NCBI GenBank assembly: GCA_026391455.1
Contig: JAPLEH010000033.1
Coordinates: forward strand, 62,001-126,000
DNA from: Bacteroidota bacterium
GTDB lineage: Bacteria; Bacteroidota; Bacteroidia; Chitinophagales; Chitinophagaceae
Direction: 5' to 3'
DNA: 64,000 nucleotides
Below are positions 1 to 64,000 of this stretch, piece by piece. The position numbers and the translations under genes are program-made. Under the pieces are notes generated by a model. That model worked only from the letters and a program-made list of their open reading frames with translations. It made no database searches and was not told the DNA's origin. Numbering within the stretch: the stretch's first letter is position 1; every line of letters begins with the position of its first letter.

Positions 1-694
1 TCATTTCTTCCAGGAGTGATTGCGACGATTTATCAATGGCGAGTACTACCAGTTTTATCTGGTATGTATCGATGATTTTTTCCAGTTCGTCAAAATGACC
101 CAGCTTCGGTAATTGTTTTTGAATGCCGTTCTTACCATTGGGTTCGGGGCAAACATAACCTACATAACGATAACCCCCGTCATGCAGGTTTTTTTCCGTC
201 TCCCGTAATATGCGCAGGGCATTGTCATGACTTCCGGCCATCAGGGTATTGAAATAGACCTTGCCACTGAGTAATTGGCGCTTTACGATATTCAAAATAC
301 ACCACCTTCCCACAAAGGTGAGGCTCAGGTGGATGAGTAACAAAGACAGGAAGGCGGTATAGAAATAGCTGCTTTTACCGCCCGGATCATTGAACACAAA
401 AACGAGAAACAGAATGATGCTGCCAAACAAAGTGGAAACAAACGTTAGCGTAAACTCTTCGAAGCGTGATTTTTTGTACAAGTGATTATAGGTACCCGCC
501 AGGGTATACAACACCAGCCATCCCAGCGGTACTACCATGAAAATATACAGCAGGGATTGATAGCTGAGGGGGTACGCGCCCGTATCCTGCTGGAGGCTGG
601 CCCGCAGGGCATAAAAACAAAACCAGGCCATTGATGCGGTAAAAAAATCAACGACTGCATAGAGTGCTATGGGTATTTTTTTACCGGCTTGCAT
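1..694 (-). CDS. Polyprenyl glycosylphosphotransferase (initiating sugar transferase), N-terminal part
   Basis: The gene runs off the left edge; the 231 N-terminal residues are visible. They hold four hydrophobic segments (about residues 8-30, 44-66, 80-100 and 110-130) and then a soluble Rossmann-like region (about 145-231) with alternating strands such as VVLAID. This is the layout of the WbaP/WcaJ-type enzymes that load the first sugar phosphate onto undecaprenyl phosphate at the inner membrane; their catalytic domain would lie outside the window. The start codon overlaps the stop of the upstream oxidoreductase as TGATG, so the two are probably translationally coupled. The fold is seen only in part, so the exact substrate class is inferred. 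Confidence 0.78.
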   Translation of the reverse strand, partial: MQAGKKIPIALYAVVDFFTASMAWFCFYALRASLQQDTGAYPLSYQSLLYIFMVVPLGWLVLYTLAGTYNHLYKKSRFEEFTLTFVSTLFGSIILFLVFVFNDPGGKSSYFYTAFLSLLLIHLSLTFVGRWCILNIVKRQLLSGKVYFNTLMAGSHDNALRILRETEKNLHDGGYRYVGYVCPEPNGKNGIQKQLPKLGHFDELEKIIDTYQIKLVVLAIDKSSQSLLEEM

Positions 695-1668
695 CAGCGG
701 GAAATAATATTATTGCCGATCTTTTCCAATATCTGATGGGCCACATCCATGGCCATCAGCCCATCCATTTCGGATACGATCGTTTTGGTATTATTGACAA
801 TAGCATTCCTGAATTCTTCGAGTTCCATGCGTATCGCATTCACTTCGGGAACGATCGGGTTCGACATGGCGATCGTCTTTTTGCCCGTGGGCGTTTCAAT
901 GTCAAACGCAAACACATTCGAATCCTGCGGCTCTTTCAGTTTGATGATCTCGGTTTTCTTATTCAGGAAGTCGATGCCTATATAGGAGTCTTTCTGGAAT
1001 AAACGGATCTTGCGCATTTTTTTCATGGAAATGCGGCTGCTGGTAAGGTTGGCCACACAGCCATTATGAAATTCGATGCGTACGTTGGCAATATCCGGGG
1101 TCTCGGTCATTACGCCCACACCACTGGCTGAAATGGATTTTACATCACTTTTTACGATGCTGAGAATGATATCAATATCATGGATCATCAGATCCAGGAT
1201 CACACTTACTTCGGTACCACGGGGATTGAATTGTGCAAGACGATGCACTTCGATGAACATGGGGTTCAGTGACAGGTCTTTAATGGCGAGAAATGCGGGA
1301 TTGAACCGTTCCACATGACCCACCTGGAATTTGATGCCCGATTCTTTTGCCAGCTTTACCAGTTGGCGGGCTTCCGTCATATCATTGGCGAGAGGTTTTT
1401 CTACAAATACGTGTTTGCCTTTTTTGATCGCTTTTTCGCACCATTCATAATGAAAGTTGGTGGGTGCCACCACATCAATGGCATCACAGGCATCGATCAG
1501 GCTGTCGGCGTCGAGAAAACGGGGTAATTGGTATTTTTCAGATACCTGTATGGCAGTATCATCGTGCGGGTCATAAAACCCCACGATCTCCACATCCTGG
1601 ATCTCTTTCCAATTGTTCAGATGAAATTTTCCTAAATGGCCTACTCCAAAAACGCCAACCTTGAGCAT
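694..1668 (-). CDS. Gfo/Idh/MocA family oxidoreductase
   Basis: This 324-residue protein begins with a Rossmann nucleotide-binding motif (GVFGVGHLGKFH, residues 5-16) and carries the family EKP motif at residues 90-92, which includes the usual catalytic lysine. Family members reduce or oxidise sugars and sugar nucleotides with NAD(P). The next gene starts inside its stop codon (TGATG) and encodes an initiating sugar transferase, so a role in making or modifying a nucleotide sugar for surface polysaccharide is likely, though the substrate cannot be read from the sequence. A TATCTTTG box lies about 17 bases before the start. Confidence 0.85.
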   Translation of the reverse strand: MLKVGVFGVGHLGKFHLNNWKEIQDVEIVGFYDPHDDTAIQVSEKYQLPRFLDADSLIDACDAIDVVAPTNFHYEWCEKAIKKGKHVFVEKPLANDMTEARQLVKLAKESGIKFQVGHVERFNPAFLAIKDLSLNPMFIEVHRLAQFNPRGTEVSVILDLMIHDIDIILSIVKSDVKSISASGVGVMTETPDIANVRIEFHNGCVANLTSSRISMKKMRKIRLFQKDSYIGIDFLNKKTEIIKLKEPQDSNVFAFDIETPTGKKTIAMSNPIVPEVNAIRMELEEFRNAIVNNTKTIVSEMDGLMAMDVAHQILEKIGNNIISR

Positions 1669-1685
1669 ACGATTGAATTAATCCT

Positions 1686-1693
1686 CAAAGATA
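1686..1693 (-). promoter_or_regulatory. Candidate -7 box (TATCTTTG) for the oxidoreductase operon
   Basis: The minus strand reads TATCTTTG, a full match to the Bacteroidota -7 consensus TAnnTTTG, and would give a leader of roughly ten bases before the start at 1668. No clear TTTG is seen at the -33 position, so the call rests on one element. Confidence 0.4.
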
Positions 1694-1732
1694 AAGATTG
1701 GCAGGCGGAGTCTCTGGTTTGACTGAAAAAAC

Positions 1733-2488
1733 TTAGTTCAGCACCTTCGACTGACGCACATAGGCAGGGTGATAGATAAAGAGGCAGGTGCCGTTTTTGA
1801 TGGTATTGATCAATGGCCGGCTTACCTGTACCGGCACTGCGGGACAACCCTGGCTGCGGCCGATATATCCCTGAGCATTGGCCAGCTCCTGCGATACATA
1901 TGCTGCCCCGTGTACTACGATGCCTCGGTCGAAAGCCTGATCGTTGATACCTTTCTCTATGCCGGCAAGTTTGAGCGAATAGCCATTTTTTCCTTCGTAG
2001 GTCTCGCGGGTGATATAGAATCCCGGGCTGCTTTTATACGATTCGCCCTGGTTGGAAAAAGCAACAGCCCATTCACGACCGGTATTGCGGCCATGTGCCA
2101 CAAGTGTATTGAAAAGCACTTTGTATCTTTTCAGGTCCAGAACAAAAAGGCGTTTCTCTGTACTGGGCAGGCTGAAATCAATGATGGAAATGATCGAGTC
2201 GTTGAGGAGTTTGCCTTCTTCCAGCAGTTTATGCAGGCCTGCTTTCGCAAATGCATAGGCTTCGGCACTGAGCCCCCGGAGGTTCAACTGAAGGCTGTCA
2301 TAAACTGATTTCACATCTGGCGCAGCAGATAGGGGAGTGGGGTTAGCTTTTTCTATGGAATCGGCCGGAACTTTTGTGTGAAATAATTTAGTTCCATTAG
2401 CAGACTTTGCAAATGCAAACGGGAGATGAAGGAGCCCTATGACCACTGAGGATACCAGCAGGTAAAATCCCCTGATTCTTTTTTTCAT
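1733..2488 (-). CDS. Murein L,D-transpeptidase catalytic-domain family protein
   Basis: 251 residues. An N-terminal basic stretch and hydrophobic core (residues 1-27) form a likely signal peptide, placing the protein in the periplasm or outer envelope. The C-terminal half has the YkuD-like catalytic pattern: His193 in a VVHGAAYVS strand, then Ser212-Gln-Gly-Cys215, with Cys215 the expected nucleophile. Such enzymes cross-link or trim peptidoglycan. The match is to the shorter bacteroidete family with the RSQGCPAV signature rather than classic ErfK. It ends the minus-strand gene group and is followed on its 5' side by a long gene-poor gap. Confidence 0.8.
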   Translation of the reverse strand: MKKRIRGFYLLVSSVVIGLLHLPFAFAKSANGTKLFHTKVPADSIEKANPTPLSAAPDVKSVYDSLQLNLRGLSAEAYAFAKAGLHKLLEEGKLLNDSIISIIDFSLPSTEKRLFVLDLKRYKVLFNTLVAHGRNTGREWAVAFSNQGESYKSSPGFYITRETYEGKNGYSLKLAGIEKGINDQAFDRGIVVHGAAYVSQELANAQGYIGRSQGCPAVPVQVSRPLINTIKNGTCLFIYHPAYVRQSKVLN

Positions 2489-3127
2489 GTTTTACGTTTT
2501 TCACGCCCCTGTATATTGGATCAGCAACAATGCTTCACACGACCGGGAGCCATTAACCATTATTTATTAGTAACGCAGGGTTCGGGAATTTCCTATCTCA
2601 TAAGCGGGTTAGGATTGTTAAAATCTCTTAACATTTTGAATCCAATCTCGATTCAAACTATGTTGAGAGGTATAACAGCTTGTATTGGTAGGCACACAGG
2701 CACGAAATGTAACTGTATGGGCTGCAAATTTAAGCAATTTTGACGGGTAAGGGCTTTACATATGTCCTCAGTTATCCACTTTCTTGATCCGGGTCATCAT
2801 GGTCTGTACTAGTGAAGAACGGAGCGTGTTATGTGTGATTATTTTCCACAAAGCAAGCAATCTCAAATTGGCTCTTATATAATCCAATCAGATGTATGAA
2901 TGAATTGGAAGAAATGGCGGATAGTCCAAAAGTTATTTTAGGTATTTGGAAGTTTATTTCCGCTTTTTACAAATTGGATTATTGAAGCCATTTCTGGTCG
3001 TTTTGTGAAGCGAATAAAAAGGTTAGTAATAGCAGACGAGTTGATAATGAATGATATGGGATAAGAAAGATGGCAGTAATTACTATATATAAAAGGAAAT
3101 ATGCCCTGAATAATGTCGATTAAAAGC

Positions 3128-3179
3128 TTCTACATTACTTAGTCGTGTTTCTACATGCACTCCCTTTTTTGTAAATTTG
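3128..3179 (+). promoter_or_regulatory. Paired TTCTACA motif and -7 box upstream of the histidine kinase
   Basis: TTCTACA occurs at 3128-3134 and again at 3149-3155, 21 bp apart (two helical turns), followed by TAAATTTG at 3172-3179, a full match to TAnnTTTG. The second copy sits where the -33 element should be. The same motif pair, 23 bp apart, lies upstream of the LuxR-type gene at 5280. Together they look like a shared operator; the bound protein is unknown. Confidence 0.4.
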
Positions 3180-3283
3180 TATCTCAAAGCACATGAAAAT
3201 TAAATACCAGCCTGCTCTGCCAAGATCTAAGAGATGTCTGGTATGATATAATAGCCCACACTTCCCCGACAAATAACAGCTCT

Positions 3284-3311
3284 ATAATGGCTTGCAAGAG
3301 TACGCCATTAT
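3284..3311. promoter_or_regulatory. Inverted repeat ATAATGGC-N12-GCCATTAT
   Basis: Two perfect 8-base arms are separated by 12 bases, 150 bases before the preferred start of the kinase. There is no T-tract, so it is not a terminator. It could be an operator or a leader hairpin. Confidence 0.35.
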
Positions 3312-3462
3312 GTGAATGATACAAACAGGTAGTACGTATTGCTTAGAAATAATGTATTGGCATTATAGCAAGTATAGGAGAAAGAATGCCCTATCGTTGA
3401 TTCCCCATCCTGTCCGGAAAGGGATATCAAAGCAAACAGGGCGGACAAAGGAACAGAATCCA

Positions 3463-4260
3463 ATGATATTTAAACACAATACTATGAAAAGCCCTGAACA
3501 GACAGTTAGCATGAAAAAAGATACGGTAACCCGAATAGCTAAAGACCACATAACAGAGCCATCGTTTGACGACACACTGATCGCCATGACGCTGCATGAC
3601 GTTCGTTCCCCTTTATTTTATCTGAGCCGGATTACCCAAAGCGTTTGTGAAACAGCCGGCGATCATTTGCCAGCAGAACTGCGGGAGCAATTAGCGGACC
3701 TCCATCATTCTGTAAAGCAGGTATCGGGCTATGTGCAATATCTTTTTGAATGGATACATGCATCTGGTGACACAAACACTTTGCAGGTGAATACCGTACG
3801 CATGGAGGATTTGTTACGCAATGTTCAGCAAAATTATAGCTGGCTGGCTGCTGAGCGATCAAATACAATTCAGCACGACTGCCTCCCGGAATTATATATA
3901 AGAACGCGAACGGGTTTGCTCGAAATACTGCTTCGCAATTTGATGGATAATGCCATCAAGCATACGAATAGCGGAGCCATTACTGTAAAGGCATGGAAGG
4001 AAGGGGAGACTTTATTTGTACGTGTGTCAGATACCGGCGATGGAATGAGTACAGTAAAAAAGGAACAATTGTTGAAAGGGGTATTTAACAGCAATACCCC
4101 GGGCATGGGCTTCAGGTATATAAAGGAAATACTGCGTATGCTGAATGGCTCATTGCAGATTGACAGCGAACCAGGGCAGGGGACTTCGATCACCATCCAA
4201 CTGCCTGATATGAAAGCGGCAGACGAAGTGGTACTGCCAAACCGGCTCAGCAGGGCCTGA
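3463..4260 (+). CDS. Sensor-less histidine kinase (HisKA + HATPase)
   Basis: A short cytosolic histidine kinase. The phospho-acceptor box is LHDVRSP (codons 3592-3612, His at 3595) and the ATP domain shows the N box (NLMDNAIKHT), G1 box (VSDTGDGM) and a reduced G2 box (GMGF) before the C-terminal strands. No membrane segment or PAS domain precedes the H box, so input must come from a partner. The frame is open from 3316, but its first 49 codons have unusual composition (many Trp, His, Cys and Tyr); I prefer the ATG at 3463, and 3484, behind an A-rich leader, is equally possible. It converges with a NarL-type regulator 37 bases away, its likely partner. Confidence 0.82.
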   Translation: MIFKHNTMKSPEQTVSMKKDTVTRIAKDHITEPSFDDTLIAMTLHDVRSPLFYLSRITQSVCETAGDHLPAELREQLADLHHSVKQVSGYVQYLFEWIHASGDTNTLQVNTVRMEDLLRNVQQNYSWLAAERSNTIQHDCLPELYIRTRTGLLEILLRNLMDNAIKHTNSGAITVKAWKEGETLFVRVSDTGDGMSTVKKEQLLKGVFNSNTPGMGFRYIKEILRMLNGSLQIDSEPGQGTSITIQLPDMKAADEVVLPNRLSRA

Positions 4261-4297
4261 CAATTGTTTCAGCTTTGAATAAAGGAACGTGTAAAAC

Positions 4298-4924
4298 TCA
4301 GATGATCCTGTTCTCTTTGGCCATTTCCATCAGTTCATGTACGGTTTTGATATTGAGTTTATCGAAGATCCTGGTCTTGTAGGTCGAAATAGTAGGAGGT
4401 TTGAGATCCATGATTACACAGATCTCACTGGAGGTAAGCCCATTGGCCAGGTGCATGGCAACATCAAATTCTCTTTTAGCCAGTTGCCCGAAGGGATTAC
4501 TGGTATTTCCGTTTTTGATGTATTCCGTCATGAGTTCAATGACATCTTCGCTCATGTATTTTTTCCCTTCTGCTACTTTGTGTATCGCAGCGCGGATGAG
4601 CGTATCGTCTTCGCTTTTTTCTACATACCCATAAGCACCGGCTTTCAGGTAGCGAATGGCAAAGATCCGTTCGGGGTTGAGCGAGATGATGAGTATTTTA
4701 ATATGTGGATCAAGCAGCAACACCTGTTCAAGCATTTGTAAACTATCGGTGTCCGGCATTTTGAGGTCCATAAGCATCAGGTCAAATTTTTCATCGCGCA
4801 TTCGTGTATAAACGTCTGCTGCATTGCCTGCTTGAAAGATTGAAGCCTGTGGAAATTCTTCTTTGATAATAAGGGATAGGCCGAGGCGAACTATTTTGTG
4901 ATCATCTGCAATTAAAACTTTCAT
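4298..4924 (-). CDS. NarL/FixJ-type response regulator (REC + LuxR HTH)
   Basis: The receiver domain has the acidic pair in MKVLIADDHK, phospho-acceptor Asp in LMLMDLKMPD and Lys in YGYVEKS. A LuxR-type helix-turn-helix (GLTSSEICVIMDLKPPTISTYK) ends the protein. The frame continues to an ATG at 4942, six codons upstream; I use the ATG at 4924 because MKVLIADDHK is the normal family start. The gene is convergent with the histidine kinase at 3463 and divergent from a stand-alone LuxR-type gene at 5280, so the three probably form one regulatory unit. Confidence 0.9.
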   Translation of the reverse strand: MKVLIADDHKIVRLGLSLIIKEEFPQASIFQAGNAADVYTRMRDEKFDLMLMDLKMPDTDSLQMLEQVLLLDPHIKILIISLNPERIFAIRYLKAGAYGYVEKSEDDTLIRAAIHKVAEGKKYMSEDVIELMTEYIKNGNTSNPFGQLAKREFDVAMHLANGLTSSEICVIMDLKPPTISTYKTRIFDKLNIKTVHELMEMAKENRII

Positions 4925-5056
4925 AAGAATGGATTGGTGCAAAGAAATTTTATACGGTGTTTTTTACGGGTAAAAAATGGATTGCTTTAATTTTTTACCC
5001 ATGCAAAATTAGTTTATTTATTCGGCTTGATGATGATAAAAGTGAAACTTAATTGC

Positions 5057-5096
5057 GTAGAAATTTTTCTACAAAAATTGGGATGGCATTTCTACA
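5057..5096. promoter_or_regulatory. Second TTCTACA pair, overlapping a GTAGAAA/TTTCTAC inverted repeat
   Basis: TTCTACA stands at 5067-5073 and 5090-5096, 23 bp apart. The first copy is also the right arm of an inverted repeat GTAGAAA-TT-TTTCTAC (5057-5072). The site lies in the 337- to 355-base gap between the NarL-type regulator (minus) and the LuxR-type gene (plus), so it could act on either. Weak -7-like boxes TATATTTC (5100) and TAATCTTG (5118) follow on the plus strand. Confidence 0.38.
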
Positions 5097-5218
5097 AGAT
5101 ATATTTCAAACATTAGGTAATCTTGCGTATTAAACGGCACGATTCGATTTGCCGCACCTATTAATACCGTCTGCACTCCCACGCTGAAAGAATCAGCACC
5201 AATCATTTTTTAACAAGG

Positions 5219-5247
5219 CAATACATGTATTGAATCACTATATAGTG
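5219..5247. promoter_or_regulatory. Two perfect palindromes before the stand-alone LuxR-type gene
   Basis: CAATACATGTATTG (5219-5232) and CACTATATAGTG (5236-5247) are both perfect palindromes, centred 16 bp apart and ending 32 bases before the start codon. Dimeric LuxR-type domains bind such symmetric sites, so autoregulation is possible, but no binding consensus is known for this protein. Confidence 0.42.
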
Positions 5248-5279
5248 TTGCATTTATTTATAATTTAAAATATCCTTTT

Positions 5280-5510
5280 ATGACAACTGAGATTAAGTTT
5301 GCAAAGCTTACAAAGCGCCAGATGCAGATCGTAAAAATGATCGCCCGTGGTATGAGTTCCAGAGAAATTGCCGAACAACTGGGCTTGAGTAACCGTACCG
5401 TTGAAGTACATCGTTACAATATTCTACGGAAAACGAATTCAAAGAATTCTATCATGGCAATTAAGAAAGTAATGATCGATAATACGATCAGGGCTGCAGC
5501 CATGTCCTGA
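5280..5510 (+). CDS. Stand-alone LuxR-type helix-turn-helix protein
   Basis: At 76 residues the protein is almost only a GerE/LuxR DNA-binding domain (about residues 8-65: LTKRQMQIVKMIARGMSS, REIAEQLGL, RTVEVHRYNI) with no receiver or ligand domain. Either it binds DNA constitutively, or it dimerises with the neighbouring NarL-type regulator. Two perfect palindromes lie just upstream. The start follows an AT-rich leader and no earlier in-frame start fits. The family call is firm; the role is unknown. Confidence 0.85.
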   Translation: MTTEIKFAKLTKRQMQIVKMIARGMSSREIAEQLGLSNRTVEVHRYNILRKTNSKNSIMAIKKVMIDNTIRAAAMS

Positions 5511-5767
5511 TAGGGCAGTATTCGCCAAATCAATTCGGTCACCTGTATTGATTAAACGGTGCCAACTGTTTTCAATCAGTATGAAAACATGTTGACGTTT
5601 TTTCTGTGAAGACGGATCATAGCCCCGGCAATAGAACCGGGTGATAGTAATGGATTACTATGTATTTCCAAACATGGTTGAAAATACAGGAGCGTTCTTT
5701 TATCGCAACACATTCATTTAGTTTCCAACGATCCGTTCCCCTTTATTCATTAAGGCAAAATACCGGT

Positions 5768-5953
5768 TCAGAGAATCAGGTAGTTTGCCTTTTTTCTTTT
5801 ATTCAGTATGTATGAAAAGGGTGGCTGCATCATTTTCCGAACAGGTATGAATGATATGCGGGGTACTATTTTTTTTTTTTTGCTGAACAGGTATATCAGC
5901 AGTACAAGGATTAGTAATCCTCCGGAACCATATATCATATAACTTACAGGCAT
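5768..5953 (-). CDS. Possible small single-span membrane peptide
   Basis: The 61-codon frame encodes one hydrophobic segment (about residues 9-24, GGLLILVLLIYLF) followed by a Lys-rich stretch and a basic tail, a plausible N-out/C-in membrane peptide. A TATATTTG box (minus strand, 5967-5974) lies just before its start. Against it: part of the frame is a run of 13 T (Lys codons on the minus strand), which is prone to length change, and the peptide resembles no family I know. Confidence 0.33.
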   Translation of the reverse strand: MPVSYMIYGSGGLLILVLLIYLFSKKKKIVPRISFIPVRKMMQPPFSYILNKRKKANYLIL

Positions 5954-6064
5954 ACTTTTACAGCATCAAATATATGTTTCTTATTTTCAATTGTTATTTT
6001 CGGTTTTGAAACAACTCATTCCGAATACTTTTGGGATAAACTCATAAATTATACCACTTTTCTG

Positions 6065-6490
6065 ATGCGCAGAATACGACCTGATGTGGACATTATACTC
6101 GACCTGCTGAATGCGGTGCTGGCAGCCCATCCGGATTCCGCATTTACCCAAAGCCTGCTGGTTCAATACCAGGAAAGGGGTGGACTCAGTAAAAAGCAAC
6201 TGGAAGGATTGTATGGAAAGGCCTCCAGGCTGAAGGATATCCCTCCCGGAAAGCTAGCCACGCTGGAGGCTATCATTCTGAAGAAAAAGGGCAAACAACG
6301 TTCCGCCTTACCCCCCAATACCCCATTGTATAAGGCTGATAATGAAGCTCTCTTTCAGGTAAACCAGATTCTGGAGAAGTTTCCTGCACATAAAAGGGTG
6401 TTGTTTTTCCGCTCCAAACTGGAGAATAATGAGCCCCTTTCGGGCCCGGAAAAGACCGAATTGAAGCGCTTTATGGGTCTCCTGAAATAA
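6065..6490 (+). CDS. Hypothetical protein with an internal duplication
   Basis: I do not recognise this 141-residue, mostly helical, soluble protein. Its two halves look related: residues about 10-55 (LLNAVLAAHP, FTQSLLVQYQ, GGLSKKQLEGL) and about 97-141 (VNQILEKFP, FFRSKLENNEP, LSGPEKTEL) share the order helix / FP-or-HP / F-x-x-S-x-L / LS-x-x-x / L. A basic linker (KKKGKQR) joins them. The LSxKQ pattern occurs in some DNA-metabolism proteins, but that is too short to assign a function. It sits 69 bases before the ECF sigma gene. Confidence 0.62.
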   Translation: MRRIRPDVDIILDLLNAVLAAHPDSAFTQSLLVQYQERGGLSKKQLEGLYGKASRLKDIPPGKLATLEAIILKKKGKQRSALPPNTPLYKADNEALFQVNQILEKFPAHKRVLFFRSKLENNEPLSGPEKTELKRFMGLLK

Positions 6491-6559
6491 TTGAATTAAC
6501 TTTATTCGGGGCAACCCTAACTGGTCACCCACCGATTACATACCGAAATCTGTGCATAC

Positions 6560-7144
6560 GTGCTAACAGCAGAGGAATTAACCTATCATGTAGAGGGCTG
6601 TTCCCTCAACCGGAGAGAGAGCCAAAAAATTATTTACAGCTCTTTTTACGGGTATGCTATGGCCATATGCGACCGCTATGCGGGAAAACAGGACGATGCC
6701 ATTGAAATATTAAACGATGGCTTCCTCAAAATTTTCCGCGAAATACACCATTACCAACCCGCTTATTCTGATGTGGTCAGTTCATTTAAAGGATGGCTCC
6801 GGAAAATAATGGTATATACCGCCATCGATCATTTCCGAAAAAATCAGAAACATAAAATGGTGACCCAACTGGATCCGGTCGAATACCAGATGGCTTCAAC
6901 CAGCGCCAGTGCCATTGATAAATTATCATATGACGAGATCATCCGGGCTATTCAGGACCTATCTCCCGGATACCGGACCGTCTTCAACCTGTTTGTAATA
7001 GACGGGCTTAGTCATGATGAAATTGCAGCGAAACTGGATATCTCAACCGGTACTTCCAAATCGAACCTGTCGAAAGCACGTAAACAATTACAAAAAATCT
7101 TATATAAGCTGAATGAAATACATGAGACGAGAAATGCCGTATAA
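6560..7144 (+). CDS. ECF-type RNA polymerase sigma factor
   Basis: 194 residues with region 2 (about 27-95, including DDAIEILNDGFLKIF and the RKIMVYTAIDHFRK helix) and region 4 (about 130-185, LSPGYRTVFNLFVIDGLSHD, EIAAKLDISTGTSKSNLSKA). The 46-base gap to the next gene, whose product has a cytosolic N-terminus and a membrane segment, fits the usual sigma/anti-sigma order. The chosen start is GTG; no ATG lies in frame nearby upstream. No FecR-type gene is present, so this is not the classic iron/TonB signalling pair. Confidence 0.9.
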   Translation: MLTAEELTYHVEGCSLNRRESQKIIYSSFYGYAMAICDRYAGKQDDAIEILNDGFLKIFREIHHYQPAYSDVVSSFKGWLRKIMVYTAIDHFRKNQKHKMVTQLDPVEYQMASTSASAIDKLSYDEIIRAIQDLSPGYRTVFNLFVIDGLSHDEIAAKLDISTGTSKSNLSKARKQLQKILYKLNEIHETRNAV

Positions 7145-7190
7145 ATCATAAACCCATAGAAAACTAAATAAACAAGTTAATACCGATACA

Positions 7191-8753
7191 ATGCAGTTGG
7201 AGGACATGGATAACAGAATCAGGGAAGCAGCAGATAACCACCACCCGGCGTATAATGAAAAAGCCTGGCCGGCAATGGAAAAACTGCTGAATAAACACCT
7301 GCCGGTGGAAAAGAAACGCCGGAGGCGCTTCCTCATTTGGTGGCTGCTGCCCCTGCTGGCAGGCGGATCCTACCTGCTATTTACACAGCTTCAGCAGAAG
7401 GGTAAGGGAACCGAAGCCATTAGCAGTACACAACAGCCCGGAATTCAACCCAACCAGCCGGCCAGCCAATCCGGTTCGGACCAACCCGTAATACCGGTAG
7501 GCCGGGATAACCAGCCATTACCATCTTCTGGCAGCAATAACCCCGGTTCCGTAACGGAGAACCCCAATGCAACTGCCACCAATACCCCCGACCCCGGAAA
7601 GAATAACCCCAATGCTACTTCAAACAATATGACCAGTCCCGTAAGGGCAAACCCCGGGGCCTCTGTAACCGGCACCAGAACTGTACCTGCCCAACCTTCA
7701 TCCCCTGCAGGTACCACGGACCAGCAAGGAGCGACCGTCAAAACTAAAAACCCCGAAATCGCCATCGCGGTACAAAATGGCACCATCGGAAGAAGAAAAA
7801 GAAAGGCAGATGCACCCACGAGTGAAAAGAAACCGGTAACCCTTCCGGTAACCGGGGTTGCACCGGATAATACTATTCAACCTGCTGAACCGGTCACGGC
7901 CAGCGCACAGCCCACTGCAGAAAAGAAAAAGGATCCTGCCAATCCCGGAGTAGCAGATCCCCAGAATAGCGAAACAACAAAAGTCAATCCCGCAGCAGGA
8001 GATACCCGGGCTAGCGAAACAACAAAAGTTAATCCCGAAATTGTCAATACCCCGGAGGGAAAGCAAACGGCTAATAACAAGCCCGATGTAAACACAGATT
8101 CTGTAAAGACCGTAGAAAAAAATACAACGGCAATAAAAGCACCGCAGAAAAAAGCAAAGAGTTCCTTCTTCCTGTCCATTTCTGCCGGGCCGGACCTGAG
8201 TTATGTTAGTGCTGAACGGCCTGGTACTACGAAACTGGTTACCGGGCTGGGACTTGGCTATCAGTACAAAGACAGGTTTACCATCCGAACCGGGTTCTAT
8301 TCTGCACGTAAAATTTATACTGCCGGACCCACCTCTTACAACACCCCGCCTGAATTCAATCAATACTATCCTTACCTCGAAAAAGTGGATGCCAACTGTA
8401 AAGTATATGAAATTCCCTTGTTGGTATCCTATTATTTCGGAAGAAAACAGGCACGCAGCTTCTTTGTGTCCGGCGGCCTTTCCACCCTGCTGATGAAGGA
8501 GGAGACCTATAAATATTATTATAAATACACCCCTCAGGGTCAGATCTATACCAATCAATGGACCATCAACAATGAGAATAAACATTTTTTCTCTGTAATG
8601 ACCTTATCGGGCGGTTACCAGCGGAATTTGGGGAAACGAGTCAGCCTGATGGCCGAGCCTTATCTCAAATTACCCTTGGGTGGTGTTGGCTATGGAAGAG
8701 TAAAATTGAACAGTGGTGGTGTGTTGTTTACGGCCGGCATCAAATTATTTTAA
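7191..8753 (+). CDS. Envelope-spanning protein: cytosolic N-terminus, TM, long linker, C-terminal beta-barrel
   Basis: 520 residues in four parts: a short acidic, helical, cytosolic N-terminus (1-40, with NHHPAYNEKAWPAMEKLL); a KKRRRR stop and one membrane span (47-64, WWLLPLLAGGSYLLF), which by the positive-inside rule leaves the rest outside; a linker of roughly 260 residues rich in Pro, Asn, Thr and Ala with a near-repeat SETTKVNP; and a C-terminal outer-membrane beta-barrel (about 326-520) with alternating strands and a final Phe. It directly follows the ECF sigma gene, so the N-terminus is the probable anti-sigma part. A later ATG (codon 6) is also possible. Function is inferred from architecture only. 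Confidence 0.8.
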   Translation: MQLEDMDNRIREAADNHHPAYNEKAWPAMEKLLNKHLPVEKKRRRRFLIWWLLPLLAGGSYLLFTQLQQKGKGTEAISSTQQPGIQPNQPASQSGSDQPVIPVGRDNQPLPSSGSNNPGSVTENPNATATNTPDPGKNNPNATSNNMTSPVRANPGASVTGTRTVPAQPSSPAGTTDQQGATVKTKNPEIAIAVQNGTIGRRKRKADAPTSEKKPVTLPVTGVAPDNTIQPAEPVTASAQPTAEKKKDPANPGVADPQNSETTKVNPAAGDTRASETTKVNPEIVNTPEGKQTANNKPDVNTDSVKTVEKNTTAIKAPQKKAKSSFFLSISAGPDLSYVSAERPGTTKLVTGLGLGYQYKDRFTIRTGFYSARKIYTAGPTSYNTPPEFNQYYPYLEKVDANCKVYEIPLLVSYYFGRKQARSFFVSGGLSTLLMKEETYKYYYKYTPQGQIYTNQWTINNENKHFFSVMTLSGGYQRNLGKRVSLMAEPYLKLPLGGVGYGRVKLNSGGVLFTAGIKLF

Positions 8754-8798
8754 TACATCAGAGATGCGGCTTCATTATTTCGGATAAAGGTCCTGCTT

Positions 8799-9635
8799 AT
8801 GAAAGTTACGGCATTTTTTTTCTTCGCGGGTTGCTTATTGGTTGCTCAGCTCTCCTGTAGCAAGTTTGGCAACACCCTGCCGCCTCCGCCACCGGATCCC
8901 TGTTTCAATCTTAACATGGGGCTCAGCGGCAATGTTACCAATCCCAGTACATCCGGTGCTGCTGATGGCAGCATCGCGGTAACAGCAGCCATTGCAAACG
9001 GCTATTCCTATTCAATCAACAATAGCCCTTTCCAGGCCTCGGGCAATTTTAATAACCTGTCCGCGGGCAACTATACTATCAAAGTTCGCAATACAGATGG
9101 GTGCAGCGAAACCATTTCTTTTGTACTTACCAACCCAGTTCCTTCCTGTTCAGGAGTAACCATTGTAGTAAGTGCCAGTGCTACCGGAAATGATCCTTGC
9201 GGAAGCGGGGATGGAACTGTTTCTGCCACTGCAACGGGTGGCGCAGCGCCTTATGCTTTTAGTCTCAATGGCGGTGTATACCAAACTAACCCGGTATTCA
9301 CCAACCTGACCTCTGGCAGTTATACCATACTGGCCCGTGATGCCAATGGTTGTATCGGCAGCAGTGCCATCGTTGTCGGCAATCAGCCAGCAGGTCCTTT
9401 GTTTACACAGGTTAGAACATTGATCCGGAGTAATTGCCTGTATTGCCATGGGCCCGTACTTTCCAATGGAATAAACCTGAACATCGATTGCAATATTGTA
9501 ACAGGCAAAGACAGAATCAAAGCCCGGGCAGTAGATGGATTGCCGACCCCTATGCCACAAAGTGGATTATTACCAGCAGCAGACCGGCAAAAAATAATAG
9601 ACTGGATCAATGCCGGAGGCCGTTTTACCAATTAA
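8799..9635 (+). CDS. Lipoprotein with two SprB-like repeats and a c-type heme motif
   Basis: A lipobox ending at Cys20 (LLVAQLSC) marks a lipoprotein. A proline run leads into two repeats (about 40-112 and 118-195) of the SprB/gliding-adhesin kind: GSIAVTA, GYSYSINNSPF, FNNLSAGNYTIKVRNTDGC and GTVSATATGG, PYAFSLNGGVY, FTNLTSGSYTILARDANGC. The C-terminal region has Cys213-x2-Cys216-His217 (CLYCH), a heme c attachment site, then a Met-containing PMPQSG segment and the typical end helix DRQKIIDWINAGG. It probably sits at the outer membrane; the electron partner is unknown. It follows the sigma/barrel pair by 45 bases and may be co-transcribed. Confidence 0.82.
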   Translation: MKVTAFFFFAGCLLVAQLSCSKFGNTLPPPPPDPCFNLNMGLSGNVTNPSTSGAADGSIAVTAAIANGYSYSINNSPFQASGNFNNLSAGNYTIKVRNTDGCSETISFVLTNPVPSCSGVTIVVSASATGNDPCGSGDGTVSATATGGAAPYAFSLNGGVYQTNPVFTNLTSGSYTILARDANGCIGSSAIVVGNQPAGPLFTQVRTLIRSNCLYCHGPVLSNGINLNIDCNIVTGKDRIKARAVDGLPTPMPQSGLLPAADRQKIIDWINAGGRFTN

Positions 9636-9670
9636 GGGATGACAATTGTTTGTCGAAGAATGTTTCCGGT

Positions 9671-10234
9671 TTATTTCCCCCAACGAAATGATTCGATTGA
9701 AAATCCTGCGAGATCGAGTACCCGATCCGTAACTGTGGCTGCTATTGCCTCGGGCGTGGTGGGTTTACTGTAAAAGGAAGGTGTGGCCGGGCAAATGATT
9801 CCCCCCGCGAGTGTCACAGTTTCCATATTACGTATATGCACAAGGTTATAGGGGGTTTCTCTCACCACGCAGATTAGCTTTCTGCGTTCTTTCAAAATTA
9901 CATCAGCGGCTCTTGTAATAAGATCATTTGATACACCGGTTGCAATACGACCCAGCGTTCCCATCGAGCAGGGGATCACGATGAATGTATCATACCGCCC
10001 CGAACCGGAAGCAAAGGGAGCAGTAAAGTCATTCGTATGATAATATTTAAGCGGGAAACTTTTCCAGGAGTCATTATCCAGTTCAGTCTTCCATACTTCT
10101 TTCGCATTTTCTGTGAGCACCACAGACAGTTCATCCCATTGTTCTGGAATGGACAGTAATCTTTTCAGCAGACCTTCCGCATATATGGAGCCGCTGGCAC
10201 CGGTGATAGCAATGGCAATTTTTCTCATGTGCAT
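9671..10234 (-). CDS. ubiX: UbiX family flavin prenyltransferase
   Basis: 187 residues with the UbiX/Pad1 flavin-binding start (KIAIAITGASGSIYAEGLL), the central IVIPCSMGTLGRIATGVSNDLITRAADV segment and the VRETPYNLVHIRNM motif with conserved Arg and Glu. Flavin prenyltransferases attach a dimethylallyl group to FMN to make the prenylated cofactor of UbiD decarboxylases. No UbiD gene is in the window, so the partner lies elsewhere. The frame begins MHMRK; the second Met may be the true start. Confidence 0.9.
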   Translation of the reverse strand: MHMRKIAIAITGASGSIYAEGLLKRLLSIPEQWDELSVVLTENAKEVWKTELDNDSWKSFPLKYYHTNDFTAPFASGSGRYDTFIVIPCSMGTLGRIATGVSNDLITRAADVILKERRKLICVVRETPYNLVHIRNMETVTLAGGIICPATPSFYSKPTTPEAIAATVTDRVLDLAGFSIESFRWGK

Positions 10235-10433
10235 TTAACGTGTAAAGCTGATGAAAGTTGAGGAAAGTTAGTGTAATTCACGCAATCGTTTGCGAATCTG
10301 TGCTTTGCAAAAAAATTGTTGTTGTACCATTGAGTTCAATCAATAAATCGTGTATTCAGGACATAATTTCGCGGAAAGCACAAAAAAGGGCGGCCAAAAA
10401 CTTTGTATTATCCTTTTATTAACGATATTAGCG

Positions 10434-10515
10434 ATGAATTTTCATAGGATAAGGTTTAATGGTTAATGGTTTTTGATTAGGGCCCCCCGATTTTACATCG
10501 GGGGTTCTTTTTTTT
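10434..10515 (+). ncRNA. Candidate short transcript ending in a strong terminator
   Basis: A strong plus-strand terminator (10484-10515) stands between two minus-strand genes, so it must end a transcript that begins inside the 413-base gap 10235-10647. The only frame just before it is a 10-codon ORF starting at 10434 (MNFHRIRFNG). A TTTG at 10402 could be a -33 element, but the -7 position (TATTAGCG, 10426) is poor. The 5' end is therefore uncertain. It may be a small RNA or a leader peptide without a downstream gene. Confidence 0.35.
10484..10515 (+). terminator. Rho-independent terminator
   Basis: Stem CCCCCGAT (10484-10491), loop TTTAC, stem ATCGGGGG (10497-10504), followed by a T-rich tail. 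Strong and directed to the plus strand. Confidence 0.8.
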
Positions 10516-10582
10516 GGGCCTTTTTGTTCATTTTTTACCGCCCCCCTGAACTTTGATTGGCACCCTTTTCCCAGCGCTAAAT

Positions 10583-10609
10583 AAAAAAACCGGGAACGAA
10601 TCCCCGGTT
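10583..10609 (-). terminator. Terminator of the DPP-IV gene
   Basis: On the minus strand AACCGGG pairs with CCCGGTT around a TTCG-containing loop, followed by a run of seven T. It lies 39 bases after the DPP-IV stop codon. Confidence 0.8.
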
Positions 10610-10647
10610 TTGAATACTATATTTTGATGGATCCCTGATGGGCTTCC

Positions 10648-12825
10648 TTAAAAGGCTTTGGGTTGTTTGGCCGGTTGATTGGGTTTTTGTGTTTGGTCGT
10701 TCCCCAAATTTTCAAGTATCCAGTTGGTCATTTTACTCCAGAGATGAAAACTGGTATTGTCGAGATTCCCATTAATGCCATGGTTTTTATTGGGATAATA
10801 AGCACTTTCAAAATCAATATTACTTTTCACGAGTGCGGATATCATCTGTGCTGCATTCTGGAAATGCACGTTATCATCGGCGGTTCCATGTATGATCAGG
10901 TATTTGCCCTTAATGCGGTCGGTGAAGTTGATCGGTGAGTTGTCATCGTATCCAGAAGCATTTTCAGCAGGCGTGCGCATATATCGCTCTGTATAGATAT
11001 TGTCGTAGAAACGCCAGTTGGTAACGGGTGCCACAGATACAGCCGCGCTGAATACCTCACTGCCTTTGGTAATGGCGAGGGCACTCATAAAGCCACCGTA
11101 GCTCCATCCCCAATGCCCGATATTGTTCTTATCTACAAATGACATATTGCCCATGAATTTGGCCGCATCAATTTGATCTTCTATTTCAAATTTGCCAAGC
11201 TGTAGATATGTTTTTTTCTTGAACTCTTCACCTCTGTAACCGGTACCGGTATTGTCCACACTTACTACAATAAATCCTTTTTGTGCCAGCAACTGGTGCC
11301 AGGAACTGACTGCGCCAAAACGGTTGGCTACCTGCTGTGACCCGGGCCCTCCATAATTGCAGAATAAAACCGGATATTTTTTGGAAGGATCAAAGTCTGC
11401 CGGTTTCAGCATCCAGCCATTCAGGGTGTCACCTTTGCTGTTGGGTACTTTGATGAACTCTGCTTTTCCATATCCATATTCATCCATTTTGCCTTTAAGT
11501 TTGGCACTTTCATTCACGGTCTTCTCCATTACCGCATAAACTCCTTTTTTCTTATCTGCAACGATCTTGTTGATGGTCACCGTTTGCGGGTTATTGATAT
11601 CAGAGCGGTAATTATAGAAACGGGTAAAGCTGTCGTTCAGTTCAACCCTGTTCCAGGCTTCACCTACCGTAAGAGGATAGGTCTTTTTACCTTCGAAATC
11701 AGTTACGAAAAGATTGCGGTCCATCGGACGGGGATAGGCCATGGTAAAGTAGATGCGTTTATTGGTTTCATCCACTCCATTCACATCGGTTACTTCGTAG
11801 TTGCCTTTCGTGATCTGTGTTTTGGTTTTACCATCGAGACTGTACAGGAAGAGATGACGGAATCCGTTCATTTCGCTGGTGAACATATAGTTCTTTCCGT
11901 CTTTCAGCCACCACCAGTCGTCGTTGACCTCCACATAGTATTTATTTTTTTCTTCGTAGAGCAGGTTGCTGGTTCCGGAAGCAGCGTCGGTGAGCAGCAG
12001 TTTCAGGTCATTCTGGTGCCGGTTCATCCAATATACCACCAGTTTGCTGTCATTTTGCGACCATTTGATACGTGGGATATAGATATCGCCCTGTTCGTAT
12101 TGTGCTTTTACTTTATTGCCGGTTGCCATATCATAGATATAGATATCCACGGCAGAATTTTCATCGCCTGCTTTCGGGTATTTATAGCGGTAATCTTTGT
12201 TGCGTACATTATCATAGATCGTCATATTGAATTCCTTCACCTTGCTTTCATCAAAGCGGTAGAAGGCCAGGTAATTTCCTTTGGGACTCCATTCAAAGGC
12301 ACGGGTGAATTCAAATTCCTCTTCGTATACCCAATCGCAGTTTCCATTGATCACAAAATTCCATTTGCCATCGGTGGTTACAGCTTTCGCTTTTTTCGAA
12401 GGAATATTGTAGATATAGAGATTGTTGTCTTTAACATAGGCAATGTTTTTGCCATCAGGCGAAAGGGTGGGGTGCAGCAACTTGCCGGTATCCAGTTTGA
12501 TCAGCTCTTTACTGCCGGCATCATAGAGATACACATACGACTTGAAAGAACGACGGTATATCTGCTCCATCCCTTTTTTCAGCAATACGGTATTGGGGTA
12601 AGCGGAGTTGAAAATAACATCTTCGGGCTGGCCAAATGTTTTTCCGGTCTCATCCTTCAATGCATCAAATTTGATATCGGGATCTTTGGAGGCACCGGAA
12701 AAATCGGCTCTTACCGGTTCACCTCTGAACGTTCCCTTCTTATAAATATCCTCTAATGTGATGGGTTTTTTCTGAGCTATCGACAGCACCGGAACGAGAA
12801 ATAATAACAAAAAAAGCGTACGCAT
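10648..12825 (-). CDS. Dipeptidyl-peptidase IV-type S9 serine peptidase
   Basis: 725 residues: a signal peptide (1-17), an eight-bladed-propeller DPPIV N-terminal region (about 60-450, with repeated YDAGS/YIYNI-type strands and the EEEFEF motif that anchors the substrate amino terminus), and the alpha/beta-hydrolase domain. The triad is Ser575 in GWSYGG, an Asp in TADDNVHFQ (about 650) and His682 in NKNHGI. It removes Xaa-Pro dipeptides from peptides in the periplasm, a common part of bacteroidete protein feeding. It is a single-gene unit with its own terminator. Confidence 0.93.
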   Translation of the reverse strand: MRTLFLLLFLVPVLSIAQKKPITLEDIYKKGTFRGEPVRADFSGASKDPDIKFDALKDETGKTFGQPEDVIFNSAYPNTVLLKKGMEQIYRRSFKSYVYLYDAGSKELIKLDTGKLLHPTLSPDGKNIAYVKDNNLYIYNIPSKKAKAVTTDGKWNFVINGNCDWVYEEEFEFTRAFEWSPKGNYLAFYRFDESKVKEFNMTIYDNVRNKDYRYKYPKAGDENSAVDIYIYDMATGNKVKAQYEQGDIYIPRIKWSQNDSKLVVYWMNRHQNDLKLLLTDAASGTSNLLYEEKNKYYVEVNDDWWWLKDGKNYMFTSEMNGFRHLFLYSLDGKTKTQITKGNYEVTDVNGVDETNKRIYFTMAYPRPMDRNLFVTDFEGKKTYPLTVGEAWNRVELNDSFTRFYNYRSDINNPQTVTINKIVADKKKGVYAVMEKTVNESAKLKGKMDEYGYGKAEFIKVPNSKGDTLNGWMLKPADFDPSKKYPVLFCNYGGPGSQQVANRFGAVSSWHQLLAQKGFIVVSVDNTGTGYRGEEFKKKTYLQLGKFEIEDQIDAAKFMGNMSFVDKNNIGHWGWSYGGFMSALAITKGSEVFSAAVSVAPVTNWRFYDNIYTERYMRTPAENASGYDDNSPINFTDRIKGKYLIIHGTADDNVHFQNAAQMISALVKSNIDFESAYYPNKNHGINGNLDNTSFHLWSKMTNWILENLGNDQTQKPNQPAKQPKAF

Positions 12826-12884
12826 AATGAATATGGTTTTTAAAGCATAAATGTAACTGAAAGCGTTGAAAAGGGGCTGCCGTA

Positions 12885-12915
12885 TAAATAAAAAAGCCTC
12901 TTGATGGAGGCTTTT
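12885..12915 (-). terminator. Terminator of the serine palmitoyltransferase gene
   Basis: AAAAGCCTC (12892-12900) and GAGGCTTTT (12907-12915) form a hairpin, with a T-run on the minus strand beyond it. It sits 64 bases after the stop at 12979. Confidence 0.8.
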
Positions 12916-12978
12916 GGGTGTTATTCTGTGATTTTTTTAGCAAGTTATTTTAAATCACCAAACAAGCGGGCATGCCTG

Positions 12979-14247
12979 TCAGCGTTTGGAAGATGCTTCC
13001 GCCATATCGGGGATCGCTTTTACGCGGTATTCGCCGGCATCCAGTTTTTTCTTGGTGGCCGAGAATGCCTCAAGGGTAAGCTGAATATCCTCATCGGTAT
13101 GTATCGCAGAGGGAATCAGGCGATAGATGATATGGCCTTTCGGAATAACCGGGTATACTACGATGGATGCGAAGATGCCATAATTTTCACGCAGGTCCAT
13201 TACCATGGCGGTCGCTTCGGGCACATCTCCTTTCATATATACGGGCGTAACCACCGAATCCGTTTTGCCTATGTCAAATCCTCTTTCTTTAAGTCCATTC
13301 TGCAATTTCATAGCATTGCTCCACAATGTATCCTTGTATTCCGGATGGTTGCGCAGCAGTTCGAGCCTTTTCAGGTTGCCCACCACCAAGGGCATGGGTA
13401 GACTTTTTGCAAATATCTGTGAGCGGATATTGTAACGGATATAATCCACGATCTTCTGATCACCGGCCACGAATGCTCCGATGCTGGCCATGGATTTTGC
13501 GAACGTGGAGAAGTACAGATCAATGGCATCCTGACATCCCTGTTCTTCACCGGCACCGGCGCCGGTTTTGCCCAACGTACCAAAGCCATGCGCATCATCC
13601 ACCAGCAGGCGGAAATCATATTTATCTTTCAGCGCAGCGATCTCTTTTAATCGGCCCTGATCACCGGCCATTCCAAATACGCCTTCGGTAATAACCAATA
13701 TACCACCAGCGCCCTGTTTATTAATTAATGCTGTGGCTCGTTGTAATTGTTTTTCACAATCTTCCACATCATTATGTTTGAATACATAACGGTGGCCGGG
13801 GTGCAGACGGAGACCGTCGATGATACAGGCATGGCTTTCGGCATCGTAAACGATCACATCATGGCGGCTGCAAAGCAAATCGATGATGCTGACCATACCC
13901 TGATAACCAAAGTTGAGCAATGCGGCATCTTCTTTCATTACAAAGGCAGCTAGTTCGCTTTCCAATTGCTCATGAAGATTACTGTTGCCACTCATCATAC
14001 GGGCACCCATGGGATAAGCCAGACCATATTCTTTTGCTCCATCGGCATCAGCTTTTCTTACTTCGGGGTGGTTGGCCAGACCGAGGTAATTGTTCAAACT
14101 CCATACAATCATTTCCTTACCACGAAATTTCATGCGGCTGCTGATTTCTCCTTCTAATTTCGGGAATGCGAAATATCCGTGTGCTCTTTCGCGGTGTTGT
14201 CCGATCGGACCATAATGTTTCAGTAAACGTTCAAAAATATCTGCCAT
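12979..14247 (-). CDS. Serine palmitoyltransferase (alpha-oxoamine synthase family)
   Basis: A 422-residue PLP-dependent enzyme. The PLP lysine is Lys251 in STFAKSMASIGAF, DDAHGFG (217-223) supplies the pyridine-nitrogen aspartate, and His139 lies in AESHACIIDG. The segment LNNYLGLANHPEVRKAD followed by YPMGARMMSG is, as I recall it, typical of the bacteroidete sphingolipid enzyme rather than of Kbl or BioF, which are the alternatives. It would condense serine with a fatty acyl-CoA, the first step of sphingolipid synthesis, in the cytosol. A good promoter precedes it and a terminator follows, so it is transcribed alone. Confidence 0.78.
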   Translation of the reverse strand: MADIFERLLKHYGPIGQHRERAHGYFAFPKLEGEISSRMKFRGKEMIVWSLNNYLGLANHPEVRKADADGAKEYGLAYPMGARMMSGNSNLHEQLESELAAFVMKEDAALLNFGYQGMVSIIDLLCSRHDVIVYDAESHACIIDGLRLHPGHRYVFKHNDVEDCEKQLQRATALINKQGAGGILVITEGVFGMAGDQGRLKEIAALKDKYDFRLLVDDAHGFGTLGKTGAGAGEEQGCQDAIDLYFSTFAKSMASIGAFVAGDQKIVDYIRYNIRSQIFAKSLPMPLVVGNLKRLELLRNHPEYKDTLWSNAMKLQNGLKERGFDIGKTDSVVTPVYMKGDVPEATAMVMDLRENYGIFASIVVYPVIPKGHIIYRLIPSAIHTDEDIQLTLEAFSATKKKLDAGEYRVKAIPDMAEASSKR

Positions 14248-14340
14248 AACTATCGGTGCTTTGATGAAAGAATCGGCTTTTGTGAATTGAATAATGCTGT
14301 TCAGTCAGCTTTGTTTTATTCAAGAATAACTGCCTGAATA

Positions 14341-14378
14341 AGCGCTGCAAAGGTAAGGGTTTAACCCTTTTTTTACAA
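14341..14378 (-). promoter_or_regulatory. Promoter of the serine palmitoyltransferase gene
   Basis: The minus strand has TTG (14378-14376), 20 bases, then TACCTTTG (14355-14348), matching the Bacteroidota -33/-7 pattern. The start site would be near 14342, giving a leader of about 95 bases. Confidence 0.6.
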
Positions 14379-14393
14379 GGACTTCCCGCTATG

Positions 14394-17300
14394 CTAATTG
14401 GCTGATTGTTTTGCTTTTAGCGCTTTCCATTTTGTTAAAAGTTTTTCGAGTTGAGTCTGTGCTGCCTTTACAGCCGAAATAGTTTGCGTGGTGGGAGGCC
14501 AGTCACTGTCCTGCAGATTATTGAAAAGGGTGGCAAACTGTGCCTGGAGCCGCTCGAAACCGGGGCCTTCACTTCCCGGTAAGCTTTGTACAAGTGTGCC
14601 GGCTTCTTTTTCCAGCGGACCCAGTTTATCGGCCACCGACTGTTCGGCATTGGTAAGTTGGGATTGCAATCCGGATCGGAATCGTTGAATTTCTTCCATC
14701 GTTTCCATACAAATTTTCCGGCTATTATAACATTGATAGGAAAGATCAAATTGTTGTTGTAATGCAATAACAGGTGTTTTAACCCGCGGATCCATTTTTA
14801 TTTTCAGCTCTTGTTGGAATGTTTTTCCATCCACGATCAACAGTATTTTATACTTACCCGGCATTACCCAGGGGGCAGAAGGCTCCGGGGTAGTGTTGAG
14901 ATAGGTGGCACTAATGGGAAATGAAGCCGGCACAGGCAGCGGTGTATAGTGCATGTCCCAGATAAAACGATGTGATCCTTCGGCTATTGACAAAACCTGT
15001 TGCGGTCGTACCCAGTAGGGCGGGGTATTATCTGCCGGTAATGCACTGGCTGTATCATTACTGGTGTATCGGCGGATCAATGTACTTCTGCCGGTGCCAT
15101 CACCGGCACGAGGTGACTGATGTATTTCCAGTATTACATGATTTGCGGGCTGATTCAGGTAATAATCTATGATCGCCCCATCGGGTGGGTTTTGCCCCGC
15201 TGGTTCTTCCTGTGGCAATGGAGTGTCGGTATTCATATTCCATCGTACGCGAAAGGCAGTTTGCGGTGCATACAGAATATTTTTTGATAAGAGGGTTTCA
15301 CTGTCCCGTATCATTTCAAGTACGAGCATGGATTCTAAGTCTCGCAGCGGAGAGATATTATCCAATATCCAGAAACTTCTGCCATGGGTGCCCACTACAA
15401 TATCGTCCTGCTTGATCACGAGATCACGGATGGATGTGGCCGGCATATTCAGCCGCAGGCTTTGCCAATGGTTACCGTCATCGAAGGATACATAAACCGC
15501 CTTTTCACTGCCGGCAAACAATAGTCCCTTTGTATAGGGGTCTTCCCTCACTACATTGATAGGAGCATCCGGTAAACCGTTCGTGATTTTTGTCCAGGTC
15601 TTTCCACCATCATGGGTTTTATAAATATGGGCGCCCATATCATCGCATCGTATCCGGTTCACGGCCACATAAGCGGTATTCTCATCAAAATGGCCTGCAT
15701 CGATCAATGATATCTTACTCCAGGCGGTAATGGATGGTGGTGTTATATTTTTCCAGGTCTTTCCGCCATCGCGGGTAATATGAATGAGTCCGTCATCCGT
15801 GCCACACCAAATCGTGTTTTTATTTTTGAAAGAAGGGGCTACGGTATAAATTACCCCCCGGCGCGGCATTTTTCTCAGTTCATCACTGGTGTAGATGCCC
15901 ACACTGGCTGGTATATCCCATGTTTCGCGGGAAAGATCGGGGCTGATCACCTCCCAACTATTACCTCCATCCGATGTTTTGAATAGTACATTTCCCGCGA
16001 GGTATAATGTTTTATTATCTATTGGGTTGAAGAGTACCGGGGCGGTGCGAAGAAACCGGTATTTACCGCTTCTAACCGTTTCGGGTGCTATGTTTTGTGT
16101 TTGACCGGTTCGTTTATCATACCGGGTGATCTTTCCGCCATATATAATATTCGGGTCGAGCGGATCTGCAGCCACATAACCATATTCTTCCACGCCCACG
16201 GGATGCCATTCACGAAAAGTGATGGCGCCGTCATTACCACGGGAAGCAATACCAACGGATCCGCTTTCCTGCTGTCCGCCATATACATTATAGGGAAATG
16301 CATTGTCGGTACTTACATGATAAAATTGTGCTGTGGGCTGATTGTACCAGCTTGAAAAAGTTTGTCCGCCATTCACGGTAATAATGGCTCCCTGATCGCT
16401 GGCGATCAGTATGATTTCCGGGTTGTCGGGATTGATCCAGATGCGATGGTAATCATCACCACCAGGTGCTCCGCGAAAAGCTGTCCAGTTATGGCCACCA
16501 TCCATACTTTTCCAGGTTACCACATTCGCCGAATAAACGATATCGGGATTTTTTGGATCGGTTTTTATTTCGGCAAAATCGGCCCCTCTTCCCCAGAGCC
16601 GGTTGTCATTACTGAGCAGGTACCAGCTTTCTCCGGCATCATCACTCCGGTAAACTCCTCCATATTTTCCCGCATCCACGGTGGCATACATTCGCTGGTT
16701 GTTGGATGGTGCGATACAAAATCCGATCCTGCCTAAACCCTGCTCAGTAGTGGGCAATCCTTTTGTGATTTTTTTCCAGGTATTTCCGCCATCTGTTGAT
16801 TTGAAGAGTCCGCTTTCTTTTCCATTCCAGGCCCCATTTTCCCAGGGGCCCTGTCTCCCGGCCCACATGTCCGCAAATATTATTTTCGGATCACGGGGAT
16901 CAATCGTAACCTGTATGGCTCCGGTATTTTCATCGATGTATAATACCTTCTTCCAGGTGCGGCCACCATCGAGCGTGCGGTACACACCCCGTTCTTTATT
17001 GGGGCCATAGGGGTGACCCAGTGCAGCAACAAACAAAATATTTGCATCGTTGGGATCAATGGTCAGGCCGCCGATCTGTTGGGCTTCTTTTAGTTCCTGA
17101 CCCACGGCATTTGCATTCAATGCGATATTGGACCAGGTGGCACCTGCATCCGTTGACTTATATAGTCCGTCGCCGGTGGAAAGATCTGGTCGTTGTATGC
17201 CTTCACCACTTCCGGCATAGAGTATATTGGGATCGGAGGGGGCAACTGCAATATCACCAATGGAACCGGTAGGCTGATCATCGAAGATGGGTTTCCAGGT

Positions 17301-17522
17301 GCGGCCAAAGTCGGTGGTTTTCCAAATACCGCCATTGTTCACGCCGATGTAAAAAACATTGGGTTGCTGAGGGACTCCCACAGCGCCAACGGTACGGCCA
17401 CCGCGGTGAGGGCCGATCATCCGCCATTGCATGGCATTGAAATAGCTGTCGGGTATTGGTTGTGCGATGAGATGCTGACTGATGAATAAGATTGCTGCAA
17501 TGAAGAAAGCAGTTGTTCGCAT
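14394..17522 (-). CDS. Exported Asp-box (BNR/sortilin-like) beta-propeller protein
   Basis: 1042 residues with a signal peptide (about 1-20). At least eleven Asp-box repeats of the form S/T-x-D-x-G-x-x-W can be read, for example KTTDFGRTWK, KSTDGGNTWK, KSMDGGHNW, KTSDGGNSWE and KTHDGGKTW, spread over residues 65-720. This indicates two stacked propellers as in VPS10/sortilin-like and some glycosidase-type proteins. The last 300 residues form a beta-sandwich-like part (PGKYKILLIVDGKTFQQELKIKMDP) and a helical C-terminus. Such proteins are often annotated as glycosyl hydrolases, but no catalytic residue can be pointed to here. Confidence 0.82.
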   Translation of the reverse strand: MRTTAFFIAAILFISQHLIAQPIPDSYFNAMQWRMIGPHRGGRTVGAVGVPQQPNVFYIGVNNGGIWKTTDFGRTWKPIFDDQPTGSIGDIAVAPSDPNILYAGSGEGIQRPDLSTGDGLYKSTDAGATWSNIALNANAVGQELKEAQQIGGLTIDPNDANILFVAALGHPYGPNKERGVYRTLDGGRTWKKVLYIDENTGAIQVTIDPRDPKIIFADMWAGRQGPWENGAWNGKESGLFKSTDGGNTWKKITKGLPTTEQGLGRIGFCIAPSNNQRMYATVDAGKYGGVYRSDDAGESWYLLSNDNRLWGRGADFAEIKTDPKNPDIVYSANVVTWKSMDGGHNWTAFRGAPGGDDYHRIWINPDNPEIILIASDQGAIITVNGGQTFSSWYNQPTAQFYHVSTDNAFPYNVYGGQQESGSVGIASRGNDGAITFREWHPVGVEEYGYVAADPLDPNIIYGGKITRYDKRTGQTQNIAPETVRSGKYRFLRTAPVLFNPIDNKTLYLAGNVLFKTSDGGNSWEVISPDLSRETWDIPASVGIYTSDELRKMPRRGVIYTVAPSFKNKNTIWCGTDDGLIHITRDGGKTWKNITPPSITAWSKISLIDAGHFDENTAYVAVNRIRCDDMGAHIYKTHDGGKTWTKITNGLPDAPINVVREDPYTKGLLFAGSEKAVYVSFDDGNHWQSLRLNMPATSIRDLVIKQDDIVVGTHGRSFWILDNISPLRDLESMLVLEMIRDSETLLSKNILYAPQTAFRVRWNMNTDTPLPQEEPAGQNPPDGAIIDYYLNQPANHVILEIHQSPRAGDGTGRSTLIRRYTSNDTASALPADNTPPYWVRPQQVLSIAEGSHRFIWDMHYTPLPVPASFPISATYLNTTPEPSAPWVMPGKYKILLIVDGKTFQQELKIKMDPRVKTPVIALQQQFDLSYQCYNSRKICMETMEEIQRFRSGLQSQLTNAEQSVADKLGPLEKEAGTLVQSLPGSEGPGFERLQAQFATLFNNLQDSDWPPTTQTISAVKAAQTQLEKLLTKWKALKAKQSAN

Positions 17523-17812
17523 AGTTCTTGGTTGTATGACAAGATATGAATTTACTGCAGAACAGCCCCGGTTTTACGGAGGGTTTTCATTCACATCTTT
17601 TACATGGGTATGGATTTAATGAGATGATGTAATATCCTTATAAGTAAACAAAGGGCATGACGAATTTATTTAATAAATGTATTTAGCTGGAATGTGGGTT
17701 TTTGCAATATGGGCTAATTCAAAAAAAGTTTAGTTACTGGCATTGACGGAAAAGGGTCTTGAAAAAAAATGTAAATTGCATACATTCTGTGATCATAAAA
17801 ACGAACTCTCTG

Positions 17813-18307
17813 ATGAAATCTGAACATAAGATCTTTACCCAAATAGCTGCACAATTAGAAAAATTAAAGTTTACAATTGAGAAGCAGGACCTCTCACGTC
17901 CCTGGGGTGGATTTTATGTGATCGATGAGTCCGAGTCCGAAAAATTTGCAGCCCATTTTTTTCCTGAAGAGCAAATGGATAATCTGCGCATCGCTGGTAA
18001 GCTGAGCCCTAAAATATTGATGGTTGCTCCCGGGAAAAGGCTAAGCTGGCAATATCATAAGCGAAGGGCTGAAATATGGAAATGCCTGGAAGGTGATATC
18101 GCTGTAGCCACCAGTGATGATGACCAGGAAACGCAACGGCATGTACTGAAATCCGGCGAGATCATTAAACTAAAAAAAGGAAAACGGCACCGCCTTATAG
18201 GTTTGGAAAACTGGGGCGTGGTTGCTGAAATATGGCAGCATACAGATAAAGATCATCCCTCAGATGAGGACGACATAATTCGTCTTCAGGATGACTTTGG
18301 CAGATAA
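17813..18307 (+). CDS. Cupin protein, type II phosphomannose isomerase-like
   Basis: 164 residues. The barrel carries cupin motif 1 in the stretch around LSWQYHKRRAEIWKCLEGD (metal ligands His and Glu) and motif 2 around LKKGKRHRLIGLENWGVVAE. WGGFYVI near residue 30 matches the start of GDP-mannose pyrophosphorylase/isomerase cupins. It lies 320 bases before the exopolysaccharide locus, so sugar-phosphate isomerisation for that pathway is plausible. The frame is open from a TTG at 17759, but the ATG at 17813 begins the family-like sequence. Confidence 0.75.
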   Translation: MKSEHKIFTQIAAQLEKLKFTIEKQDLSRPWGGFYVIDESESEKFAAHFFPEEQMDNLRIAGKLSPKILMVAPGKRLSWQYHKRRAEIWKCLEGDIAVATSDDDQETQRHVLKSGEIIKLKKGKRHRLIGLENWGVVAEIWQHTDKDHPSDEDDIIRLQDDFGR

Positions 18308-18500
18308 ACTTTATCCTGCGTGTTTAATTTGGTTCAGTACTTTTTATTCCACGTTTGCGGATAAAACTATTCTCTGTACTGCCGCAACTCGTCCTTATTT
18401 ATGTTATAGATAGACTCCGGGAAACCCTTTCCTCAACCTTTTTTCCTCAATTATTTACATAAACAGCCAATCATTCACCCATATTCCCACCTGCTTTTTG

Positions 18501-18535
18501 TTCCAGATTTGGGAATGTTGCTCCATTTGCTGGAG
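18501..18535. promoter_or_regulatory. Tandem upstream activator sites TTCC-N7-GGAA and CTCC-N7-GGAG
   Basis: TTCCAGATTTGGGAA (18501-18515) and CTCCATTTGCTGGAG (18521-18535) are 15-bp inverted repeats centred exactly 20 bp apart, 81 and 61 bp before the GG of the -24/-12 promoter. The first is the exact reverse complement of the site at 25775. The bound protein is probably the sigma-54 activator encoded at 33328. Confidence 0.6.
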
Positions 18536-18586
18536 GGATAGCTACTGTGCCAATTAAAAGATTGTTGATAATCAGCATATTATTTA

Positions 18587-18603
18587 TTGGCATATAAGTA
18601 GCC
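18587..18603 (+). promoter_or_regulatory. Sigma-54-type promoter of the exopolysaccharide operon
   Basis: TTGGCATATAAGTAGCC has GG at 18589-18590, ten bases, then GC at 18601-18602, matching TGGCAC-N5-TTGC at 8 of 10 positions. Transcription would start near 18614, 13 bases before the first gene. Confidence 0.6.
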
Positions 18604-18626
18604 AATACTGTTTCCAAAATAATAAA

Positions 18627-19058
18627 ATGGAAAACAGTACCTCTTTTAAAATCTTTTTGGTAGATGACGACCCATTCAGTCTTTGCCTGTATGAACAACA
18701 CCTCCGGAACAGTGGAGTAACGAATATATCCACTTTCGAGAATGGTACCCTATGCCTTAACCACCTGGGCCAGCAACCTGATGTGATCTTCCTGGATCAC
18801 AATATGGAGATATTGGACGGGGTGGAGATTCTCCGTAAGATAAAACGTTTCAATCCTGATATTCAAGTGGTGTTTGTATCCGGTCAGGAAGATGTGTCTG
18901 TGGCTGTTAACTCACTCAAATATGGAGCCTTCGATTATATCATAAAGGGTAATGATGATCTCAATAAGATTGATCAGGTGTTGGAGAAGATCGCAGCGAT
19001 ACGGAACATGTTGCAGCAAAAGAACAAAAGTATACTCCGGAAATTTTTACCAGTATAG
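18627..19058 (+). CDS. Receiver-only response regulator
   Basis: A 143-residue receiver domain with no output domain: acidic pocket in FLVDDDP, phospho-acceptor Asp57 in IFLDHNM, Thr/Ser position in VFVSGQED and Lys in YIIKGNDD. It is the first gene of the exopolysaccharide operon, 11 bases before the export gene. Its segment SGQEDVSVAVNSLKYGAFDY closely matches the receivers at 33328 and 34828, so the three are paralogues. It may act by protein contact or as a phosphate shuttle between the kinases downstream. Confidence 0.88.
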   Translation: MENSTSFKIFLVDDDPFSLCLYEQHLRNSGVTNISTFENGTLCLNHLGQQPDVIFLDHNMEILDGVEILRKIKRFNPDIQVVFVSGQEDVSVAVNSLKYGAFDYIIKGNDDLNKIDQVLEKIAAIRNMLQQKNKSILRKFLPV

Positions 19059-19069
19059 TAAATTTTATT

Positions 19070-19828
19070 ATGAAAGCATTTTTCAGCATAGCACTCAGCA
19101 CGTTTATAGCAGTGGGATTATTTTCCTGTAAGACGCAGAACCTGCTGGTGCAGGATAAGAAACAAACCATATTTCAACACCTGCAGCCCGACAGTACTTT
19201 TTTACTGGATACTGCCTACGAATACCGTATACGAAAGGATGATAAAGTTAGTGTGAGCTTTTGGGGTAATGATGATCTGAGTGTGGGGTCGGTATATGGT
19301 ATTTACAATAGTAATGAAGTATATGGTAAATGGCTGCTGGTGGACATCCGGGGGAATATTACGCTGCCCCGGGTGGGCAATTACCGCGTGGAAGGTAAAA
19401 CGGTGGCTGAACTGGAAGACTCGCTGGTTACGGTGTACAAAAAATGGCTGGTGAACCCGGTCATTGAAGTGAAAGTGCTCAATAAAGAGATTACCATTTT
19501 GGGCGAATTGCGTAATCCGGGAAAGTATACTGTTGAAAAAGATAACAACACCCTGCTCGATCTGGTGTCTTTGGCCGGTGGATATGAATTTTATGCGAAC
19601 CTGACTTCCGTAAAAATTATCCGGCAACAAGGCAGTACGGTGCGCATGGTGAATGTGGATATGACGAAAGCAGCCGACCTGTTTAAACGGAATATTCAGT
19701 TGCACCCCGGCGACCTGGTAGTGGTGCCCTCAAAAAAGAACAAAGAATTTGATAAACGAATCTCTACCATTATACCGCTCGCATCCAGTACTACCGCAGC
19801 AGCGATATTGGTGGGTACATTCCTGTAA
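19070..19828 (+). CDS. Wza-like polysaccharide export lipoprotein
   Basis: 252 residues. A lipobox ends at Cys20 (AVGLFSC). Residues about 50-140 form the poly-export domain (YRIRKDDKVSVSFWGNDDL, LVDIRGNITLPRVGNYRVEG), followed by one SLBB domain (about 145-200, ITILGELRNPGKYTVEKDN, LLDLVSLAGGY). A C-terminal hydrophobic segment (IIPLASSTTAAAILVGTFL) could span the outer membrane, as in bacteroidete Wza relatives. It forms the outer-membrane exit for the polymer and is encoded 10 bases before its inner-membrane partner. Confidence 0.9.
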   Translation: MKAFFSIALSTFIAVGLFSCKTQNLLVQDKKQTIFQHLQPDSTFLLDTAYEYRIRKDDKVSVSFWGNDDLSVGSVYGIYNSNEVYGKWLLVDIRGNITLPRVGNYRVEGKTVAELEDSLVTVYKKWLVNPVIEVKVLNKEITILGELRNPGKYTVEKDNNTLLDLVSLAGGYEFYANLTSVKIIRQQGSTVRMVNVDMTKAADLFKRNIQLHPGDLVVVPSKKNKEFDKRISTIIPLASSTTAAAILVGTFL

Positions 19829-19838
19829 ATAACCCTGT

Positions 19839-22031
19839 ATGAAACCCGTAAACGAAAATCTCAGACTCATAAAACCCTTCCTGCGGGGGTTGCCGATCAT
19901 TGCAGCGGTAATGATCGTGTCCGTAACAGTGGCAAGGCGATACCTGAAGTATGCCACTCCCATGTATGAGAGTACGGCGCGGATACGGCTGGCCGATTCT
20001 AAAGACGGGTCTCCAAGTTCCAACCTGTTCAAGGATTTTGATTTGTTTGCCAACGTAAATAAGATCGGTGCCGAGATGGAAGTGATCAAATCAAAGGTAC
20101 TCATCAATCAGGCATTGGATAGTGCAGGCATTGATATTACCACCTACCGGGTGGGCAAGCTTCGTAAAATAGAATTGTACCATGAATGTCCTTTTGTAGT
20201 AACGGCCAATTTCAACAACCAACCGTTATTTGATAAGTTATTCCGATTATCTGTTTATACGCCCGATCTGTTTCGTGTCACAGTACCCGGTCAGGCCCAG
20301 CCAGTAAAAGGAAGATTTGGTGTGCCGCTTGTGTTTGGTAAGGATACCTTACTGATACAAAAGAACAATGCCCTGCTGGCGCAAAAGCCAGCACTGCAAA
20401 TCACGGACGAGTATGCGTTTATCGTACACAGCCGCCAGAAGCTGATCGACCAGGTGCTCTCCTCGTTGTCAGTAAGTTCTATCGATAAAGAAATACCGGT
20501 GTTGAGGCTTACCTATAAAAGTCCGGTGGCACAGAAAGCGGCCGATATGGTCAATATTATTTCACAGGCGTATATTGATGATTATATTGAAACAAAATAC
20601 AAATCTGCCAATACCACTCGTGAGTTTCTGGATAAACAATTATCTGTAGTGGGTAAAGACCTTTCTTCTTCGGAGAATGCAATAGAAAGTTACCGCAATA
20701 AAAAACGGATCATCAATATCCGCCAGGAAACAGAGACCGATCTCCGGAAGATCGCGGATATGAAAGTGCAGCAAACGAATGTGCGGATGAACCTGGAAGC
20801 GATTACGGACCTCTCGAATTACATGCAGGCGGGTAAAGATATTACCGAACTGGCCCCCAACTTTGAAGCCTATACAGACCTGCTTGCTACAGAACTGGTA
20901 AAAAAGATGAAAACATTGCAGGCAGAAAAGAAAGACCTGCTGGTAAAATATACACCCGAGCATGAGCAGGTAAAACTCGTGGACAATAAGATCGAAGACA
21001 TCAGCCGCTATCTCCGCGAGGGTATCAACAATACCCGTAAAAATCTGGAAGTAAAGTATCAGCGGCTGAGCAATGATATTGATATGGCCGAGCAGGTATT
21101 CAATGGACTTCCGGAAAAGGAGAAGACCATGGGAGTACTGAACCGCAATTTTATGCTCAATGAACAGACCTATAATTTTTTGCATGCCAAGCGTACAGAG
21201 GCAGAGATTGCTACAGCAGCCACCATCTCTTTCCACCGCATTATTTCACATGGAGACGTTCCGGGCTCACCGGTTTCTCCCAATGCAGGTTTGCTGAAGA
21301 TACTCGCCGGTTTTTTAGGGTTCCTGGGTTCACTCACGCTTATATACCTCGTTCATGCCATTAAAGGAAAGGTGAATGATAGTATCACCATCGAAAAGAA
21401 ATCATCCATACCACTTGCTGCTTCCACACCTATGCTGAAAAAGCCGGAAGCTATACGGCATCATTTTCATAAACTGGCGATCCAACTGGAAGTAAAAGCA
21501 TTACTCAAGCCTCACCAGTTAATCACCATCTCCTCTTTTTCGAAGAATGAAGGCAAGTGTTTCAATGCGCTATTCCTGGCGCGTGAACTTGCCATGCAGC
21601 AAAAGAAAGTATTGCTGGCAGATACCGACGGACAACTCATAATCAAAGGAGTACTCCATAGTCAGGAACCTTTTCGCTACGTGAATCTGACGGCTGCTGA
21701 TACGAAATGTGCCAACAGCGAAGAATGGTCCCGCCTGATGGAGCTGTGGAAAAAGGAATATGATTTTGTGATCATCAAGAATGAGAATATTGAACAAGCA
21801 TCCACCGGTTTATTACTGATGAATATGGCGGAAGCTAATCTTTTTCTGTTCGACTCAAGGATAACCCCCGCCCGTATGGTTACGGAAGCGCAATTATTAA
21901 ATGAAGAGTATTCATTTTCTAATATGCAATATCTTCTTAACCGGGCAGGCTATAATCCGAATGTATTGGTGCAGGCAATGGATATGTTGAAAGCGCTGAT
22001 AAAACGCATCAGGAGGGCGAAGCGTGCATGA
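19839..22031 (+). CDS. Wzc-like polysaccharide co-polymerase with degenerate kinase domain
   Basis: 730 residues: TM1 (about 16-36), a periplasmic Wzz domain with long coiled-coil helices (about 230-450), TM2 (about 486-508) and a C-terminal BY-kinase-like domain. The kinase looks dead: the Walker A position reads SKNEGKCFN (Gly572-Lys573-Cys574 instead of GKS/T), Walker A' is VLLADTDGQ, and the Walker B strand (DFVIIKNENI) lacks the usual Asp. There is no C-terminal tyrosine cluster. It should still set chain length and link Wza to the polymerase. Its last four bases overlap the flippase start (ATGA). Confidence 0.87.
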   Translation: MKPVNENLRLIKPFLRGLPIIAAVMIVSVTVARRYLKYATPMYESTARIRLADSKDGSPSSNLFKDFDLFANVNKIGAEMEVIKSKVLINQALDSAGIDITTYRVGKLRKIELYHECPFVVTANFNNQPLFDKLFRLSVYTPDLFRVTVPGQAQPVKGRFGVPLVFGKDTLLIQKNNALLAQKPALQITDEYAFIVHSRQKLIDQVLSSLSVSSIDKEIPVLRLTYKSPVAQKAADMVNIISQAYIDDYIETKYKSANTTREFLDKQLSVVGKDLSSSENAIESYRNKKRIINIRQETETDLRKIADMKVQQTNVRMNLEAITDLSNYMQAGKDITELAPNFEAYTDLLATELVKKMKTLQAEKKDLLVKYTPEHEQVKLVDNKIEDISRYLREGINNTRKNLEVKYQRLSNDIDMAEQVFNGLPEKEKTMGVLNRNFMLNEQTYNFLHAKRTEAEIATAATISFHRIISHGDVPGSPVSPNAGLLKILAGFLGFLGSLTLIYLVHAIKGKVNDSITIEKKSSIPLAASTPMLKKPEAIRHHFHKLAIQLEVKALLKPHQLITISSFSKNEGKCFNALFLARELAMQQKKVLLADTDGQLIIKGVLHSQEPFRYVNLTAADTKCANSEEWSRLMELWKKEYDFVIIKNENIEQASTGLLLMNMAEANLFLFDSRITPARMVTEAQLLNEEYSFSNMQYLLNRAGYNPNVLVQAMDMLKALIKRIRRAKRA

Positions 22032-23281
22032 AAAACCGGATCACATATCTGCTGATTTTTTTTCATACCGAAAAAGGATATGTCATTGCAGACCAGTTAG
22101 TCTTTAGTGCCACCAGCTTTTTCACCACGATACTGCTGGCCCGGCAACTGGGTATTCATTCTTTCGGGATTTACAGCGGCATCATGCTTTTTTTGTACCT
22201 CCTGCTCAGTTTGATTTCCAGTATGGTGATACTTCCCTTTCAGGTATTGCTGGCGCGGGACGAAAACAAAACCGGATATATGGTTGCGGTGATCCGCATG
22301 CAGCTATTGCTTACATTCATCTTGCTGTTGCTGGCGGGTGTATTGCTATACAGCCCCATTGGGATTGTACAACCACTAAAATCGTATACGCCGGAATTAT
22401 TGCTGTTAACTGGTGGTTTCTTATTGCAGGATTTTTTCAGGCGAATGTTTATTGCCTGCCAGCGTGCTTCACTGGCACTGTATATGGACATTGTAAGCGG
22501 CGGTCTTCAACTGCTTTTGTTGTTAGTTGCCGCATATCGGCATTCGCTGGATCTTTCCTATGGATTGCTCATTATTGGTATCACCTATCTTCCATCGCTG
22601 CTGATTGCTGTTAAATGGGCTGCGGGTTTGAAGGCCAATAGCATTTCATTTCGTAAAACGGTGGCCGGTCACTGGCAGCAGGGGCGCTGGCTATTGCTTA
22701 CTTCGGTGCTGCAATGGTGGTCGGGTAATTTTCTGATTGCGGTGGCCGGCGTTTTTTTAGGCGTTGCGGCGTTGGGCGCTTTGCGACTGGCCCAAACACT
22801 GATGGGCGTATTGAATGCCATGTTTCAGGTAATTGAAAATTATGCAATGCCGAGGGCTTCGGTATTACTTCAGCAGTCGGTACAATCCATGAAACATTTT
22901 CTGCAGCAACTATCCCTGAAAGGATTGTGTTTATTGGTGCCGGTACTGTTGTTGCTTTTCCTGTTTCCCGTTACGGTATTCCGGATTTGCGGGGGCGAAG
23001 CTTATACCGGTTATGCCTATGCGCTGCAGGGAATGGCTGTATTGTATATTATCGTTTTCGCAGGATACCCCTTTCGTATTGCATTGCGGGCCATGCTCAT
23101 GAACCGTGTGTTTTTTACCGGTTACCTGCTTACGTTTTTGTTTACGGTGCTTGCGGCCCGCTTCATTGTATTGCAATGGCAACTGGCGGGAGTTATCACT
23201 TCACTGATCGTTAATCAGCTATTAATGCTCGGGTACTGGCAGTATATGCTGGCCCGTAAAAAATTCAAACTATGGAAATAA
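22028..23281 (+). CDS. Wzx-type polysaccharide flippase
   Basis: 417 residues with about 12 hydrophobic segments and short loops, typical of the MATE/oligosaccharide flippase superfamily (for example FLYLLLSLISSMVILPFQVLL and LLILLAGVLLYS-like spans). The N-terminal LVFSATSFFTTILLARQLG matches the usual first span of Wzx proteins. It would move the lipid-linked repeat unit across the inner membrane. The gene overlaps the co-polymerase by four bases and the next glycosyltransferase by ten, so the genes are translationally coupled. Confidence 0.85.
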   Translation: MKNRITYLLIFFHTEKGYVIADQLVFSATSFFTTILLARQLGIHSFGIYSGIMLFLYLLLSLISSMVILPFQVLLARDENKTGYMVAVIRMQLLLTFILLLLAGVLLYSPIGIVQPLKSYTPELLLLTGGFLLQDFFRRMFIACQRASLALYMDIVSGGLQLLLLLVAAYRHSLDLSYGLLIIGITYLPSLLIAVKWAAGLKANSISFRKTVAGHWQQGRWLLLTSVLQWWSGNFLIAVAGVFLGVAALGALRLAQTLMGVLNAMFQVIENYAMPRASVLLQQSVQSMKHFLQQLSLKGLCLLVPVLLLLFLFPVTVFRICGGEAYTGYAYALQGMAVLYIIVFAGYPFRIALRAMLMNRVFFTGYLLTFLFTVLAARFIVLQWQLAGVITSLIVNQLLMLGYWQYMLARKKFKLWK

Positions 23282-24381
23282 TACATGTTGTGCTGGGTAA
23301 AGCAAATCCTAACCGGATGAACGGCGTAAATAAAGTAGTACACCAACTGGCCACCCGCCAGGTAATGGCCGGGCATCAGGCTGCGGTTTGGGGTATTACG
23401 CATGATCCTACACATAATTATCCGGAACGAAATTTCGAGACAAAACTGTTCAAAGCATATCCCGGTATGTTTCGGCTGGACGAACAATTTGTACAGTCCG
23501 TAAAGGATAAAAAAGGAAAAGCCGTGTTTCATCTTCATGGCGGATTCAATCCGGTGTTTTATGCCGTATCCCGGCAACTGATCGCTACAGGCATCCCCTA
23601 TGTATTTACGCCGCACGGTGCATATAATGTTATTGCTATGCGGAAGAGCAGGTTGCGAAAGAAGATCTATTTATCGCTGTTTGAGAAAAAGATCATTCAA
23701 GGAGCGGCATATATGCATTGCCTCGGAAAATCCGAATTGGAGGGATTGAAACGATTGAACATACCGGGAAAAGTAAAGTTGTTGCCTTATGGTTTTGACA
23801 ATAAAGTAACACAGGGGGGCATACCCGATTACCACCGGTTCATTATTGGCTTTTGCGGGCGCATTGATATTTATACAAAAGGCCTTGATCTGCTGTTACA
23901 GGCCTTTGCTATCGTAAAAAGGAAAACTCCGCATGCAGCTTTGTGGATCATTGGTGATGGAGAGGAAAAAGCAGCATTGGAAAAAATGGTAGAGGACAAA
24001 CAACTGAAGGATGTCTGGATGGCCGGCGGCCGCTTCGGAGAAGAAAAGGATGCCCTGTTAAAGCAAATGCATGTATTTGCCCATCCGTCGCGCAATGAAG
24101 GATTGCCCTCTGCGGTACTGGAAGCGGCATCGCTTGGTATTCCGGCAGTAATATCGGAAGCCACCAACCTGGGGGAAGTGGTGCGTCATTATCAGGCAGG
24201 TGTGGTATTGCAGCATCCCGGGGCGGAAGAACTGGCGGAAGGCATTCTCGAATTATATGATCGTATCCGGAGCGAGGGATGGAAACATATCAGCACGGCT
24301 GCCCGTACTATGGTAGCTGAAGCCTTTGATTGGGAGATGCTGGTAACTGAATTTCATAAAATGTATAAAGAAGCATGCTGA
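23272..24381 (+). CDS. GT4 glycosyltransferase
   Basis: 369 residues with two Rossmann-like halves. The N-terminal part has a GVNKVVHQLATRQ glycine-rich loop; the C-terminal part has FCGRIDIYTKGLDLLLQAF (nucleotide-sugar site) and the family E-x7-E region in RNEGLPSAVLEAASLGIPAV. It adds one sugar to the lipid-linked repeat unit on the cytosolic face. Donor and acceptor cannot be read from sequence. It overlaps both neighbours (10 and 7 bases) in the operon. Confidence 0.9.
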   Translation: MEIIHVVLGKANPNRMNGVNKVVHQLATRQVMAGHQAAVWGITHDPTHNYPERNFETKLFKAYPGMFRLDEQFVQSVKDKKGKAVFHLHGGFNPVFYAVSRQLIATGIPYVFTPHGAYNVIAMRKSRLRKKIYLSLFEKKIIQGAAYMHCLGKSELEGLKRLNIPGKVKLLPYGFDNKVTQGGIPDYHRFIIGFCGRIDIYTKGLDLLLQAFAIVKRKTPHAALWIIGDGEEKAALEKMVEDKQLKDVWMAGGRFGEEKDALLKQMHVFAHPSRNEGLPSAVLEAASLGIPAVISEATNLGEVVRHYQAGVVLQHPGAEELAEGILELYDRIRSEGWKHISTAARTMVAEAFDWEMLVTEFHKMYKEAC

Positions 24382-25673
24382 CAGCGTTGAACGATAACAT
24401 GCATAAACCTTTTTTGCGAAAGGTAAATATCCTGATGCTGATCATGCTCTTTGTGATGACTGCAGGTTATTTTACCTGGAGCGAAAGCCTGCTGGTGACC
24501 CGCCTGCTGAAAGTAGTGGGCCGTTTATCTGTAACTGTGGGTATCTGGTATATATTCAGGATGCTGGTGAAAAAAGGAGCTGCCACATCTTTTCGATGGC
24601 AAAATAATTATTCTCCACTTTTATATGCAGGATACCTGGGGTTGGGGATGATCTCCATACTCTGGAGTACAGACAAAGGGTACAGCCTGCTCCAGTGGTT
24701 TATGGATTTTGAAAGTCTTGTTTTTGCCTTTTATTTCATGCGATGTTTTATGGTGCTCGATGAATATTATGCAGGCCACAGTATCCGTTTTTATAATCTG
24801 CTTGGAAATACGGCCTACCTGCTCCTGCTCATTTTTGTGATTGGCATGTATGTGGCGCCTGATACATTTTTCCGTATGACCCATGGGGGAGAAGAGGCCC
24901 GGTTAGGCGGTTTTATTATGAACCCGAATGAACTGGGTATGTTATGCGGAGTGGGTGTATCCTGCCTGCTGTTTGATATCTACCGGAAGCACTATCGGGT
25001 GATGACTATTATCAAAATAGCCGTAATGGCCTATGCACTGTTGATGACAGGAAGCCGTTCGTCGCTGGTTGGGTTATTGCTAATCGCCTTTTTCCATATC
25101 CGCCAATCGAAAAATATAAAGTTGAAACTGATGATGTATGCAGTGGCCCTGGCTGCCATACCCATTGCCGTTACAAAACTGATGATCAAAGAGAATGGGG
25201 GAGGAGTGGAAGAAGTAATGAGTATGACCGGACGCCTCCCTTTCTGGACCGCTCTACTAAATGAGGCTTTTCCCAAAGAACCTCTGCTGGGTTTTGGCTT
25301 TATGCGTATTTATTATACCGATACCTTTCAGGGAGCAAATACCTATGCCGGCCATATGACGCACAATACATTTATGCAGGTATTGATGAATCTTGGTATC
25401 ATCGGTTTTTCCATTGCCCTTTTTCAACTCATCTTCACTATAAAAGGATTCTTATCCACTACCGACCAGGAAAAGAAACTGGTACTGATGGGAATACTGA
25501 TACCCGTTATTATCAACTCCTTTACTGAGTTTGGCATTTTCGGTGAAACCAATTATGGTATCCTCTTTTATCAGCTTCTCATTTTTTCTGTATCCATGCA
25601 GAAAGCTGCGTTTATTACCCGACGGGAAAAATTATATCTCCGTAAAACAAGACCTGAATTACTGATACACTGA
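24375..25673 (+). CDS. Wzy-like O-antigen/exopolysaccharide polymerase
   Basis: 432 residues, about ten to twelve membrane spans, with the Wzy_C/O-antigen ligase pattern: a MTGSRSSLVGLLLIAF span, a large extracytoplasmic loop (about 255-320, ending in GHMTHNTFMQVLMNLG with the conserved His) and a final pair of spans. It joins lipid-linked repeat units in the periplasm. It overlaps the preceding glycosyltransferase by seven bases. A start at MHKPFL, eight codons in, is also possible. Polymerase is preferred over ligase because the locus otherwise lacks one. Confidence 0.82.
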   Translation: MLTALNDNMHKPFLRKVNILMLIMLFVMTAGYFTWSESLLVTRLLKVVGRLSVTVGIWYIFRMLVKKGAATSFRWQNNYSPLLYAGYLGLGMISILWSTDKGYSLLQWFMDFESLVFAFYFMRCFMVLDEYYAGHSIRFYNLLGNTAYLLLLIFVIGMYVAPDTFFRMTHGGEEARLGGFIMNPNELGMLCGVGVSCLLFDIYRKHYRVMTIIKIAVMAYALLMTGSRSSLVGLLLIAFFHIRQSKNIKLKLMMYAVALAAIPIAVTKLMIKENGGGVEEVMSMTGRLPFWTALLNEAFPKEPLLGFGFMRIYYTDTFQGANTYAGHMTHNTFMQVLMNLGIIGFSIALFQLIFTIKGFLSTTDQEKKLVLMGILIPVIINSFTEFGIFGETNYGILFYQLLIFSVSMQKAAFITRREKLYLRKTRPELLIH

Positions 25674-25774
25674 TTCGGGTCCCCGTTTCTGTTCCAGTTT
25701 TTGTAATGCGCCCTCCAATACGTATGCTAACGTGCAGGTGTAGCCGCTTTTTTTTCAATAACCCTAGTAGCTTT

Positions 25775-25789
25775 TTCCCAAATCTGGAA
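25775..25789. promoter_or_regulatory. Upstream activator site TTCCCAAATCTGGAA
   Basis: A perfect TTCC-N7-GGAA inverted repeat, identical to the reverse complement of the site at 18501. A partial second copy (TTCCGGAA, 25794-25801) follows. It lies about 90 bp before a -24/-12-like sequence and within the gap before the fusion gene. Confidence 0.55.
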
Positions 25790-25870
25790 TGTATTCCGGA
25801 AAATAGAGTTTTATTAAAGTTACTTATTTGTAAAGGGTTCGTTATCAGTAGCATTGAAAGGTTTTTTTTC

Positions 25871-25885
25871 TGGCACTATACTGGA
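25871..25885 (+). promoter_or_regulatory. Weak sigma-54-like element before the fusion gene
   Basis: TGGCAC (25871-25876), five bases, TGGA. The -24 half is perfect but the -12 GC is replaced by GA, and the predicted start (about 25897) would leave almost no leader. The upstream activator site makes it worth listing. Confidence 0.33.
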
Positions 25886-25897
25886 AAAGCGGGAAGT

Positions 25898-28366
25898 ATG
25901 AAAATGGAAAATATCCAACTGATACAAGAAGTATTCACTACACTTGGTTATCCGTTGCTGTCGGAAGAAGACAATCATAAGGCCGTGCCTATAAATGTTT
26001 ATTATAGAAACAATCCCGACGGGTCTGTACGGTGGGTGTGGCCCGTAAGCCAGCACAGGCCTCAGGTACTGCGTTTTTATAACACGGCTTCCCGCAGGGC
26101 AAGGATACTGGCTGCTATTATCCGGTTATTATTTTTCCTGCGCTTATCTGGTTTGTTTGCTTCCGGAAAAGCAACCCTTTACCTGCGTAGTGGCCACTTA
26201 GCGCAATTGGAGGAACGTTATGGCAGAAACTGGGCGCTGTTCACCGGCACCGCAGGATTGAACCGCTCTGCGTTGCTGTATGCAAGCGATTTATTTCATA
26301 AGATTCCATTGGGTGAGTATGCGTTGCCGCTGCTGATCAATGAATACCGGCAACACCGGCATTGGAAAAATTTTCGTTTTGCACATACGGAGATTGCCGC
26401 AGCCTCGCTCCGGGGAATTGTGCTTACCCAGAAGGATATTTCAGGAAATGGGAAACGCAGTGAATACCTGACCAGTTTGCATTGGAATACAATCCGCGAA
26501 TTAAGTGAGACCAATCTCTGCACACTTCCATTGAAAGTAATACCGCAATGGAAAGAATTGGATGAAAAACTGGACAGTATCGAAAATAAAAGGCATCCGA
26601 TGGTGCCACCCGGACTTGTAAAAAAATTGCGGATGCTTAAAGCGTCGCTCGATCCGGATGCCATGGTGACTGCCGGGTATGCACATGGTGATTTTACCCC
26701 CTGGAATATTTATGTGAAAAAGGATAAACTCGCTCTGATAGACTGGGAGATGGCCGATACCAGTACACCATTACTTTTTGATGCACTGCATTTTATTTAC
26801 CAGCAGGGTGTATTGGTGGAACATTGCACGTACCGTACATTGAAAGCGAAAATCATAAAGCAGTTGGAGCATCCCGAAGCTACACAGTTTATCCGGGAAC
26901 ATGGGATTGATACCGGATTACATCATTGTTTATATATACTCTTTACTGCTGTATATTATTGCAGCAGGTACAGTGAGCAGGATGAATGGCAACCGCAGTT
27001 GCAATGGAGTGTACAGGCCTGGTCGCATGCAGTCGATGATTTTTTAGTACAGCGTTCTGTGCTGCGTCCTCGCCAGGCCTTGATAACGGGGATCATTGAT
27101 TTTCTGCATACAAAACCCTACGCGGCGCTGAAATGGATGGCGGCAGACCCGGCTTCACTTTCTGAAGAATCCGATATGGATATCTGTATCGCACCAGCAA
27201 TGCGAAAGCCGGTGCAACGATTTCTCAAAAACCATTTTTTGGTGGTCAAACAGCGGCGTTCACGCAAATCTTATATGGACAATTACGGTATCTGGCTGGC
27301 TGATCATTCATTTCTGAGTGTGGATATGATCTTCCAATTGAAAAGAAGGCATACCGTGATGATGGATACGGCACCCCTTATTGCTTCTGCAACAATGGAT
27401 GGTGCCGGTGTAAAAGTGCCGGCACCGGAGTATGATTTTACTTATACCTGGTTGTTTTATCTTCTTAATCACGCCTCCATGCCAGTAAAATACCGGCAGC
27501 ATTTCAGTTTCCGCAGTATTACACAGGCCCGTATGCTGAATGAAGGATTTGCCTGGAAAGAACAGTTGCATATCCGTAATTACCGGGAATTATTTTATTA
27601 TGATGCAGGAATACGAAGTAAAGTAATGGCTTCTCTTTCCGCATTACCTGTGAACAAAAGCTGGAGACAATGGAGAAACCGCATCCTCTTTATTCTGGAT
27701 TCTATGCGGGGGTGGATTTCCCGCAGGGGTTTTATCATCACATTCAGTGGTGTGGATGGTGCAGGTAAATCAACAGTTATTGAGAAAGTGCGCCAGCAGA
27801 TAGAAAAAAGATACCGGCGAAAGACCGTGGTATTGCGTCATCGCCCTGCTGTGCTTCCTATGCTCAGTGCTTGGAAAGAAGGAAAGCAGGCCGCTGAGCA
27901 ACGCGCCGCCACTCGTTTGCCCCGGCAGGGTAACAACAATAATCTATTCTCCTCCTTACTCCGGTTCGGCTATTATTATGCGGATTATCTGGCCGGTCAG
28001 TTTGTAGTGCAGGTGAAATATGTATGGAGGGGCTATGTGGTATTGTATGACCGCTATTATTTTGATTTTATACAAGATGGTAAACGGAGCAATATCGTAT
28101 TGCCGTACTGGCTTACCCGATCCTGGTATGCATTGCTGCTGAAACCTTCCTATAATTTTTTCCTCTATGCAGAAGCCGAAACGATACTGCAACGGAAAAA
28201 GGAACTGGATAAGCGAACCATCCTGGAACTTACCCGAAACTATCTTCGCCTGTTTGGACGCCTTGGCAAAACGTATCGCCACTCTAAATACATCGCTATC
28301 CGGAATGAACAACTTCCGGAAACATTGCAAACCATTTTTGAACATATTAAGGCAAAGACCGTATGA
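25898..28366 (+). CDS. Three-domain fusion: APH-like kinase, nucleotidyltransferase-like domain, thymidylate-kinase-like P-loop kinase
   Basis: 822 residues from the ATG at 25898; the frame is open from 25706, but that part covers an activator site and a promoter-like element and has odd composition. Domain 1 (about 1-370) has the aminoglycoside-phosphotransferase catalytic loop HGDFTPWN (His263) and metal-binding Asp282 in LIDWEMAD. Domain 2 (about 385-560) has SDMDICI (Asp426 and Asp428) like minimal nucleotidyltransferases. Domain 3 (about 610-822) has P-loop GVDGAGKST (618-626) and LYDRYYFD as in thymidylate kinases. Its place between the polymerase and glycosyltransferase genes suggests phosphate or nucleotide decoration of the glycan or a sugar-activation role; this is inference. 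The next gene overlaps its stop by four bases. Confidence 0.8.
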   Translation: MKMENIQLIQEVFTTLGYPLLSEEDNHKAVPINVYYRNNPDGSVRWVWPVSQHRPQVLRFYNTASRRARILAAIIRLLFFLRLSGLFASGKATLYLRSGHLAQLEERYGRNWALFTGTAGLNRSALLYASDLFHKIPLGEYALPLLINEYRQHRHWKNFRFAHTEIAAASLRGIVLTQKDISGNGKRSEYLTSLHWNTIRELSETNLCTLPLKVIPQWKELDEKLDSIENKRHPMVPPGLVKKLRMLKASLDPDAMVTAGYAHGDFTPWNIYVKKDKLALIDWEMADTSTPLLFDALHFIYQQGVLVEHCTYRTLKAKIIKQLEHPEATQFIREHGIDTGLHHCLYILFTAVYYCSRYSEQDEWQPQLQWSVQAWSHAVDDFLVQRSVLRPRQALITGIIDFLHTKPYAALKWMAADPASLSEESDMDICIAPAMRKPVQRFLKNHFLVVKQRRSRKSYMDNYGIWLADHSFLSVDMIFQLKRRHTVMMDTAPLIASATMDGAGVKVPAPEYDFTYTWLFYLLNHASMPVKYRQHFSFRSITQARMLNEGFAWKEQLHIRNYRELFYYDAGIRSKVMASLSALPVNKSWRQWRNRILFILDSMRGWISRRGFIITFSGVDGAGKSTVIEKVRQQIEKRYRRKTVVLRHRPAVLPMLSAWKEGKQAAEQRAATRLPRQGNNNNLFSSLLRFGYYYADYLAGQFVVQVKYVWRGYVVLYDRYYFDFIQDGKRSNIVLPYWLTRSWYALLLKPSYNFFLYAEAETILQRKKELDKRTILELTRNYLRLFGRLGKTYRHSKYIAIRNEQLPETLQTIFEHIKAKTV

Positions 28367-29682
28367 AAACGATATTGATCACCGCTTATGCAGTAAATCC
28401 GTATAAAGGCTCGGAAGAAGGTACGGGCTGGAATTTAATTTGCCAGGCCGCTTCCATATCCCGGGTCATCGCTGTAACCCGAAAAAACAACCGGCAGGAT
28501 ATCGAAAGATATATCTCAGAACAGGGAAGCCATTCTTCTCTTTGGGAGCAAATTGATTTTCGCTACTTCGATCTTCCAAAGTGGATGATTCGTTGGAAAA
28601 AAGGGCCACTGCTTTCTGCATTGTATTTCTATATGTGGCAATTTTTTGTAGCCTGCTGGTTAAAGCGGAAAAAACTCTCTTTTGATATTGCACATAGTTT
28701 GAATTTTCACAGTAACTGGACACCATCTTTTCTGTGGATGCTCGGCAAACCTTTTGTGTGGGGGCCCGTGGGCAACCATCCGCTCATCTCTTCTCAATAC
28801 ATAAAGGGTGTATATGGATGGGGGGCCTGGTGTAAAGACCGTTGCTTATGGATACTCAAATGCATGTTTTGGTACACAGATCCTTTTCTCTATATCTGCC
28901 GCAAAAAAGCAAAGAAGGTGTTTTGTGTGAATACACAATCCATCGCTAAGTTGCGGCTGCCCGCACATAAAGCCGTATTCATGCCGGCGGTTGCTTCGGA
29001 GTTGCCGGACCTCACTACGCCTAAGGGTACGGATTCATTTACTATTTTATCTGCAGCCCGTTTTGTGCCATTGAAAGGCTTTGATTTAACCATTCGCGCC
29101 TTCGCAAAATTTTATCACGCATTGGATCCGGCAGGAAAGTCAAGGGCCAGATTGTTGCTCATCGGTACCGGACCCTGTAAAGCATTATTGCACCGGATTA
29201 TTAAGGAAGAGAATATTGCCATAGCTGCTTCGATAGTAGCATGGAAGCCGCGCAAGGAAGTCATTGCCCTATTTCGTCAATCATCGGCCTTTTTGTTTCC
29301 TTCGCACGAAGGGGCAGGGATGGTTGTGGCGGAAGCATTGAGTTATCAATTGCCGGTGCTTTGTCTCGATAATTATGGGCCCGGAGAATATGTGCATCCC
29401 GAAAGCCAGCTTCGGGTCAGGCAGGGCAATTACCAGGATACGGTAGATGAACTGGCAGCGAAATTATCCCGGCTATATCATGATCAGGCTTTTTATCAAC
29501 AGGAGCAAACATTGGCCGGTATACGCTATCAGGAACTTTTCCGCTGGGATATTAAGGGAGAATTGATGGAACAGGTGTATAATGAAATTGCGCCCGCTGC
29601 AACGAAATCAAACATTCAATCAGTTATTACCGTGTCAACCTATGAAGAAAAAACGCATACTGGCATTACACCTGCTCAATGA
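28363..29682 (+). CDS. GT4 glycosyltransferase
   Basis: 439 residues. The start (ILITAYAVNPYKGSEEGTGW) carries the N-terminal glycine-rich loop of bacteroidete GT4 enzymes; the C-terminal half has ILSAARFVPLKGFDLTIRAF and the E-x7-E region FPSHEGAGMVVAEALSYQLP. A membrane-near aromatic patch (about 75-105, LYFYMWQFFVACWL) may bind the inner membrane. The gene overlaps the fusion gene by four bases and the following glycosyltransferase by about 41, so it is firmly inside the operon. Sugar specificity is unknown. Confidence 0.88.
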   Translation: MKTILITAYAVNPYKGSEEGTGWNLICQAASISRVIAVTRKNNRQDIERYISEQGSHSSLWEQIDFRYFDLPKWMIRWKKGPLLSALYFYMWQFFVACWLKRKKLSFDIAHSLNFHSNWTPSFLWMLGKPFVWGPVGNHPLISSQYIKGVYGWGAWCKDRCLWILKCMFWYTDPFLYICRKKAKKVFCVNTQSIAKLRLPAHKAVFMPAVASELPDLTTPKGTDSFTILSAARFVPLKGFDLTIRAFAKFYHALDPAGKSRARLLLIGTGPCKALLHRIIKEENIAIAASIVAWKPRKEVIALFRQSSAFLFPSHEGAGMVVAEALSYQLPVLCLDNYGPGEYVHPESQLRVRQGNYQDTVDELAAKLSRLYHDQAFYQQEQTLAGIRYQELFRWDIKGELMEQVYNEIAPAATKSNIQSVITVSTYEEKTHTGITPAQ

Positions 29683-30811
29683 TTACAGCGGAAGCCCGTT
29701 CGTATTGCGCCAATCGCTGGAAGCATTATTAAAGGACGGATATAGTATTGACCTGTTTACGGCCACACCAACCGGCGAGGGGTTTCTCAGTAATCTGTAT
29801 GGCGTGAAACAACATCATCTTTTTTATAAATGGAGCCGCAATAAACTGGTTACCCTGTTTTATTTTTTATGCAGTCAGTTCCTGTTGTTTTTCCGGATAC
29901 TATGGTATGCAAGAAAACAGGATATGGTATATATCAATTCATTGCTGCCTTTCGGCGGCGCATTAGCAGGCCGGTGTCGTGGATGCAAAGTGGTCTATCA
30001 CATACATGAAGTGTCGATAAAACCATTATTATTGAAACGTTGGTTATTGTTTGTAGCAAACAACACTGCCCATACCGGCATTTTTGTATCAAAGGACCTG
30101 TGGCAACGTACCGCTTTCCGGAAACCATTCCAGGTCATCTACAATGCATTGCCAGTTCCTTTTACACAGAAGGCGATTGCCCATCATGCTGTTACCACCG
30201 GTTTGCCTTTCACCGTATTAATGGCCTGCTCGCTAAAGAAATACAAAGGAGTGGATGAACTGATAAAATGTGCTATTCGTATGCCAGTATTGCGGTTTAT
30301 TCTGGTGCTCAACGCAAATACGGCAGCTATCCGTTCTTATTTCGGGGAAACCATTTTGCCTGAGAACATAGAAATAGTTCCTGCCTGTAAAGACCTGCAT
30401 CCGTATTATCAGGAGGCCGATCTGGTGATGAACCTGTCTTTACCGGAAGCATGGATCGAAACTTTTGGGATGACTATTCTGGAAGCTATGTATTATAAAA
30501 TACCGGTCATTATTCCTCCGGTTGGCGGCATCACTGAACTGGTTACAGATGGGGTAGAGGGTTTTCATGTACATGCGGCGGATACCGACACGCTATGTAT
30601 GCGGTTAGAACAGTTATCAAGCAGGGGTAAACGATATCAGGAGTTCTCGGCAAATGCATTTGCAAAAGCACAAAATTTTTCTCAGGAACAGTTCAGTCAG
30701 GCTATCATTGGATTGTTTGCTTCCATCGGGATAACTGATATCAATAGCGGCCAACGCAAATATTACCGGTTGCCATTATTCGGAAAGCGTGTCCCAAATA
30801 TGGAAAAATAA
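29642..30811 (+). CDS. GT4 glycosyltransferase
   Basis: 389 residues from the ATG at 29642 (MKKKRILALHLLNDYSG); an earlier in-frame ATG at 29582 lies inside the upstream gene and adds an unlikely leader. The C-terminal half has the GT4 pattern (VLMACSLKKYKGVDELIKCA, then PEAWIETFGMTILEAMYYKIPVI with the two glutamates). A hydrophobic stretch (about 60-90, LVTLFYFLCSQFLLFFRILWY) is a probable membrane anchor. An activator-like inverted-repeat pair spans the end of this gene (30771-30805). Confidence 0.87.
   Translation: MKKKRILALHLLNDYSGSPFVLRQSLEALLKDGYSIDLFTATPTGEGFLSNLYGVKQHHLFYKWSRNKLVTLFYFLCSQFLLFFRILWYARKQDMVYINSLLPFGGALAGRCRGCKVVYHIHEVSIKPLLLKRWLLFVANNTAHTGIFVSKDLWQRTAFRKPFQVIYNALPVPFTQKAIAHHAVTTGLPFTVLMACSLKKYKGVDELIKCAIRMPVLRFILVLNANTAAIRSYFGETILPENIEIVPACKDLHPYYQEADLVMNLSLPEAWIETFGMTILEAMYYKIPVIIPPVGGITELVTDGVEGFHVHAADTDTLCMRLEQLSSRGKRYQEFSANAFAKAQNFSQEQFSQAIIGLFASIGITDINSGQRKYYRLPLFGKRVPNMEK
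30771..30805. promoter_or_regulatory. Tandem activator sites TGCC-N7-GGAA and GTCC-N7-GGAA
   Basis: TGCCATTATTCGGAA (30771-30785) and GTCCCAAATATGGAA (30791-30805) each differ from TTCC-N7-GGAA by one base and are centred 20 bp apart. They lie 81 and 61 bp before the GG of the next promoter, the same geometry as at 18501-18535, although they fall within the end of a coding region. Confidence 0.52.
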
Positions 30812-30857
30812 AAAGCATAGTAATTACTAAGTACTTCTTTTACAATGCCATTGATAA

Positions 30858-30873
30858 CGGCACGTAAATAGCG
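30858..30873 (+). promoter_or_regulatory. Sigma-54-type promoter before the DUF1972 glycosyltransferase
   Basis: CGGCACGTAAATAGC has GG at 30859-30860, ten bases, GC at 30871-30872, and the full GGCACG core. Transcription would start near 30884, 17 bases before the ATG. Confidence 0.6.
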
Positions 30874-30900
30874 ATAAAGAAAAAAACGAAAATAATAAAC

Positions 30901-32115
30901 ATGTCACGCAAAAAAAGAATTGCTATAATAGGTACGGCGGGTATACCGGCCAGGTATGGAGGATTTGAAACATTGGCTGAGCAACTGGTTCGGCAACTTG
31001 GCGACAAGTATGCGATCACCGTTTATTGCCCCGGGCCAAAATATACAAAGGAAGAACGTAAAACATCTTTTCAATCGGCCCGTTTGAAATACCTGCCTCT
31101 CCAGGCCAACGGCTTACAAAGTATTCCCTATGACAGCCTCTCCATTTTACATGCGCTATTTTCTGCTGATGTACTGCTGGTGCTGGGAGTAGCCGGTGCA
31201 TGGCTGCTCCCCTTTGTTAAATTGTTTACCCGCAAAAAGATCATCGTGTCGATCGATGGTATCGAATGGAAACGGGCTAAATGGAATCGCCTCGCCAAAT
31301 GTTATCTGTGGTGGGCCGAAAAGATGGCTGTAAAATATTCACATGCGGATATTTCAGATAATGAATCCATACAGGATTATACGGCTGTCCGGTACACCAG
31401 TCTCAGTCATATTATTGAATACGGAGCAGATCATACTGTACAGGTAACTCCAACAGCTAAAGACAAGGAAGAATATCCATTTTTACACAAACCGTATGCA
31501 TTTAAGGTATGCCGTATAGAGCCGGAGAATAATATTCATCTCGTGCTGGAAGCATTTGCTACAATGCCCGGCTATACGCTGGTGATGATCGGCAACTGGA
31601 AGAACAGTGAGTATGGTTCTTCTCTTTATTTACAATACAGTGGGTATAACAATATTATTTTGATGGATCCGGTGTATGATCAGCGAAAACTGGATGTTAT
31701 CCGGGGCAATGCCTATCTCTATGTGCATGGCCATAGCGCCGGTGGTACCAATCCTTCATTGGTGGAAGCCATGTACCTGGGGCTCCCGGTGCTGGCATTC
31801 GATGTCTCCTATAACCGCACCACCACGGAAGGGAAAGCCTGTTATTTCAAAACGGCGGCAGATATCGCTGCCATTATTGGAAATACTAGACTGGCCGTAT
31901 TACGGGAAAATGGGTTTCGTATGAAAGAAATTGCACACCGCCGTTATACCTGGGAAGTGGTGGCACGCAAATATGATGAACTGGTACAAAGGGTATTGAA
32001 CAATAAAGGAAAGATTCCGGTTACACCGTCGGTTGCAACTATACCTGCGGAGCAATTGATCTCGTATGAATTGGCACACCTGCAGGCTCCTACACCCTTT
32101 TATGAAAAAAGATAA
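30901..32115 (+). CDS. DUF1972-type (rhamnosyltransferase-like) GT4 glycosyltransferase
   Basis: 404 residues. The N-terminus IAIIGTAGIPARYGGFETLAEQL is the DUF1972 signature seen in Cps2T-like beta-1,4-rhamnosyltransferases that often add the second sugar of a capsular repeat. The VSIDGIEWKRAKWNRLAK segment also fits. The C-terminal GT4 half has CRIEPENNIHLVLEAF and GHSAGGTNPSLVEAMYLG. It sits beside the WecA-like initiating transferase, consistent with acting early on the lipid-linked intermediate. It starts a sub-operon with its own sigma-54-like promoter. Confidence 0.87.
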   Translation: MSRKKRIAIIGTAGIPARYGGFETLAEQLVRQLGDKYAITVYCPGPKYTKEERKTSFQSARLKYLPLQANGLQSIPYDSLSILHALFSADVLLVLGVAGAWLLPFVKLFTRKKIIVSIDGIEWKRAKWNRLAKCYLWWAEKMAVKYSHADISDNESIQDYTAVRYTSLSHIIEYGADHTVQVTPTAKDKEEYPFLHKPYAFKVCRIEPENNIHLVLEAFATMPGYTLVMIGNWKNSEYGSSLYLQYSGYNNIILMDPVYDQRKLDVIRGNAYLYVHGHSAGGTNPSLVEAMYLGLPVLAFDVSYNRTTTEGKACYFKTAADIAAIIGNTRLAVLRENGFRMKEIAHRRYTWEVVARKYDELVQRVLNNKGKIPVTPSVATIPAEQLISYELAHLQAPTPFYEKR

Positions 32116-32134
32116 ATAGTTAATTTGATTTATT

Positions 32135-33220
32135 ATGAATAGTATGATCTATACAATTCTTCAGGCAATGTTCGCTTCCATGATCGCTGGTGGCCTTGCC
32201 ATTGCGTTGCTGCGTAAATACAGCAGGTACATCGGATTGATTGATAAGCCGGGCAAACGGAAAGTACACCAACAACCGGTACCGGTGGTGGGAGGAATCG
32301 CCATCATTACCGGCACAATAGCCGGCCTGCTTACCACTCATCACGCCAATCTTTTACTACAGACGTTGCCTGCACTCGCAGGGGGATGCCTGTTGTTGTT
32401 TGTTACGGGTGTCTCCGATGACCGCTTCAATATTAAACCCCGCTATCGTTTACTGCTGCAACTTGGTTGTGCTGCTTTAGTAGCTGCAAGTGGCATTCGT
32501 ATCACCTCATTATTTGGAGTATTGGGAATAGACGAAATGAATACCATAGGACAATACATCCTGACCATAGTAGTGATTACGGGTGTTACCAATGCCTTCA
32601 ATTTAATTGATGGCATAGACGGGCTTGCGGGAGGGTTGGCCATCATCAACCTGTCTTTGCTTGCCGTGTTGAGTTATTGGCTCCAGCAATATGTACTTTT
32701 TGTATTACTCATCACCACTTGCGGCGCAGTATTCATTTTTTTACGGAGCAATGTTCATCCTGCACGGATCTTTATGGGCGACGGAGGTTCGCTGGTACTC
32801 GGTTTCCTCATGGCTGTCGCAGGGATATTATTGGTAAAGGAAGAACAATTGTATGTGAGAAGAGAAGATGCGAGGGCATTGGTACTGGTGCCAGCCATGC
32901 TGGCCCTGCCGGTATTTGATTCCCTTCGGGTTTATGCCGGCCGGCTACTACGGGGAGGTTCACCGTTTCAGGCAGATAAAACCCATTTACACCATTTGTT
33001 TCTGGGATTGGGTTTTACTCACCGAAAAGCAACTATGACGATTTGTGGTATTCAGGTACTGTTGATCCTGATCGCCATGCTGGTTTTCCGGATGATGGAT
33101 TTTCAATGGACAATGGTTCTGATGGCAAGTGCCTATTTACTGATATGCAGCTTTTTGAAGGGCTATATCAGCCTCCAAAAATGGACCCAAACGATCCGGA
33201 AAATGGAAGGCGTAAATTGA
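32135..33220 (+). CDS. WecA/MraY-family undecaprenyl-phosphate sugar-1-phosphate transferase
   Basis: 361 residues with about ten membrane spans. Polyprenyl-phosphate N-acetylhexosamine transferase motifs are all present: DKPGKRKVHQQPVPVVGG near the start, LIDGIDGLAGGLA (Asp159, Asp162), ARIFMGDGGSLVLGF (Asp216) and the HLHHLFLGLG histidine motif near residue 290. It loads the first sugar phosphate on undecaprenyl phosphate and so begins repeat-unit synthesis. It follows the DUF1972 enzyme by 19 bases. A second, unrelated initiating transferase lies at the left edge of the window. Confidence 0.9.
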   Translation: MNSMIYTILQAMFASMIAGGLAIALLRKYSRYIGLIDKPGKRKVHQQPVPVVGGIAIITGTIAGLLTTHHANLLLQTLPALAGGCLLLFVTGVSDDRFNIKPRYRLLLQLGCAALVAASGIRITSLFGVLGIDEMNTIGQYILTIVVITGVTNAFNLIDGIDGLAGGLAIINLSLLAVLSYWLQQYVLFVLLITTCGAVFIFLRSNVHPARIFMGDGGSLVLGFLMAVAGILLVKEEQLYVRREDARALVLVPAMLALPVFDSLRVYAGRLLRGGSPFQADKTHLHHLFLGLGFTHRKATMTICGIQVLLILIAMLVFRMMDFQWTMVLMASAYLLICSFLKGYISLQKWTQTIRKMEGVN

Positions 33221-33277
33221 ACTAATTAGTTTTGTTTATGTGTTTATACTAGTTTTTCAAATGAACTTGAATAAGGG

Positions 33278-33292
33278 TTCCATTTTTTGGAA
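33278..33292. promoter_or_regulatory. Upstream activator site TTCCATTTTTTGGAA before the activator gene
   Basis: A perfect TTCC-N7-GGAA site ends 35 bases before the start of the sigma-54 activator gene. No -24/-12 promoter lies between, so it may be an autoregulatory (repressing) site rather than an enhancer. A looser repeat TTCAA-N6-TTGAA precedes it at 33256-33271. Confidence 0.5.
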
Positions 33293-33327
33293 TATCTGAC
33301 TATATTGAGGCTGAAAAACCACCAGCC

Positions 33328-34686
33328 ATGGACATGTATAAAATATTTATTGTAGAGGACGACCCCTGGTATGGCGAAATACTCGAATATCATCTCTCGC
33401 TCAATCCGGACTACCATATCACCCGATTTACAAAAGGGAAAGACCTTATGGCATCCCTTCATCAGAAGCCAGATCTGATCACGATTGATTTTTCATTGCC
33501 TGATTTTACGGGTGATAAATTATATCAGCAAATACGTCAGTATAATGAGCAGTTGCCGGTGATTGTCATCAGCGGTCAGGAGGAGATCAATGTGGCAGTG
33601 AATATGCTCAAAATGGGCGTATCCGATTATCTGATCAAGGATGAAAACACCAAAGATCTGTTGTGGAATGCCGTCATCCGTATTCGCGAAAATGGCCAGT
33701 TGAAAAAAGAGGTGGAGCAACTGAAAGAAGAACTGGGGCAAAAATATTCCTTTGATAAAAGCATAAAAGGCCAGAGCCCGGCGCTGAAGAAGATATTTTC
33801 GCTCATGGAAAAAGCCTCGCGCACCAGTATCAATGTATCGGTCACCGGCGAAACAGGTACGGGCAAGGAACTGGTGGCAAAAGCTATTCATTACAACAGT
33901 GAACGGAAGAAAAAACCCTTCGTAGCAGTAAATATGGCTGCTATTCCCCGCGAGTTGACAGAGAGCGAATTGTTCGGGCATGAGAAAGGAGCTTTCACCG
34001 GGGCCATTGCACGTAAGATTGGTAAGTTTGAAGAAGCGCATGGTGGTACTTTGTTTCTCGATGAGATCGCCGAACTGGATCTGTCGGTACAAAGTAAACT
34101 GCTCCGGGTATTGCAGGAGCGTGAGCTCATACGCGTAGGCGGGCAGGATAAAGTAAAACTCGACATACGACTAATTGCCGCCACGCATAAAGACCTGGCC
34201 GCAGAAGTAAAAAAAGGTACATTCCGGGAAGACCTGTATTACCGGATCATCGGTTTGCCGATCGACTTGCCCCCATTGCGGGAAAGAGATCACGATGTGC
34301 TGATACTGGCCCGGTTCTTTGCAGATGAGTTTACCCGGGAGAATAAAATGCCGGTACTTTCCATTAGTCAGGAAGCAAAAGAAAAATTAATGCAATACAA
34401 TTACCCGGGCAATGTCCGGGAGTTGAAAGCCATGATCGACCTGGCCGCTGTGATGTGTGATGGCAACGAGATACAGGCAGATGATATCAGTTTTCCTGCT
34501 TCGGCCAGTAGTGAATCCTTTACCACCATGGAAAAAACATTGCGTCAGTACAATTGCGATATCATCAGTTACTATCTGAAAAAGTATAATAATGATGTGA
34601 TACTCGTTGCAGATAAACTGGACATTGGCAAGAGTACCATTTATAAAATGATGCAGACTGGTGAATTGAACCGTACAACAGGCTGA
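33328..34686 (+). CDS. Sigma-54-dependent response regulator (NtrC family)
   Basis: 452 residues: a receiver (1-120, phospho-acceptor Asp54, SGQEEINVAVNMLKMGVSDY, Lys in LIKDE), a full AAA+ sigma-54 activation domain (about 145-380) with Walker A GETGTGKE (from residue 174), the sigma-54 contact loop GAFTGA (from 221) and Walker B TLFLDEIAELD, and a Fis-type helix-turn-helix (about 405-445, VADKLDIGKSTIYKMM). It is a complete, apparently active enhancer-binding protein. It lies between the polysaccharide genes and a kinase operon and is the best candidate to bind the TTCC-N7-GGAA sites of this locus. Confidence 0.95.
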   Translation: MDMYKIFIVEDDPWYGEILEYHLSLNPDYHITRFTKGKDLMASLHQKPDLITIDFSLPDFTGDKLYQQIRQYNEQLPVIVISGQEEINVAVNMLKMGVSDYLIKDENTKDLLWNAVIRIRENGQLKKEVEQLKEELGQKYSFDKSIKGQSPALKKIFSLMEKASRTSINVSVTGETGTGKELVAKAIHYNSERKKKPFVAVNMAAIPRELTESELFGHEKGAFTGAIARKIGKFEEAHGGTLFLDEIAELDLSVQSKLLRVLQERELIRVGGQDKVKLDIRLIAATHKDLAAEVKKGTFREDLYYRIIGLPIDLPPLRERDHDVLILARFFADEFTRENKMPVLSISQEAKEKLMQYNYPGNVRELKAMIDLAAVMCDGNEIQADDISFPASASSESFTTMEKTLRQYNCDIISYYLKKYNNDVILVADKLDIGKSTIYKMMQTGELNRTTG

Positions 34687-34690
34687 TTGT

Positions 34691-34725
34691 TTCCATAAGG
34701 AGGACAAAATTTCCGGATTTTGGAA
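34691..34725. promoter_or_regulatory. Tandem activator sites TTCC-N7-GGAC and TTCC-N7-GGAA
   Basis: TTCCATAAGGAGGAC (34691-34705) and TTCCGGATTTTGGAA (34711-34725) are centred exactly 20 bp apart, starting four bases after the activator gene ends and upstream of the receiver-kinase operon. The 20-bp tandem spacing repeats that at 18501 and 30771. Confidence 0.55.
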
Positions 34726-34790
34726 AGCGAAATGGTGTTTTTACGTAGTGCAAGTACTGGCAATCATTCAATTAGCTATCGAAAAATTGC

Positions 34791-34806
34791 TGGCACCAAT
34801 ATGGTA
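34791..34806 (+). promoter_or_regulatory. Sigma-54-like promoter of the receiver-kinase operon
   Basis: TGGCACCAATATGGTA has a perfect TGGCAC -24 half, but the -12 element reads GT in place of GC. The predicted start (about 34817) is 11 bases before the ATG. It lies 74 and 94 bp after the paired activator sites. Confidence 0.42.
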
Positions 34807-34827
34807 CTTCCTGTGTAAATACTTGTT

Positions 34828-35910
34828 ATGAATGCCGCCTTTACACAAACCGTTTTTATTGCCGACGATGAGCCCTTTTGCAACAGCCTGTATGAACAGC
34901 ACCTGCTGCAAAACGGATTTTCCAATATCATCACATTTTCTACAGGTGGAGAGCTGATTAAACACATACATCTGAAACCGGCATTGATACTGCTGGACTA
35001 TCATTTGGGCGATATTAGTGGTAAAGAATTATTGCAGATCATCCGTACTAACCTGCCGGGTACTTGTGTGGTGGTCATCAGCGGACAGCAAGACATGGAA
35101 GTGGCGGTGGAAATGCTCAACCGGGGTGCCTTTGATTATATTGTAAAAAACGGGCAGGAACTGAGCCGGCTTACCACCATTACCGGCAAATGGCTGGCGG
35201 TGCTGGAATACCGGGAAAAATTTAAAGCCACGTTTGGTGATCAATACTCAGAGAAATGCCTTGGATTTGTGGCAGAAGCGCAGGAGAAAGTTCGCCAGGA
35301 AATAGCCGGGGAACTGCATGATAATGTGAATCAATTGCTGGGTACTTCCATGTTGTTTCTCCGCACTGCCGGTACAAGCAAGCATGTAGCGAAGGAAATG
35401 ATAGACGAATCGGTTAAAGTGATCGATATGGCTATCAATGAAATTCGTAAAATGAGCCATAGCCTGCGGTTTGTTTATGTGAAGGAAAATGAAGTGTGGA
35501 GCGAATTCAGTAAAATGCTGGAGGCGTTGCGGTTGCAGCAGCAATTCAATTTGCACACGAATATAATTTTGCCCGATGGTGGTGCTGCCATTCCGGAATT
35601 CCTGAAGCATCAGATCGTGCGCATTACACAGGAACAAATACAAAATATCATTAAATATGCAAACGCATCCAGGGTCGACATATCTGTAAAATATGTTAAG
35701 GATCATCTGGTGCTGACTACGGCTGACAATGGATCCGGTTTTTCGTGGAAAGAAAAAAAGAATGGCATGGGCCTTCAGCAGATCCGGAACCGGGTGGATG
35801 CAATGAATGGAAGTTGCCAGTTGATCACGGCACCCGGGAAAGGATGCACCTGGAATATCCGCTTTCCACTGGTGCAAAAACAACCGAATACGTTCGCAAC
35901 GGCAGTATAA
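34828..35910 (+). CDS. Receiver domain fused to a HisKA_3-type histidine kinase
   Basis: 360 residues with an inverted hybrid order: receiver first (1-125, Asp57 in LLDYHLG, ISGQQDMEVAVEMLNRGAFDY, Lys in YIVKN), then a NarX/DegS-type kinase with His164 in AGELHDNVNQ and an ATP domain with NIIKYANAS, TADNGSGF and GMGLQQIRNR. There is no membrane span, so the receiver is likely the input: phosphorylation by another kinase could switch its activity. Its receiver is a paralogue of those at 18627 and 33328. It starts a three-gene signalling operon (FIST gene 10 bases later). Confidence 0.9.
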   Translation: MNAAFTQTVFIADDEPFCNSLYEQHLLQNGFSNIITFSTGGELIKHIHLKPALILLDYHLGDISGKELLQIIRTNLPGTCVVVISGQQDMEVAVEMLNRGAFDYIVKNGQELSRLTTITGKWLAVLEYREKFKATFGDQYSEKCLGFVAEAQEKVRQEIAGELHDNVNQLLGTSMLFLRTAGTSKHVAKEMIDESVKVIDMAINEIRKMSHSLRFVYVKENEVWSEFSKMLEALRLQQQFNLHTNIILPDGGAAIPEFLKHQIVRITQEQIQNIIKYANASRVDISVKYVKDHLVLTTADNGSGFSWKEKKNGMGLQQIRNRVDAMNGSCQLITAPGKGCTWNIRFPLVQKQPNTFATAV

Positions 35911-35920
35911 ATAACCATGT

Positions 35921-37057
35921 ATGAAAACAACGATACATCAATTCAGTACCAACGGTCAGCAATACCCTACCGGATCCGCTATGGAAGCAGATCATGGAGC
36001 AAAACTGGTTCTCTGTTTTGCCGATAAAGCATTGCTGGCCGATTCCGGGTTTTATCCAATGTTATTAGCTGCTTATCCTGCAGCGGAAATTGCCATGTGC
36101 AGTACTTCCGGTGAAATTTTTCAGAACCGGGTTCAGGATCATACGGCCGTGGTGGCTGCACTTCAGTTTGAGCATACCCACCTGCAAACTGCAACGGTTA
36201 ATATCAGTGAATTTTCCGGTAGTTATGATGCAGGTCTTGCATTGATCAGCAAATTGCCTGCTTCAGACCTCAGTTATGTTTTGGTGTTGTCGGATGGTAG
36301 TGTGGTAAATGGGAGTGAATTGGTAAAAGGATTCAGAAGTGCAGCGCCAGACATTCTTATCACCGGAGGACTAGCCGGTGATGCCGATAAATTCAGTTCT
36401 ACGCTGGTTGGGCTAAATGAAACACCGGCGCAGGGAAATATCATTGCCATTGGCTTTTATGGCGAGAAACTGAAAGTGGCACACGGCTCACAGGGAGGCT
36501 GGGATATGTTTGGGCTCGAAAAAGAAATTACCAGGGCCGAAGGGAATATATTGTATGAAATAGATGGAGAAAATGCCCTGTCTAAATACAAAAAATACCT
36601 GGGCCCCGATGCTGAGCAATTACCAGCCTCTGCATTATTATTTCCCATCGCCATTGTAATGCCGGGAGAAACCAGACCCGTGGTTCGCACCATTCTTTCT
36701 ATAGACGAAATGAACATGACCATGACCTTTGCCGGTGATGTACCCATAGGTTCGAAGGTCCGGTTTATGCGGGCCAACTTCGATACACTAACGATGGCGG
36801 CGGCTACTGCGGCTGCTCATACCGTAAGCGATCATCCCAAGCCGGATTTTTCCCTGCTCGTAAGTTGTGTGGGACGCAAGCTCATTCTGGGCCAGCGCAT
36901 CGAAGAAGAAGTGGAAGCTGTATGCGATACTTTGGGTGATGGCGTACCAGTAGCCGGTTTTTATTCGTACGGTGAAATATCTCCTTTTAATGAAGGGGGA
37001 AGTTGTCAGCTTCATAATCAAACCATGACCATTACTTCTTTTTATGAGTTACCATAA
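35921..37057 (+). CDS. FIST-domain sensor protein
   Basis: 378 residues matching the FIST N (about 30-215) and FIST C (about 225-365) sensory domains: LVLCFADKALLAD, YPAAEIAMCSTSGEIF, ITGGLAGDADKFSSTLVGLN, and the C-terminal LLVSCVGRKLILGQRIEEEVEA, PVAGFYSYGEISPF. FIST proteins are soluble ligand sensors, proposed to bind small molecules such as amino acids, and are usually tied to signalling outputs. Here the gene overlaps the following hybrid kinase by 14 bases, so FIST is most likely that kinase's input partner. The ligand is unknown. Confidence 0.88.
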   Translation: MKTTIHQFSTNGQQYPTGSAMEADHGAKLVLCFADKALLADSGFYPMLLAAYPAAEIAMCSTSGEIFQNRVQDHTAVVAALQFEHTHLQTATVNISEFSGSYDAGLALISKLPASDLSYVLVLSDGSVVNGSELVKGFRSAAPDILITGGLAGDADKFSSTLVGLNETPAQGNIIAIGFYGEKLKVAHGSQGGWDMFGLEKEITRAEGNILYEIDGENALSKYKKYLGPDAEQLPASALLFPIAIVMPGETRPVVRTILSIDEMNMTMTFAGDVPIGSKVRFMRANFDTLTMAAATAAAHTVSDHPKPDFSLLVSCVGRKLILGQRIEEEVEAVCDTLGDGVPVAGFYSYGEISPFNEGGSCQLHNQTMTITSFYELP

Positions 37058-40000
37058 ACTCCTTTTAAGACAAATCAATAAATACCTACCCGAAGCGCTA
37101 CGGGATACAGATCAGTTGCGCCATTTTCTGGAGGTGGTGAGCCAGTCCTATAGCGCAATGGATAAAGAACGAGAATTGTCTGAAAGAGCATTCCATATCA
37201 CCGAAACAGAATACAACGAGCTAAATCAAACGTTGCAGAACGAGTTGACTGTAAAAAGGCAATCCATTGAAAAGCTGAAAGAGACCATGGAAGTGATCTC
37301 CGGAGTAGAGCGGATCAATGAAACTGATGACCTGCTTATCATTGCCCGCTACCTGAGCAACCAGGTAAGTAAACGAAAAAATGCAGAAAAAGTTTTCACT
37401 TCCCTCATTACGAATTTACAAAGCGGGATACTGCTCGAAGATGAAACCCGTCACATCGTTTTCGCCAACCAGCATTTTTGCGATCTGTTTGGCATACCTG
37501 CGGCACCCGAACAATTGCAGGGCGCAGATTGCAGTAACAGTGCGGAACAGGCCAAAGATATGTTTGCAGATCCGGTTGATTTTGTAAGTGGAATCAGTAA
37601 ACTGCTTACAGAAAAAAAACTGGCGACCGGCGAAATGCTATTGCTGGCAGATGGAAGAATTTACCAGCGGGATTATATTCCTATTTATACCGACAATATT
37701 TATAAAGGGCATTTGTGGAGCTATACCGATATTACCGGTAAAAAGAAAGCGCAGGATGCCATTGCAGAAAGTGAAAGCCGCAACCGGCTCATCATGAACG
37801 CAGCGTTGGATGCGATCATAACCATTGACATGGATGGTATCATTACATTCTGGAATCCACAGGCAACAAATATATTCGGATGGTCGGAGCAGGAAGCCAT
37901 CGGCCAGCAACTCTCCCGGCTTATTATACCGGAAGAGTTTCGGACGCATCATGAACGTGGAATGCAACGATTCAGGGAAACCGGCGAGGGGCCTGCACTC
38001 AATAAGCCGCTGGATCTGCCGGCGATTAAAAAGAACGGAGAGCAGATACGGGCAGAATTGTCTATAATACCGGTGAAGCAGGGAGACACCTATTTCTTTT
38101 GTGCCTTCATCAGAGATATTACTGAACGTGAAAAAAATAAAGCAGAACTGCTTCGTTTGTCACTGGTAGCCAGTGCCAACCACAACGGGGTGTTGTTTAC
38201 CACCACTACCGGTGAAATAACATGGGCCAATGAAGGCTTTTGTCAGTTGACTGGTTTTTGCTTGCAGGAAATTATCGGTAAAACGCCGGTTGAATTGTGC
38301 AAGGGCCCGCTTACAAATACAGATGAACTGGGAAAAGTTTTACACGCGTTCTCAAAAGGGCTTTCTTTCAATACGGAACTCATCTATTATCGAAAAGACC
38401 AGTCCTGGTTTTGGGGAAGATCTTCGAGTCAGCCGGTTAAGAACAGCAAAGGCCAAATCGTGGAATATTTTGGCATCATTGAAGATATTACTTCAGAAAA
38501 AGAGTCCGAACAGCATTTTCGGATTGCTTTGGAAAAGATCGGAGATAATGTATGGGAACACGATTTTGAAACTGGCAGGACCTGGTTCTCTAAATCCACA
38601 CACAGCCTGTTGGGACACGATAACCAGAATCTTGATCACAACCAAAAATTATGGTGGCAAAGTGTACATGTGCAGGATTTGAAAATGCTGGCAGACAATG
38701 ACCTGAAATATAAAGCCGGTGAAATTGATTCACATATTCTCGAATACCGTATCATACATGAGGACGGATCGGTAAGATGGGTACTTGACCGGGGAGTGGT
38801 TACTGAAAGTGACAAAGAAGGTAAGCCGCTAAAAATAACCGGTACACATACGGATATCACCCATATTAAGCAAACGGAAGCCGAACTGGAAAACCGTCTC
38901 CGGCAGTTTAAGTCGTTGTCAGAAAATATTCCCGGGGTGATCTATGAATATGAATTCCGAAAAGACGGTACGGAAGGCTTGCGTTATGTAAGCCCTGCGA
39001 TCAATAAGATATTTGGTATCGAGTCTGGTGATTTTTATAGTTTTCAAAAATATATTCATCCGGATGATCTGCCTTTGGTTATTGCAAAGAATAAAAATTC
39101 CCGGGATACGCTCGAGCCTTTTTATGTTGAATCGAGGCTGCTCATTCCCGGAAGAGACCTTATCTGGCAATCCGTCACGTCTTCTTTTTCTTATTATACA
39201 CCCGAGGGAGATATCGTGTTTACAGGGTTCATGCTGGATATTACGGAGCGTAAAAACAGTGAACAGAAGCTGGAAGCACAACGGAAGTTTTACGAAGATA
39301 TTCTGAATAATATTCCGGCAGATATTGCGGTGTTCAGCCCAACACATGAATATCTTTTTGTAAATCCGCGTGGTATAAAAGATGATGCACTTCGTAAGTG
39401 GATCATTGGAAAGCGGGATGAGGATTATTGCCATTATCGTAATAAGCCCCTCAGTATTGCGGAAGGACGACGAACAGCGTTCAATAAAATGGTGAGTAGT
39501 AAATCGGCCAATGAATGGGAAGAGAAAAACATGACACCGGATGGTAAGGAGCAGTACATTCTCCGGAGATGGTACCCGGTATTGGATGCCGCTGGTGAAG
39601 TGGAGTTGGTAATTGGTTATGGAGTGGATATTACTGAGCGGAAAATGTTTGAAAAGGCATTGCAGGCCAATGAAGAAAAATACAGGGATATTATCGCCAA
39701 TATGAACCTCGGCCTGATGGAACTTGATACGGATACCAGGATATTGTATGCCAACCAGGGAATGCTGGCCATGACGGGTATCGGGGCAGATGAAGCAATC
39801 GGCTATGACAGCTCTAAGTTATTGCCACCCGAAAGTATGGCATTGATGAATGAGAAAACCGATAACCGGCGTAATGGTATCAGCGAAGCCTACGAGGTGC
39901 AGGTGCGGATCGGCAATGAATTAAAATGGTGGCTGGTGAGTGCGGCTCCCAAATTCGACAGAGAAGGCTCCCTTATCGGATCTATTGTGGTATGCCTGGA

Positions 40001-41576
40001 TATACACGACAGGAAAGAACTGGAAAAACAATTGATCATTGAACGAGAAAGAGCAGAACAACTGGCCCATACCAAAGAATTATTTCTTGCCAATATGAGC
40101 CATGAGATACGCACACCGATGAATGCCATTATAGGTATGGGTAGCCAGCTTTCGCGTACTTCGCTCAGTGAACAACAGCGTTTTTACCTGAAAGCCATTA
40201 ATTCAGCCGCAGATAATTTACTGATCATCATCAATGATATCCTGGACCTGTCTAAAATAGAAGCGGGAAAACTTAGTATTGAAAAAATCGGGTTTGAGCC
40301 GCGTAAAGTGATGGAGCATGCCATGCAGGTACTAATGTATAAGGCAGAGGAAAAAGGAATTGGGCTTACCTACTCATTCTGTGATGCCAGGCTGGCCGGT
40401 GTACTGGTGGGTGATCCCTACCGGATCAATCAGGTATTGCTCAACCTGATCAGTAATGCAATTAAATTTACGGAGAAGGGAGTGGTGGATATTTCGCTCC
40501 GCCTACTCAAAGATAATGGTCGTACCCAGCTTATTAAGGCAGAAGTAAAAGATTCGGGTATTGGCATGGAAGAGGAATTTGTAAAGCGCGTATTCGACAA
40601 GTTCAGCCAGGAATATGAATCGGTAACGCGTAAATACGGCGGCACAGGACTAGGAATGAGCATTATTAAAGAACTGATAACCCTCATGGGCGGTTCTGTA
40701 TTGGTTGAAAGTAAAAAAGGAGAAGGAACAACCGTTTCGTTTACGCTGGAATTGGAAATAGGAACGGCTTCCGACCTCCCTCAAAAAGAGACCCTTGAAG
40801 TAAATGAAGACGAACTCAAAGGAAAAATGATCATGGTGGTGGATGATAATGAACTCAACCGGCTCGTTGCTACTACCATTGTGGAAGTGTATGGTGCCAC
40901 CACCGTGGAAGCAGAGAATGGCCGGCAGGCCGTGGATATGCTGGATACCTGCAAACCGGATGTGGTACTCATGGATATTCAAATGCCCCTGCTCAATGGG
41001 CTCGATGCAAGCCGGGAAATAAGGAAAAAAGGTAATCAGGTTCCCATTATAGCCCTTACTGCCAATGCTATACGCGGAGAAAGTGAAAAGTGTTTGCAGG
41101 CCGGAATGAATGATTATATCGCCAAACCATTCCGTGAAGAAGAATTGCTGAAAATCATTGCAAAGTGGCTGGGAAAACATATCGAAACGAAATTGGAGAT
41201 TCCTGTTACTACGATGGGGGCAGAATTGTTCAGCCTGAAAAAACTGGAAGAGATCAGCCGGGGAAATAATGAATTCGTAAAACGAATGATCTCTCTTTTC
41301 GTGGGGCAGGTGCCGGCCGCTACGGCTGAAATCATGGAAGCCTACAAAGAGCATGACATGGAAAAGGTTAAGTCGATCGCGCACCGCATCAAACCGACGA
41401 TTGATAACCTGGAGATCCATTCACTCAAGAATGAGATCAGGGAAATCGAAACGCTGGCGGCAAAAATGAAACCTTCTGCCCGGCTCGAAAACCTGATCCA
41501 GTTCTTACAGGATGTAATTGTAAAAGTGGCGCTGGAATTAAAAGAACAGCAAAAGGAAGACAGTCGCGGTAAATAA
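37044..41576 (+). CDS. Cytosolic multi-PAS hybrid histidine kinase with receiver and HPt
   Basis: 1510 residues without membrane spans. After a helical start come seven PAS-like domains (starting near residues 115, 250, 372, 495, 620, 745 and 875; for example AALDAIITIDMDGIITFWNP). The kinase core has His1020 in NMSHEIRTPMN, N box LNLISNAIKF, G1 DSGIGM and G2 GGTGLGM. A receiver follows (about 1259-1380, Asp1311 in LMDIQMP), then an HPt domain with His1447 in IAHRIKP. One protein thus carries a full His-Asp-His relay that could pass phosphate to the stand-alone receivers of the locus. It overlaps the FIST gene by 14 bases. Confidence 0.93.
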   Translation: MSYHKLLLRQINKYLPEALRDTDQLRHFLEVVSQSYSAMDKERELSERAFHITETEYNELNQTLQNELTVKRQSIEKLKETMEVISGVERINETDDLLIIARYLSNQVSKRKNAEKVFTSLITNLQSGILLEDETRHIVFANQHFCDLFGIPAAPEQLQGADCSNSAEQAKDMFADPVDFVSGISKLLTEKKLATGEMLLLADGRIYQRDYIPIYTDNIYKGHLWSYTDITGKKKAQDAIAESESRNRLIMNAALDAIITIDMDGIITFWNPQATNIFGWSEQEAIGQQLSRLIIPEEFRTHHERGMQRFRETGEGPALNKPLDLPAIKKNGEQIRAELSIIPVKQGDTYFFCAFIRDITEREKNKAELLRLSLVASANHNGVLFTTTTGEITWANEGFCQLTGFCLQEIIGKTPVELCKGPLTNTDELGKVLHAFSKGLSFNTELIYYRKDQSWFWGRSSSQPVKNSKGQIVEYFGIIEDITSEKESEQHFRIALEKIGDNVWEHDFETGRTWFSKSTHSLLGHDNQNLDHNQKLWWQSVHVQDLKMLADNDLKYKAGEIDSHILEYRIIHEDGSVRWVLDRGVVTESDKEGKPLKITGTHTDITHIKQTEAELENRLRQFKSLSENIPGVIYEYEFRKDGTEGLRYVSPAINKIFGIESGDFYSFQKYIHPDDLPLVIAKNKNSRDTLEPFYVESRLLIPGRDLIWQSVTSSFSYYTPEGDIVFTGFMLDITERKNSEQKLEAQRKFYEDILNNIPADIAVFSPTHEYLFVNPRGIKDDALRKWIIGKRDEDYCHYRNKPLSIAEGRRTAFNKMVSSKSANEWEEKNMTPDGKEQYILRRWYPVLDAAGEVELVIGYGVDITERKMFEKALQANEEKYRDIIANMNLGLMELDTDTRILYANQGMLAMTGIGADEAIGYDSSKLLPPESMALMNEKTDNRRNGISEAYEVQVRIGNELKWWLVSAAPKFDREGSLIGSIVVCLDIHDRKELEKQLIIERERAEQLAHTKELFLANMSHEIRTPMNAIIGMGSQLSRTSLSEQQRFYLKAINSAADNLLIIINDILDLSKIEAGKLSIEKIGFEPRKVMEHAMQVLMYKAEEKGIGLTYSFCDARLAGVLVGDPYRINQVLLNLISNAIKFTEKGVVDISLRLLKDNGRTQLIKAEVKDSGIGMEEEFVKRVFDKFSQEYESVTRKYGGTGLGMSIIKELITLMGGSVLVESKKGEGTTVSFTLELEIGTASDLPQKETLEVNEDELKGKMIMVVDDNELNRLVATTIVEVYGATTVEAENGRQAVDMLDTCKPDVVLMDIQMPLLNGLDASREIRKKGNQVPIIALTANAIRGESEKCLQAGMNDYIAKPFREEELLKIIAKWLGKHIETKLEIPVTTMGAELFSLKKLEEISRGNNEFVKRMISLFVGQVPAATAEIMEAYKEHDMEKVKSIAHRIKPTIDNLEIHSLKNEIREIETLAAKMKPSARLENLIQFLQDVIVKVALELKEQQKEDSRGK

Positions 41577-41606
41577 CAAGAAACGGGGAGTGACTGAAAA
41601 ATACGG

Positions 41607-42056
41607 CTACCTATCCAGCATTCGCCGGTGATAATTGATTTGCCCCAGGTGATAGGCCAGGTGTGAAGAGAGTCGTACGAGTGTATAATGTGTATTCATT
41701 GGTTTTTCCCAAATAATGGCCGGGAAATCCTTTTCGTATTGGGCTGTTTCCAATTTTTCAAGTACAACATTGATCATTTGCCGGGTGTCTTCCACCATTT
41801 GCAGCAAGACAGACCGTGGTATATCCCGGAGTGAAAATTCCAGTTCTCTGTTACGCACATATCCGGTATTCCCAAGGTCATTGCCAATGTAATTATTAAG
41901 ATTGCCAACCAGATGCAGTGTAAGATTACCAGCCGTGTTAGGAATACCTCCGGCAGTGTGCCACAGATTTTCTTCCCGCTGATACAATGAAATTTCTGCT
42001 TTCAATTGTTCAAGTTGGCTGTTGAAAATAGCAATAAGGGAAGCTGAAATGGTCAT
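41607..42056 (-). CDS. DinB-family protein
   Basis: 149 residues from the ATG at 42056 (MTISASLIAIFNSQLEQL); five codons upstream another ATG is possible. It is an all-helical four-helix-bundle protein with conserved histidines in LTLHLVGNLNNYIG and AYHLGQINYHRRM, which form the metal site of DinB/DUF1572 proteins. Members are metal-binding enzymes of thiol transfer or of unknown function; no reaction can be assigned here. It stands alone, convergent with the signalling operon. Confidence 0.8.
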   Translation of the reverse strand: MTISASLIAIFNSQLEQLKAEISLYQREENLWHTAGGIPNTAGNLTLHLVGNLNNYIGNDLGNTGYVRNRELEFSLRDIPRSVLLQMVEDTRQMINVVLEKLETAQYEKDFPAIIWEKPMNTHYTLVRLSSHLAYHLGQINYHRRMLDR

Positions 42057-42183
42057 GTGTAAAAGTAGCATTAATACCGTAATAGTAAGAACAGGTGGTG
42101 CGTTATCCCGTTGAATGCATTGTTATAAATGATACAGGATCATTTTTGGACTGTTCACCTGAAAGGGGTTTTCCGCCTGTATT

Positions 42184-42220
42184 AAAAAAACACCCCGACC
42201 GAAGGGGCCGGGGTTCTTTG
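42184..42220 (-). terminator. Terminator of icd
   Basis: On the minus strand ACCCCGGCC pairs with GGTCGGGGT around a short loop and is followed by GTTTTTTT. It lies 20 bases after the icd stop. Confidence 0.85.
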
Positions 42221-42239
42221 AAAAAGCTATGAAATAAAT

Positions 42240-43472
42240 TTATCCCAATTTCTTCTTCAGGTTATTGTCTATCGCTTCCAGAAATTCTTCGGTATAGAGA
42301 TAGTGTTCACCATGATTTACTTTATTGCCATGAATACAAACGGCCAGGTCTTTGGTCATTTTTCCTTCTTCTACTGTTTCAATACACACTTTTTCTAAAG
42401 CGAGACAAAAATCGATCAGGGCCTGGTTGCCATCCAGTTTGCCACGGAAAGCTAATCCCCTGGTCCAGGCAAAGATGCTGGCAATAGGATTGGTGCTGGT
42501 GGGTTTGCCGGCCTGATGGTCGCGGTAGTGGCGGGTTACGGTTCCGTGAGCAGCTTCCGCTTCCATGGTCTTACCATCGGGAGTAATGAGTACAGAGGTC
42601 ATCAGTCCCAGTGAACCGAATCCCTGTGCTACTGTATCACTTTGTACGTCGCCGTCATAGTTTTTGCAGGCCCATACAAAATTGCCGTTCCATTTCAGGG
42701 CACTGGCTACCATGTCGTCGATAAGGCGGTGTTCGTATACGATACCGGCAGCATCAAAGGCCGTTTTAAATTCCTGCTGGTAGATCTCTTCAAAAATATC
42801 TTTGAAACGACCGTCGTATTTCTTCAGGATGGTATTTTTTGTAGAAAGATAAAGGGGCCATTTCTTGCTAAGCGCCATGTTAAAGCAGCTCCGGGCGAAG
42901 CCAGTGATACTTTCATCGGTGTTATACATACACATCGCCACTCCATCACCTTTAAAATTAAACACTTCAAAGGTTTGTGGTTCTCCTCCGCCTTCCGGAG
43001 TAAAAGTCATGGTCAGTTTGCCTTTTCCTTTGATTAATGTATCGGTAGCACGGTACTGATCGCCAAATGCGTGACGGCCAACAATGATAGGAGCAGTCCA
43101 GTTGGTTACCAGCCTTGGTACATTAGTGATGACGATGGGCTCCCGGAATACGGTGCCATCCAGGATATTGCGGATCGTACCATTGGGGCTTTTCCACATT
43201 TGTTTCAGGTTAAATTCCTTCACCCTTGCTTCGTCGGGTGTAATGGTGGCGCATTTAATACCTACGCCATATTCTTTGATGGCATTGGCAGCATCAACGG
43301 TCACCTGATCATTGGTCTCGTCACGGTATTCGATACCGAGATCATAATATTTAATGTCCACATTCAGGTAGGGCAATATCAGTTTGTCTTTGATGAATTT
43401 CCAGATGATCCGGGTCATTTCATCTCCATCCAGTTCCACCACCGGATTGGATACGTTGATTTTTTCAGGCAT
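42240..43472 (-). CDS. icd: NADP-dependent isocitrate dehydrogenase
   Basis: 410 residues from the ATG at 43472 ([19 protein letters not shown]). Family marks include [21 protein letters not shown] (isocitrate binding), [34 protein letters not shown] (Mg and NADP site) and the length and layout of the eukaryote-like homodimeric enzyme. It oxidises isocitrate to 2-oxoglutarate in the TCA cycle. The frame stays open to 43634, but a full promoter (43494-43524) lies just upstream of 43472, so the longer form is not used. It is a single-gene unit with its own terminator. Confidence 0.95.
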
Positions 43473-43493
43473 AAATAATTTTTTTTGGGTATG

Positions 43494-43524
43494 CAAACGT
43501 ACAGCAATTGGAGTACCGGGCAAA
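43494..43524 (-). promoter_or_regulatory. Promoter of icd
   Basis: Minus strand: TTTG (43524-43521), 19 bases, TACGTTTG (43501-43494). Both elements match the Bacteroidota consensus exactly. The transcript would start near 43487, about 15 bases before the ATG at 43472, which fixes that start. Confidence 0.75.
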
Positions 43525-43709
43525 GCGCTTTTTTTGGCCAGCTTAAATTTACTTGAAGAAGGAATTTTCGCAGATCCCAGGCAAAAGGTTAGTTCCGAAG
43601 TATTGCAGCAGGCAGATGACAAATAGCTTATCACGGTTTACCCTGGTCTTTTTTTATTTTACCAGAAAAGGTTAAATTGTGTATGACCTTAACCATTTCA
43701 CTTTCCACT

Positions 43710-44342
43710 ATGTCCGAACAGACCACAGTTATGTTCAATAACCTGGTTTCTTTCCTGAGCAGGTTCATGGCGCTTACTGCCAATGAACTGGACCTCTTGA
43801 AAGAACAGCTTACCTTCAGGGAATACCCGAAGAAATTCACCTTGATCAGTGAGGGTGAGACAGAACAGTATCTTTATTTCGTTTCGAAAGGGCTAATTCA
43901 CCAGTATTTTTTAAAGGACTCAGCATCTGTAACCACAGACCTGGTAGCAGAAGGTACCATCACAGGTTCGGTAGCTTCTTTTCTTTCAGGAAAGCCCTCA
44001 CATTATTTCCTGGAGACTATGGAGCCCGCTCATCTTATTTCTATATCCCGGCAAAATCTTTCCCGGTTATATGCGATGGATAAAAAATGGCAACGCTTTG
44101 GAAGAATTCTGATCACCCATTTTTTACTGCAGCAGGAGCGGCATATTCTGGATAATGTCAGGTATTCGGTAAGAGAACGGATGGTGCATTTTGCTGAGGA
44201 GTTTCCGGAACTGATGAAACGGGCACCCCAGCGAAAGCTGGCGTCCTATCTGGACATAAAACCGGAAACGTTCAGCCGGTTGAAAAAACTGCTGAACGCG
44301 AAACAAAAAAATCATCACGCTCCGAAATCAGAGAAAAAATAA
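43710..44342 (+). CDS. Crp/Fnr-family regulator 1
   Basis: 210 residues from the ATG at 43710; the frame is open from 43677 with a TTG start. An N-terminal cyclic-nucleotide-binding-like barrel (about 15-115, FTLISEGETEQYLYFVSKGL) is followed by a dimer helix and a helix-turn-helix ending in YLDIKPETFSRLKKLL. E-T-F-S-R is the FNR-type recognition helix. There is no cysteine, so an Fe-S oxygen sensor is excluded, and the barrel lacks a clear cAMP-binding Arg motif. It is the first of three tandem paralogues; the next starts one base after its stop codon. Confidence 0.88.
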   Translation: MSEQTTVMFNNLVSFLSRFMALTANELDLLKEQLTFREYPKKFTLISEGETEQYLYFVSKGLIHQYFLKDSASVTTDLVAEGTITGSVASFLSGKPSHYFLETMEPAHLISISRQNLSRLYAMDKKWQRFGRILITHFLLQQERHILDNVRYSVRERMVHFAEEFPELMKRAPQRKLASYLDIKPETFSRLKKLLNAKQKNHHAPKSEKK

Positions 44343-44343
44343 A

Positions 44344-44955
44344 ATGCAGGCTGCCAAAAAATACCTCAGTAAAAAATACCTGGAATCACTTTACAGGTAC
44401 CTGCACCGGTTTATGCCGCTTACCGAAAAGGATTTCATGGATCTGCTGCTCTTTTGTGAATTCAGGCATTTCCCCAAAAAAGCTGTGATCGTTCAGGAAG
44501 GCGAAACAGAGAATTACCTGAGTATGGTCATTGAGGGACTGGTCATGAAATCGGTAAAAGTGAAAAAAAGTGAGGTAATACTTCAACTGGCTACTGAAGG
44601 ACATGTGGTATCATCCGAACTGTCTTTCCTGACCCGCACGCCTTCGCCTGTCGTTATTCAAACACTGGAACCTTCCACATTGCTCTCCATCAGTTTTAAC
44701 CGGATGCAGGATGCCCTCGAACAGTATCCGCCCGGCGAAATGCTGGGACGAATGATATTGGAGAGAATGTACATCATTAAAGATGAACGAAAGTTTACCT
44801 GGCAATCCAAAGATATGCGGCAACGTTTTCTCGATTATATGGAGCAACACCCGCATATGGTGCAACGGGTACCCCAAAAATATCTGGCATCTTACCTCAA
44901 TATCAAACCCGAAACCTTCAGCAGGCTCAAACACCTGACCCGGAAAACGAAGTAA
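44344..44955 (+). CDS. Crp/Fnr-family regulator 2
   Basis: 203 residues with the same plan as its neighbours: barrel (about 15-115, AVIVQEGETENYLSMVIEGL), dimer helix and a recognition helix YLNIKPETFSRLKHLTRK. A single Cys (LLFCEF) cannot form an Fe-S cluster. Its start lies one base after the previous stop codon, so it is translated from the same message. The shared PQKYLASYLNIKPETFSR segment shows recent duplication within the cluster. Confidence 0.88.
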   Translation: MQAAKKYLSKKYLESLYRYLHRFMPLTEKDFMDLLLFCEFRHFPKKAVIVQEGETENYLSMVIEGLVMKSVKVKKSEVILQLATEGHVVSSELSFLTRTPSPVVIQTLEPSTLLSISFNRMQDALEQYPPGEMLGRMILERMYIIKDERKFTWQSKDMRQRFLDYMEQHPHMVQRVPQKYLASYLNIKPETFSRLKHLTRKTK

Positions 44956-45004
44956 GTGTATATACTTATCTATTGATTTTTCCCAAAAATATCCTCCCAA
45001 TCAC

Positions 45005-45035
45005 TTGATTTGAATCAATTATTGTAGTACCTTTT
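45005..45035 (+). promoter_or_regulatory. FNR-type box and promoter of Crp/Fnr gene 3
   Basis: TTGATTTGAATCAA (45005-45018) is a perfect TTGAT-N4-ATCAA site. Its first TTG also serves as -33 element, 20 bases before TACCTTTT (45028-45035, one mismatch to TAnnTTTG). A bound Crp/Fnr dimer would cover the -33 region and block transcription, which suggests auto- or cross-repression. Confidence 0.6.
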
Positions 45036-45049
45036 ACATAACAGGGGCT

Positions 45050-45652
45050 ATGTATTCAGTCAACACTTTTCTGCATTTTTTACAAAAATTCACCGACATA
45101 CAGCCGGCGGAGTTTGATCAGTATTTGCGGCCAGTGATTTCCGAACGAAGGTTTGACAAGAAGGAATTTCTCCTTCGGGCCGGTGAAGTAGAGGATCATT
45201 TTAATTTTATTCTCAAAGGCCTGATCCGCAAGTATTACCTGAAAGGGAATGAGGAGATCAATACGCAAATTTCAACCGAAAAACATATCATTCACAGTCA
45301 GGAATCTTTTCATAGCCGGCAGTCCTCCGAGTATTATGTAGAAGCTATTGAACCCAGTGTGGTGGCCTCCATCACCTTTGAAGAGCTGGAGGCGGTATTT
45401 ACCCGCTCTCCCAAAATGGAGCATGTGGGCAGACTGGTAATTACACACACCATGGTGCTCAAAGACCGGTGGCAGATGCAATTAATCAAAATGACACCGC
45501 GTGAACGCTTCCTTCATTTTGTGACCAAAAATTCTTCTTTATTGCAGCGGGTACCCCAAAAATTTCTCGCATCATACCTCAATATCAAACCTGAGACGTT
45601 TAGTCGCTTTAAGCACCTGCTGAAGAATCATAGTAAAAGTCTGGTGGCGTAG
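45050..45652 (+). CDS. Crp/Fnr-family regulator 3
   Basis: 200 residues, no cysteine. Barrel about 15-110 (FLLRAGEVEDHFNFILKGL), dimer helix, and recognition helix YLNIKPETFSRFKHLLK with the FNR-type E-x-x-S-R. Unlike the other two it has its own promoter, overlapped by a perfect FNR-type palindrome. The signal it senses is unknown. It is the last of the three tandem paralogues. Confidence 0.88.
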   Translation: MYSVNTFLHFLQKFTDIQPAEFDQYLRPVISERRFDKKEFLLRAGEVEDHFNFILKGLIRKYYLKGNEEINTQISTEKHIIHSQESFHSRQSSEYYVEAIEPSVVASITFEELEAVFTRSPKMEHVGRLVITHTMVLKDRWQMQLIKMTPRERFLHFVTKNSSLLQRVPQKFLASYLNIKPETFSRFKHLLKNHSKSLVA

Positions 45653-45791
45653 TTTAAGTTTTTAGTTGTAAGTAATAGATTTTAAGTATTGAAGCTTTTA
45701 ATGGAAAATTTCTTCGTGATAATTCGGAAAGATGAACAGGTTTTCAGGAAAAGAGTGCATAAAACGAACTTAATTCACTATTCACTGTCTG

Positions 45792-45839
45792 CCTGCCGGC
45801 AGGTTCACCATTGACAATTGACCATTGACTATCCACCAT
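45792..45839. repeat. CCTGCCGGCAGG palindrome with ATTGAC/CCATT microsatellite
   Basis: A 12-bp palindrome CCTGCCGGCAGG (45792-45803, also at 60450) adjoins a degenerate repeat of CCATTGAC/AATTGAC/CCATTCAC units that reaches the stop codon of the transporter gene. Such short repeats are common between bacteroidete genes; none is coding. Confidence 0.6.
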
Positions 45840-47723
45840 TCACACATTCACCACCAATACCGGTATTTTTAAATCATGTCGTACGGTATCCACGGTTTGT
45901 CCATACAACAGATCTTTGATACCGGTATGGCCATGCGCGCCGATTACGAGCAGTTCGGTATTGGTTTCTTTTACCAGTCGAACGATTTCGCGGGCCCGTT
46001 CATTGAAGCCGAGTAATCCGGTGGCCACAATATTCTTTTCTTTCAATTGCTTTACATATTCATTGATATGTTCCTGGTCTTTGCGGGTTTCCAGGTCATC
46101 AGCTTCTTTACCAATGATACGGGTGGCGGCACTTTCTACGATATGTATCAGCACATACCGGGTATTGGCATTGCCCTGACCGAGCGCATGTGCGATTAGT
46201 TTATGGTCATTTGTGCTGAAGTCCAGCGCCACCGCGATTGTATTGTATACGGGAACCTGTATTTCCTGTAAGGGTGTTGCATGCGGGTGCAAAACCACGG
46301 GTAGTTGTGGTTTTTCTTTTTTCAGCAGCGGATAAAATATAGCAACTATCAGCAATACTGCGTAGCCTATACCTGCCAGTACGATCACGGCTTTCCAGAA
46401 AAAATTATCGGAGTGTAAAAAGAAATCGGAGGCCTGGCCGATCACCATCCGGATATTCAGGTAAACCAGTACGGCCGTGATAAGGGAAGCCAGAAAAATA
46501 ATAAAGGGCTTTATCGCAAACTTGCCCATCGTTTTTTTATCACTGGTAAAATGTATCAGCGGGATGATGGCAAAACCCAGTTGCAGACTCAATATAACCT
46601 GGCTTAAAATCAGCAGGCTGTCTATATTATCTTCCCCGTTAATCAGAATTACGATCACAGCAGGTATAATGGCGACCAGCCTCGTCATCAGTCTTCGTAT
46701 CCATGGGGCGATACGCAGGTGGAGATAACCTTCCATCACAATCTGTCCGGCCAACGTACCTGTAATAGTAGAACTCTGCCCCGAAGCGATCAAGGCTACC
46801 GCGAAAAGTACCGGTGCAAGGTGAGTACCCAGCATAGGGGCGAGTAATTCATGTGCCTGTTTTATTTCACCCACATCGGTGCGGCCGGTTTTGAAAAACA
46901 CGGTTGCTGCGAGGACCAATATGGCAGCATTTACAAAAAAAGCCAGGTTGAGTGCAATAGCACTGTCAATGAAATTCAGTTTCAGTGCTTTTTTTATGCC
47001 GGCATCATCCCTCTTTATTTTTCTTGTTTGCACCAGGGCCGAATGGAGATAGAGATTATGCGGCATTACCGTGGCACCTATGATACCGATAGCAATATAG
47101 AGGGCGGTGTTGTTCGGAATATGCGGTACAAATCCTTTCACCACTTCGCCCATATCCGGTTTTGCCAGTATGATCTCGATCAGAAATGAAACACCGATTA
47201 CCGCTACCAGGGCGATAATGAAGGCTTCCATTTTGCGCATACCCATTCGTTGCAGCAAGAGAAACAGGAAGGTGTCCAGTACGGTAATGCTTACCCCCCA
47301 AATCAATGGCAATCCGGTGAGTAATTGAATACCGATGGCCATGCCGAGTATCTCCGCCAGATCAGTGGCGGCGATAGCGATCTCTGCCAGTCCGTACAAG
47401 GCATAGTTGATATATTTCGGATACGTTTCGCGGTTGGCCTGTGCCAGATCACGACCGCGAACAATACCCAGGCGCGCAGAAAGGCTTTGCAACAATAAAG
47501 CCATGAGATTGCTCATGAGCAATACCCAGATCAGTTTATATCCAAACTGGCTGCCACCTGCCAGATCGGTGGCCCAGTTGCCGGGGTCCATATAGCCCAC
47601 GCTTACCAGGTAGGCGGGTCCGAAAAAGGCAAGGATTCTCCTGAAACCGGTTCGCTTTGCACTGGTGGTATCCACCGTCTGGTGTACTTCACTCAGTGAA
47701 TGATAGGTATCATGCTTATTCAT
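45840..47723 (-). CDS. mntH: Nramp-type divalent metal transporter fused to a universal stress domain
   Basis: 627 residues. The first 445 or so form an 11-span Nramp transporter with the metal-site motifs DPGNWATDLAGG (TM1) and MPHNLYLHSALVQTRK (TM6). After two extra spans a cytosolic UspA-like domain (about 480-627) follows: VAIALDFSTNDHKLIAHAL and a near-standard nucleotide loop GAHGHTGIKDLLYGQT (G-x2-G-x9-G). It imports Mn(II) or Fe(II) with protons. The start overlaps the end of the DtxR-type regulator gene by eight bases, which points to manganese or iron control. The fused stress domain may gate transport by ATP. Confidence 0.9.
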   Translation of the reverse strand: MNKHDTYHSLSEVHQTVDTTSAKRTGFRRILAFFGPAYLVSVGYMDPGNWATDLAGGSQFGYKLIWVLLMSNLMALLLQSLSARLGIVRGRDLAQANRETYPKYINYALYGLAEIAIAATDLAEILGMAIGIQLLTGLPLIWGVSITVLDTFLFLLLQRMGMRKMEAFIIALVAVIGVSFLIEIILAKPDMGEVVKGFVPHIPNNTALYIAIGIIGATVMPHNLYLHSALVQTRKIKRDDAGIKKALKLNFIDSAIALNLAFFVNAAILVLAATVFFKTGRTDVGEIKQAHELLAPMLGTHLAPVLFAVALIASGQSSTITGTLAGQIVMEGYLHLRIAPWIRRLMTRLVAIIPAVIVILINGEDNIDSLLILSQVILSLQLGFAIIPLIHFTSDKKTMGKFAIKPFIIFLASLITAVLVYLNIRMVIGQASDFFLHSDNFFWKAVIVLAGIGYAVLLIVAIFYPLLKKEKPQLPVVLHPHATPLQEIQVPVYNTIAVALDFSTNDHKLIAHALGQGNANTRYVLIHIVESAATRIIGKEADDLETRKDQEHINEYVKQLKEKNIVATGLLGFNERAREIVRLVKETNTELLVIGAHGHTGIKDLLYGQTVDTVRHDLKIPVLVVNV

Positions 47724-48378
47724 ATTTCATAAATATGTTTTCCGCCAGTTGTTTACTGATCGTAAAGGCCGGATGGCGGCCGATCTTTACTTCCATCGAT
47801 TCATCGAATTCAAACCGCTTTTTTATTTCCAGTTTGGTGCCGATAGCTATCTTTTTATGCTCGAGCAACTCCAATATTTTACTCGAATGATCGCTCACAC
47901 TGCTTACCACGGCCAATTGGTTGACCGGCAGATCGGTGAGACATATCTTTTTACTGATTTCAATTTTCCCATTGGCATCCGGAATGGGATCACCATGTGG
48001 ATCTACTCTCGGAAAACCGAGATATTCATCCAGTTTGTTGATGAGTTTGGTGTTGGTCACATGCTCCAGGTCTTCGGCCACTTCATGTACTTCATCCCAG
48101 GTAAATTTTAATTTTTCGGCCAGGAAATATTCCCAGAGCCGGTGGCGCCGAACGATACCCAGGGCCACTTTATTACCTTCCGTGGTTAGGCGAAAACCCT
48201 GGTAGGGCTGGTAATGAATCATTTTTTTGGTCTTCAGCTTTTTCATCATATCGGTGACCGAGGCCGGCTTGGTCTTCAATTCGGCCGCCAGCTCATTGGT
48301 CGTCACCATCCCTTCCTGCTCCTGCAGCCGGTAAATGGCCTTGATATAATTTTCTTCACTGACCGAATAATTTAGCAT
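47716..48378 (-). CDS. mntR: DtxR/MntR-type metal-dependent repressor
   Basis: 220 residues: winged helix-turn-helix (1-65, VTTNELAAELKTKPASVTDMMKKLK), metal-binding dimerisation domain (about 66-140, GNKVALGIVRRHRLWEYFLAEKL and EVHEVAEDLEHV with the His/Glu ligands) and a C-terminal SH3/FeoA-like domain (about 150-220). It is the first gene of a two-gene operon with the Nramp transporter, the usual arrangement for manganese or iron repression. Two TTTAG/CTAAA palindromes overlap its promoter and start codon, strong evidence of autoregulation. Confidence 0.9.
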   Translation of the reverse strand: MLNYSVSEENYIKAIYRLQEQEGMVTTNELAAELKTKPASVTDMMKKLKTKKMIHYQPYQGFRLTTEGNKVALGIVRRHRLWEYFLAEKLKFTWDEVHEVAEDLEHVTNTKLINKLDEYLGFPRVDPHGDPIPDANGKIEISKKICLTDLPVNQLAVVSSVSDHSSKILELLEHKKIAIGTKLEIKKRFEFDESMEVKIGRHPAFTISKQLAENIFMKYE

Positions 48379-48429
48379 GGCTAAAAATAAATTTAGACAA
48401 AGCTAAAAATAATTTTTTTGAAAAACAAA
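48371..48429 (-). promoter_or_regulatory. mntR promoter with two operator palindromes
   Basis: Minus strand: TTTG (48429-48426), 20 bases, TAGCTTTG (48405-48398). The -7 box lies inside TTTAG-N6-CTAAA (48392-48407). A second palindrome, TTTAGCATGGCTAAA (48371-48385), has the start codon at its centre. Their centres are about 21 bp apart, so two repressor dimers on one DNA face would block both polymerase and early transcription. Confidence 0.65.
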
Positions 48430-48433
48430 AATA

Positions 48434-48672
48434 TGTACGGAGTACGGTGTGCGATGTACGGGGTACGATGTACGGTGTACGATGTGTGGTGTACGATGTG
48501 TGGTGTACGATGTACGCGATCCCAACTATTTTAGTTTTTCGACCCGATAGCTATCGGGTTCCGATTTTAGATTGGCTTGTGGTGGAAAACACACTATTCA
48601 TCATTCTTCATTCTTAATTCTTTGTCTTTCCGACTCCCGGACTTCCCGTCTATCGGACTTCCCGACTTCTCT
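48434..48672. repeat. Composite intergenic repeat, copy 1
   Basis: In order: repeats of TGTACGATG/GTACGGTG (48434-48517), a unique-looking core (TATTTTAGTTTTTCGA, TTTTAGATTGGCTTG, AAACACACTATTCATC), TTCATTCTTAATTC units, and TTCCCGACTT/CTCCCGGACTTC units (48630-48668). Copy 2 at 52846-53032 has the same four parts in the same order on the other strand. Copy 1 alone holds CCCGATAGCTATCGGG (48543-48558), as if inserted. It also covers most of the 374-base gap before 48753. Confidence 0.75.
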
Positions 48673-48752
48673 CCATAAAGTTTTCTAAAACCTGCACCCG
48701 GAATACCGGAAATTCCGCAAATCGCTTACTTTCGGCCCACCAACTGATCACT

Positions 48753-49754
48753 ATGGCTGTTTCCAAATACCTCCTGTCCGGCTTACTGGCCTTGTGCCTG
48801 CTGGCTGCCTGCAAGCAGAAAAAGAAACCCTCCCTATCCGGTGAGGATCCTGTGGAAGTCAGTGATTTCATCCGGTTCTTTGAGCCTGTAAAGCTGCCCT
48901 TTGTGTATGCTGATACTTCATTGGCCAAAAAAGAAAAGGATTCCCTGCTGATCAGCTATAAAGTATTCACACAGTTTGTGCCAGATACCCTTTTGGCAAA
49001 AGTGTTTGGAAAAGGGGTCAAACCAAAGATCTATTCTCTCGGCAAAACGGAAGTGCCCAAGGGAGAAAGCTATCTTTTTGTAAAAACAGTTGCTGGTGAT
49101 AAAAGAGCGGTATTCATTGTGGCATTCGATAGCAAGGAAAAATATATAAATGGTGTGGCCGTACTTCGTCCGGATAAACTGAACACCACTTCACAATCAG
49201 TATCACTCGATAAACGATTCACGATTACAAAAACGGTGCAACGACGTAATACAGATGGCAGCCAGAGCGAAGGGAAAGATGTGTATATCCTGAATGCAGA
49301 CAGCCGCAATTTTATGCTCATCATGACCGATGCACTCGATGAAAAAGTGACAGAGCTTATCAATCCTATTGATACATTACCGAGGAAAAATAAATTATCG
49401 GCCGATTACGGACCCGGTAAAATGACACTGGTATCTATCCGTGATGGGCGCAAACCGGACCGCCTCAGTTTCTTCATCCATTTTGAAAAGAACAATGGCG
49501 AATGCACCGGTGAACTGAAAGGGGAGGCCATGATTAAATCGCCCAACACCGCCGAGTACCGCGAAAATGGCGATCCCTGCATTTTGCAATTCAACTTTTC
49601 ATCCGCTTCTGTAACATTGAAAGAAACCAATTGCGGATCAAGAAGGGGATTGAATTGCACATTTGATGGCAATTTCGGAAGAAGAAAATGGGTAAAACCA
49701 GCAGCTCCCAAAACGGAAAAACCCACACCTCCCCGAAAGCCTGTTAAGAAATAA
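48753..49754 (+). CDS. Hypothetical lipoprotein
   Basis: I do not recognise this 333-residue protein. A lipobox ends at Cys20 (CLLAAC), so it is a lipoprotein. The body has mixed strands and helices, no repeats, two late cysteine-containing segments (NGECTG; DPCILQFNFS) and ends in a proline- and lysine-rich tail (PKTEKPTPPRKPVKK). Strands such as GESYLFVKTVAGDKRAVFIVAF suggest a beta-rich fold. It stands alone between repeat copy 1 and the phosphorylase gene, with no clear functional link to either. Confidence 0.7.
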   Translation: MAVSKYLLSGLLALCLLAACKQKKKPSLSGEDPVEVSDFIRFFEPVKLPFVYADTSLAKKEKDSLLISYKVFTQFVPDTLLAKVFGKGVKPKIYSLGKTEVPKGESYLFVKTVAGDKRAVFIVAFDSKEKYINGVAVLRPDKLNTTSQSVSLDKRFTITKTVQRRNTDGSQSEGKDVYILNADSRNFMLIMTDALDEKVTELINPIDTLPRKNKLSADYGPGKMTLVSIRDGRKPDRLSFFIHFEKNNGECTGELKGEAMIKSPNTAEYRENGDPCILQFNFSSASVTLKETNCGSRRGLNCTFDGNFGRRKWVKPAAPKTEKPTPPRKPVKK

Positions 49755-49838
49755 ATTTTACTATCCTGCGCTTTCGTTATATCCTTGCTTAAACGCAGTT
49801 GTAAACACACAAGTGTTAGTTTTGATTTAGGTTAATGC

Positions 49839-49869
49839 TTGGGTCAGTTGACATAAATAGTTATCTTGC
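49839..49869 (+). promoter_or_regulatory. Promoter of the phosphorylase-family gene
   Basis: TTG (49839-49841), 20 bases, TATCTTGC (49862-49869): a -33/-7 pair with one mismatch in the -7 box. The leader would be about 20 bases. Confidence 0.45.
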
Positions 49870-49893
49870 AGCTTCGTGTAAAAAGCACACATC

Positions 49894-51549
49894 ATGAATT
49901 TTACTAAATTTTCTGTTCCGTATCCGGTAGAAGAACATTATTCGAAGAAAGTAGCGTATTTCTCTATGGAATTTGCCACTCACCAGCCACTGAAGATCTA
50001 TAGCGGGGGGTTGGGATTTCTGGCTGGCTCGCATTTACGCAGTGCGTATGAATTGCGCCAAAATTTGATCGGCATTGGTATTCTCTGGAAATACGGTTAT
50101 TATGACCAGGAGCGCAACCAGGACCAGACCCTGGATGTATCCTGGAATGAAAAGCAATACAGTTTTCTGGAAGATACCGGTATCAAATTTCAGATCACCA
50201 TCCATGAGCACCCGGTATGGGTAAAAGTTTGGTACCTGAATCCGGAGACCTTTAAAACAGCGCCGTTGTTTTTATTGTCTACCGATGTGCCGGAGAATGA
50301 TTATGTATCGCAGACCATCACTCACCGTTTATATGATGCCAACGTAGCCACCAAAGTGGCACAATTCATCTTACTCGGAGTAGGTGGCGCCAAACTGGTA
50401 GACCTGCTTGGCTTCAATACTGACCTCTATCATTTGAATGAAGCACATGGTCTTTCCGCTGCTTTTTATCTCTATAAGAAATTTGGCAACAATATCGAAG
50501 AGGTAAGAAAGCGCCTGGTTTTCACCACCCATACTCCCGAAGAAGCGGGCAATGAAAAGCATGATATTTATCTCTGTCATAAAATGAGTTATTTCTGCGG
50601 CCTCACGGTTGATGAGGTGAAAAAACTCTACAGCAATGACAGCGATCAGTTCAACCATTCACTCGCTGCGCTGCGTTTTGCAAGGCTGGCGAATGGCGTT
50701 TCCCAACTGCACGGAGATGTATCACGCGCCATGTGGGGAAAGTATACAGGTATCTGCCCCATTATTTCTATTACCAACGCGCAAAACTGGCGCTACTGGG
50801 CCGATAAACAATTGTATAAATTCCGCGAAGCAGGTGATGATTACGGTATTGATGACCGTAAAAAATACCTGAAGAAAAGAGCCTTTGAAATTGTGGCGGA
50901 TCAGACGGGTAAGATATTCAATCCGGATGTATTCACCATCGTATGGGCAAGACGCTTTGCCGGTTATAAAAGAGCGGGATTACTCGCAACTGCCGAAGAA
51001 CGCTTTGAAAAACTGATGGCCGATACCAAATACCCGGTACAGATCATCTGGGCAGGTAAGCCTTACCCGGTAGATCATCCGGCTATCAGTGAATTCAACC
51101 AACTGGTTCACCTGAGCAAACGCTATAAAAATGTGGCGGTATTGATTGGTTATGAACTCGGTCTTTCCAAACGGTTAAAACAGGCTGCGGATTGCTGGCT
51201 CAATAACCCACGGGTACCCCGCGAAGCATCTGGCACCAGTGGTATGACTGCTGCAATGAATGGTGCTGTGAATTTTTCTACCGATGATGGATGGATACCC
51301 GAATTCATCAACCATGGACACAATGGTTTTGTGGTACCCAAAGTTGATTATGAAAACATGGTCACCCATGAGCAGGATGAATATGACCTCAATAAATTGT
51401 ATGAAATACTGCTGAAGGAAATACTTCCATTGTATTACGAAAATTACCCAACCTGGAGACAGATCATGAAAAATGGTATGGGAGATGTACGCTTCCAGTT
51501 CGACAGTAACCGGATGGCACATGAATACTATGACCTGCTTTATAAGTAA
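49894..51549 (+). CDS. Short alpha-glucan phosphorylase-like protein (GT35)
   Basis: 551 residues, much shorter than classic GlgP (about 800) but like the short bacterial/archaeal alpha-glucan phosphorylases. Markers: VAYFSMEFATHQPLKIYSGGLGFLAG near the start, YHLNEAHGLSAAF, FTTHTPEEAGNEKHD, FTIVWARRFAGYKRAGLL and EASGTSGMTAAMNGAV. In phosphorylases the last motif holds the PLP lysine (GMK or NMK); here that position is Thr452, so PLP-dependent phosphorolysis is doubtful and a glycosyltransferase role is possible. With the nearby alpha-amylase it points to glycogen or maltodextrin use. Confidence 0.8.
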   Translation: MNFTKFSVPYPVEEHYSKKVAYFSMEFATHQPLKIYSGGLGFLAGSHLRSAYELRQNLIGIGILWKYGYYDQERNQDQTLDVSWNEKQYSFLEDTGIKFQITIHEHPVWVKVWYLNPETFKTAPLFLLSTDVPENDYVSQTITHRLYDANVATKVAQFILLGVGGAKLVDLLGFNTDLYHLNEAHGLSAAFYLYKKFGNNIEEVRKRLVFTTHTPEEAGNEKHDIYLCHKMSYFCGLTVDEVKKLYSNDSDQFNHSLAALRFARLANGVSQLHGDVSRAMWGKYTGICPIISITNAQNWRYWADKQLYKFREAGDDYGIDDRKKYLKKRAFEIVADQTGKIFNPDVFTIVWARRFAGYKRAGLLATAEERFEKLMADTKYPVQIIWAGKPYPVDHPAISEFNQLVHLSKRYKNVAVLIGYELGLSKRLKQAADCWLNNPRVPREASGTSGMTAAMNGAVNFSTDDGWIPEFINHGHNGFVVPKVDYENMVTHEQDEYDLNKLYEILLKEILPLYYENYPTWRQIMKNGMGDVRFQFDSNRMAHEYYDLLYK

Positions 51550-51568
51550 ATATTAAAAGCGAAAATGA

Positions 51569-51604
51569 AAAAGGGTTCAACGGATGTTTGAACCCTTTTT
51601 CATT
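51569..51604. terminator. Bidirectional terminator between phosphorylase and ispH genes
   Basis: AAAAAGGGTTCAA, loop CGGATG, TTTGAACCCTTTTT: a long stem with A- and T-tracts on both sides, fitting the convergent gene ends at 51549 and 51618. Confidence 0.85.
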
Positions 51605-51617
51605 GCAAATAACCTTG

Positions 51618-52829
51618 TTAATGAAACGATGCGGTGAGTTCCTGAATCGTTTTGTTAACAGGGAAATAGCCAGCCAGTTTTTCAATTACGGCCTCCACCA
51701 TTGCATCGGGGCAGGAGGCACCACTGGTGATGAGAATACGTACCGGCTCCTGTGCAGGGAGATAACCCTGCGTGGTATGTTCTTCTTTTTTATGAAAATC
51801 ATAATGCCGTATCTCCGATGCAGAAATGATCTTATCGGCATGGCTGATAAAATAAGTGGGCAGTTTTTCTTCGCACAATTCCACCAGGTGAGACGTATTG
51901 GATGAATTATAGCCGCCAATAACGATGGCAAGGTCAGCCGTAGTTTGGAGCATACCACTTACAGCCGTCTGATTGTCATTGGTGGCATAACATAGCGTAT
52001 CCCGGGTATCCGCAAAGCAGTCTTCACCAGGATATACACCAGTGATCACCTGTTTGAGATGATCAGCAATGGCCTGGGTATCTGCAGCCAGCATGGTGGT
52101 CTGATTCACCACACCGATACGGCGAAGATGCATGGCAGGATCAAACCCTTCGGAATACTGTCCTTTAAATTCACGTTCGAAATCCTCAGCTTTCTTTTCA
52201 CCTGAAATGTATTTTCCAAGCAGGATAGCTTGTTGCATATCTTCCACCACTACCGACGGTGCATTAGCGGAAGCATGAGAAAAAGTAGCCCGGGTCTCTT
52301 CATGCCTGGGTTTTCCATGTATGATGATTGTGTAATCTTTTTTAGCAATTGCCTCGCTTCTGTTCCACACTTTTTCTACAAAGGGACAAGTGGTATCATA
52401 TTTCTCCACTGGTATGCCGATCGCTCTTAATTGCTGTTCCATTTCAAGCGTGGTACCGAAAGCAGGTATCAGTACGATATCTTCCTTTGTGATTGTATCC
52501 AGCGGTATCAATGGTTTGCCGAGCGTATCCTGTAAAAATTGCACCCCATGTGCCTGCAGGTCGGCATTTACCTGCGGGTTATGTATCATTTCACTCAACA
52601 GGAAAATTCGCTTGCCCGGATTTTCTTCCACTGTACGAAAGGCGATCTCGATTGCATTTTCTACCCCATAGCAAAATCCAAAATGACGGGCGAGGTAAAT
52701 CTGCAGCGGACCCAGGTTCAGCAGGGTGGGCGTGTAGTCTTTTTTCATTTTATCCGCTTCCTTCCGCTTTTTCTTCACTGCTGCGATCAGGGGACTGCGG
52801 TAAAAGATGGGGACTTCAAAGCTTTTCAT
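51618..52829 (-). CDS. ispH: 4-Hydroxy-3-methylbut-2-enyl diphosphate reductase
   Basis: 403 residues, the longer plant/cyanobacterium-like form. The three Fe-S cysteines are Cys53 (FGFCYGVENAIE), Cys148 (YDTTCPFVEKV) and Cys373 (TSGASCPDAMV); substrate-binding RHEET and NSSNTSHL motifs are also present. It makes IPP and DMAPP in the last step of the MEP isoprenoid route. A perfect TATCTTTG box ends only four bases before the first ATG, so translation may be leaderless or start at a later Met (codon 28). It is divergent from the amylase gene, with repeat copy 2 between them. Confidence 0.93.
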   Translation of the reverse strand: MKSFEVPIFYRSPLIAAVKKKRKEADKMKKDYTPTLLNLGPLQIYLARHFGFCYGVENAIEIAFRTVEENPGKRIFLLSEMIHNPQVNADLQAHGVQFLQDTLGKPLIPLDTITKEDIVLIPAFGTTLEMEQQLRAIGIPVEKYDTTCPFVEKVWNRSEAIAKKDYTIIIHGKPRHEETRATFSHASANAPSVVVEDMQQAILLGKYISGEKKAEDFEREFKGQYSEGFDPAMHLRRIGVVNQTTMLAADTQAIADHLKQVITGVYPGEDCFADTRDTLCYATNDNQTAVSGMLQTTADLAIVIGGYNSSNTSHLVELCEEKLPTYFISHADKIISASEIRHYDFHKKEEHTTQGYLPAQEPVRILITSGASCPDAMVEAVIEKLAGYFPVNKTIQELTASFH

Positions 52830-52845
52830 AGGGCAAAGATAAGTT

Positions 52846-53032
52846 AAGTCGGGAAGTCAGAGAGTCCGGAAGTCGGGAAGACCGAAAGAAGTAAGAATTT
52901 AGAATTAAGAATTATGAATGATAAATAGTGTGTTTTGCTCATCAAGCCAATTTAAAATCGAAAAACCAAAATAGATGGGGTTGCGTACACCGCACATCGT
53001 ACATCCAACATCGTACACCGTACATCACACAT
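52846..53032. repeat. Composite intergenic repeat, copy 2 (inverted)
   Basis: Read on the minus strand this has the same order as copy 1: TGTACGGTGTACGATG units, GTACGCAACCCCATC, TATTTTGGTTTTTCGA joined directly to TTTTAAATTGGCTTG, AAAACACACTATTTATC, TCATAATTCTTAATTC units, then CTTCCCGACTTCCGGACT units. It lacks the palindrome found in copy 1. The open frame that runs from 52928 into the amylase passes through it and is not coding there. Confidence 0.75.
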
Positions 53033-53071
53033 AATACCGTCTTTTCCTTATCTTTCCTCAAAGTTTCGCTT

Positions 53072-54469
53072 ATGCGTTGCCTCTTGCCTGCCATTGCTTT
53101 TTCAGTATTGCTGAATTCGTGCAAACTGATGAAGAAAGAAGAGAATAATAACAAAGAAAAGAATCAAACCAGTGTCAGTATGATGAACAGGTATACGCCC
53201 GTACAATGGGCAAAAACGACAAGTATTTACGAAGTGAATGTGCGTCAATATACACCGGCCGGTACATTGAATGCGTTTGCAGCAGAGCTTCCCCGGTTGA
53301 AAGAACTGGGTGTGGAAACATTATGGTTCATGCCCCTTACACCCATTGCACAAAAAAATAAGAAAGGATCACTGGGCAGTTATTATGCCTGTGCAGATTA
53401 TACTTCTATCGGAGAAGAGTTCGGTACATTGGAGGATTTTAAAAGCCTGGTAAAACAGGCGCACTCGATGGGATTTAAAGTGATCATTGATTGGGTGGCC
53501 AATCACACCGGGTGGGATCATGTATGGACCTCAGCACATCCCGATTATTATTTGAAAGACAGTGCCACGCATGATTTTAAGATCGCGAGTGGCATGGATG
53601 ATATCATTGAACTGGATTACAGTAATCCGGCGCTGCGCAGGGCGATGATCGATGCGATGCTGTTTTGGGTAAAGGAATGTGATATCGATGGATTCCGGTG
53701 CGACCTCGCTTTTTGGGTGGAATTGAATTTCTGGAAAGAAGCTCGCAAAGAAATCGATGCCCTGAAACCATTATTCTGGTTGGGTGAGTACGACGAATTG
53801 GAAAAGCCTGAATACGGAGAAGCTTTTGATGCCAGCTATTCCTGGACATGGATGCATCGTACGGAAGATTTTTATAAAAAGCACCAGCCATTGGATTCAT
53901 TGTATGAAATATTGAAACGCTATGATGACCTGGGCGATAGTACCATGCGCGCCTGGTTTACCACCAACCATGATGAGAATAGCTGGAATGGAACAGAGTT
54001 TGAAAAATATGGCGATATGTCCAGGGCATTGGCTGTATTTTCCTTTACCTGGAATGGCATACCACTGCTTTATTCCGGACAGGAAAAAGGTAATACCAAA
54101 CGGATCCTGTTTTTTGATAAGGATACGATACTGCCCGGCGAAAATGCGGCTATGCTGACCGGGTTTTATAAACGGTTATTACAATTGAAACATGCGCATC
54201 CTGCATTAAAGGCAGGTGATCCATCGGTACAAACCTTCCGAATCAAAACCAGTGCCCCAGGGAATGTGATGGCTTACCTGCGCCGGGCCGGCAACCGGGA
54301 AGTGCTGGTGGTGCTGAATCTTTCCGCGCAAAAAGATCTTCATTTTGATATTACTGATGAGCAGGTATCGGGTACGTTTACCAATATATTCTCCGGCGCG
54401 GCCAACGATTTTACATCCCAAAAGAGTTTTGAAATGCAGGGTTGGGAGTATCTGGTGTATGAGAAGTGA
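53072..54469 (+). CDS. GH13 alpha-amylase lipoprotein
   Basis: 465 residues from the ATG at 53072; the frame is open from 52928, but that part is repeat DNA, and the chosen start gives a proper lipobox ending at Cys17 (LLNSC). GH13 motifs: VIIDWVANHTGWDH (region I), GFRCDLAFW with nucleophile Asp211 (II), WLGEYDE with acid/base Glu239 (III) and TNHDENSWNG with Asp301 (IV). A C-terminal beta-sandwich follows. It hydrolyses alpha-1,4-glucans at the cell surface or in the periplasm. The next gene group is convergent and separated by a terminator. Confidence 0.9.
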   Translation: MRCLLPAIAFSVLLNSCKLMKKEENNNKEKNQTSVSMMNRYTPVQWAKTTSIYEVNVRQYTPAGTLNAFAAELPRLKELGVETLWFMPLTPIAQKNKKGSLGSYYACADYTSIGEEFGTLEDFKSLVKQAHSMGFKVIIDWVANHTGWDHVWTSAHPDYYLKDSATHDFKIASGMDDIIELDYSNPALRRAMIDAMLFWVKECDIDGFRCDLAFWVELNFWKEARKEIDALKPLFWLGEYDELEKPEYGEAFDASYSWTWMHRTEDFYKKHQPLDSLYEILKRYDDLGDSTMRAWFTTNHDENSWNGTEFEKYGDMSRALAVFSFTWNGIPLLYSGQEKGNTKRILFFDKDTILPGENAAMLTGFYKRLLQLKHAHPALKAGDPSVQTFRIKTSAPGNVMAYLRRAGNREVLVVLNLSAQKDLHFDITDEQVSGTFTNIFSGAANDFTSQKSFEMQGWEYLVYEK

Positions 54470-54496
54470 GTTGATAAACCTGATTGAGCATACAAA

Positions 54497-54530
54497 AGAA
54501 AAACCGCCCATACAGGCGGTTTTTCTTTTA
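54497..54530. terminator. Bidirectional terminator between amylase and htrA genes
   Basis: AAAACCGCC, loop CATACA-like, GGCGGTTTT followed by CTTTTA, with an A-tract on the other side. It serves the convergent ends at 54469 and 54550. Confidence 0.85.
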
Positions 54531-54549
54531 TTAGAGTGTTGCAATTGCC

Positions 54550-56055
54550 TTATTCATCACGTTGGGGAATATTCACCGGGTAACGGTAGAATCCATTGTA
54601 CCCTTCATAGAATCCTTCCAGATTAATGGTTTCTTCTTTCATATTCACCAGTACCCTTCTCAATTCATCCACATTCTTTACCGTCACATCATTCACGGAA
54701 GTGATAATAAACCCTGCTTCCATTCTAGTTTTGCTGAAGGCTCCGCCCTCTGTTATTTTCTTCACTTTCACGCCGCCTTCCACATCATTTTTTTCAGCCG
54801 TTTGTTTATCGATATTTACCAGTTCTGCACCGAGCAGATCACCCACATTCGATGCGGCAAGGTTTTCGTAGGTACCCGTTTCGCCTTTCAATACAGCGGA
54901 AGTGGAGTATTCCGTTCCGTTTCTTTTATACGTTACATTTACTTTATCTCCTGCGTTAAGGGAGGCAATGGAAGCCTGTAATTCAGTCCAGGAGCTGATC
55001 GCAACATCATTGATTTTGGTGATCACATCTCCTTTCTTAATCCCGGCTTTTGCGGCTGCACCATCCTGTGCTACATTCCCTACGTAAGCACCATCGGAGG
55101 AGTTTACTTTGAATTCGTCTGCAGAAATACCCAGGTAAGGACGTTTTACATCGCCGAATTTGATCAGGTCATTCACAATTTTCTTGGCGAGGTTAATAGG
55201 TATGGCGAATGAATAACCTGCATAGGTACCGGTAGGGGCGTAGATAGCAGAGTTGATACCGATAAGTTGTCCGTCGGTAGTGATCAGCGCTCCACCACTA
55301 TTTCCCTGGTTTACTGCGGCATCTGTTTGAATGAAGGATTCAATGGGTGTATCGCTTTGGCGGCCATTGATACCGATATTTCTTCCTTTCGCACTTACAA
55401 TACCTGCGGTAACGGTGGTTTCCAGTGTAAGGGGATAGCCGATAGCGAGTACCCACTGACCCAGTTTTACATTATCTGAATTGCCATACAGCAGGAAGGG
55501 AAGATTATTGCCATCTATTTTCAATACAGCAATATCACTGCTCGGATCTTTCCCGATCACTTTGGCCTTATAGGTTTTTTTATTGCTGAGCGTAACGGTA
55601 ATCTCGTCAGCCACACCAGTTCCACCATCTGATACAACGTGGTTATTGGTAATGATATAGCCATCTTCACTGATGATGACCCCGCTGCCGGAAGCACGCT
55701 GTTCGGGTTGGATCTGCGGTCCGAAACCGGAACCGGGACCGAAAAATTGTTCAAAGAGGTCTTCCATACTGTTACGCTGACCGGGGAGGCGATTGCTGGT
55801 TTTTTTGGCAGCGGTCTTTGTTTTAATATGCACTACTGCAGGTACTGCAGCATTGGCGGCCTTGGTAAAATCGATCGGTTCTCCCGCACCGGCCGCATTG
55901 TCAAAGAATCCGGCATAATTAACCGGCACATTGCCGTTAGCCGTTTGAATGGATGCGTTGCTATTGTTACGGGTCACTTTGCTGTAAATCCATACACTGC
56001 CGATCGCGGACACGGCGCTTACGGCCACTACGAGTAAAAGCTGTTTGAGTTTCAT
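54550..56055 (-). CDS. htrA: HtrA/DegP-type periplasmic serine protease
   Basis: 501 residues with an N-terminal membrane anchor or signal (5-24), a trypsin-like domain with His139 (TNNHVVS), Asp174 (SSDIAVLKI) and Ser253 (QGNSGGAL), and two PDZ domains (about 290-385 and 405-490). It degrades or refolds damaged envelope proteins. The region between anchor and protease (residues 28-65) is low-complexity. It stands alone upstream of a 200-base gap with no perfect promoter match. Confidence 0.93.
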   Translation of the reverse strand: MKLKQLLLVVAVSAVSAIGSVWIYSKVTRNNSNASIQTANGNVPVNYAGFFDNAAGAGEPIDFTKAANAAVPAVVHIKTKTAAKKTSNRLPGQRNSMEDLFEQFFGPGSGFGPQIQPEQRASGSGVIISEDGYIITNNHVVSDGGTGVADEITVTLSNKKTYKAKVIGKDPSSDIAVLKIDGNNLPFLLYGNSDNVKLGQWVLAIGYPLTLETTVTAGIVSAKGRNIGINGRQSDTPIESFIQTDAAVNQGNSGGALITTDGQLIGINSAIYAPTGTYAGYSFAIPINLAKKIVNDLIKFGDVKRPYLGISADEFKVNSSDGAYVGNVAQDGAAAKAGIKKGDVITKINDVAISSWTELQASIASLNAGDKVNVTYKRNGTEYSTSAVLKGETGTYENLAASNVGDLLGAELVNIDKQTAEKNDVEGGVKVKKITEGGAFSKTRMEAGFIITSVNDVTVKNVDELRRVLVNMKEETINLEGFYEGYNGFYRYPVNIPQRDE

Positions 56056-56255
56056 CGTATTCTGATTTATTTAATTTATTATGAATTAGGTGGCACGGTT
56101 TATACGCAAATCCTGTGCCTTCTCATACAAAGTAACAAACTGTCAGCCCATTTGGCATTACCATCCTTTTAGTTTAACAAATCTTTACTAAGGTCTTCGT
56201 ACTTCTTTGTTACTGTAAATTTATTAAGATTTACGGGGAAAAGAAAGAGTAAGTT

Positions 56256-57248
56256 TTATAAGCGGGAAAGAAAGGCCAGTGTATCCGCCCCGTCGGCATA
56301 ATCGGTCAATGCCGGTTGCTGAACCTTGCCAAAGGGGATATACCCATGCCCGGCTATGCATTGAATACCGCTCTCTTCATCCGCCCGCAACACAGGTAAG
56401 CTGTCATAATATTCGTAATTCAACTGGCTGATCGGTGAAAAAATGGCAGCATCCTCGATCAGGAGGAGGGCCCCGCTGGACATATAGTAGCGGTTGTTTA
56501 GAATATGTATGGCCAGGTTATAATCGAAATTATTCTTGTATTTATGATGATCTGCGAGATAGCTGTATTTTTTCAGGATATCAATCAGGGGTACAAAGTC
56601 ATAGTTGCGCGGCACATATAATTTGGTCACATTGCGGCAGCCCATTCCAAAAAACAGGTGGATATCATCGGCCAGGGCTTTGAGTTCTTCCTCCGTTTCC
56701 TGCCCCGTTAGCACGGCAACCGAGCTTCGGTTGCGACGGATGATATGAGGGTATTTACTAAAATAATAGTCAAAATAGCGGGATGAATTATTGCTGCCGG
56801 TGGCGAAATAGGCATCACAGCCTTTCAGCATATCAGCAAAAGCAGTCTGGGTGTGCATATCGGGTTCCCAATCGCCCAGTACTTCCAGCAGGTGTTTCAG
56901 CAATACCTGGTCTTTGGAGGAGGGTTTTATCAGGGCCTTATGACCGGCTATGAATACCGCCAACCAGTCGTGAAAGCCCACCAGCGGGATATTTCCGGCC
57001 ATAATGATGCCCACGAGCCGTGGATCTGAATTCTCCTCCGGGAGCTGGTATTGGACTGCCCAGTCAGTCAGCGCCTCTTTTTGGAGGTATCTGCGGGCTA
57101 TGTTGCCGGTGGCGATATCCACAAATTCGGGGGTGAACCATCCATTTTCGATACCTGCCTTTTTCTTGACCTCCACCCAGGATTCCTCATTGTTCAAAAT
57201 ATATTCACCCAGCCTTGCTAATAACTCAATGCGATATTGTAAATTCAT
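56256..57248 (-). CDS. LuxC-like acyl-CoA reductase
   Basis: 330 residues from the ATG at 57248; a TTG two codons earlier is less likely. It resembles the LuxC/acyl-CoA reductase family of the aldehyde dehydrogenase fold: VGIIMAGNIPLVGFHDWLAVF, ALIKPSSKDQ, and a conserved Cys204 in FFGMGCRNVTKLYVP, the likely thioester nucleophile. It would reduce an acyl-CoA to an aldehyde. It is divergent from a ferredoxin gene 57 bases away; the pair may share regulation, and the ferredoxin may supply electrons, but that is inference. Confidence 0.82.
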   Translation of the reverse strand: MNLQYRIELLARLGEYILNNEESWVEVKKKAGIENGWFTPEFVDIATGNIARRYLQKEALTDWAVQYQLPEENSDPRLVGIIMAGNIPLVGFHDWLAVFIAGHKALIKPSSKDQVLLKHLLEVLGDWEPDMHTQTAFADMLKGCDAYFATGSNNSSRYFDYYFSKYPHIIRRNRSSVAVLTGQETEEELKALADDIHLFFGMGCRNVTKLYVPRNYDFVPLIDILKKYSYLADHHKYKNNFDYNLAIHILNNRYYMSSGALLLIEDAAIFSPISQLNYEYYDSLPVLRADEESGIQCIAGHGYIPFGKVQQPALTDYADGADTLAFLSRL

Positions 57249-57266
57249 CCCCAAGATTTATTTTTG
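57237..57266 (+). promoter_or_regulatory. Promoter of the ferredoxin gene
   Basis: TTG (57237-57239), 19 bases, TATTTTTG (57259-57266), a full match to the Bacteroidota pattern. The -33 part lies just inside the divergent reductase gene. Leader about 33 bases. Confidence 0.7.
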
Positions 57267-57305
57267 TAACGCAAAATTAGTACTGAACCCGTTAACTTAT
57301 TTTTT

Positions 57306-57653
57306 ATGGCTATTAAGATTACAGAAGAATGTATCAATTGTGGCGCCTGCGAACCAGAATGCCCTAATAATGCGATTTATGAAGGTGGTGTGGAATGGGC
57401 TGTGTCGGATGGTACCACGGTAAAAGGATCATTTACGTTGCTCGACGGCTCCGTGGTGGATGCTGATCAGAAGAATGCACCGTTGGCTACGGATGTATAT
57501 TACATCACGCCGAATAAATGTACGGAGTGCCAGGGTTTTCACGAAGAGCCTCAGTGTGCGGCAGTATGTCCGGTAGACTGCTGTGTACCCGATGAAATGT
57601 ACAAGGAAACCGTGGAAGAACTGACGGCCAAAAAGGATAAACTGCATATCTGA
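57306..57653 (+). CDS. 2[4Fe-4S] ferredoxin, Alvin type
   Basis: 115 residues. Cluster I ligands: Cys9, Cys12, Cys15 and Cys19 ([12 protein letters not shown]); cluster II: Cys72, Cys75, Cys84 and Cys88 with the longer C-x2-C-x8-C-x3-C spacing typical of Alvin-type ferredoxins, plus Cys92-Cys93. It carries low-potential electrons in the cytosol. The intervening segment (25-68) is longer than in minimal ferredoxins. Divergent from an acyl-CoA reductase gene; a hairpin with a weak T-tail lies 136 bases downstream. Confidence 0.92.
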
Positions 57654-57788
57654 TCTCCGAAGCGGCATGTGCATAAATTCCGGCCCGGAATATTGGCCGG
57701 GCTTCCAAATTATTATAACTTAGGATTGTCTTATGACAAAAGCAGCGAAAGCTGCCTGAGTAGTGGCGGGTGATATGTCCCGTCGTAA

Positions 57789-57821
57789 AAAGGTGAAGGA
57801 GCAACTGCCTTCACCTTTCTT
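57789..57821 (+). terminator. Probable terminator after the ferredoxin gene
   Basis: AAAGGTGAAGG (57789-57799) pairs perfectly with CCTTCACCTTT (57808-57818) across an eight-base loop. The T-tail is short (CTTATT), so efficiency is uncertain. Confidence 0.55.
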
Positions 57822-57916
57822 ATTGTGATACATGCCGGCTTTAGCAGGATTTTATGAACAGGGGCGAAAAGCATATTTTCAAATGATAAAGCTTTTTTAA
57901 ACTTCTGATTTATCCG

Positions 57917-57947
57917 TTGCACATCTTGATTTTTTCAGCAATCTTTG
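57917..57947 (+). promoter_or_regulatory. Promoter of ddl
   Basis: TTG (57917-57919), 20 bases, AATCTTTG (57940-57947), one mismatch to TAnnTTTG. Leader about 40 bases. Confidence 0.5.
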
Positions 57948-57993
57948 CATAACTGTTCCCGGTGGCGGGAGTAAACTATACTACACAACTACG

Positions 57994-58995
57994 ATGAAGA
58001 AAAACATAGCGCTTGTAACAGGCGGTTTCTCCGGTGAAGCCGTTATCTCCTATAAAAGCGCGATTACCATAGATAATAATCTTGACCGCAATCTGTTCAA
58101 TGTATACAAAATTGATATCAATCGGGATGGTTGGTTTTACCAATTGGCCGATGGCAGAAAAGCAGTGATCGATAAAAACGATTTTTCCCTGCCGGTAGAT
58201 AATGACGTGATCCGGTTTGATGCCGTATTCATTGGTATGCATGGTACACCCGGTGAAGACGGAAAACTGCAGGGGTATTTTGATACATTAAAGATCCCCT
58301 ATACCGGTTGTGATGCGGCCTGTTCCGCCATTACTTTCAACAAACGGTATGCAACGGCAGTAGCGGGAATGTCGGGAGTGGCAGTGGCTAAATCGGTCAT
58401 TTTCTTTCGCGACAATGCTGCACAAAGCCCGGATGAATTGACTGCCGGATTGCAGTTTCCGGTATTTGTAAAGCCCAATAATGGCGGTTCCAGTATCGGC
58501 ATGTCTAAAGTAGACAAGGCTTCAGATGAACTGGGAGTGGCCATTGAAAAAGCATTTCGGGAAGACAGCCAGGTATTGGTGGAAGAAATGATCAAAGGAC
58601 GCGAATTTACCGTGGGCGTATTCAGGTCGCGGGGCCATATCATTGTACTGCCATTGACAGAAGTAAGAGCGGATGCAGATAAAGCATTTTTTGATTTTGA
58701 AGCTAAATACCAGGGTAAATCAACGGAGACTACTCCGGCAGATGTGGATGAAGTGGTGGCAGATAAGATTCGCGATGCCGCCCGCAGGGTGTATACTGTT
58801 TTCAATTGCCGGGGAGTGGTGCGTATCGATTTTATTTACAACGAAGCAGAGGGACGCCCATATATGCTGGAGGTAAATACCATTCCCGGTCAAAGTGAGG
58901 CCAGCATTGTACCGCAGCAGGTAAAGGCGATGGGATGGAGCCTGAAAGAATTTTATACGAAGCTGGTAATGGAGTGTTTTCCAGAAAATCAATAA
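57994..58995 (+). CDS. ddl: D-alanine--D-alanine ligase
   Basis: 333 residues, ATP-grasp fold. Markers: GGFSGEAVISYKSA at the N-terminus, DAVFIGMHGTPGEDGKLQG, KPNNGGSSIGMSKV (ATP loop), VEEMIKGREFTVGV and the C-terminal YMLEVNTIPGQSEASIVPQQ with Mg ligands. It makes the D-Ala-D-Ala dipeptide of peptidoglycan in the cytosol. A PASTA-domain membrane protein gene follows after 34 bases and a rhodanese after that, probably as one operon linked to cell-wall growth. Confidence 0.95.
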   Translation: MKKNIALVTGGFSGEAVISYKSAITIDNNLDRNLFNVYKIDINRDGWFYQLADGRKAVIDKNDFSLPVDNDVIRFDAVFIGMHGTPGEDGKLQGYFDTLKIPYTGCDAACSAITFNKRYATAVAGMSGVAVAKSVIFFRDNAAQSPDELTAGLQFPVFVKPNNGGSSIGMSKVDKASDELGVAIEKAFREDSQVLVEEMIKGREFTVGVFRSRGHIIVLPLTEVRADADKAFFDFEAKYQGKSTETTPADVDEVVADKIRDAARRVYTVFNCRGVVRIDFIYNEAEGRPYMLEVNTIPGQSEASIVPQQVKAMGWSLKEFYTKLVMECFPENQ

Positions 58996-59029
58996 AGAAG
59001 ATCATATCAGATAAAGAACCCTGATTACA

Positions 59030-59872
59030 ATGTTTAAATTTCTTACACGTCGCCCTTTATGGGTAAATGTCATAGTCGGGATCATCCTGGCCCTGGCACT
59101 GTTTTTTATTTTCCTCTTATCGCTCGACTGGATCACTGGTCATGGTAAATCTGCCACCGTTCCGTCTGTAGCCGGAAAAACCTATGAGGAAGCTATAAAG
59201 ATTCTGAAGAAGGCTGGTTTCGATGCCGAGATACAGGATTCCATTTATGTGGATACGGCCAGACCAATGACCGTTATCAAACAATTTCCGGAATCTGACG
59301 AGATCGTGAAATCCAACCGCACGGTCTTACTCATTATCAGCCGATCCATTCCCCCGGAAATGGAAATGCCGAACCTGATCGGTTATAGTTTCCGGAATGC
59401 GGAAATGGTATTGAAGAATATGGACCTCCGGATCGGAGATACCACGTTCAAACCTGATTTTGCAAAGAATGCTGTTTTGGAACAATTATATAATGGCGCT
59501 CCCATAGCGCCGGGTACCAAGATCAGGAAGGGAAGTGTGGTATCGCTGGTATTGGGAGATGGAGTGGGGGAAAAGGATTTTGCTGTACCTGTAATTACCG
59601 GTATGAAATTCGGTGAGGCTAAAGAAATGCTGGAAGAATATGGAATCCTGATTGGTGCTATCGTGGCGGATGCTGATGTAACGGATACACTCAATAGTTA
59701 TATCAGCCGGCAGAATCCGGAACGGTTCGACGATGAAAAACGCATACAGCATATCCGGTCCGGGCAAACGATGGATGTATGGGTGCAAACCACCAAGCCT
59801 GCCAAAGACAGTCTGGATGATAAAGGTGGCCGGTTGAAAGATCCGGGAAAAAAGGATGATGAATTATTTTAA
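59030..59872 (+). CDS. Membrane-anchored PASTA-domain protein
   Basis: 280 residues: a short cytosolic start, one membrane span (about 12-33, VNVIVGIILALALFFIFLLSL) and three PASTA domains outside (about 45-112, 113-183 and 184-250), each with the pattern V-P-x-V-x-G-x-x-x-x-x-A-x-x-x-L (for example VPVITGMKFGEAKEML). A charged Lys/Asp tail ends it. There is no kinase or transpeptidase domain. PASTA domains bind peptidoglycan fragments; with ddl directly upstream a cell-wall role is likely. Confidence 0.88.
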   Translation: MFKFLTRRPLWVNVIVGIILALALFFIFLLSLDWITGHGKSATVPSVAGKTYEEAIKILKKAGFDAEIQDSIYVDTARPMTVIKQFPESDEIVKSNRTVLLIISRSIPPEMEMPNLIGYSFRNAEMVLKNMDLRIGDTTFKPDFAKNAVLEQLYNGAPIAPGTKIRKGSVVSLVLGDGVGEKDFAVPVITGMKFGEAKEMLEEYGILIGAIVADADVTDTLNSYISRQNPERFDDEKRIQHIRSGQTMDVWVQTTKPAKDSLDDKGGRLKDPGKKDDELF

Positions 59873-59895
59873 TCACCGTAAATAACTTTACCATT

Positions 59896-60207
59896 ATGCA
59901 AAATATAACCGTAGAAGAATTGAAAGCCCGTATGGATGCGGGTGAAACATTAAATCTGATTGATTGCCGTGAGCCGCATGAATATGCAGAGTTTAACATC
60001 GGAGCCAAACTTATACCGCTGGGGCGGTTTCAAACCATGCAGATCGATGAACTGGAAGACCTGAAAGACGAGGAAGTGATTATCCATTGCCGCAGTGGCA
60101 ACCGCAGCGGACAAGCCTGTATGCTGCTGGATGCGATGGGATTTAAAAATACCAAGAATGTTACCGGTGGCATGCTGGATTGGCAGGCGAAGTTTGGTGG
60201 GAAATAA
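59896..60207 (+). CDS. Single-domain rhodanese-like protein
   Basis: 103 residues forming one rhodanese domain: LIDCREPHEYAEFNI and active-site loop with Cys65 in IIHCRSGNRSG, then GGMLDWQ near the end. It probably carries persulfide sulfur or acts as thiosulfate sulfurtransferase in the cytosol. It is the last gene of the ddl-PASTA group (23-base gap), followed by a strong hairpin. Confidence 0.9.
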   Translation: MQNITVEELKARMDAGETLNLIDCREPHEYAEFNIGAKLIPLGRFQTMQIDELEDLKDEEVIIHCRSGNRSGQACMLLDAMGFKNTKNVTGGMLDWQAKFGGK

Positions 60208-60310
60208 ACCGAAAACAATGAGGGTTACATGCAGGCCGAATAATCAGGCAGTATAAGTAACGTATAGGGCCAACGCCTGAAAGTTATTTCTTAGACCCGC
60301 AAAAAATAGT

Positions 60311-60350
60311 AGAGGCTGTTACAGCATGCTGTAACAGCCTCTCGCTTTTG
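60311..60350. terminator. 32-bp perfect palindrome, likely terminator
   Basis: AGAGGCTGTTACAGCA and its reverse complement (60311-60342) form a long hairpin followed by CGCTTTT. It lies about 100 bases after the rhodanese gene and can act on the plus strand; the long perfect stem could also protect RNA ends. Confidence 0.6.
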
Positions 60351-60449
60351 GTAAGTATTTCTATAGCTAATCGGGGCGTTTTTCTTATTGAATACGTGTA
60401 CAGCCGGCCTCACTTGCATCATAGCACTTACAACCAGCCTACCGGTTTA

Positions 60450-60461
60450 CCTGCCGGCAGG
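60450..60461. repeat. CCTGCCGGCAGG palindrome, second copy
   Basis: The same 12-bp palindrome as at 45792-45803, again in a gap close to the 3' end of a minus-strand gene and followed by GGATGGCAGG. Confidence 0.55.
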
Positions 60462-60475
60462 GATGGCAGGAAGGC

Positions 60476-62653
60476 TCAAAACTTACAATTTACCCCCACC
60501 ATAAAATTCCTTCCTGCCATGGGGAAATAGTTGTTCACCACGGTGGTGTTGCCGCCTGAAAAATAGTTGTAGGTATATCCGTTAGGCTCATACCATTCAT
60601 TCCAAAGATTATTGATCAGGGCTGTAATGGAAATTTCAGGTACCCATTTCGCAGTATTTTTCCCGGGAGTTATTACATAAATGGCACGCAGATCCTGTAC
60701 AAAAAAGCCATCCAGCGACCGGCTTGCGTCCCCGGTGTTGTCGAGGAATTGACGGCTTACATATTTATGAAGCAGGCTGCATTCCAGTTTTTTTATCGGG
60801 GTAAAGTTCAACGATGCACTGCCTACCACATCCGGGGAAAAAGCCAGTGTGCTGCTTGCATATTGTTTCATTTGCTGGCCGCCGTTATCATAGTCATCAA
60901 TATATTCGGTGAAGTCAGATACTTTATTGCGACTGAGTGCAAGATTGGCCGATGCGTTGAACCATCCGGTAAACCGGTAGGTGCCTTGTAACTCTATGCC
61001 GGCCCGGAAGCTGCGCGGAATATTGGTTCGGGTATAAGCTCCCACATCATTGATTTTGCCGGTAAGCACCAACTGATCTTTATAACGCATATAATAAACC
61101 GTTGCTCCCCAGTTGAATTTGCTGCCGGTCATTTCAACTCCCGCTTCCAAATCATGTAATCGTTCGGGTCGTGGCTGTTGTGAAGTTCCGGCTTCGAAAT
61201 CATCGCGGTTAGGCTCTTTATTGGCAACGCTGTAAGAGAGGTAATACTTCATATTTTTATACCGGTAGCTTACACCCGCTTTTGGATTCAGAAAATTAAA
61301 TGTGTTGGATACAAATAATTGAGGATTATTCCGGAAGCCCTCCATATTGTATTTCACACTGCGGAATTGAAGGTCATAAAAAAGATTCCAGCCAGACTTC
61401 AATTGCGTTTGTTGTTTGAAATAAATATTCAGATCTGTTTTTCGCGCGTCGAGGTCATACCAGTTTTTCAGGGAAGTAAGCCCGCTGGCCGCCCAGATCA
61501 CTTTGCCATAATGATTGCCATCATACCGTGTATACCCGCCACCCAATGTGGCCTGTGTATTGCCTTTTTTGTATTGCAGGGAAAAAATATTCCCATAAAA
61601 ATAATTATCGAGCCATAATTGCCTTACCATATCCGATAGGGTGATGGGGCCCCCGGTTGAAGGTGGGTTGGGCATGCCATATGATGCATATTCCTGATTG
61701 GCTTTGTATTGTTCATAATAGCCCTTGCCACGCGTAAGGAAAACGGCTGTATTGAAATTCAGGCTGGAGGATAGGCCCTGGTTAAAAAATAACTGGTAAT
61801 GAGTTTGGGTGTAATTATCGGTTTCGTTATCATAAGGTTCGCCCGGCTTTTCTGTACCGGCATAATTTACTGTACGTCTGCCCATCCGGAGGTCTGCTTC
61901 GGTAATACCATACCAGGCCTGGTAGGTTTTTTCTTTTCCGGAAAATACATTTACGCGCAGGGAAGAACGCTTACGCTGGTAAGCGGTGCTGAAATAAAAG
62001 GAACGAAGATCACTGCTGGCCCTGTCGATAAAACCATCACTTACGATGCGTGACAGGCGTGCTTCAGTACTGAATCCATTCACCAATCCGCTGCCTGCTT
62101 TGATCGTGTTCTTCCAGGAATTGAATGAACCGTAGCTGTTATTGACTTCTGCATAGGCATCCGGATTTGTTTCATTGGTGCTGAAATTGATACTGGCACC
62201 GAATGCACCGGCGCCATTGGATGAAGTGCCGGCCCCTCGTTGAATTTGTATGCTTCCGGCAGACGAAGAGAAATCGGGAAGATCAACAAAAAAAGTGCCC
62301 TGGCTTTCTGCATCGTTGTAGGGAATGCCGTTGAGGGTAACATTGATACGGGTGGCATCGGTACCCCGAATACGGATACCGGTATAGCCTATTCCATTAC
62401 CTGCATCTGAATTGACCACCACCGCAGGTGTGTTATTGAGCAAAAAGGGAATATCGTATCCCAGATTGCTTTTGGCAATGTCTTTTTTGGTGAGATTGAA
62501 TTTGGTGAACGGCGCATCATCGCCGGCGCGGATCGCCCGCACTTCCACGGGTGATAATAAATAAAAACTGTCTTTGTTTGCTGGTACCGGTGCTTGTGCC
62601 AGTACGATAAATGTCTGCCCTAGCAGGCAGCCGGACAAAATGATCCTCTTCAT
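60476..62653 (-). CDS. TonB-dependent receptor, probably for thiamin or a precursor
   Basis: 725 residues: signal peptide (about 1-19), a short N-terminal TonB-box-like part (VEVRAI), plug domain (about 50-165, with LNNTPAVVVNSDAGNGIGYTG, IRIRGTDATRINVTLNGIPY and GAGAFGASINF) and a 22-strand barrel ending in Phe. It takes a scarce solute across the outer membrane using TonB energy. The TPP riboswitch directly upstream indicates that the cargo is thiamin, its phosphate esters or a pyrimidine precursor. There is no SusD or peptidase partner beside it. Confidence 0.92.
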   Translation of the reverse strand: MKRIILSGCLLGQTFIVLAQAPVPANKDSFYLLSPVEVRAIRAGDDAPFTKFNLTKKDIAKSNLGYDIPFLLNNTPAVVVNSDAGNGIGYTGIRIRGTDATRINVTLNGIPYNDAESQGTFFVDLPDFSSSAGSIQIQRGAGTSSNGAGAFGASINFSTNETNPDAYAEVNNSYGSFNSWKNTIKAGSGLVNGFSTEARLSRIVSDGFIDRASSDLRSFYFSTAYQRKRSSLRVNVFSGKEKTYQAWYGITEADLRMGRRTVNYAGTEKPGEPYDNETDNYTQTHYQLFFNQGLSSSLNFNTAVFLTRGKGYYEQYKANQEYASYGMPNPPSTGGPITLSDMVRQLWLDNYFYGNIFSLQYKKGNTQATLGGGYTRYDGNHYGKVIWAASGLTSLKNWYDLDARKTDLNIYFKQQTQLKSGWNLFYDLQFRSVKYNMEGFRNNPQLFVSNTFNFLNPKAGVSYRYKNMKYYLSYSVANKEPNRDDFEAGTSQQPRPERLHDLEAGVEMTGSKFNWGATVYYMRYKDQLVLTGKINDVGAYTRTNIPRSFRAGIELQGTYRFTGWFNASANLALSRNKVSDFTEYIDDYDNGGQQMKQYASSTLAFSPDVVGSASLNFTPIKKLECSLLHKYVSRQFLDNTGDASRSLDGFFVQDLRAIYVITPGKNTAKWVPEISITALINNLWNEWYEPNGYTYNYFSGGNTTVVNNYFPMAGRNFMVGVNCKF

Positions 62654-62722
62654 TTTTTAATGCATTTAAAGTTTAAAAAATAAGAGGGAAACGCTGTTGA
62701 GGAAGGACAAAAAATAAAACCA

Positions 62723-62812
62723 TCCCTTCGCAGGCATTACCCTGACCAGGTTCTACGGGTATAATCTCAGATCGGCGCAGCTTTTCAGCAAAAAACGCCA
62801 AACACCCCGGGA
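62723..62812 (-). promoter_or_regulatory. TPP (thi-box) riboswitch
   Basis: On the minus strand the conserved parts appear in order: CGGGGTGTTTGGCG (P1/P2), CTGAGATTATACCC (thi-box core, CUGAGA), GTAGAACCTGGTCAGGGTAA and TGCCTGCGAAGGGA, matching the usual CUGAGA / ACCUGAUC-GGGUAAU / GCGNAGGGA elements. It ends about 70 bases before the receptor start with no clear terminator after it, so control is probably at translation initiation. A TAATTTTG -7 box lies upstream (about 62873-62880). Confidence 0.93.
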
Positions 62813-62949
62813 AACACTGAAAATCAGTCGCTTTGAAAAAAACTCCTGACCTGCCTGCTTTTGCAGGCTCTGCAAAATTATGGGAAAAAAATGTCAGACC
62901 GGGTGTAACTTTTCGGTTGGGTGGTTCGTATCACACAAAACCATAGTTT

Positions 62950-63672
62950 ATGAAGCAAATATTTATGATTCTGACCGTTGTGTTGTCCGGCCTTTGCGTT
63001 TATGGTCAGCAACAGTATAACTCGCCCAATGCCGAAAAAAGGGATGTAGGCAGTTTTCACGGAATTGAAGTGAGTACCGGTGTGGAATTGGTGCTTACCT
63101 ATGGCAATACAGAAGAAGTGGCAGTAAGTGCGGCCACCACTGAATTCAGAGACAAGATCATCACCAAAGTAAAGGATGGTATTCTGAAGATTTATTATGA
63201 AAATAAAACCGGTGCAATCAATAATAGAAGGGAAACCAAAAACCTGAAAGCCTGGGTCTCTTATAAAACACTGGATGTATTGAATGCCAATACCGGTGCG
63301 GAAGTAACTTTCAATGGAGTCATCAAAACGGCTTCTTTAGAATCGGACGTAAGTACCGGAGCAACGATAGATGGAGAGGTGAATGTGGATGTACTGAAAC
63401 TGAATATTAGCACCGGCTCTAAGCTCAATTTGAAAGGGAAGGCAACTAAAATCACTATAGAAGGTAATACCGGCAGCAAACTAATGGCAGAAGATCTTAC
63501 TTCGAACGACTGTGATATTAAGGTGTCAACCGGTGCGCAGGTATCTGTAAAAGTGGAGAATGAAATGGTGGTACATGCCACCAGTGGCGGGGTGGTGAAG
63601 TATAAGGGAAATGCTGTGATCAAAGAAATAAAAATGAATTCAGGCGGTACTGTAAATAAGTTAAAAAGTTAA
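62950..63672 (+). CDS. Head-GIN domain (DUF2807) exported protein
   Basis: 240 residues with a signal peptide (1-20). The body (about 36-230) is a right-handed beta-helix-like repeat of short strands (FHGIEVSTGVELVLTYGN, VLNANTGAEVTFNGVI, VDVLKLNISTGSKLNLKGKA) characteristic of the head-GIN/DUF2807 family, common and uncharacterised in bacteroidetes and thought to be surface or periplasmic adhesin-like. A related gene follows 43 bases later, so this is a tandem pair. Confidence 0.85.
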   Translation: MKQIFMILTVVLSGLCVYGQQQYNSPNAEKRDVGSFHGIEVSTGVELVLTYGNTEEVAVSAATTEFRDKIITKVKDGILKIYYENKTGAINNRRETKNLKAWVSYKTLDVLNANTGAEVTFNGVIKTASLESDVSTGATIDGEVNVDVLKLNISTGSKLNLKGKATKITIEGNTGSKLMAEDLTSNDCDIKVSTGAQVSVKVENEMVVHATSGGVVKYKGNAVIKEIKMNSGGTVNKLKS

Positions 63673-63715
63673 TTGCCTGAAACGATAATCGTATAAGTGA
63701 ATTCAATTTTTTACA

Positions 63716-64000
63716 ATGAAAAAGATATATTTTTTACTGATTTTCTTCGCTACAGGTGTAATGGTATCCGCACAACAGGTAAATGATCCCAATGCGGTGG
63801 TTAGGGAGGCCAAAAATTTTCATGCAATCCATTTGACTAACGCCTTTGATGTGTACTTATCGCAAGGATCGGAAGAAGGGGTGGTAGTGAGTGCGGCAAC
63901 AGAAAAAGACCGTGACATGATCAAGGTGGAAGTAAAGGACGGTGTACTGTATATCGGCATGAGAGAAGGCTTGAAATGGCGGGGCAACCGTAAACTGAAA
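63716..64000 (+). CDS. Second head-GIN domain protein, cut by the window end
   Basis: 95 codons are visible from the ATG at 63716: a signal peptide (about 1-19, FLLIFFATGVMVSAQQ) and the first part of a DUF2807 domain (AKNFHAIHLTNAFDVYLSQG, VVVSAATEKDRDMIKVEVKDG) closely parallel to the upstream protein (FHGIEVSTGVELVLTYGN, VAVSAATTEFRDKIITKVKDG). It is a tandem paralogue; the C-terminal part is outside the window. Confidence 0.82.
   Translation, partial: MKKIYFLLIFFATGVMVSAQQVNDPNAVVREAKNFHAIHLTNAFDVYLSQGSEEGVVVSAATEKDRDMIKVEVKDGVLYIGMREGLKWRGNRKLK

Follow-up and report, generated by a model that had tools for sequence, protein, structure and literature searches.

We found that a short inverted repeat, TTCC-N7-GGAA, marks transcription units of an exopolysaccharide (EPS) locus in a 64,000-nucleotide stretch of a Chitinophagaceae genome (phylum Bacteroidota; contig JAPLEH010000033.1, positions 62,001 to 126,000; hereafter the window). 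With a probability of about 0.87, these palindromes are enhancer sites for an activator of the NtrC family whose gene begins at 33328 and which would drive EPS, receiver and sensor-kinase genes through sigma-54. Binding of the sites by this activator had been proposed in the initial annotation, and four lines of evidence support it as an inference: enrichment of the motif in intergenic DNA of loci with activator orthologues, the position of the sites upstream of -24/-12 elements, the company that paired sites and these elements keep with close orthologues across genomes, and the conservation of Asp54, the GAFTGA loop and the C-terminal helix-turn-helix stretch in the protein. The -24/-12 element is the promoter type served by NtrC-type activators. 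What is seen directly in the DNA is the sites with their spacing and phasing, the -24/-12 elements, the return of the sites in relatives, and their co-occurrence with the activator.

All the copies noted earlier were present in the window: perfect ones at 18501, 25775 (the exact reverse complement of 18501), 33278 and 34711, and imperfect ones at 18521 (CTCC-N7-GGAG, two changes), 30771 (TGCC), 30791 (GTCC) and 34691 (GGAC), the last three with one change each. The entire window holds six perfect copies, the remaining two (54040 and 59390) lying outside the locus within open reading frames (ORFs) with Pfam matches. Base composition predicts 0.93 perfect copies per 64 kb, and 100 dinucleotide shuffles of the window gave a mean of 1.77 and never reached six (0/100), in approximate agreement with the chance rate of about one that had been given. 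Within 18501-34725 composition predicts 0.24 copies, and the Poisson P for at least four is 1e-4. When one mismatch was tolerated the excess was small (44 vs 32.9, and 5/100 shuffles attained 44). We also found palindrome pairs with centres 20 bp apart, which had been missed (18501/18521, 30771/30791 and 34691/34711).

The layout of the locus, in which all genes and -24/-12 elements are on the forward strand, is as follows. The export unit has a putative paired enhancer site at 18501..18535 (a perfect palindrome at 18501-18515 and the imperfect one at 18521-18535) and the -24/-12 element TGGCATATAAGTAGCC at 18588..18603 (60 bp from the second palindrome centre, score 15.1). Its first gene encodes a stand-alone response-regulator receiver (18627..19058; Pfam Response_reg, 1.1e-22), followed by genes for a Wza-type polysaccharide export protein (19070..19828; Poly_export, SLBB), a chain-length/Wzc-type protein (19839..22031; Wzz, GNVR) and an O-antigen ligase/polymerase family protein (24375..25673; Wzy_C). 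At 25775..25808 a perfect palindrome (25775-25789) and a half-site, TTCC at 25794, precede element TGGCACTATACTGGAA (25871..25886, 89 bp from the palindrome centre, score 12.4) and the gene for a protein with APH-like and weak thymidylate-kinase-like domains (25898..28366). Another putative paired site (30771..30805, one change per palindrome) is followed by a weak -24/-12-like element, CGGCACGTAAATAGCG (30858..30873, 60 bp from the second centre, score 4.7 and so below the threshold of 8), and by genes for a DUF1972 glycosyltransferase (30901..32115) and a sugar-phosphate transferase family protein (32135..33220; Glycos_transf_4). The last one (34691..34725, second palindrome perfect) stands before element TGGCACCAATATGGTA (34791..34806, 73 bp from the second centre, score 16.5) and genes for a receiver-HisKA_3-HATPase kinase (34828..35910), a FIST domain protein (35921..37057; FIST, FIST_C), whose place is held by H-NOX in several relatives, and a multi-PAS hybrid histidine kinase (37044..41576; HisKA-HATPase-receiver, weak Hpt), the first 14 bp of which lie within the FIST gene. 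The elements at 18588 and 34791 belong to the training set of the scoring matrix, and that at 25871 lies outside it.

The five units described as marked are not equivalent. Four have a pair, or at 25775 a palindrome with a half-site, and a -24/-12 element 60-89 bp downstream, one of these elements being weak; the 20-bp centre spacing holds in three of the four. The activator gene (33328..34686), by contrast, has a single perfect palindrome (33278..33292, centre 43 bp before the gene) with no sigma-54-type element downstream. A second detail had been missed: 25775 sits within the longest ORF (start 25706). The start at 25898 that had been given agrees, by eye, with the point from which the protein resembles the N-terminal ends of its relatives.

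We then turned to 80 loci of relatives (81 with the window), fetched by the activator orthologue alone. In intergenic DNA of the 80 loci the 7-base spacer occurred 127 times, compared with 1-4 for spacers of 3-6 and 8-13; when a single locus stood for each 80%-identity cluster (53 loci in all), the counts were 77 and 0-3. The 25775 site is absent from these counts, a simple ORF caller having placed it inside a gene. The middle of the fixed 7-base spacer is variable and AT-rich. Two doubts attached to the initial claim, that the motif might be equally common elsewhere and that sites might not be conserved upstream of orthologous genes, and both were checked: other spacers showed no enrichment in this DNA, and sites recurred before relatives of the genes at 25898 (6/14) and 30901 (2/10) and of the activator gene (35/80), compared with 2/66 for relatives of unmarked operon genes, a tally that leaves out gene 17759 (0/3). 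The counts for 18627 and 34828 were unusable, their best hits being the activator's own receiver domain. In place of the count for 18627, stand-alone receiver genes were examined, and these had a perfect site upstream in 27/42 cases, compared with 49/858 other ORFs. Perfect intergenic copies were found in 59/81 loci, window included; the 22/81 with none were mainly those with more divergent activators, and loci with sites numbered 13/28 at 60-65% activator identity and 0/4 below 60%. The palindrome code is found again outside the Chitinophagaceae, in Algoriphagus, Mucilaginibacter and Lutimonas, and in relatives the site-linked genes included, besides EPS units, those for secreted-type DUF4402, Por_Secre_tail and DUF4842/DUF4114 proteins. 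A Pfam census of downstream genes left out 2/64, one a duplicate.

The sites of relatives also stand at defined distances from promoter-like elements. The 20-bp centre spacing gave 32 counts at non-activator sites, pairs of two perfect copies being counted twice. At 19/81 non-activator sites TGGCAC lay in the stretch of up to 130 bp that leads from the site to the gene start, vs 0/81 upstream; pair members were counted apart, and 8/130 sites were dropped for having no gene nearer than 450 bp. A leave-one-locus-out -24/-12 matrix recognized elements downstream of 35/66 site groups, whereas the three controls gave 1/66, 3/66 and 1/66; 31/66 groups stayed under the threshold. In this set the second base of the -12 pair (GG-N10-GC type) was often T or A, not C. 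Distances from sites to TGG[CT]A[CT] clustered at 59-63, 69-73, 79-81 and 90-95 bp, with few between and beyond, and many sites lay 59-105 bp upstream of -24/-12 elements. The distances were helically phased (Rayleigh R 0.62 at 10.5 bp, n = 52; reduced set, R 0.58, P about 1e-5, n = 34). A -24/-12 element at a fixed helical phase from an upstream palindrome is thus present, and on this pattern the elements are predicted to be promoters of the sigma-54 type.

Transcription terminators, RNA hairpins or a mobile repeat could likewise give palindromic, intergenic copies with no part in protein binding. Such elements would not be expected to keep a fixed 7-base spacer around a variable AT-rich middle, or the 20-bp pairing and the phased distance to -24/-12, and the arms of the palindromes are just 4-5 bp; we regard this explanation as very improbable.

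The link between sites and activator was examined in 244 genomes of the family, classed by activator orthologue as close (31), distant (56) or none (157). Paired sites occurred in 13/31, 5/56 and 9/157 genomes, respectively (close vs none, Fisher P = 1e-6), and no strict pair was seen in 18/31 genomes of the close class. When pairs were sought regardless of promoters and then inspected for -24/-12 elements, these were found at 20/24 pairs in the close class, 2/5 in the distant and 0/9 in the class with none, leaving 4/24 close-class pairs without an element; with the genus of G138 and G211 excluded the close-class figure was 11/15. This tally left out one pair each of G134 (no activator) and G076 (distant). 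At genus level, scans of 42 genomes could not tell those that have the activator from those that lack it. They were uninformative because close orthologues were few (6/42 genomes, plus one partial) and because of a confounding promoter family, TTCC...TTTCGGAAATTCTGTC, which in the window's genome stands before an HSP20 gene. The strict site-plus-promoter pattern was noisy in the genus, where the orthologue-bearing G001, G010 and G012 showed only another promoter type.

These data bear on whether a different DNA-binding protein reads the palindromes, the activator gene being a mere neighbour or target. The activator gene does have a site in 35/80 orthologue loci, as a target would, yet the loci were chosen by the activator alone and 59/81 carry intergenic sites; moreover, paired sites follow close and not distant activators and lie ahead of sigma-54-type elements, whose use depends on an activator of the 33328 kind. 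A separate reader therefore seems improbable, though less so than a terminator or repeat.

The preferred reader, the protein at 33328, is a response regulator with a receiver domain (Response_reg, 5.6e-21), an AAA+ domain (Sigma54_activat, 4.3e-70) and a C-terminal helix-turn-helix. Asp54 is kept in 81/81 proteins (80 orthologues and the window). In the GAFTGA loop at 221, G221, F223 and T224 are each found in 81/81, A222 in 69/81, G225 in 76/81 and A226 in 78/81. The helix-turn-helix stretch LDIGKSTIYK is strongly conserved among the 81; the C-terminus gave no Pfam HTH_8 match at 0.001 and aligns with the NtrC-family structure 4l4u as far as residue 443. Residue 440 of this stretch was considered as a determinant of the motif and rejected, showing no clear split (loci with sites: K 44/56, N 14/19, R 1/5). 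The window's genome has one RpoN match (PF04552, 1.6e-32, at G000:C52).

From these features we infer how binding, activation, phosphorelay and signal might be connected. A dimer of the 33328 protein would bind each TTCCA-N5-TGGAA-like palindrome, and a distance of two helical turns between palindromes would place the dimers next to each other, allowing an AAA+ ring to assemble on phosphorylation. The ring would remodel RNA polymerase-sigma-54 at the -24/-12 element on the same helix face. Its targets would be the export unit (receiver-wza-wzc and the genes behind them), the glycan units at 25898 and 30901, and the operon of receiver-kinase, FIST protein and multi-PAS hybrid kinase, which would probably return phosphate to the activator in positive feedback. 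Autoregulation, as repression or activation, is the probable role of the lone site ahead of the activator gene.

We found a H-NOX or FIST (NosP-type) gene after the activator in 36/81 loci, the window with its FIST gene included: H-NOX in 24, FIST in 16 and both in four. FIST is the domain of the haem nitric-oxide sensor NosP. Among the relatives' H-NOX proteins, Y-S-R of YxSxR, which we take to be the H-NOX motif, was present in 23/24, one being truncated, and the best solved relative was the Alr2278 H-NOX (3e-46). A His aligned with the proximal haem ligand was kept in 24/24; PMC8738867 describes the role of this residue. The window's own genome gave no H-NOX match, and its FIST protein (35921) had no convincing solved relative by sequence. 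This neighbourhood suggests that a haem sensor, possibly one for nitric oxide, controls the matrix, and makes it directly testable whether, and through which output, these bacteria link nitric oxide or some comparable signal to their biofilm matrix.

Regulation could also run as proposed with another signal, the multi-PAS kinase sensing something else and FIST or H-NOX being accessory or an oxygen, redox or haem sensor. Within the next three ORFs after the activator, 31/81 loci have a kinase alone and 9 neither kinase nor sensor; the FIST protein of the window scores 49.7 bits, far below the NosP cut-off of 450 (NF041558); and across the 244 genomes 91/105 FIST and 22/33 H-NOX genes lie away from such an activator (sub-cut-off matches, one HNOB and one FIST, dropped). 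Some H-NOX proteins may answer to other signals (PMC8738867). Against this, two unrelated sensor families fill the place after the activator, and the proximal-ligand His is invariant. We give a signal other than nitric oxide just short of an even chance. More tentatively, at rather less than even odds, haem-based gas sensing may gate the matrix through sigma-54 widely across Bacteroidota, with stand-alone H-NOX or FIST/NosP-like sensors, interchangeable at a single gene position, acting through a kinase and the activator on EPS, secreted-protein and their own sensor-operon genes. If true, this would be a nitric-oxide pathway with an enhancer-binding activator, not c-di-GMP, as output, and one 20-bp-paired palindrome code would be readable across much of a phylum.

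NtrC enhancers are paired palindromes upstream of a -24/-12 promoter, used by an AAA+ ring activator. The palindrome sequence here differs, and the 33328 protein falls below the NtrC equivalog cut-off (TIGR01818; 387.2 vs 558.6 bits). As far as PMC1569441 was covered, the proteobacterial PrsK/PrsR system of PEP-CTERM promoters also combines a kinase and an NtrC-like activator in the vicinity of EPS genes, has a conserved upstream site and -24/-12 motif matched to the activator, and shows phylogenetic co-occurrence of the site and the activator. The present system is in another phylum, 33328 scores 365.7 bits against a PrsR cut-off of 502.6 (TIGR02915), PrsK is a transmembrane kinase where we find a multi-PAS hybrid kinase and a FIST gene (H-NOX in several relatives), and the targets are glycan, receiver and secreted-protein genes. 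H-NOX/NosP signalling shares a stand-alone haem sensor gene beside a histidine kinase and a biofilm link; the outputs named in the covered parts of PMC8738867, PMC12570481 and PMC12471899 include c-di-GMP enzymes, quorum-sensing phosphorelays and the expression of iron-uptake genes, along with derepression of HnoC, a DNA-binding regulator that is one output in Shewanella. In the present loci the sensor gene lies next to one for a sigma-54 enhancer-binding activator that is linked to EPS promoters. In Flavobacterium psychrophilum (SM4), of the same phylum, -24/-12 promoters were mapped and one was tested by mutation; in the parts of PMC9723704 covered, sigma-54 targets include chaperones, gliding and exported proteins and others, distinct activators are expected per co-expression group, and no activator binding site is assigned. 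Among the open-access papers listed, none described this system, and in the literature found no sigma-54 activator binding site was assigned in Bacteroidota, though -24/-12 promoters had been mapped. The recurring code would let matrix-regulon genes of environmental Bacteroidota genomes be read from sequence.

Genome-wide, the bare TTCC-N7-GGAA is largely background: the window's whole genome has 164 perfect copies vs 84 of a reversed control, with about 80 expected from composition. The relatives' consensus TTCCRNWWWNYGGAA occurred 13 times vs 2 for its reversed control, 8/13 inside ORFs. Beyond the locus, only C63:77459, which has TGGCAT at +62 and precedes an open frame of 644 aa, looks convincing, and perhaps C49:130524 (score 8.2, no ORF start near).

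At the activator gene, the TTCC-N7-GGAA motif is found in a second context. A -24/-12 element above threshold followed only 2/36 site groups there, and the primary-sigma box TANNTTTG was not enriched (9 matches within 120 bp for the 36 groups, 13 around 66 other groups). On the reverse strand the -24/-12 score exceeded 8 in 13/36 of these groups and 10 in 6, and part of the activator-gene sites may serve divergent genes.

The pattern scan of the window returned six perfect TTCC-N7-GGAA palindromes, compared with a mean of 1.77 in dinucleotide shuffles, 0 of 100 of which attained six. Four of them, at 18501, 25775, 33278 and 34711, lie in the exopolysaccharide (EPS) locus, in agreement with the initial annotation, and the two outside it, at 54040 and 59390, are both within open reading frames (ORFs) having Pfam matches. 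When up to one mismatch was allowed the total was 44 versus 32.9 expected and 5 of 100 shuffles reached it, which is barely over chance, indicating that the signal resides in the perfect copies and the way they are arranged. Pairs of palindromes exactly 20 bp apart occur in three units (18501/18521, 30771/30791 and 34691/34711); the palindrome at 25775 is partnered by a mere half-site at 25794, and that at 33278, before the activator gene, is a single copy. We found −24/−12-like elements after the palindromes in four of the five marked units and scored them with a matrix trained mostly on relatives, the elements at 18588 and 34791 belonging to the training set: TGGCATATAAGTAGCC at 18588 (60 bp from the nearest full palindrome centre, score 15.1), TGGCACTATACTGGAA at 25871 (89 bp, 12.4), CGGCACGTAAATAGCG at 30858 (60 bp, 4.7, under the threshold of 8 that was applied in the other scans) and TGGCACCAATATGGTA at 34791 (73 bp, 16.5). 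Sites are present at all five proposed units, before the genes at 18627, 25898, 30901, 33328 and 34828; at the activator unit, the matrix scan downstream of 33278 revealed no comparable element (best score −0.1).

Pfam assigns a receiver, an AAA lid and a GAFTGA-containing sigma-54 AAA+ domain to the NtrC-type activator encoded at 33328, the proposed reader of the palindrome. The C-terminus of the activator aligns to the final part of 4l4u, an NtrC-family structure, the protein gave no match to Pfam HTH_8, and RpoN had one match in the window's genome. Orthologue loci were taken as the best 80 of 138 related places in GTDB species genomes (58–77% identity in the best segment; 1.43 Mb), 78 of which carry Bacteroidota record titles, the other two being 'uncultured bacterium' and Kuenenia. 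The Kuenenia locus (L108) and one titled Chryseobacterium gleum (L105) have a very similar layout and the same helix-turn-helix, and both assemblies are probably mis-binned or mislabelled. With intergenic and coding DNA divided by a simple ORF caller written for this analysis, the intergenic N7 motif occurred 127 times versus 1–4 times for each spacer of 3–6 and 8–13; its coding count was ordinary (27 versus 17–41 for other spacers). After reduction to 53 loci, one for each cluster at 80% identity, the counts were 77 versus 0–3, and the site was present in 38 of these loci. The consensus from 130 intergenic copies was TTCC-A-N-WWW-N-T-GGAA. Site frequency fell with activator divergence, the loci with sites being 18/18, 28/31, 13/28 and 0/4 by falling identity class.

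The arrangement of the sites was also found in these relatives. At non-activator sites the commonest spacing to a second core was 20 bp (32 counts, a pair of two perfect copies entering twice), followed by 29 bp (6) and 19 bp (4). Of the 81 non-activator sites, 19 had TGGCAC in the interval before the gene and none had it upstream. With a leave-one-locus-out matrix, 35 of the 66 site groups had a −24/−12 element downstream, compared with 1, 3 and 1 for three controls. Downstream TGG[CT]A[CT] hexamers, compared with which nine occurred upstream, lay mainly at 59–63, 69–73, 79–81 and 90–95 bp, the remainder being at 84, 85, 97 and 101 bp (one each) and at 105 and 172 bp (two each). They were helically phased (R=0.62 at 10.5 bp, n=52 between 45 and 105 bp), and the phasing was kept in a reduced set (R=0.58, n=34).

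Perfect sites recurred upstream of related genes: among best matches in the 80 loci they preceded 6 of 14 for 25898, 2 of 10 for 30901, 35 of 80 for the activator, 5 of 16 for the FIST gene (35921) and 3 of 69 for the hybrid kinase (37044), and only 2 of 66 for the unmarked operon genes (19070, 19839, 22028, 23272, 24375, 28363, 29582 and 32135). Stand-alone receivers shorter than 210 aa, resembling 18627, had a perfect site upstream in 27 of 42 cases versus 49 of 858 other ORFs (36/42 versus 152/858 with one mismatch). The 62 first genes downstream of sites included 25 with a receiver, counting hybrid kinases, 9 H-NOX, 5 FIST, 3 with PAS domains and kinase, 4 with a glycosyltransferase domain and 4 with a thymidylate-kinase-like domain, the type present at 25898. 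The activator gene has a perfect palindrome in the window and in 35 other loci, with two copies in 5 of the 36; these lie mostly 30–110 bp before the start, and a sigma-54-type element downstream is rare. Elsewhere in relatives, pairs stand before DUF4402, Por_Secre_tail and DUF4842/DUF4114 proteins. At 77459 on contig C63 of the window's own genome (L225:1960), a consensus palindrome is followed by TGGCAT at +62 and an open frame of 644 aa that matched no Pfam family, possibly a further regulon member.

An independent test was carried out in 244 same-family genomes, in which the activator and strict palindrome pairs were searched separately, with no promoter requirement for pairs. Pairs were found in 13 of 31 genomes with a close orthologue (at least 62% identity, one a partial match), 5 of 56 with a distant one and 9 of 157 with none (close versus none, P=1e-6; distant versus none, P=0.53). 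Of the 24 distinct close-class pairs, all of them examined, 20 had a −24/−12 element downstream, as did 2 of 5 pairs in the distant class and none of 9 in genomes lacking the activator, one further pair being left out in each of the latter two classes. In the close class the element lay 70–72 bp from the pair middle in 18 of 20 cases and at 82–83 bp in two; the four pairs lacking it (L193, L194, L200 and L210) may be chance pairs. G138 contributed six of the close-class pairs, and G211 and G062 three each, together half of the total (12/24); with G138 and G211, which belong to one genus, excluded, the element followed 11 of 15. All nine strict pairs in these two genomes (L216–L224) are followed by an almost identical element, which reads TGGCAYGCCRTTGGYW after eight of them and TGGCACGTGGTTGGTT after the ninth; four of the five downstream proteins scanned contain DUF4402 and the fifth is a receiver. 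Several family genomes hold two activator-family members, usually one close (≥62%) and one distant (53–57%). Judging from the pair counts in distant-only genomes and in those with none, the distant member is possibly a paralogue with another code.

We then consider the sensor slot, defined as the three ORFs after the activator at 81 loci including the window. It held H-NOX with kinase in 20 loci and without in 4, FIST with kinase in 11 and without in 1, kinase only in 31 and none of these in 9, the contig ending in 5; FIST was also present in four H-NOX loci, and the kinase precedes FIST in L034 and L040. The aligned proximal His was retained in 24/24 H-NOX sequences and Y-S-R in 23/24, one being truncated. 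When the sensor was the first gene, a perfect palindrome lay upstream in 14 of 16 cases starting 1443–1533 bp from the activator start and in 0 of 17 starting at 1343–1396 bp, and the latter should be in the activator's operon. In the 244 genomes, 18 of the 32 close activators had H-NOX or FIST within 6 kb, always downstream, versus 5 of 64 distant ones; 25 sensor genes lay at this distance, versus about 0.25 expected. Counting against a sensor link, most sensor genes are not near such an activator (H-NOX 22/33, FIST 91/105), and H-NOX was found in 7 of 31 close-orthologue genomes versus 14 of 157 without the activator. The window has the FIST version, its hybrid-kinase gene overlapping the FIST gene by 14 bp, and H-NOX had no match in its genome. 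The FIST protein scored far under the NCBI NosP cut-off, so that haem and NO binding is suggested by domain family and position only.

Most likely, kinase activity would be set by the state of the sensor and the phosphate handed to Asp54 of the activator, whose dimers on two palindromes would assemble the AAA+ ring, which in turn would open the sigma-54 promoters of the EPS units, the receivers and the sensor operon. The sites, phasing, elements, recurrence and co-occurrence on which this scheme draws are directly seen; we infer the binding, the phosphotransfer partner, the signal and the direction of autoregulation. PrsK/PrsR of Proteobacteria has a comparable logic, with its own upstream motif and −24/−12 promoters (PMC1569441), sigma-54 has been described as controlling the exterior of the cell, including EPS (PMC3162934), a survey of sigma-54 regulons names for Bacteroidota classes such members as chaperones, proteases, TonB and transporters (PMC12316311), and the H-NOX/NosP outputs named in the sources consulted are c-di-GMP, quorum-sensing, iron-uptake and HnoC (PMC8738867, PMC12471899, PMC12570481). 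Among the matches listed from the open-access literature, none described this enhancer code or associated H-NOX/FIST with an enhancer-binding activator in Bacteroidota, which does not establish absence from print.

A different conserved element, TTTCGGAAATTCTGTC followed by TGACAG and then a TGGYAY-type −24/−12, lies before an HSP20 gene at 80860 on contig C50 of the window's genome (L233:1361). Variants, with strings compared by eye, were found in 16 other genomes of the genus, at a single locus apiece (L155, L157, L161–L164, L166–L168, L170, L173, L174, L176–L178 and L181), and genomes that lack the activator carry the element too. Such an element would be in keeping with the chaperone regulon of sigma-54 reported for F. 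psychrophilum, in which sigma-54 promoters have been mapped (PMC9723704).
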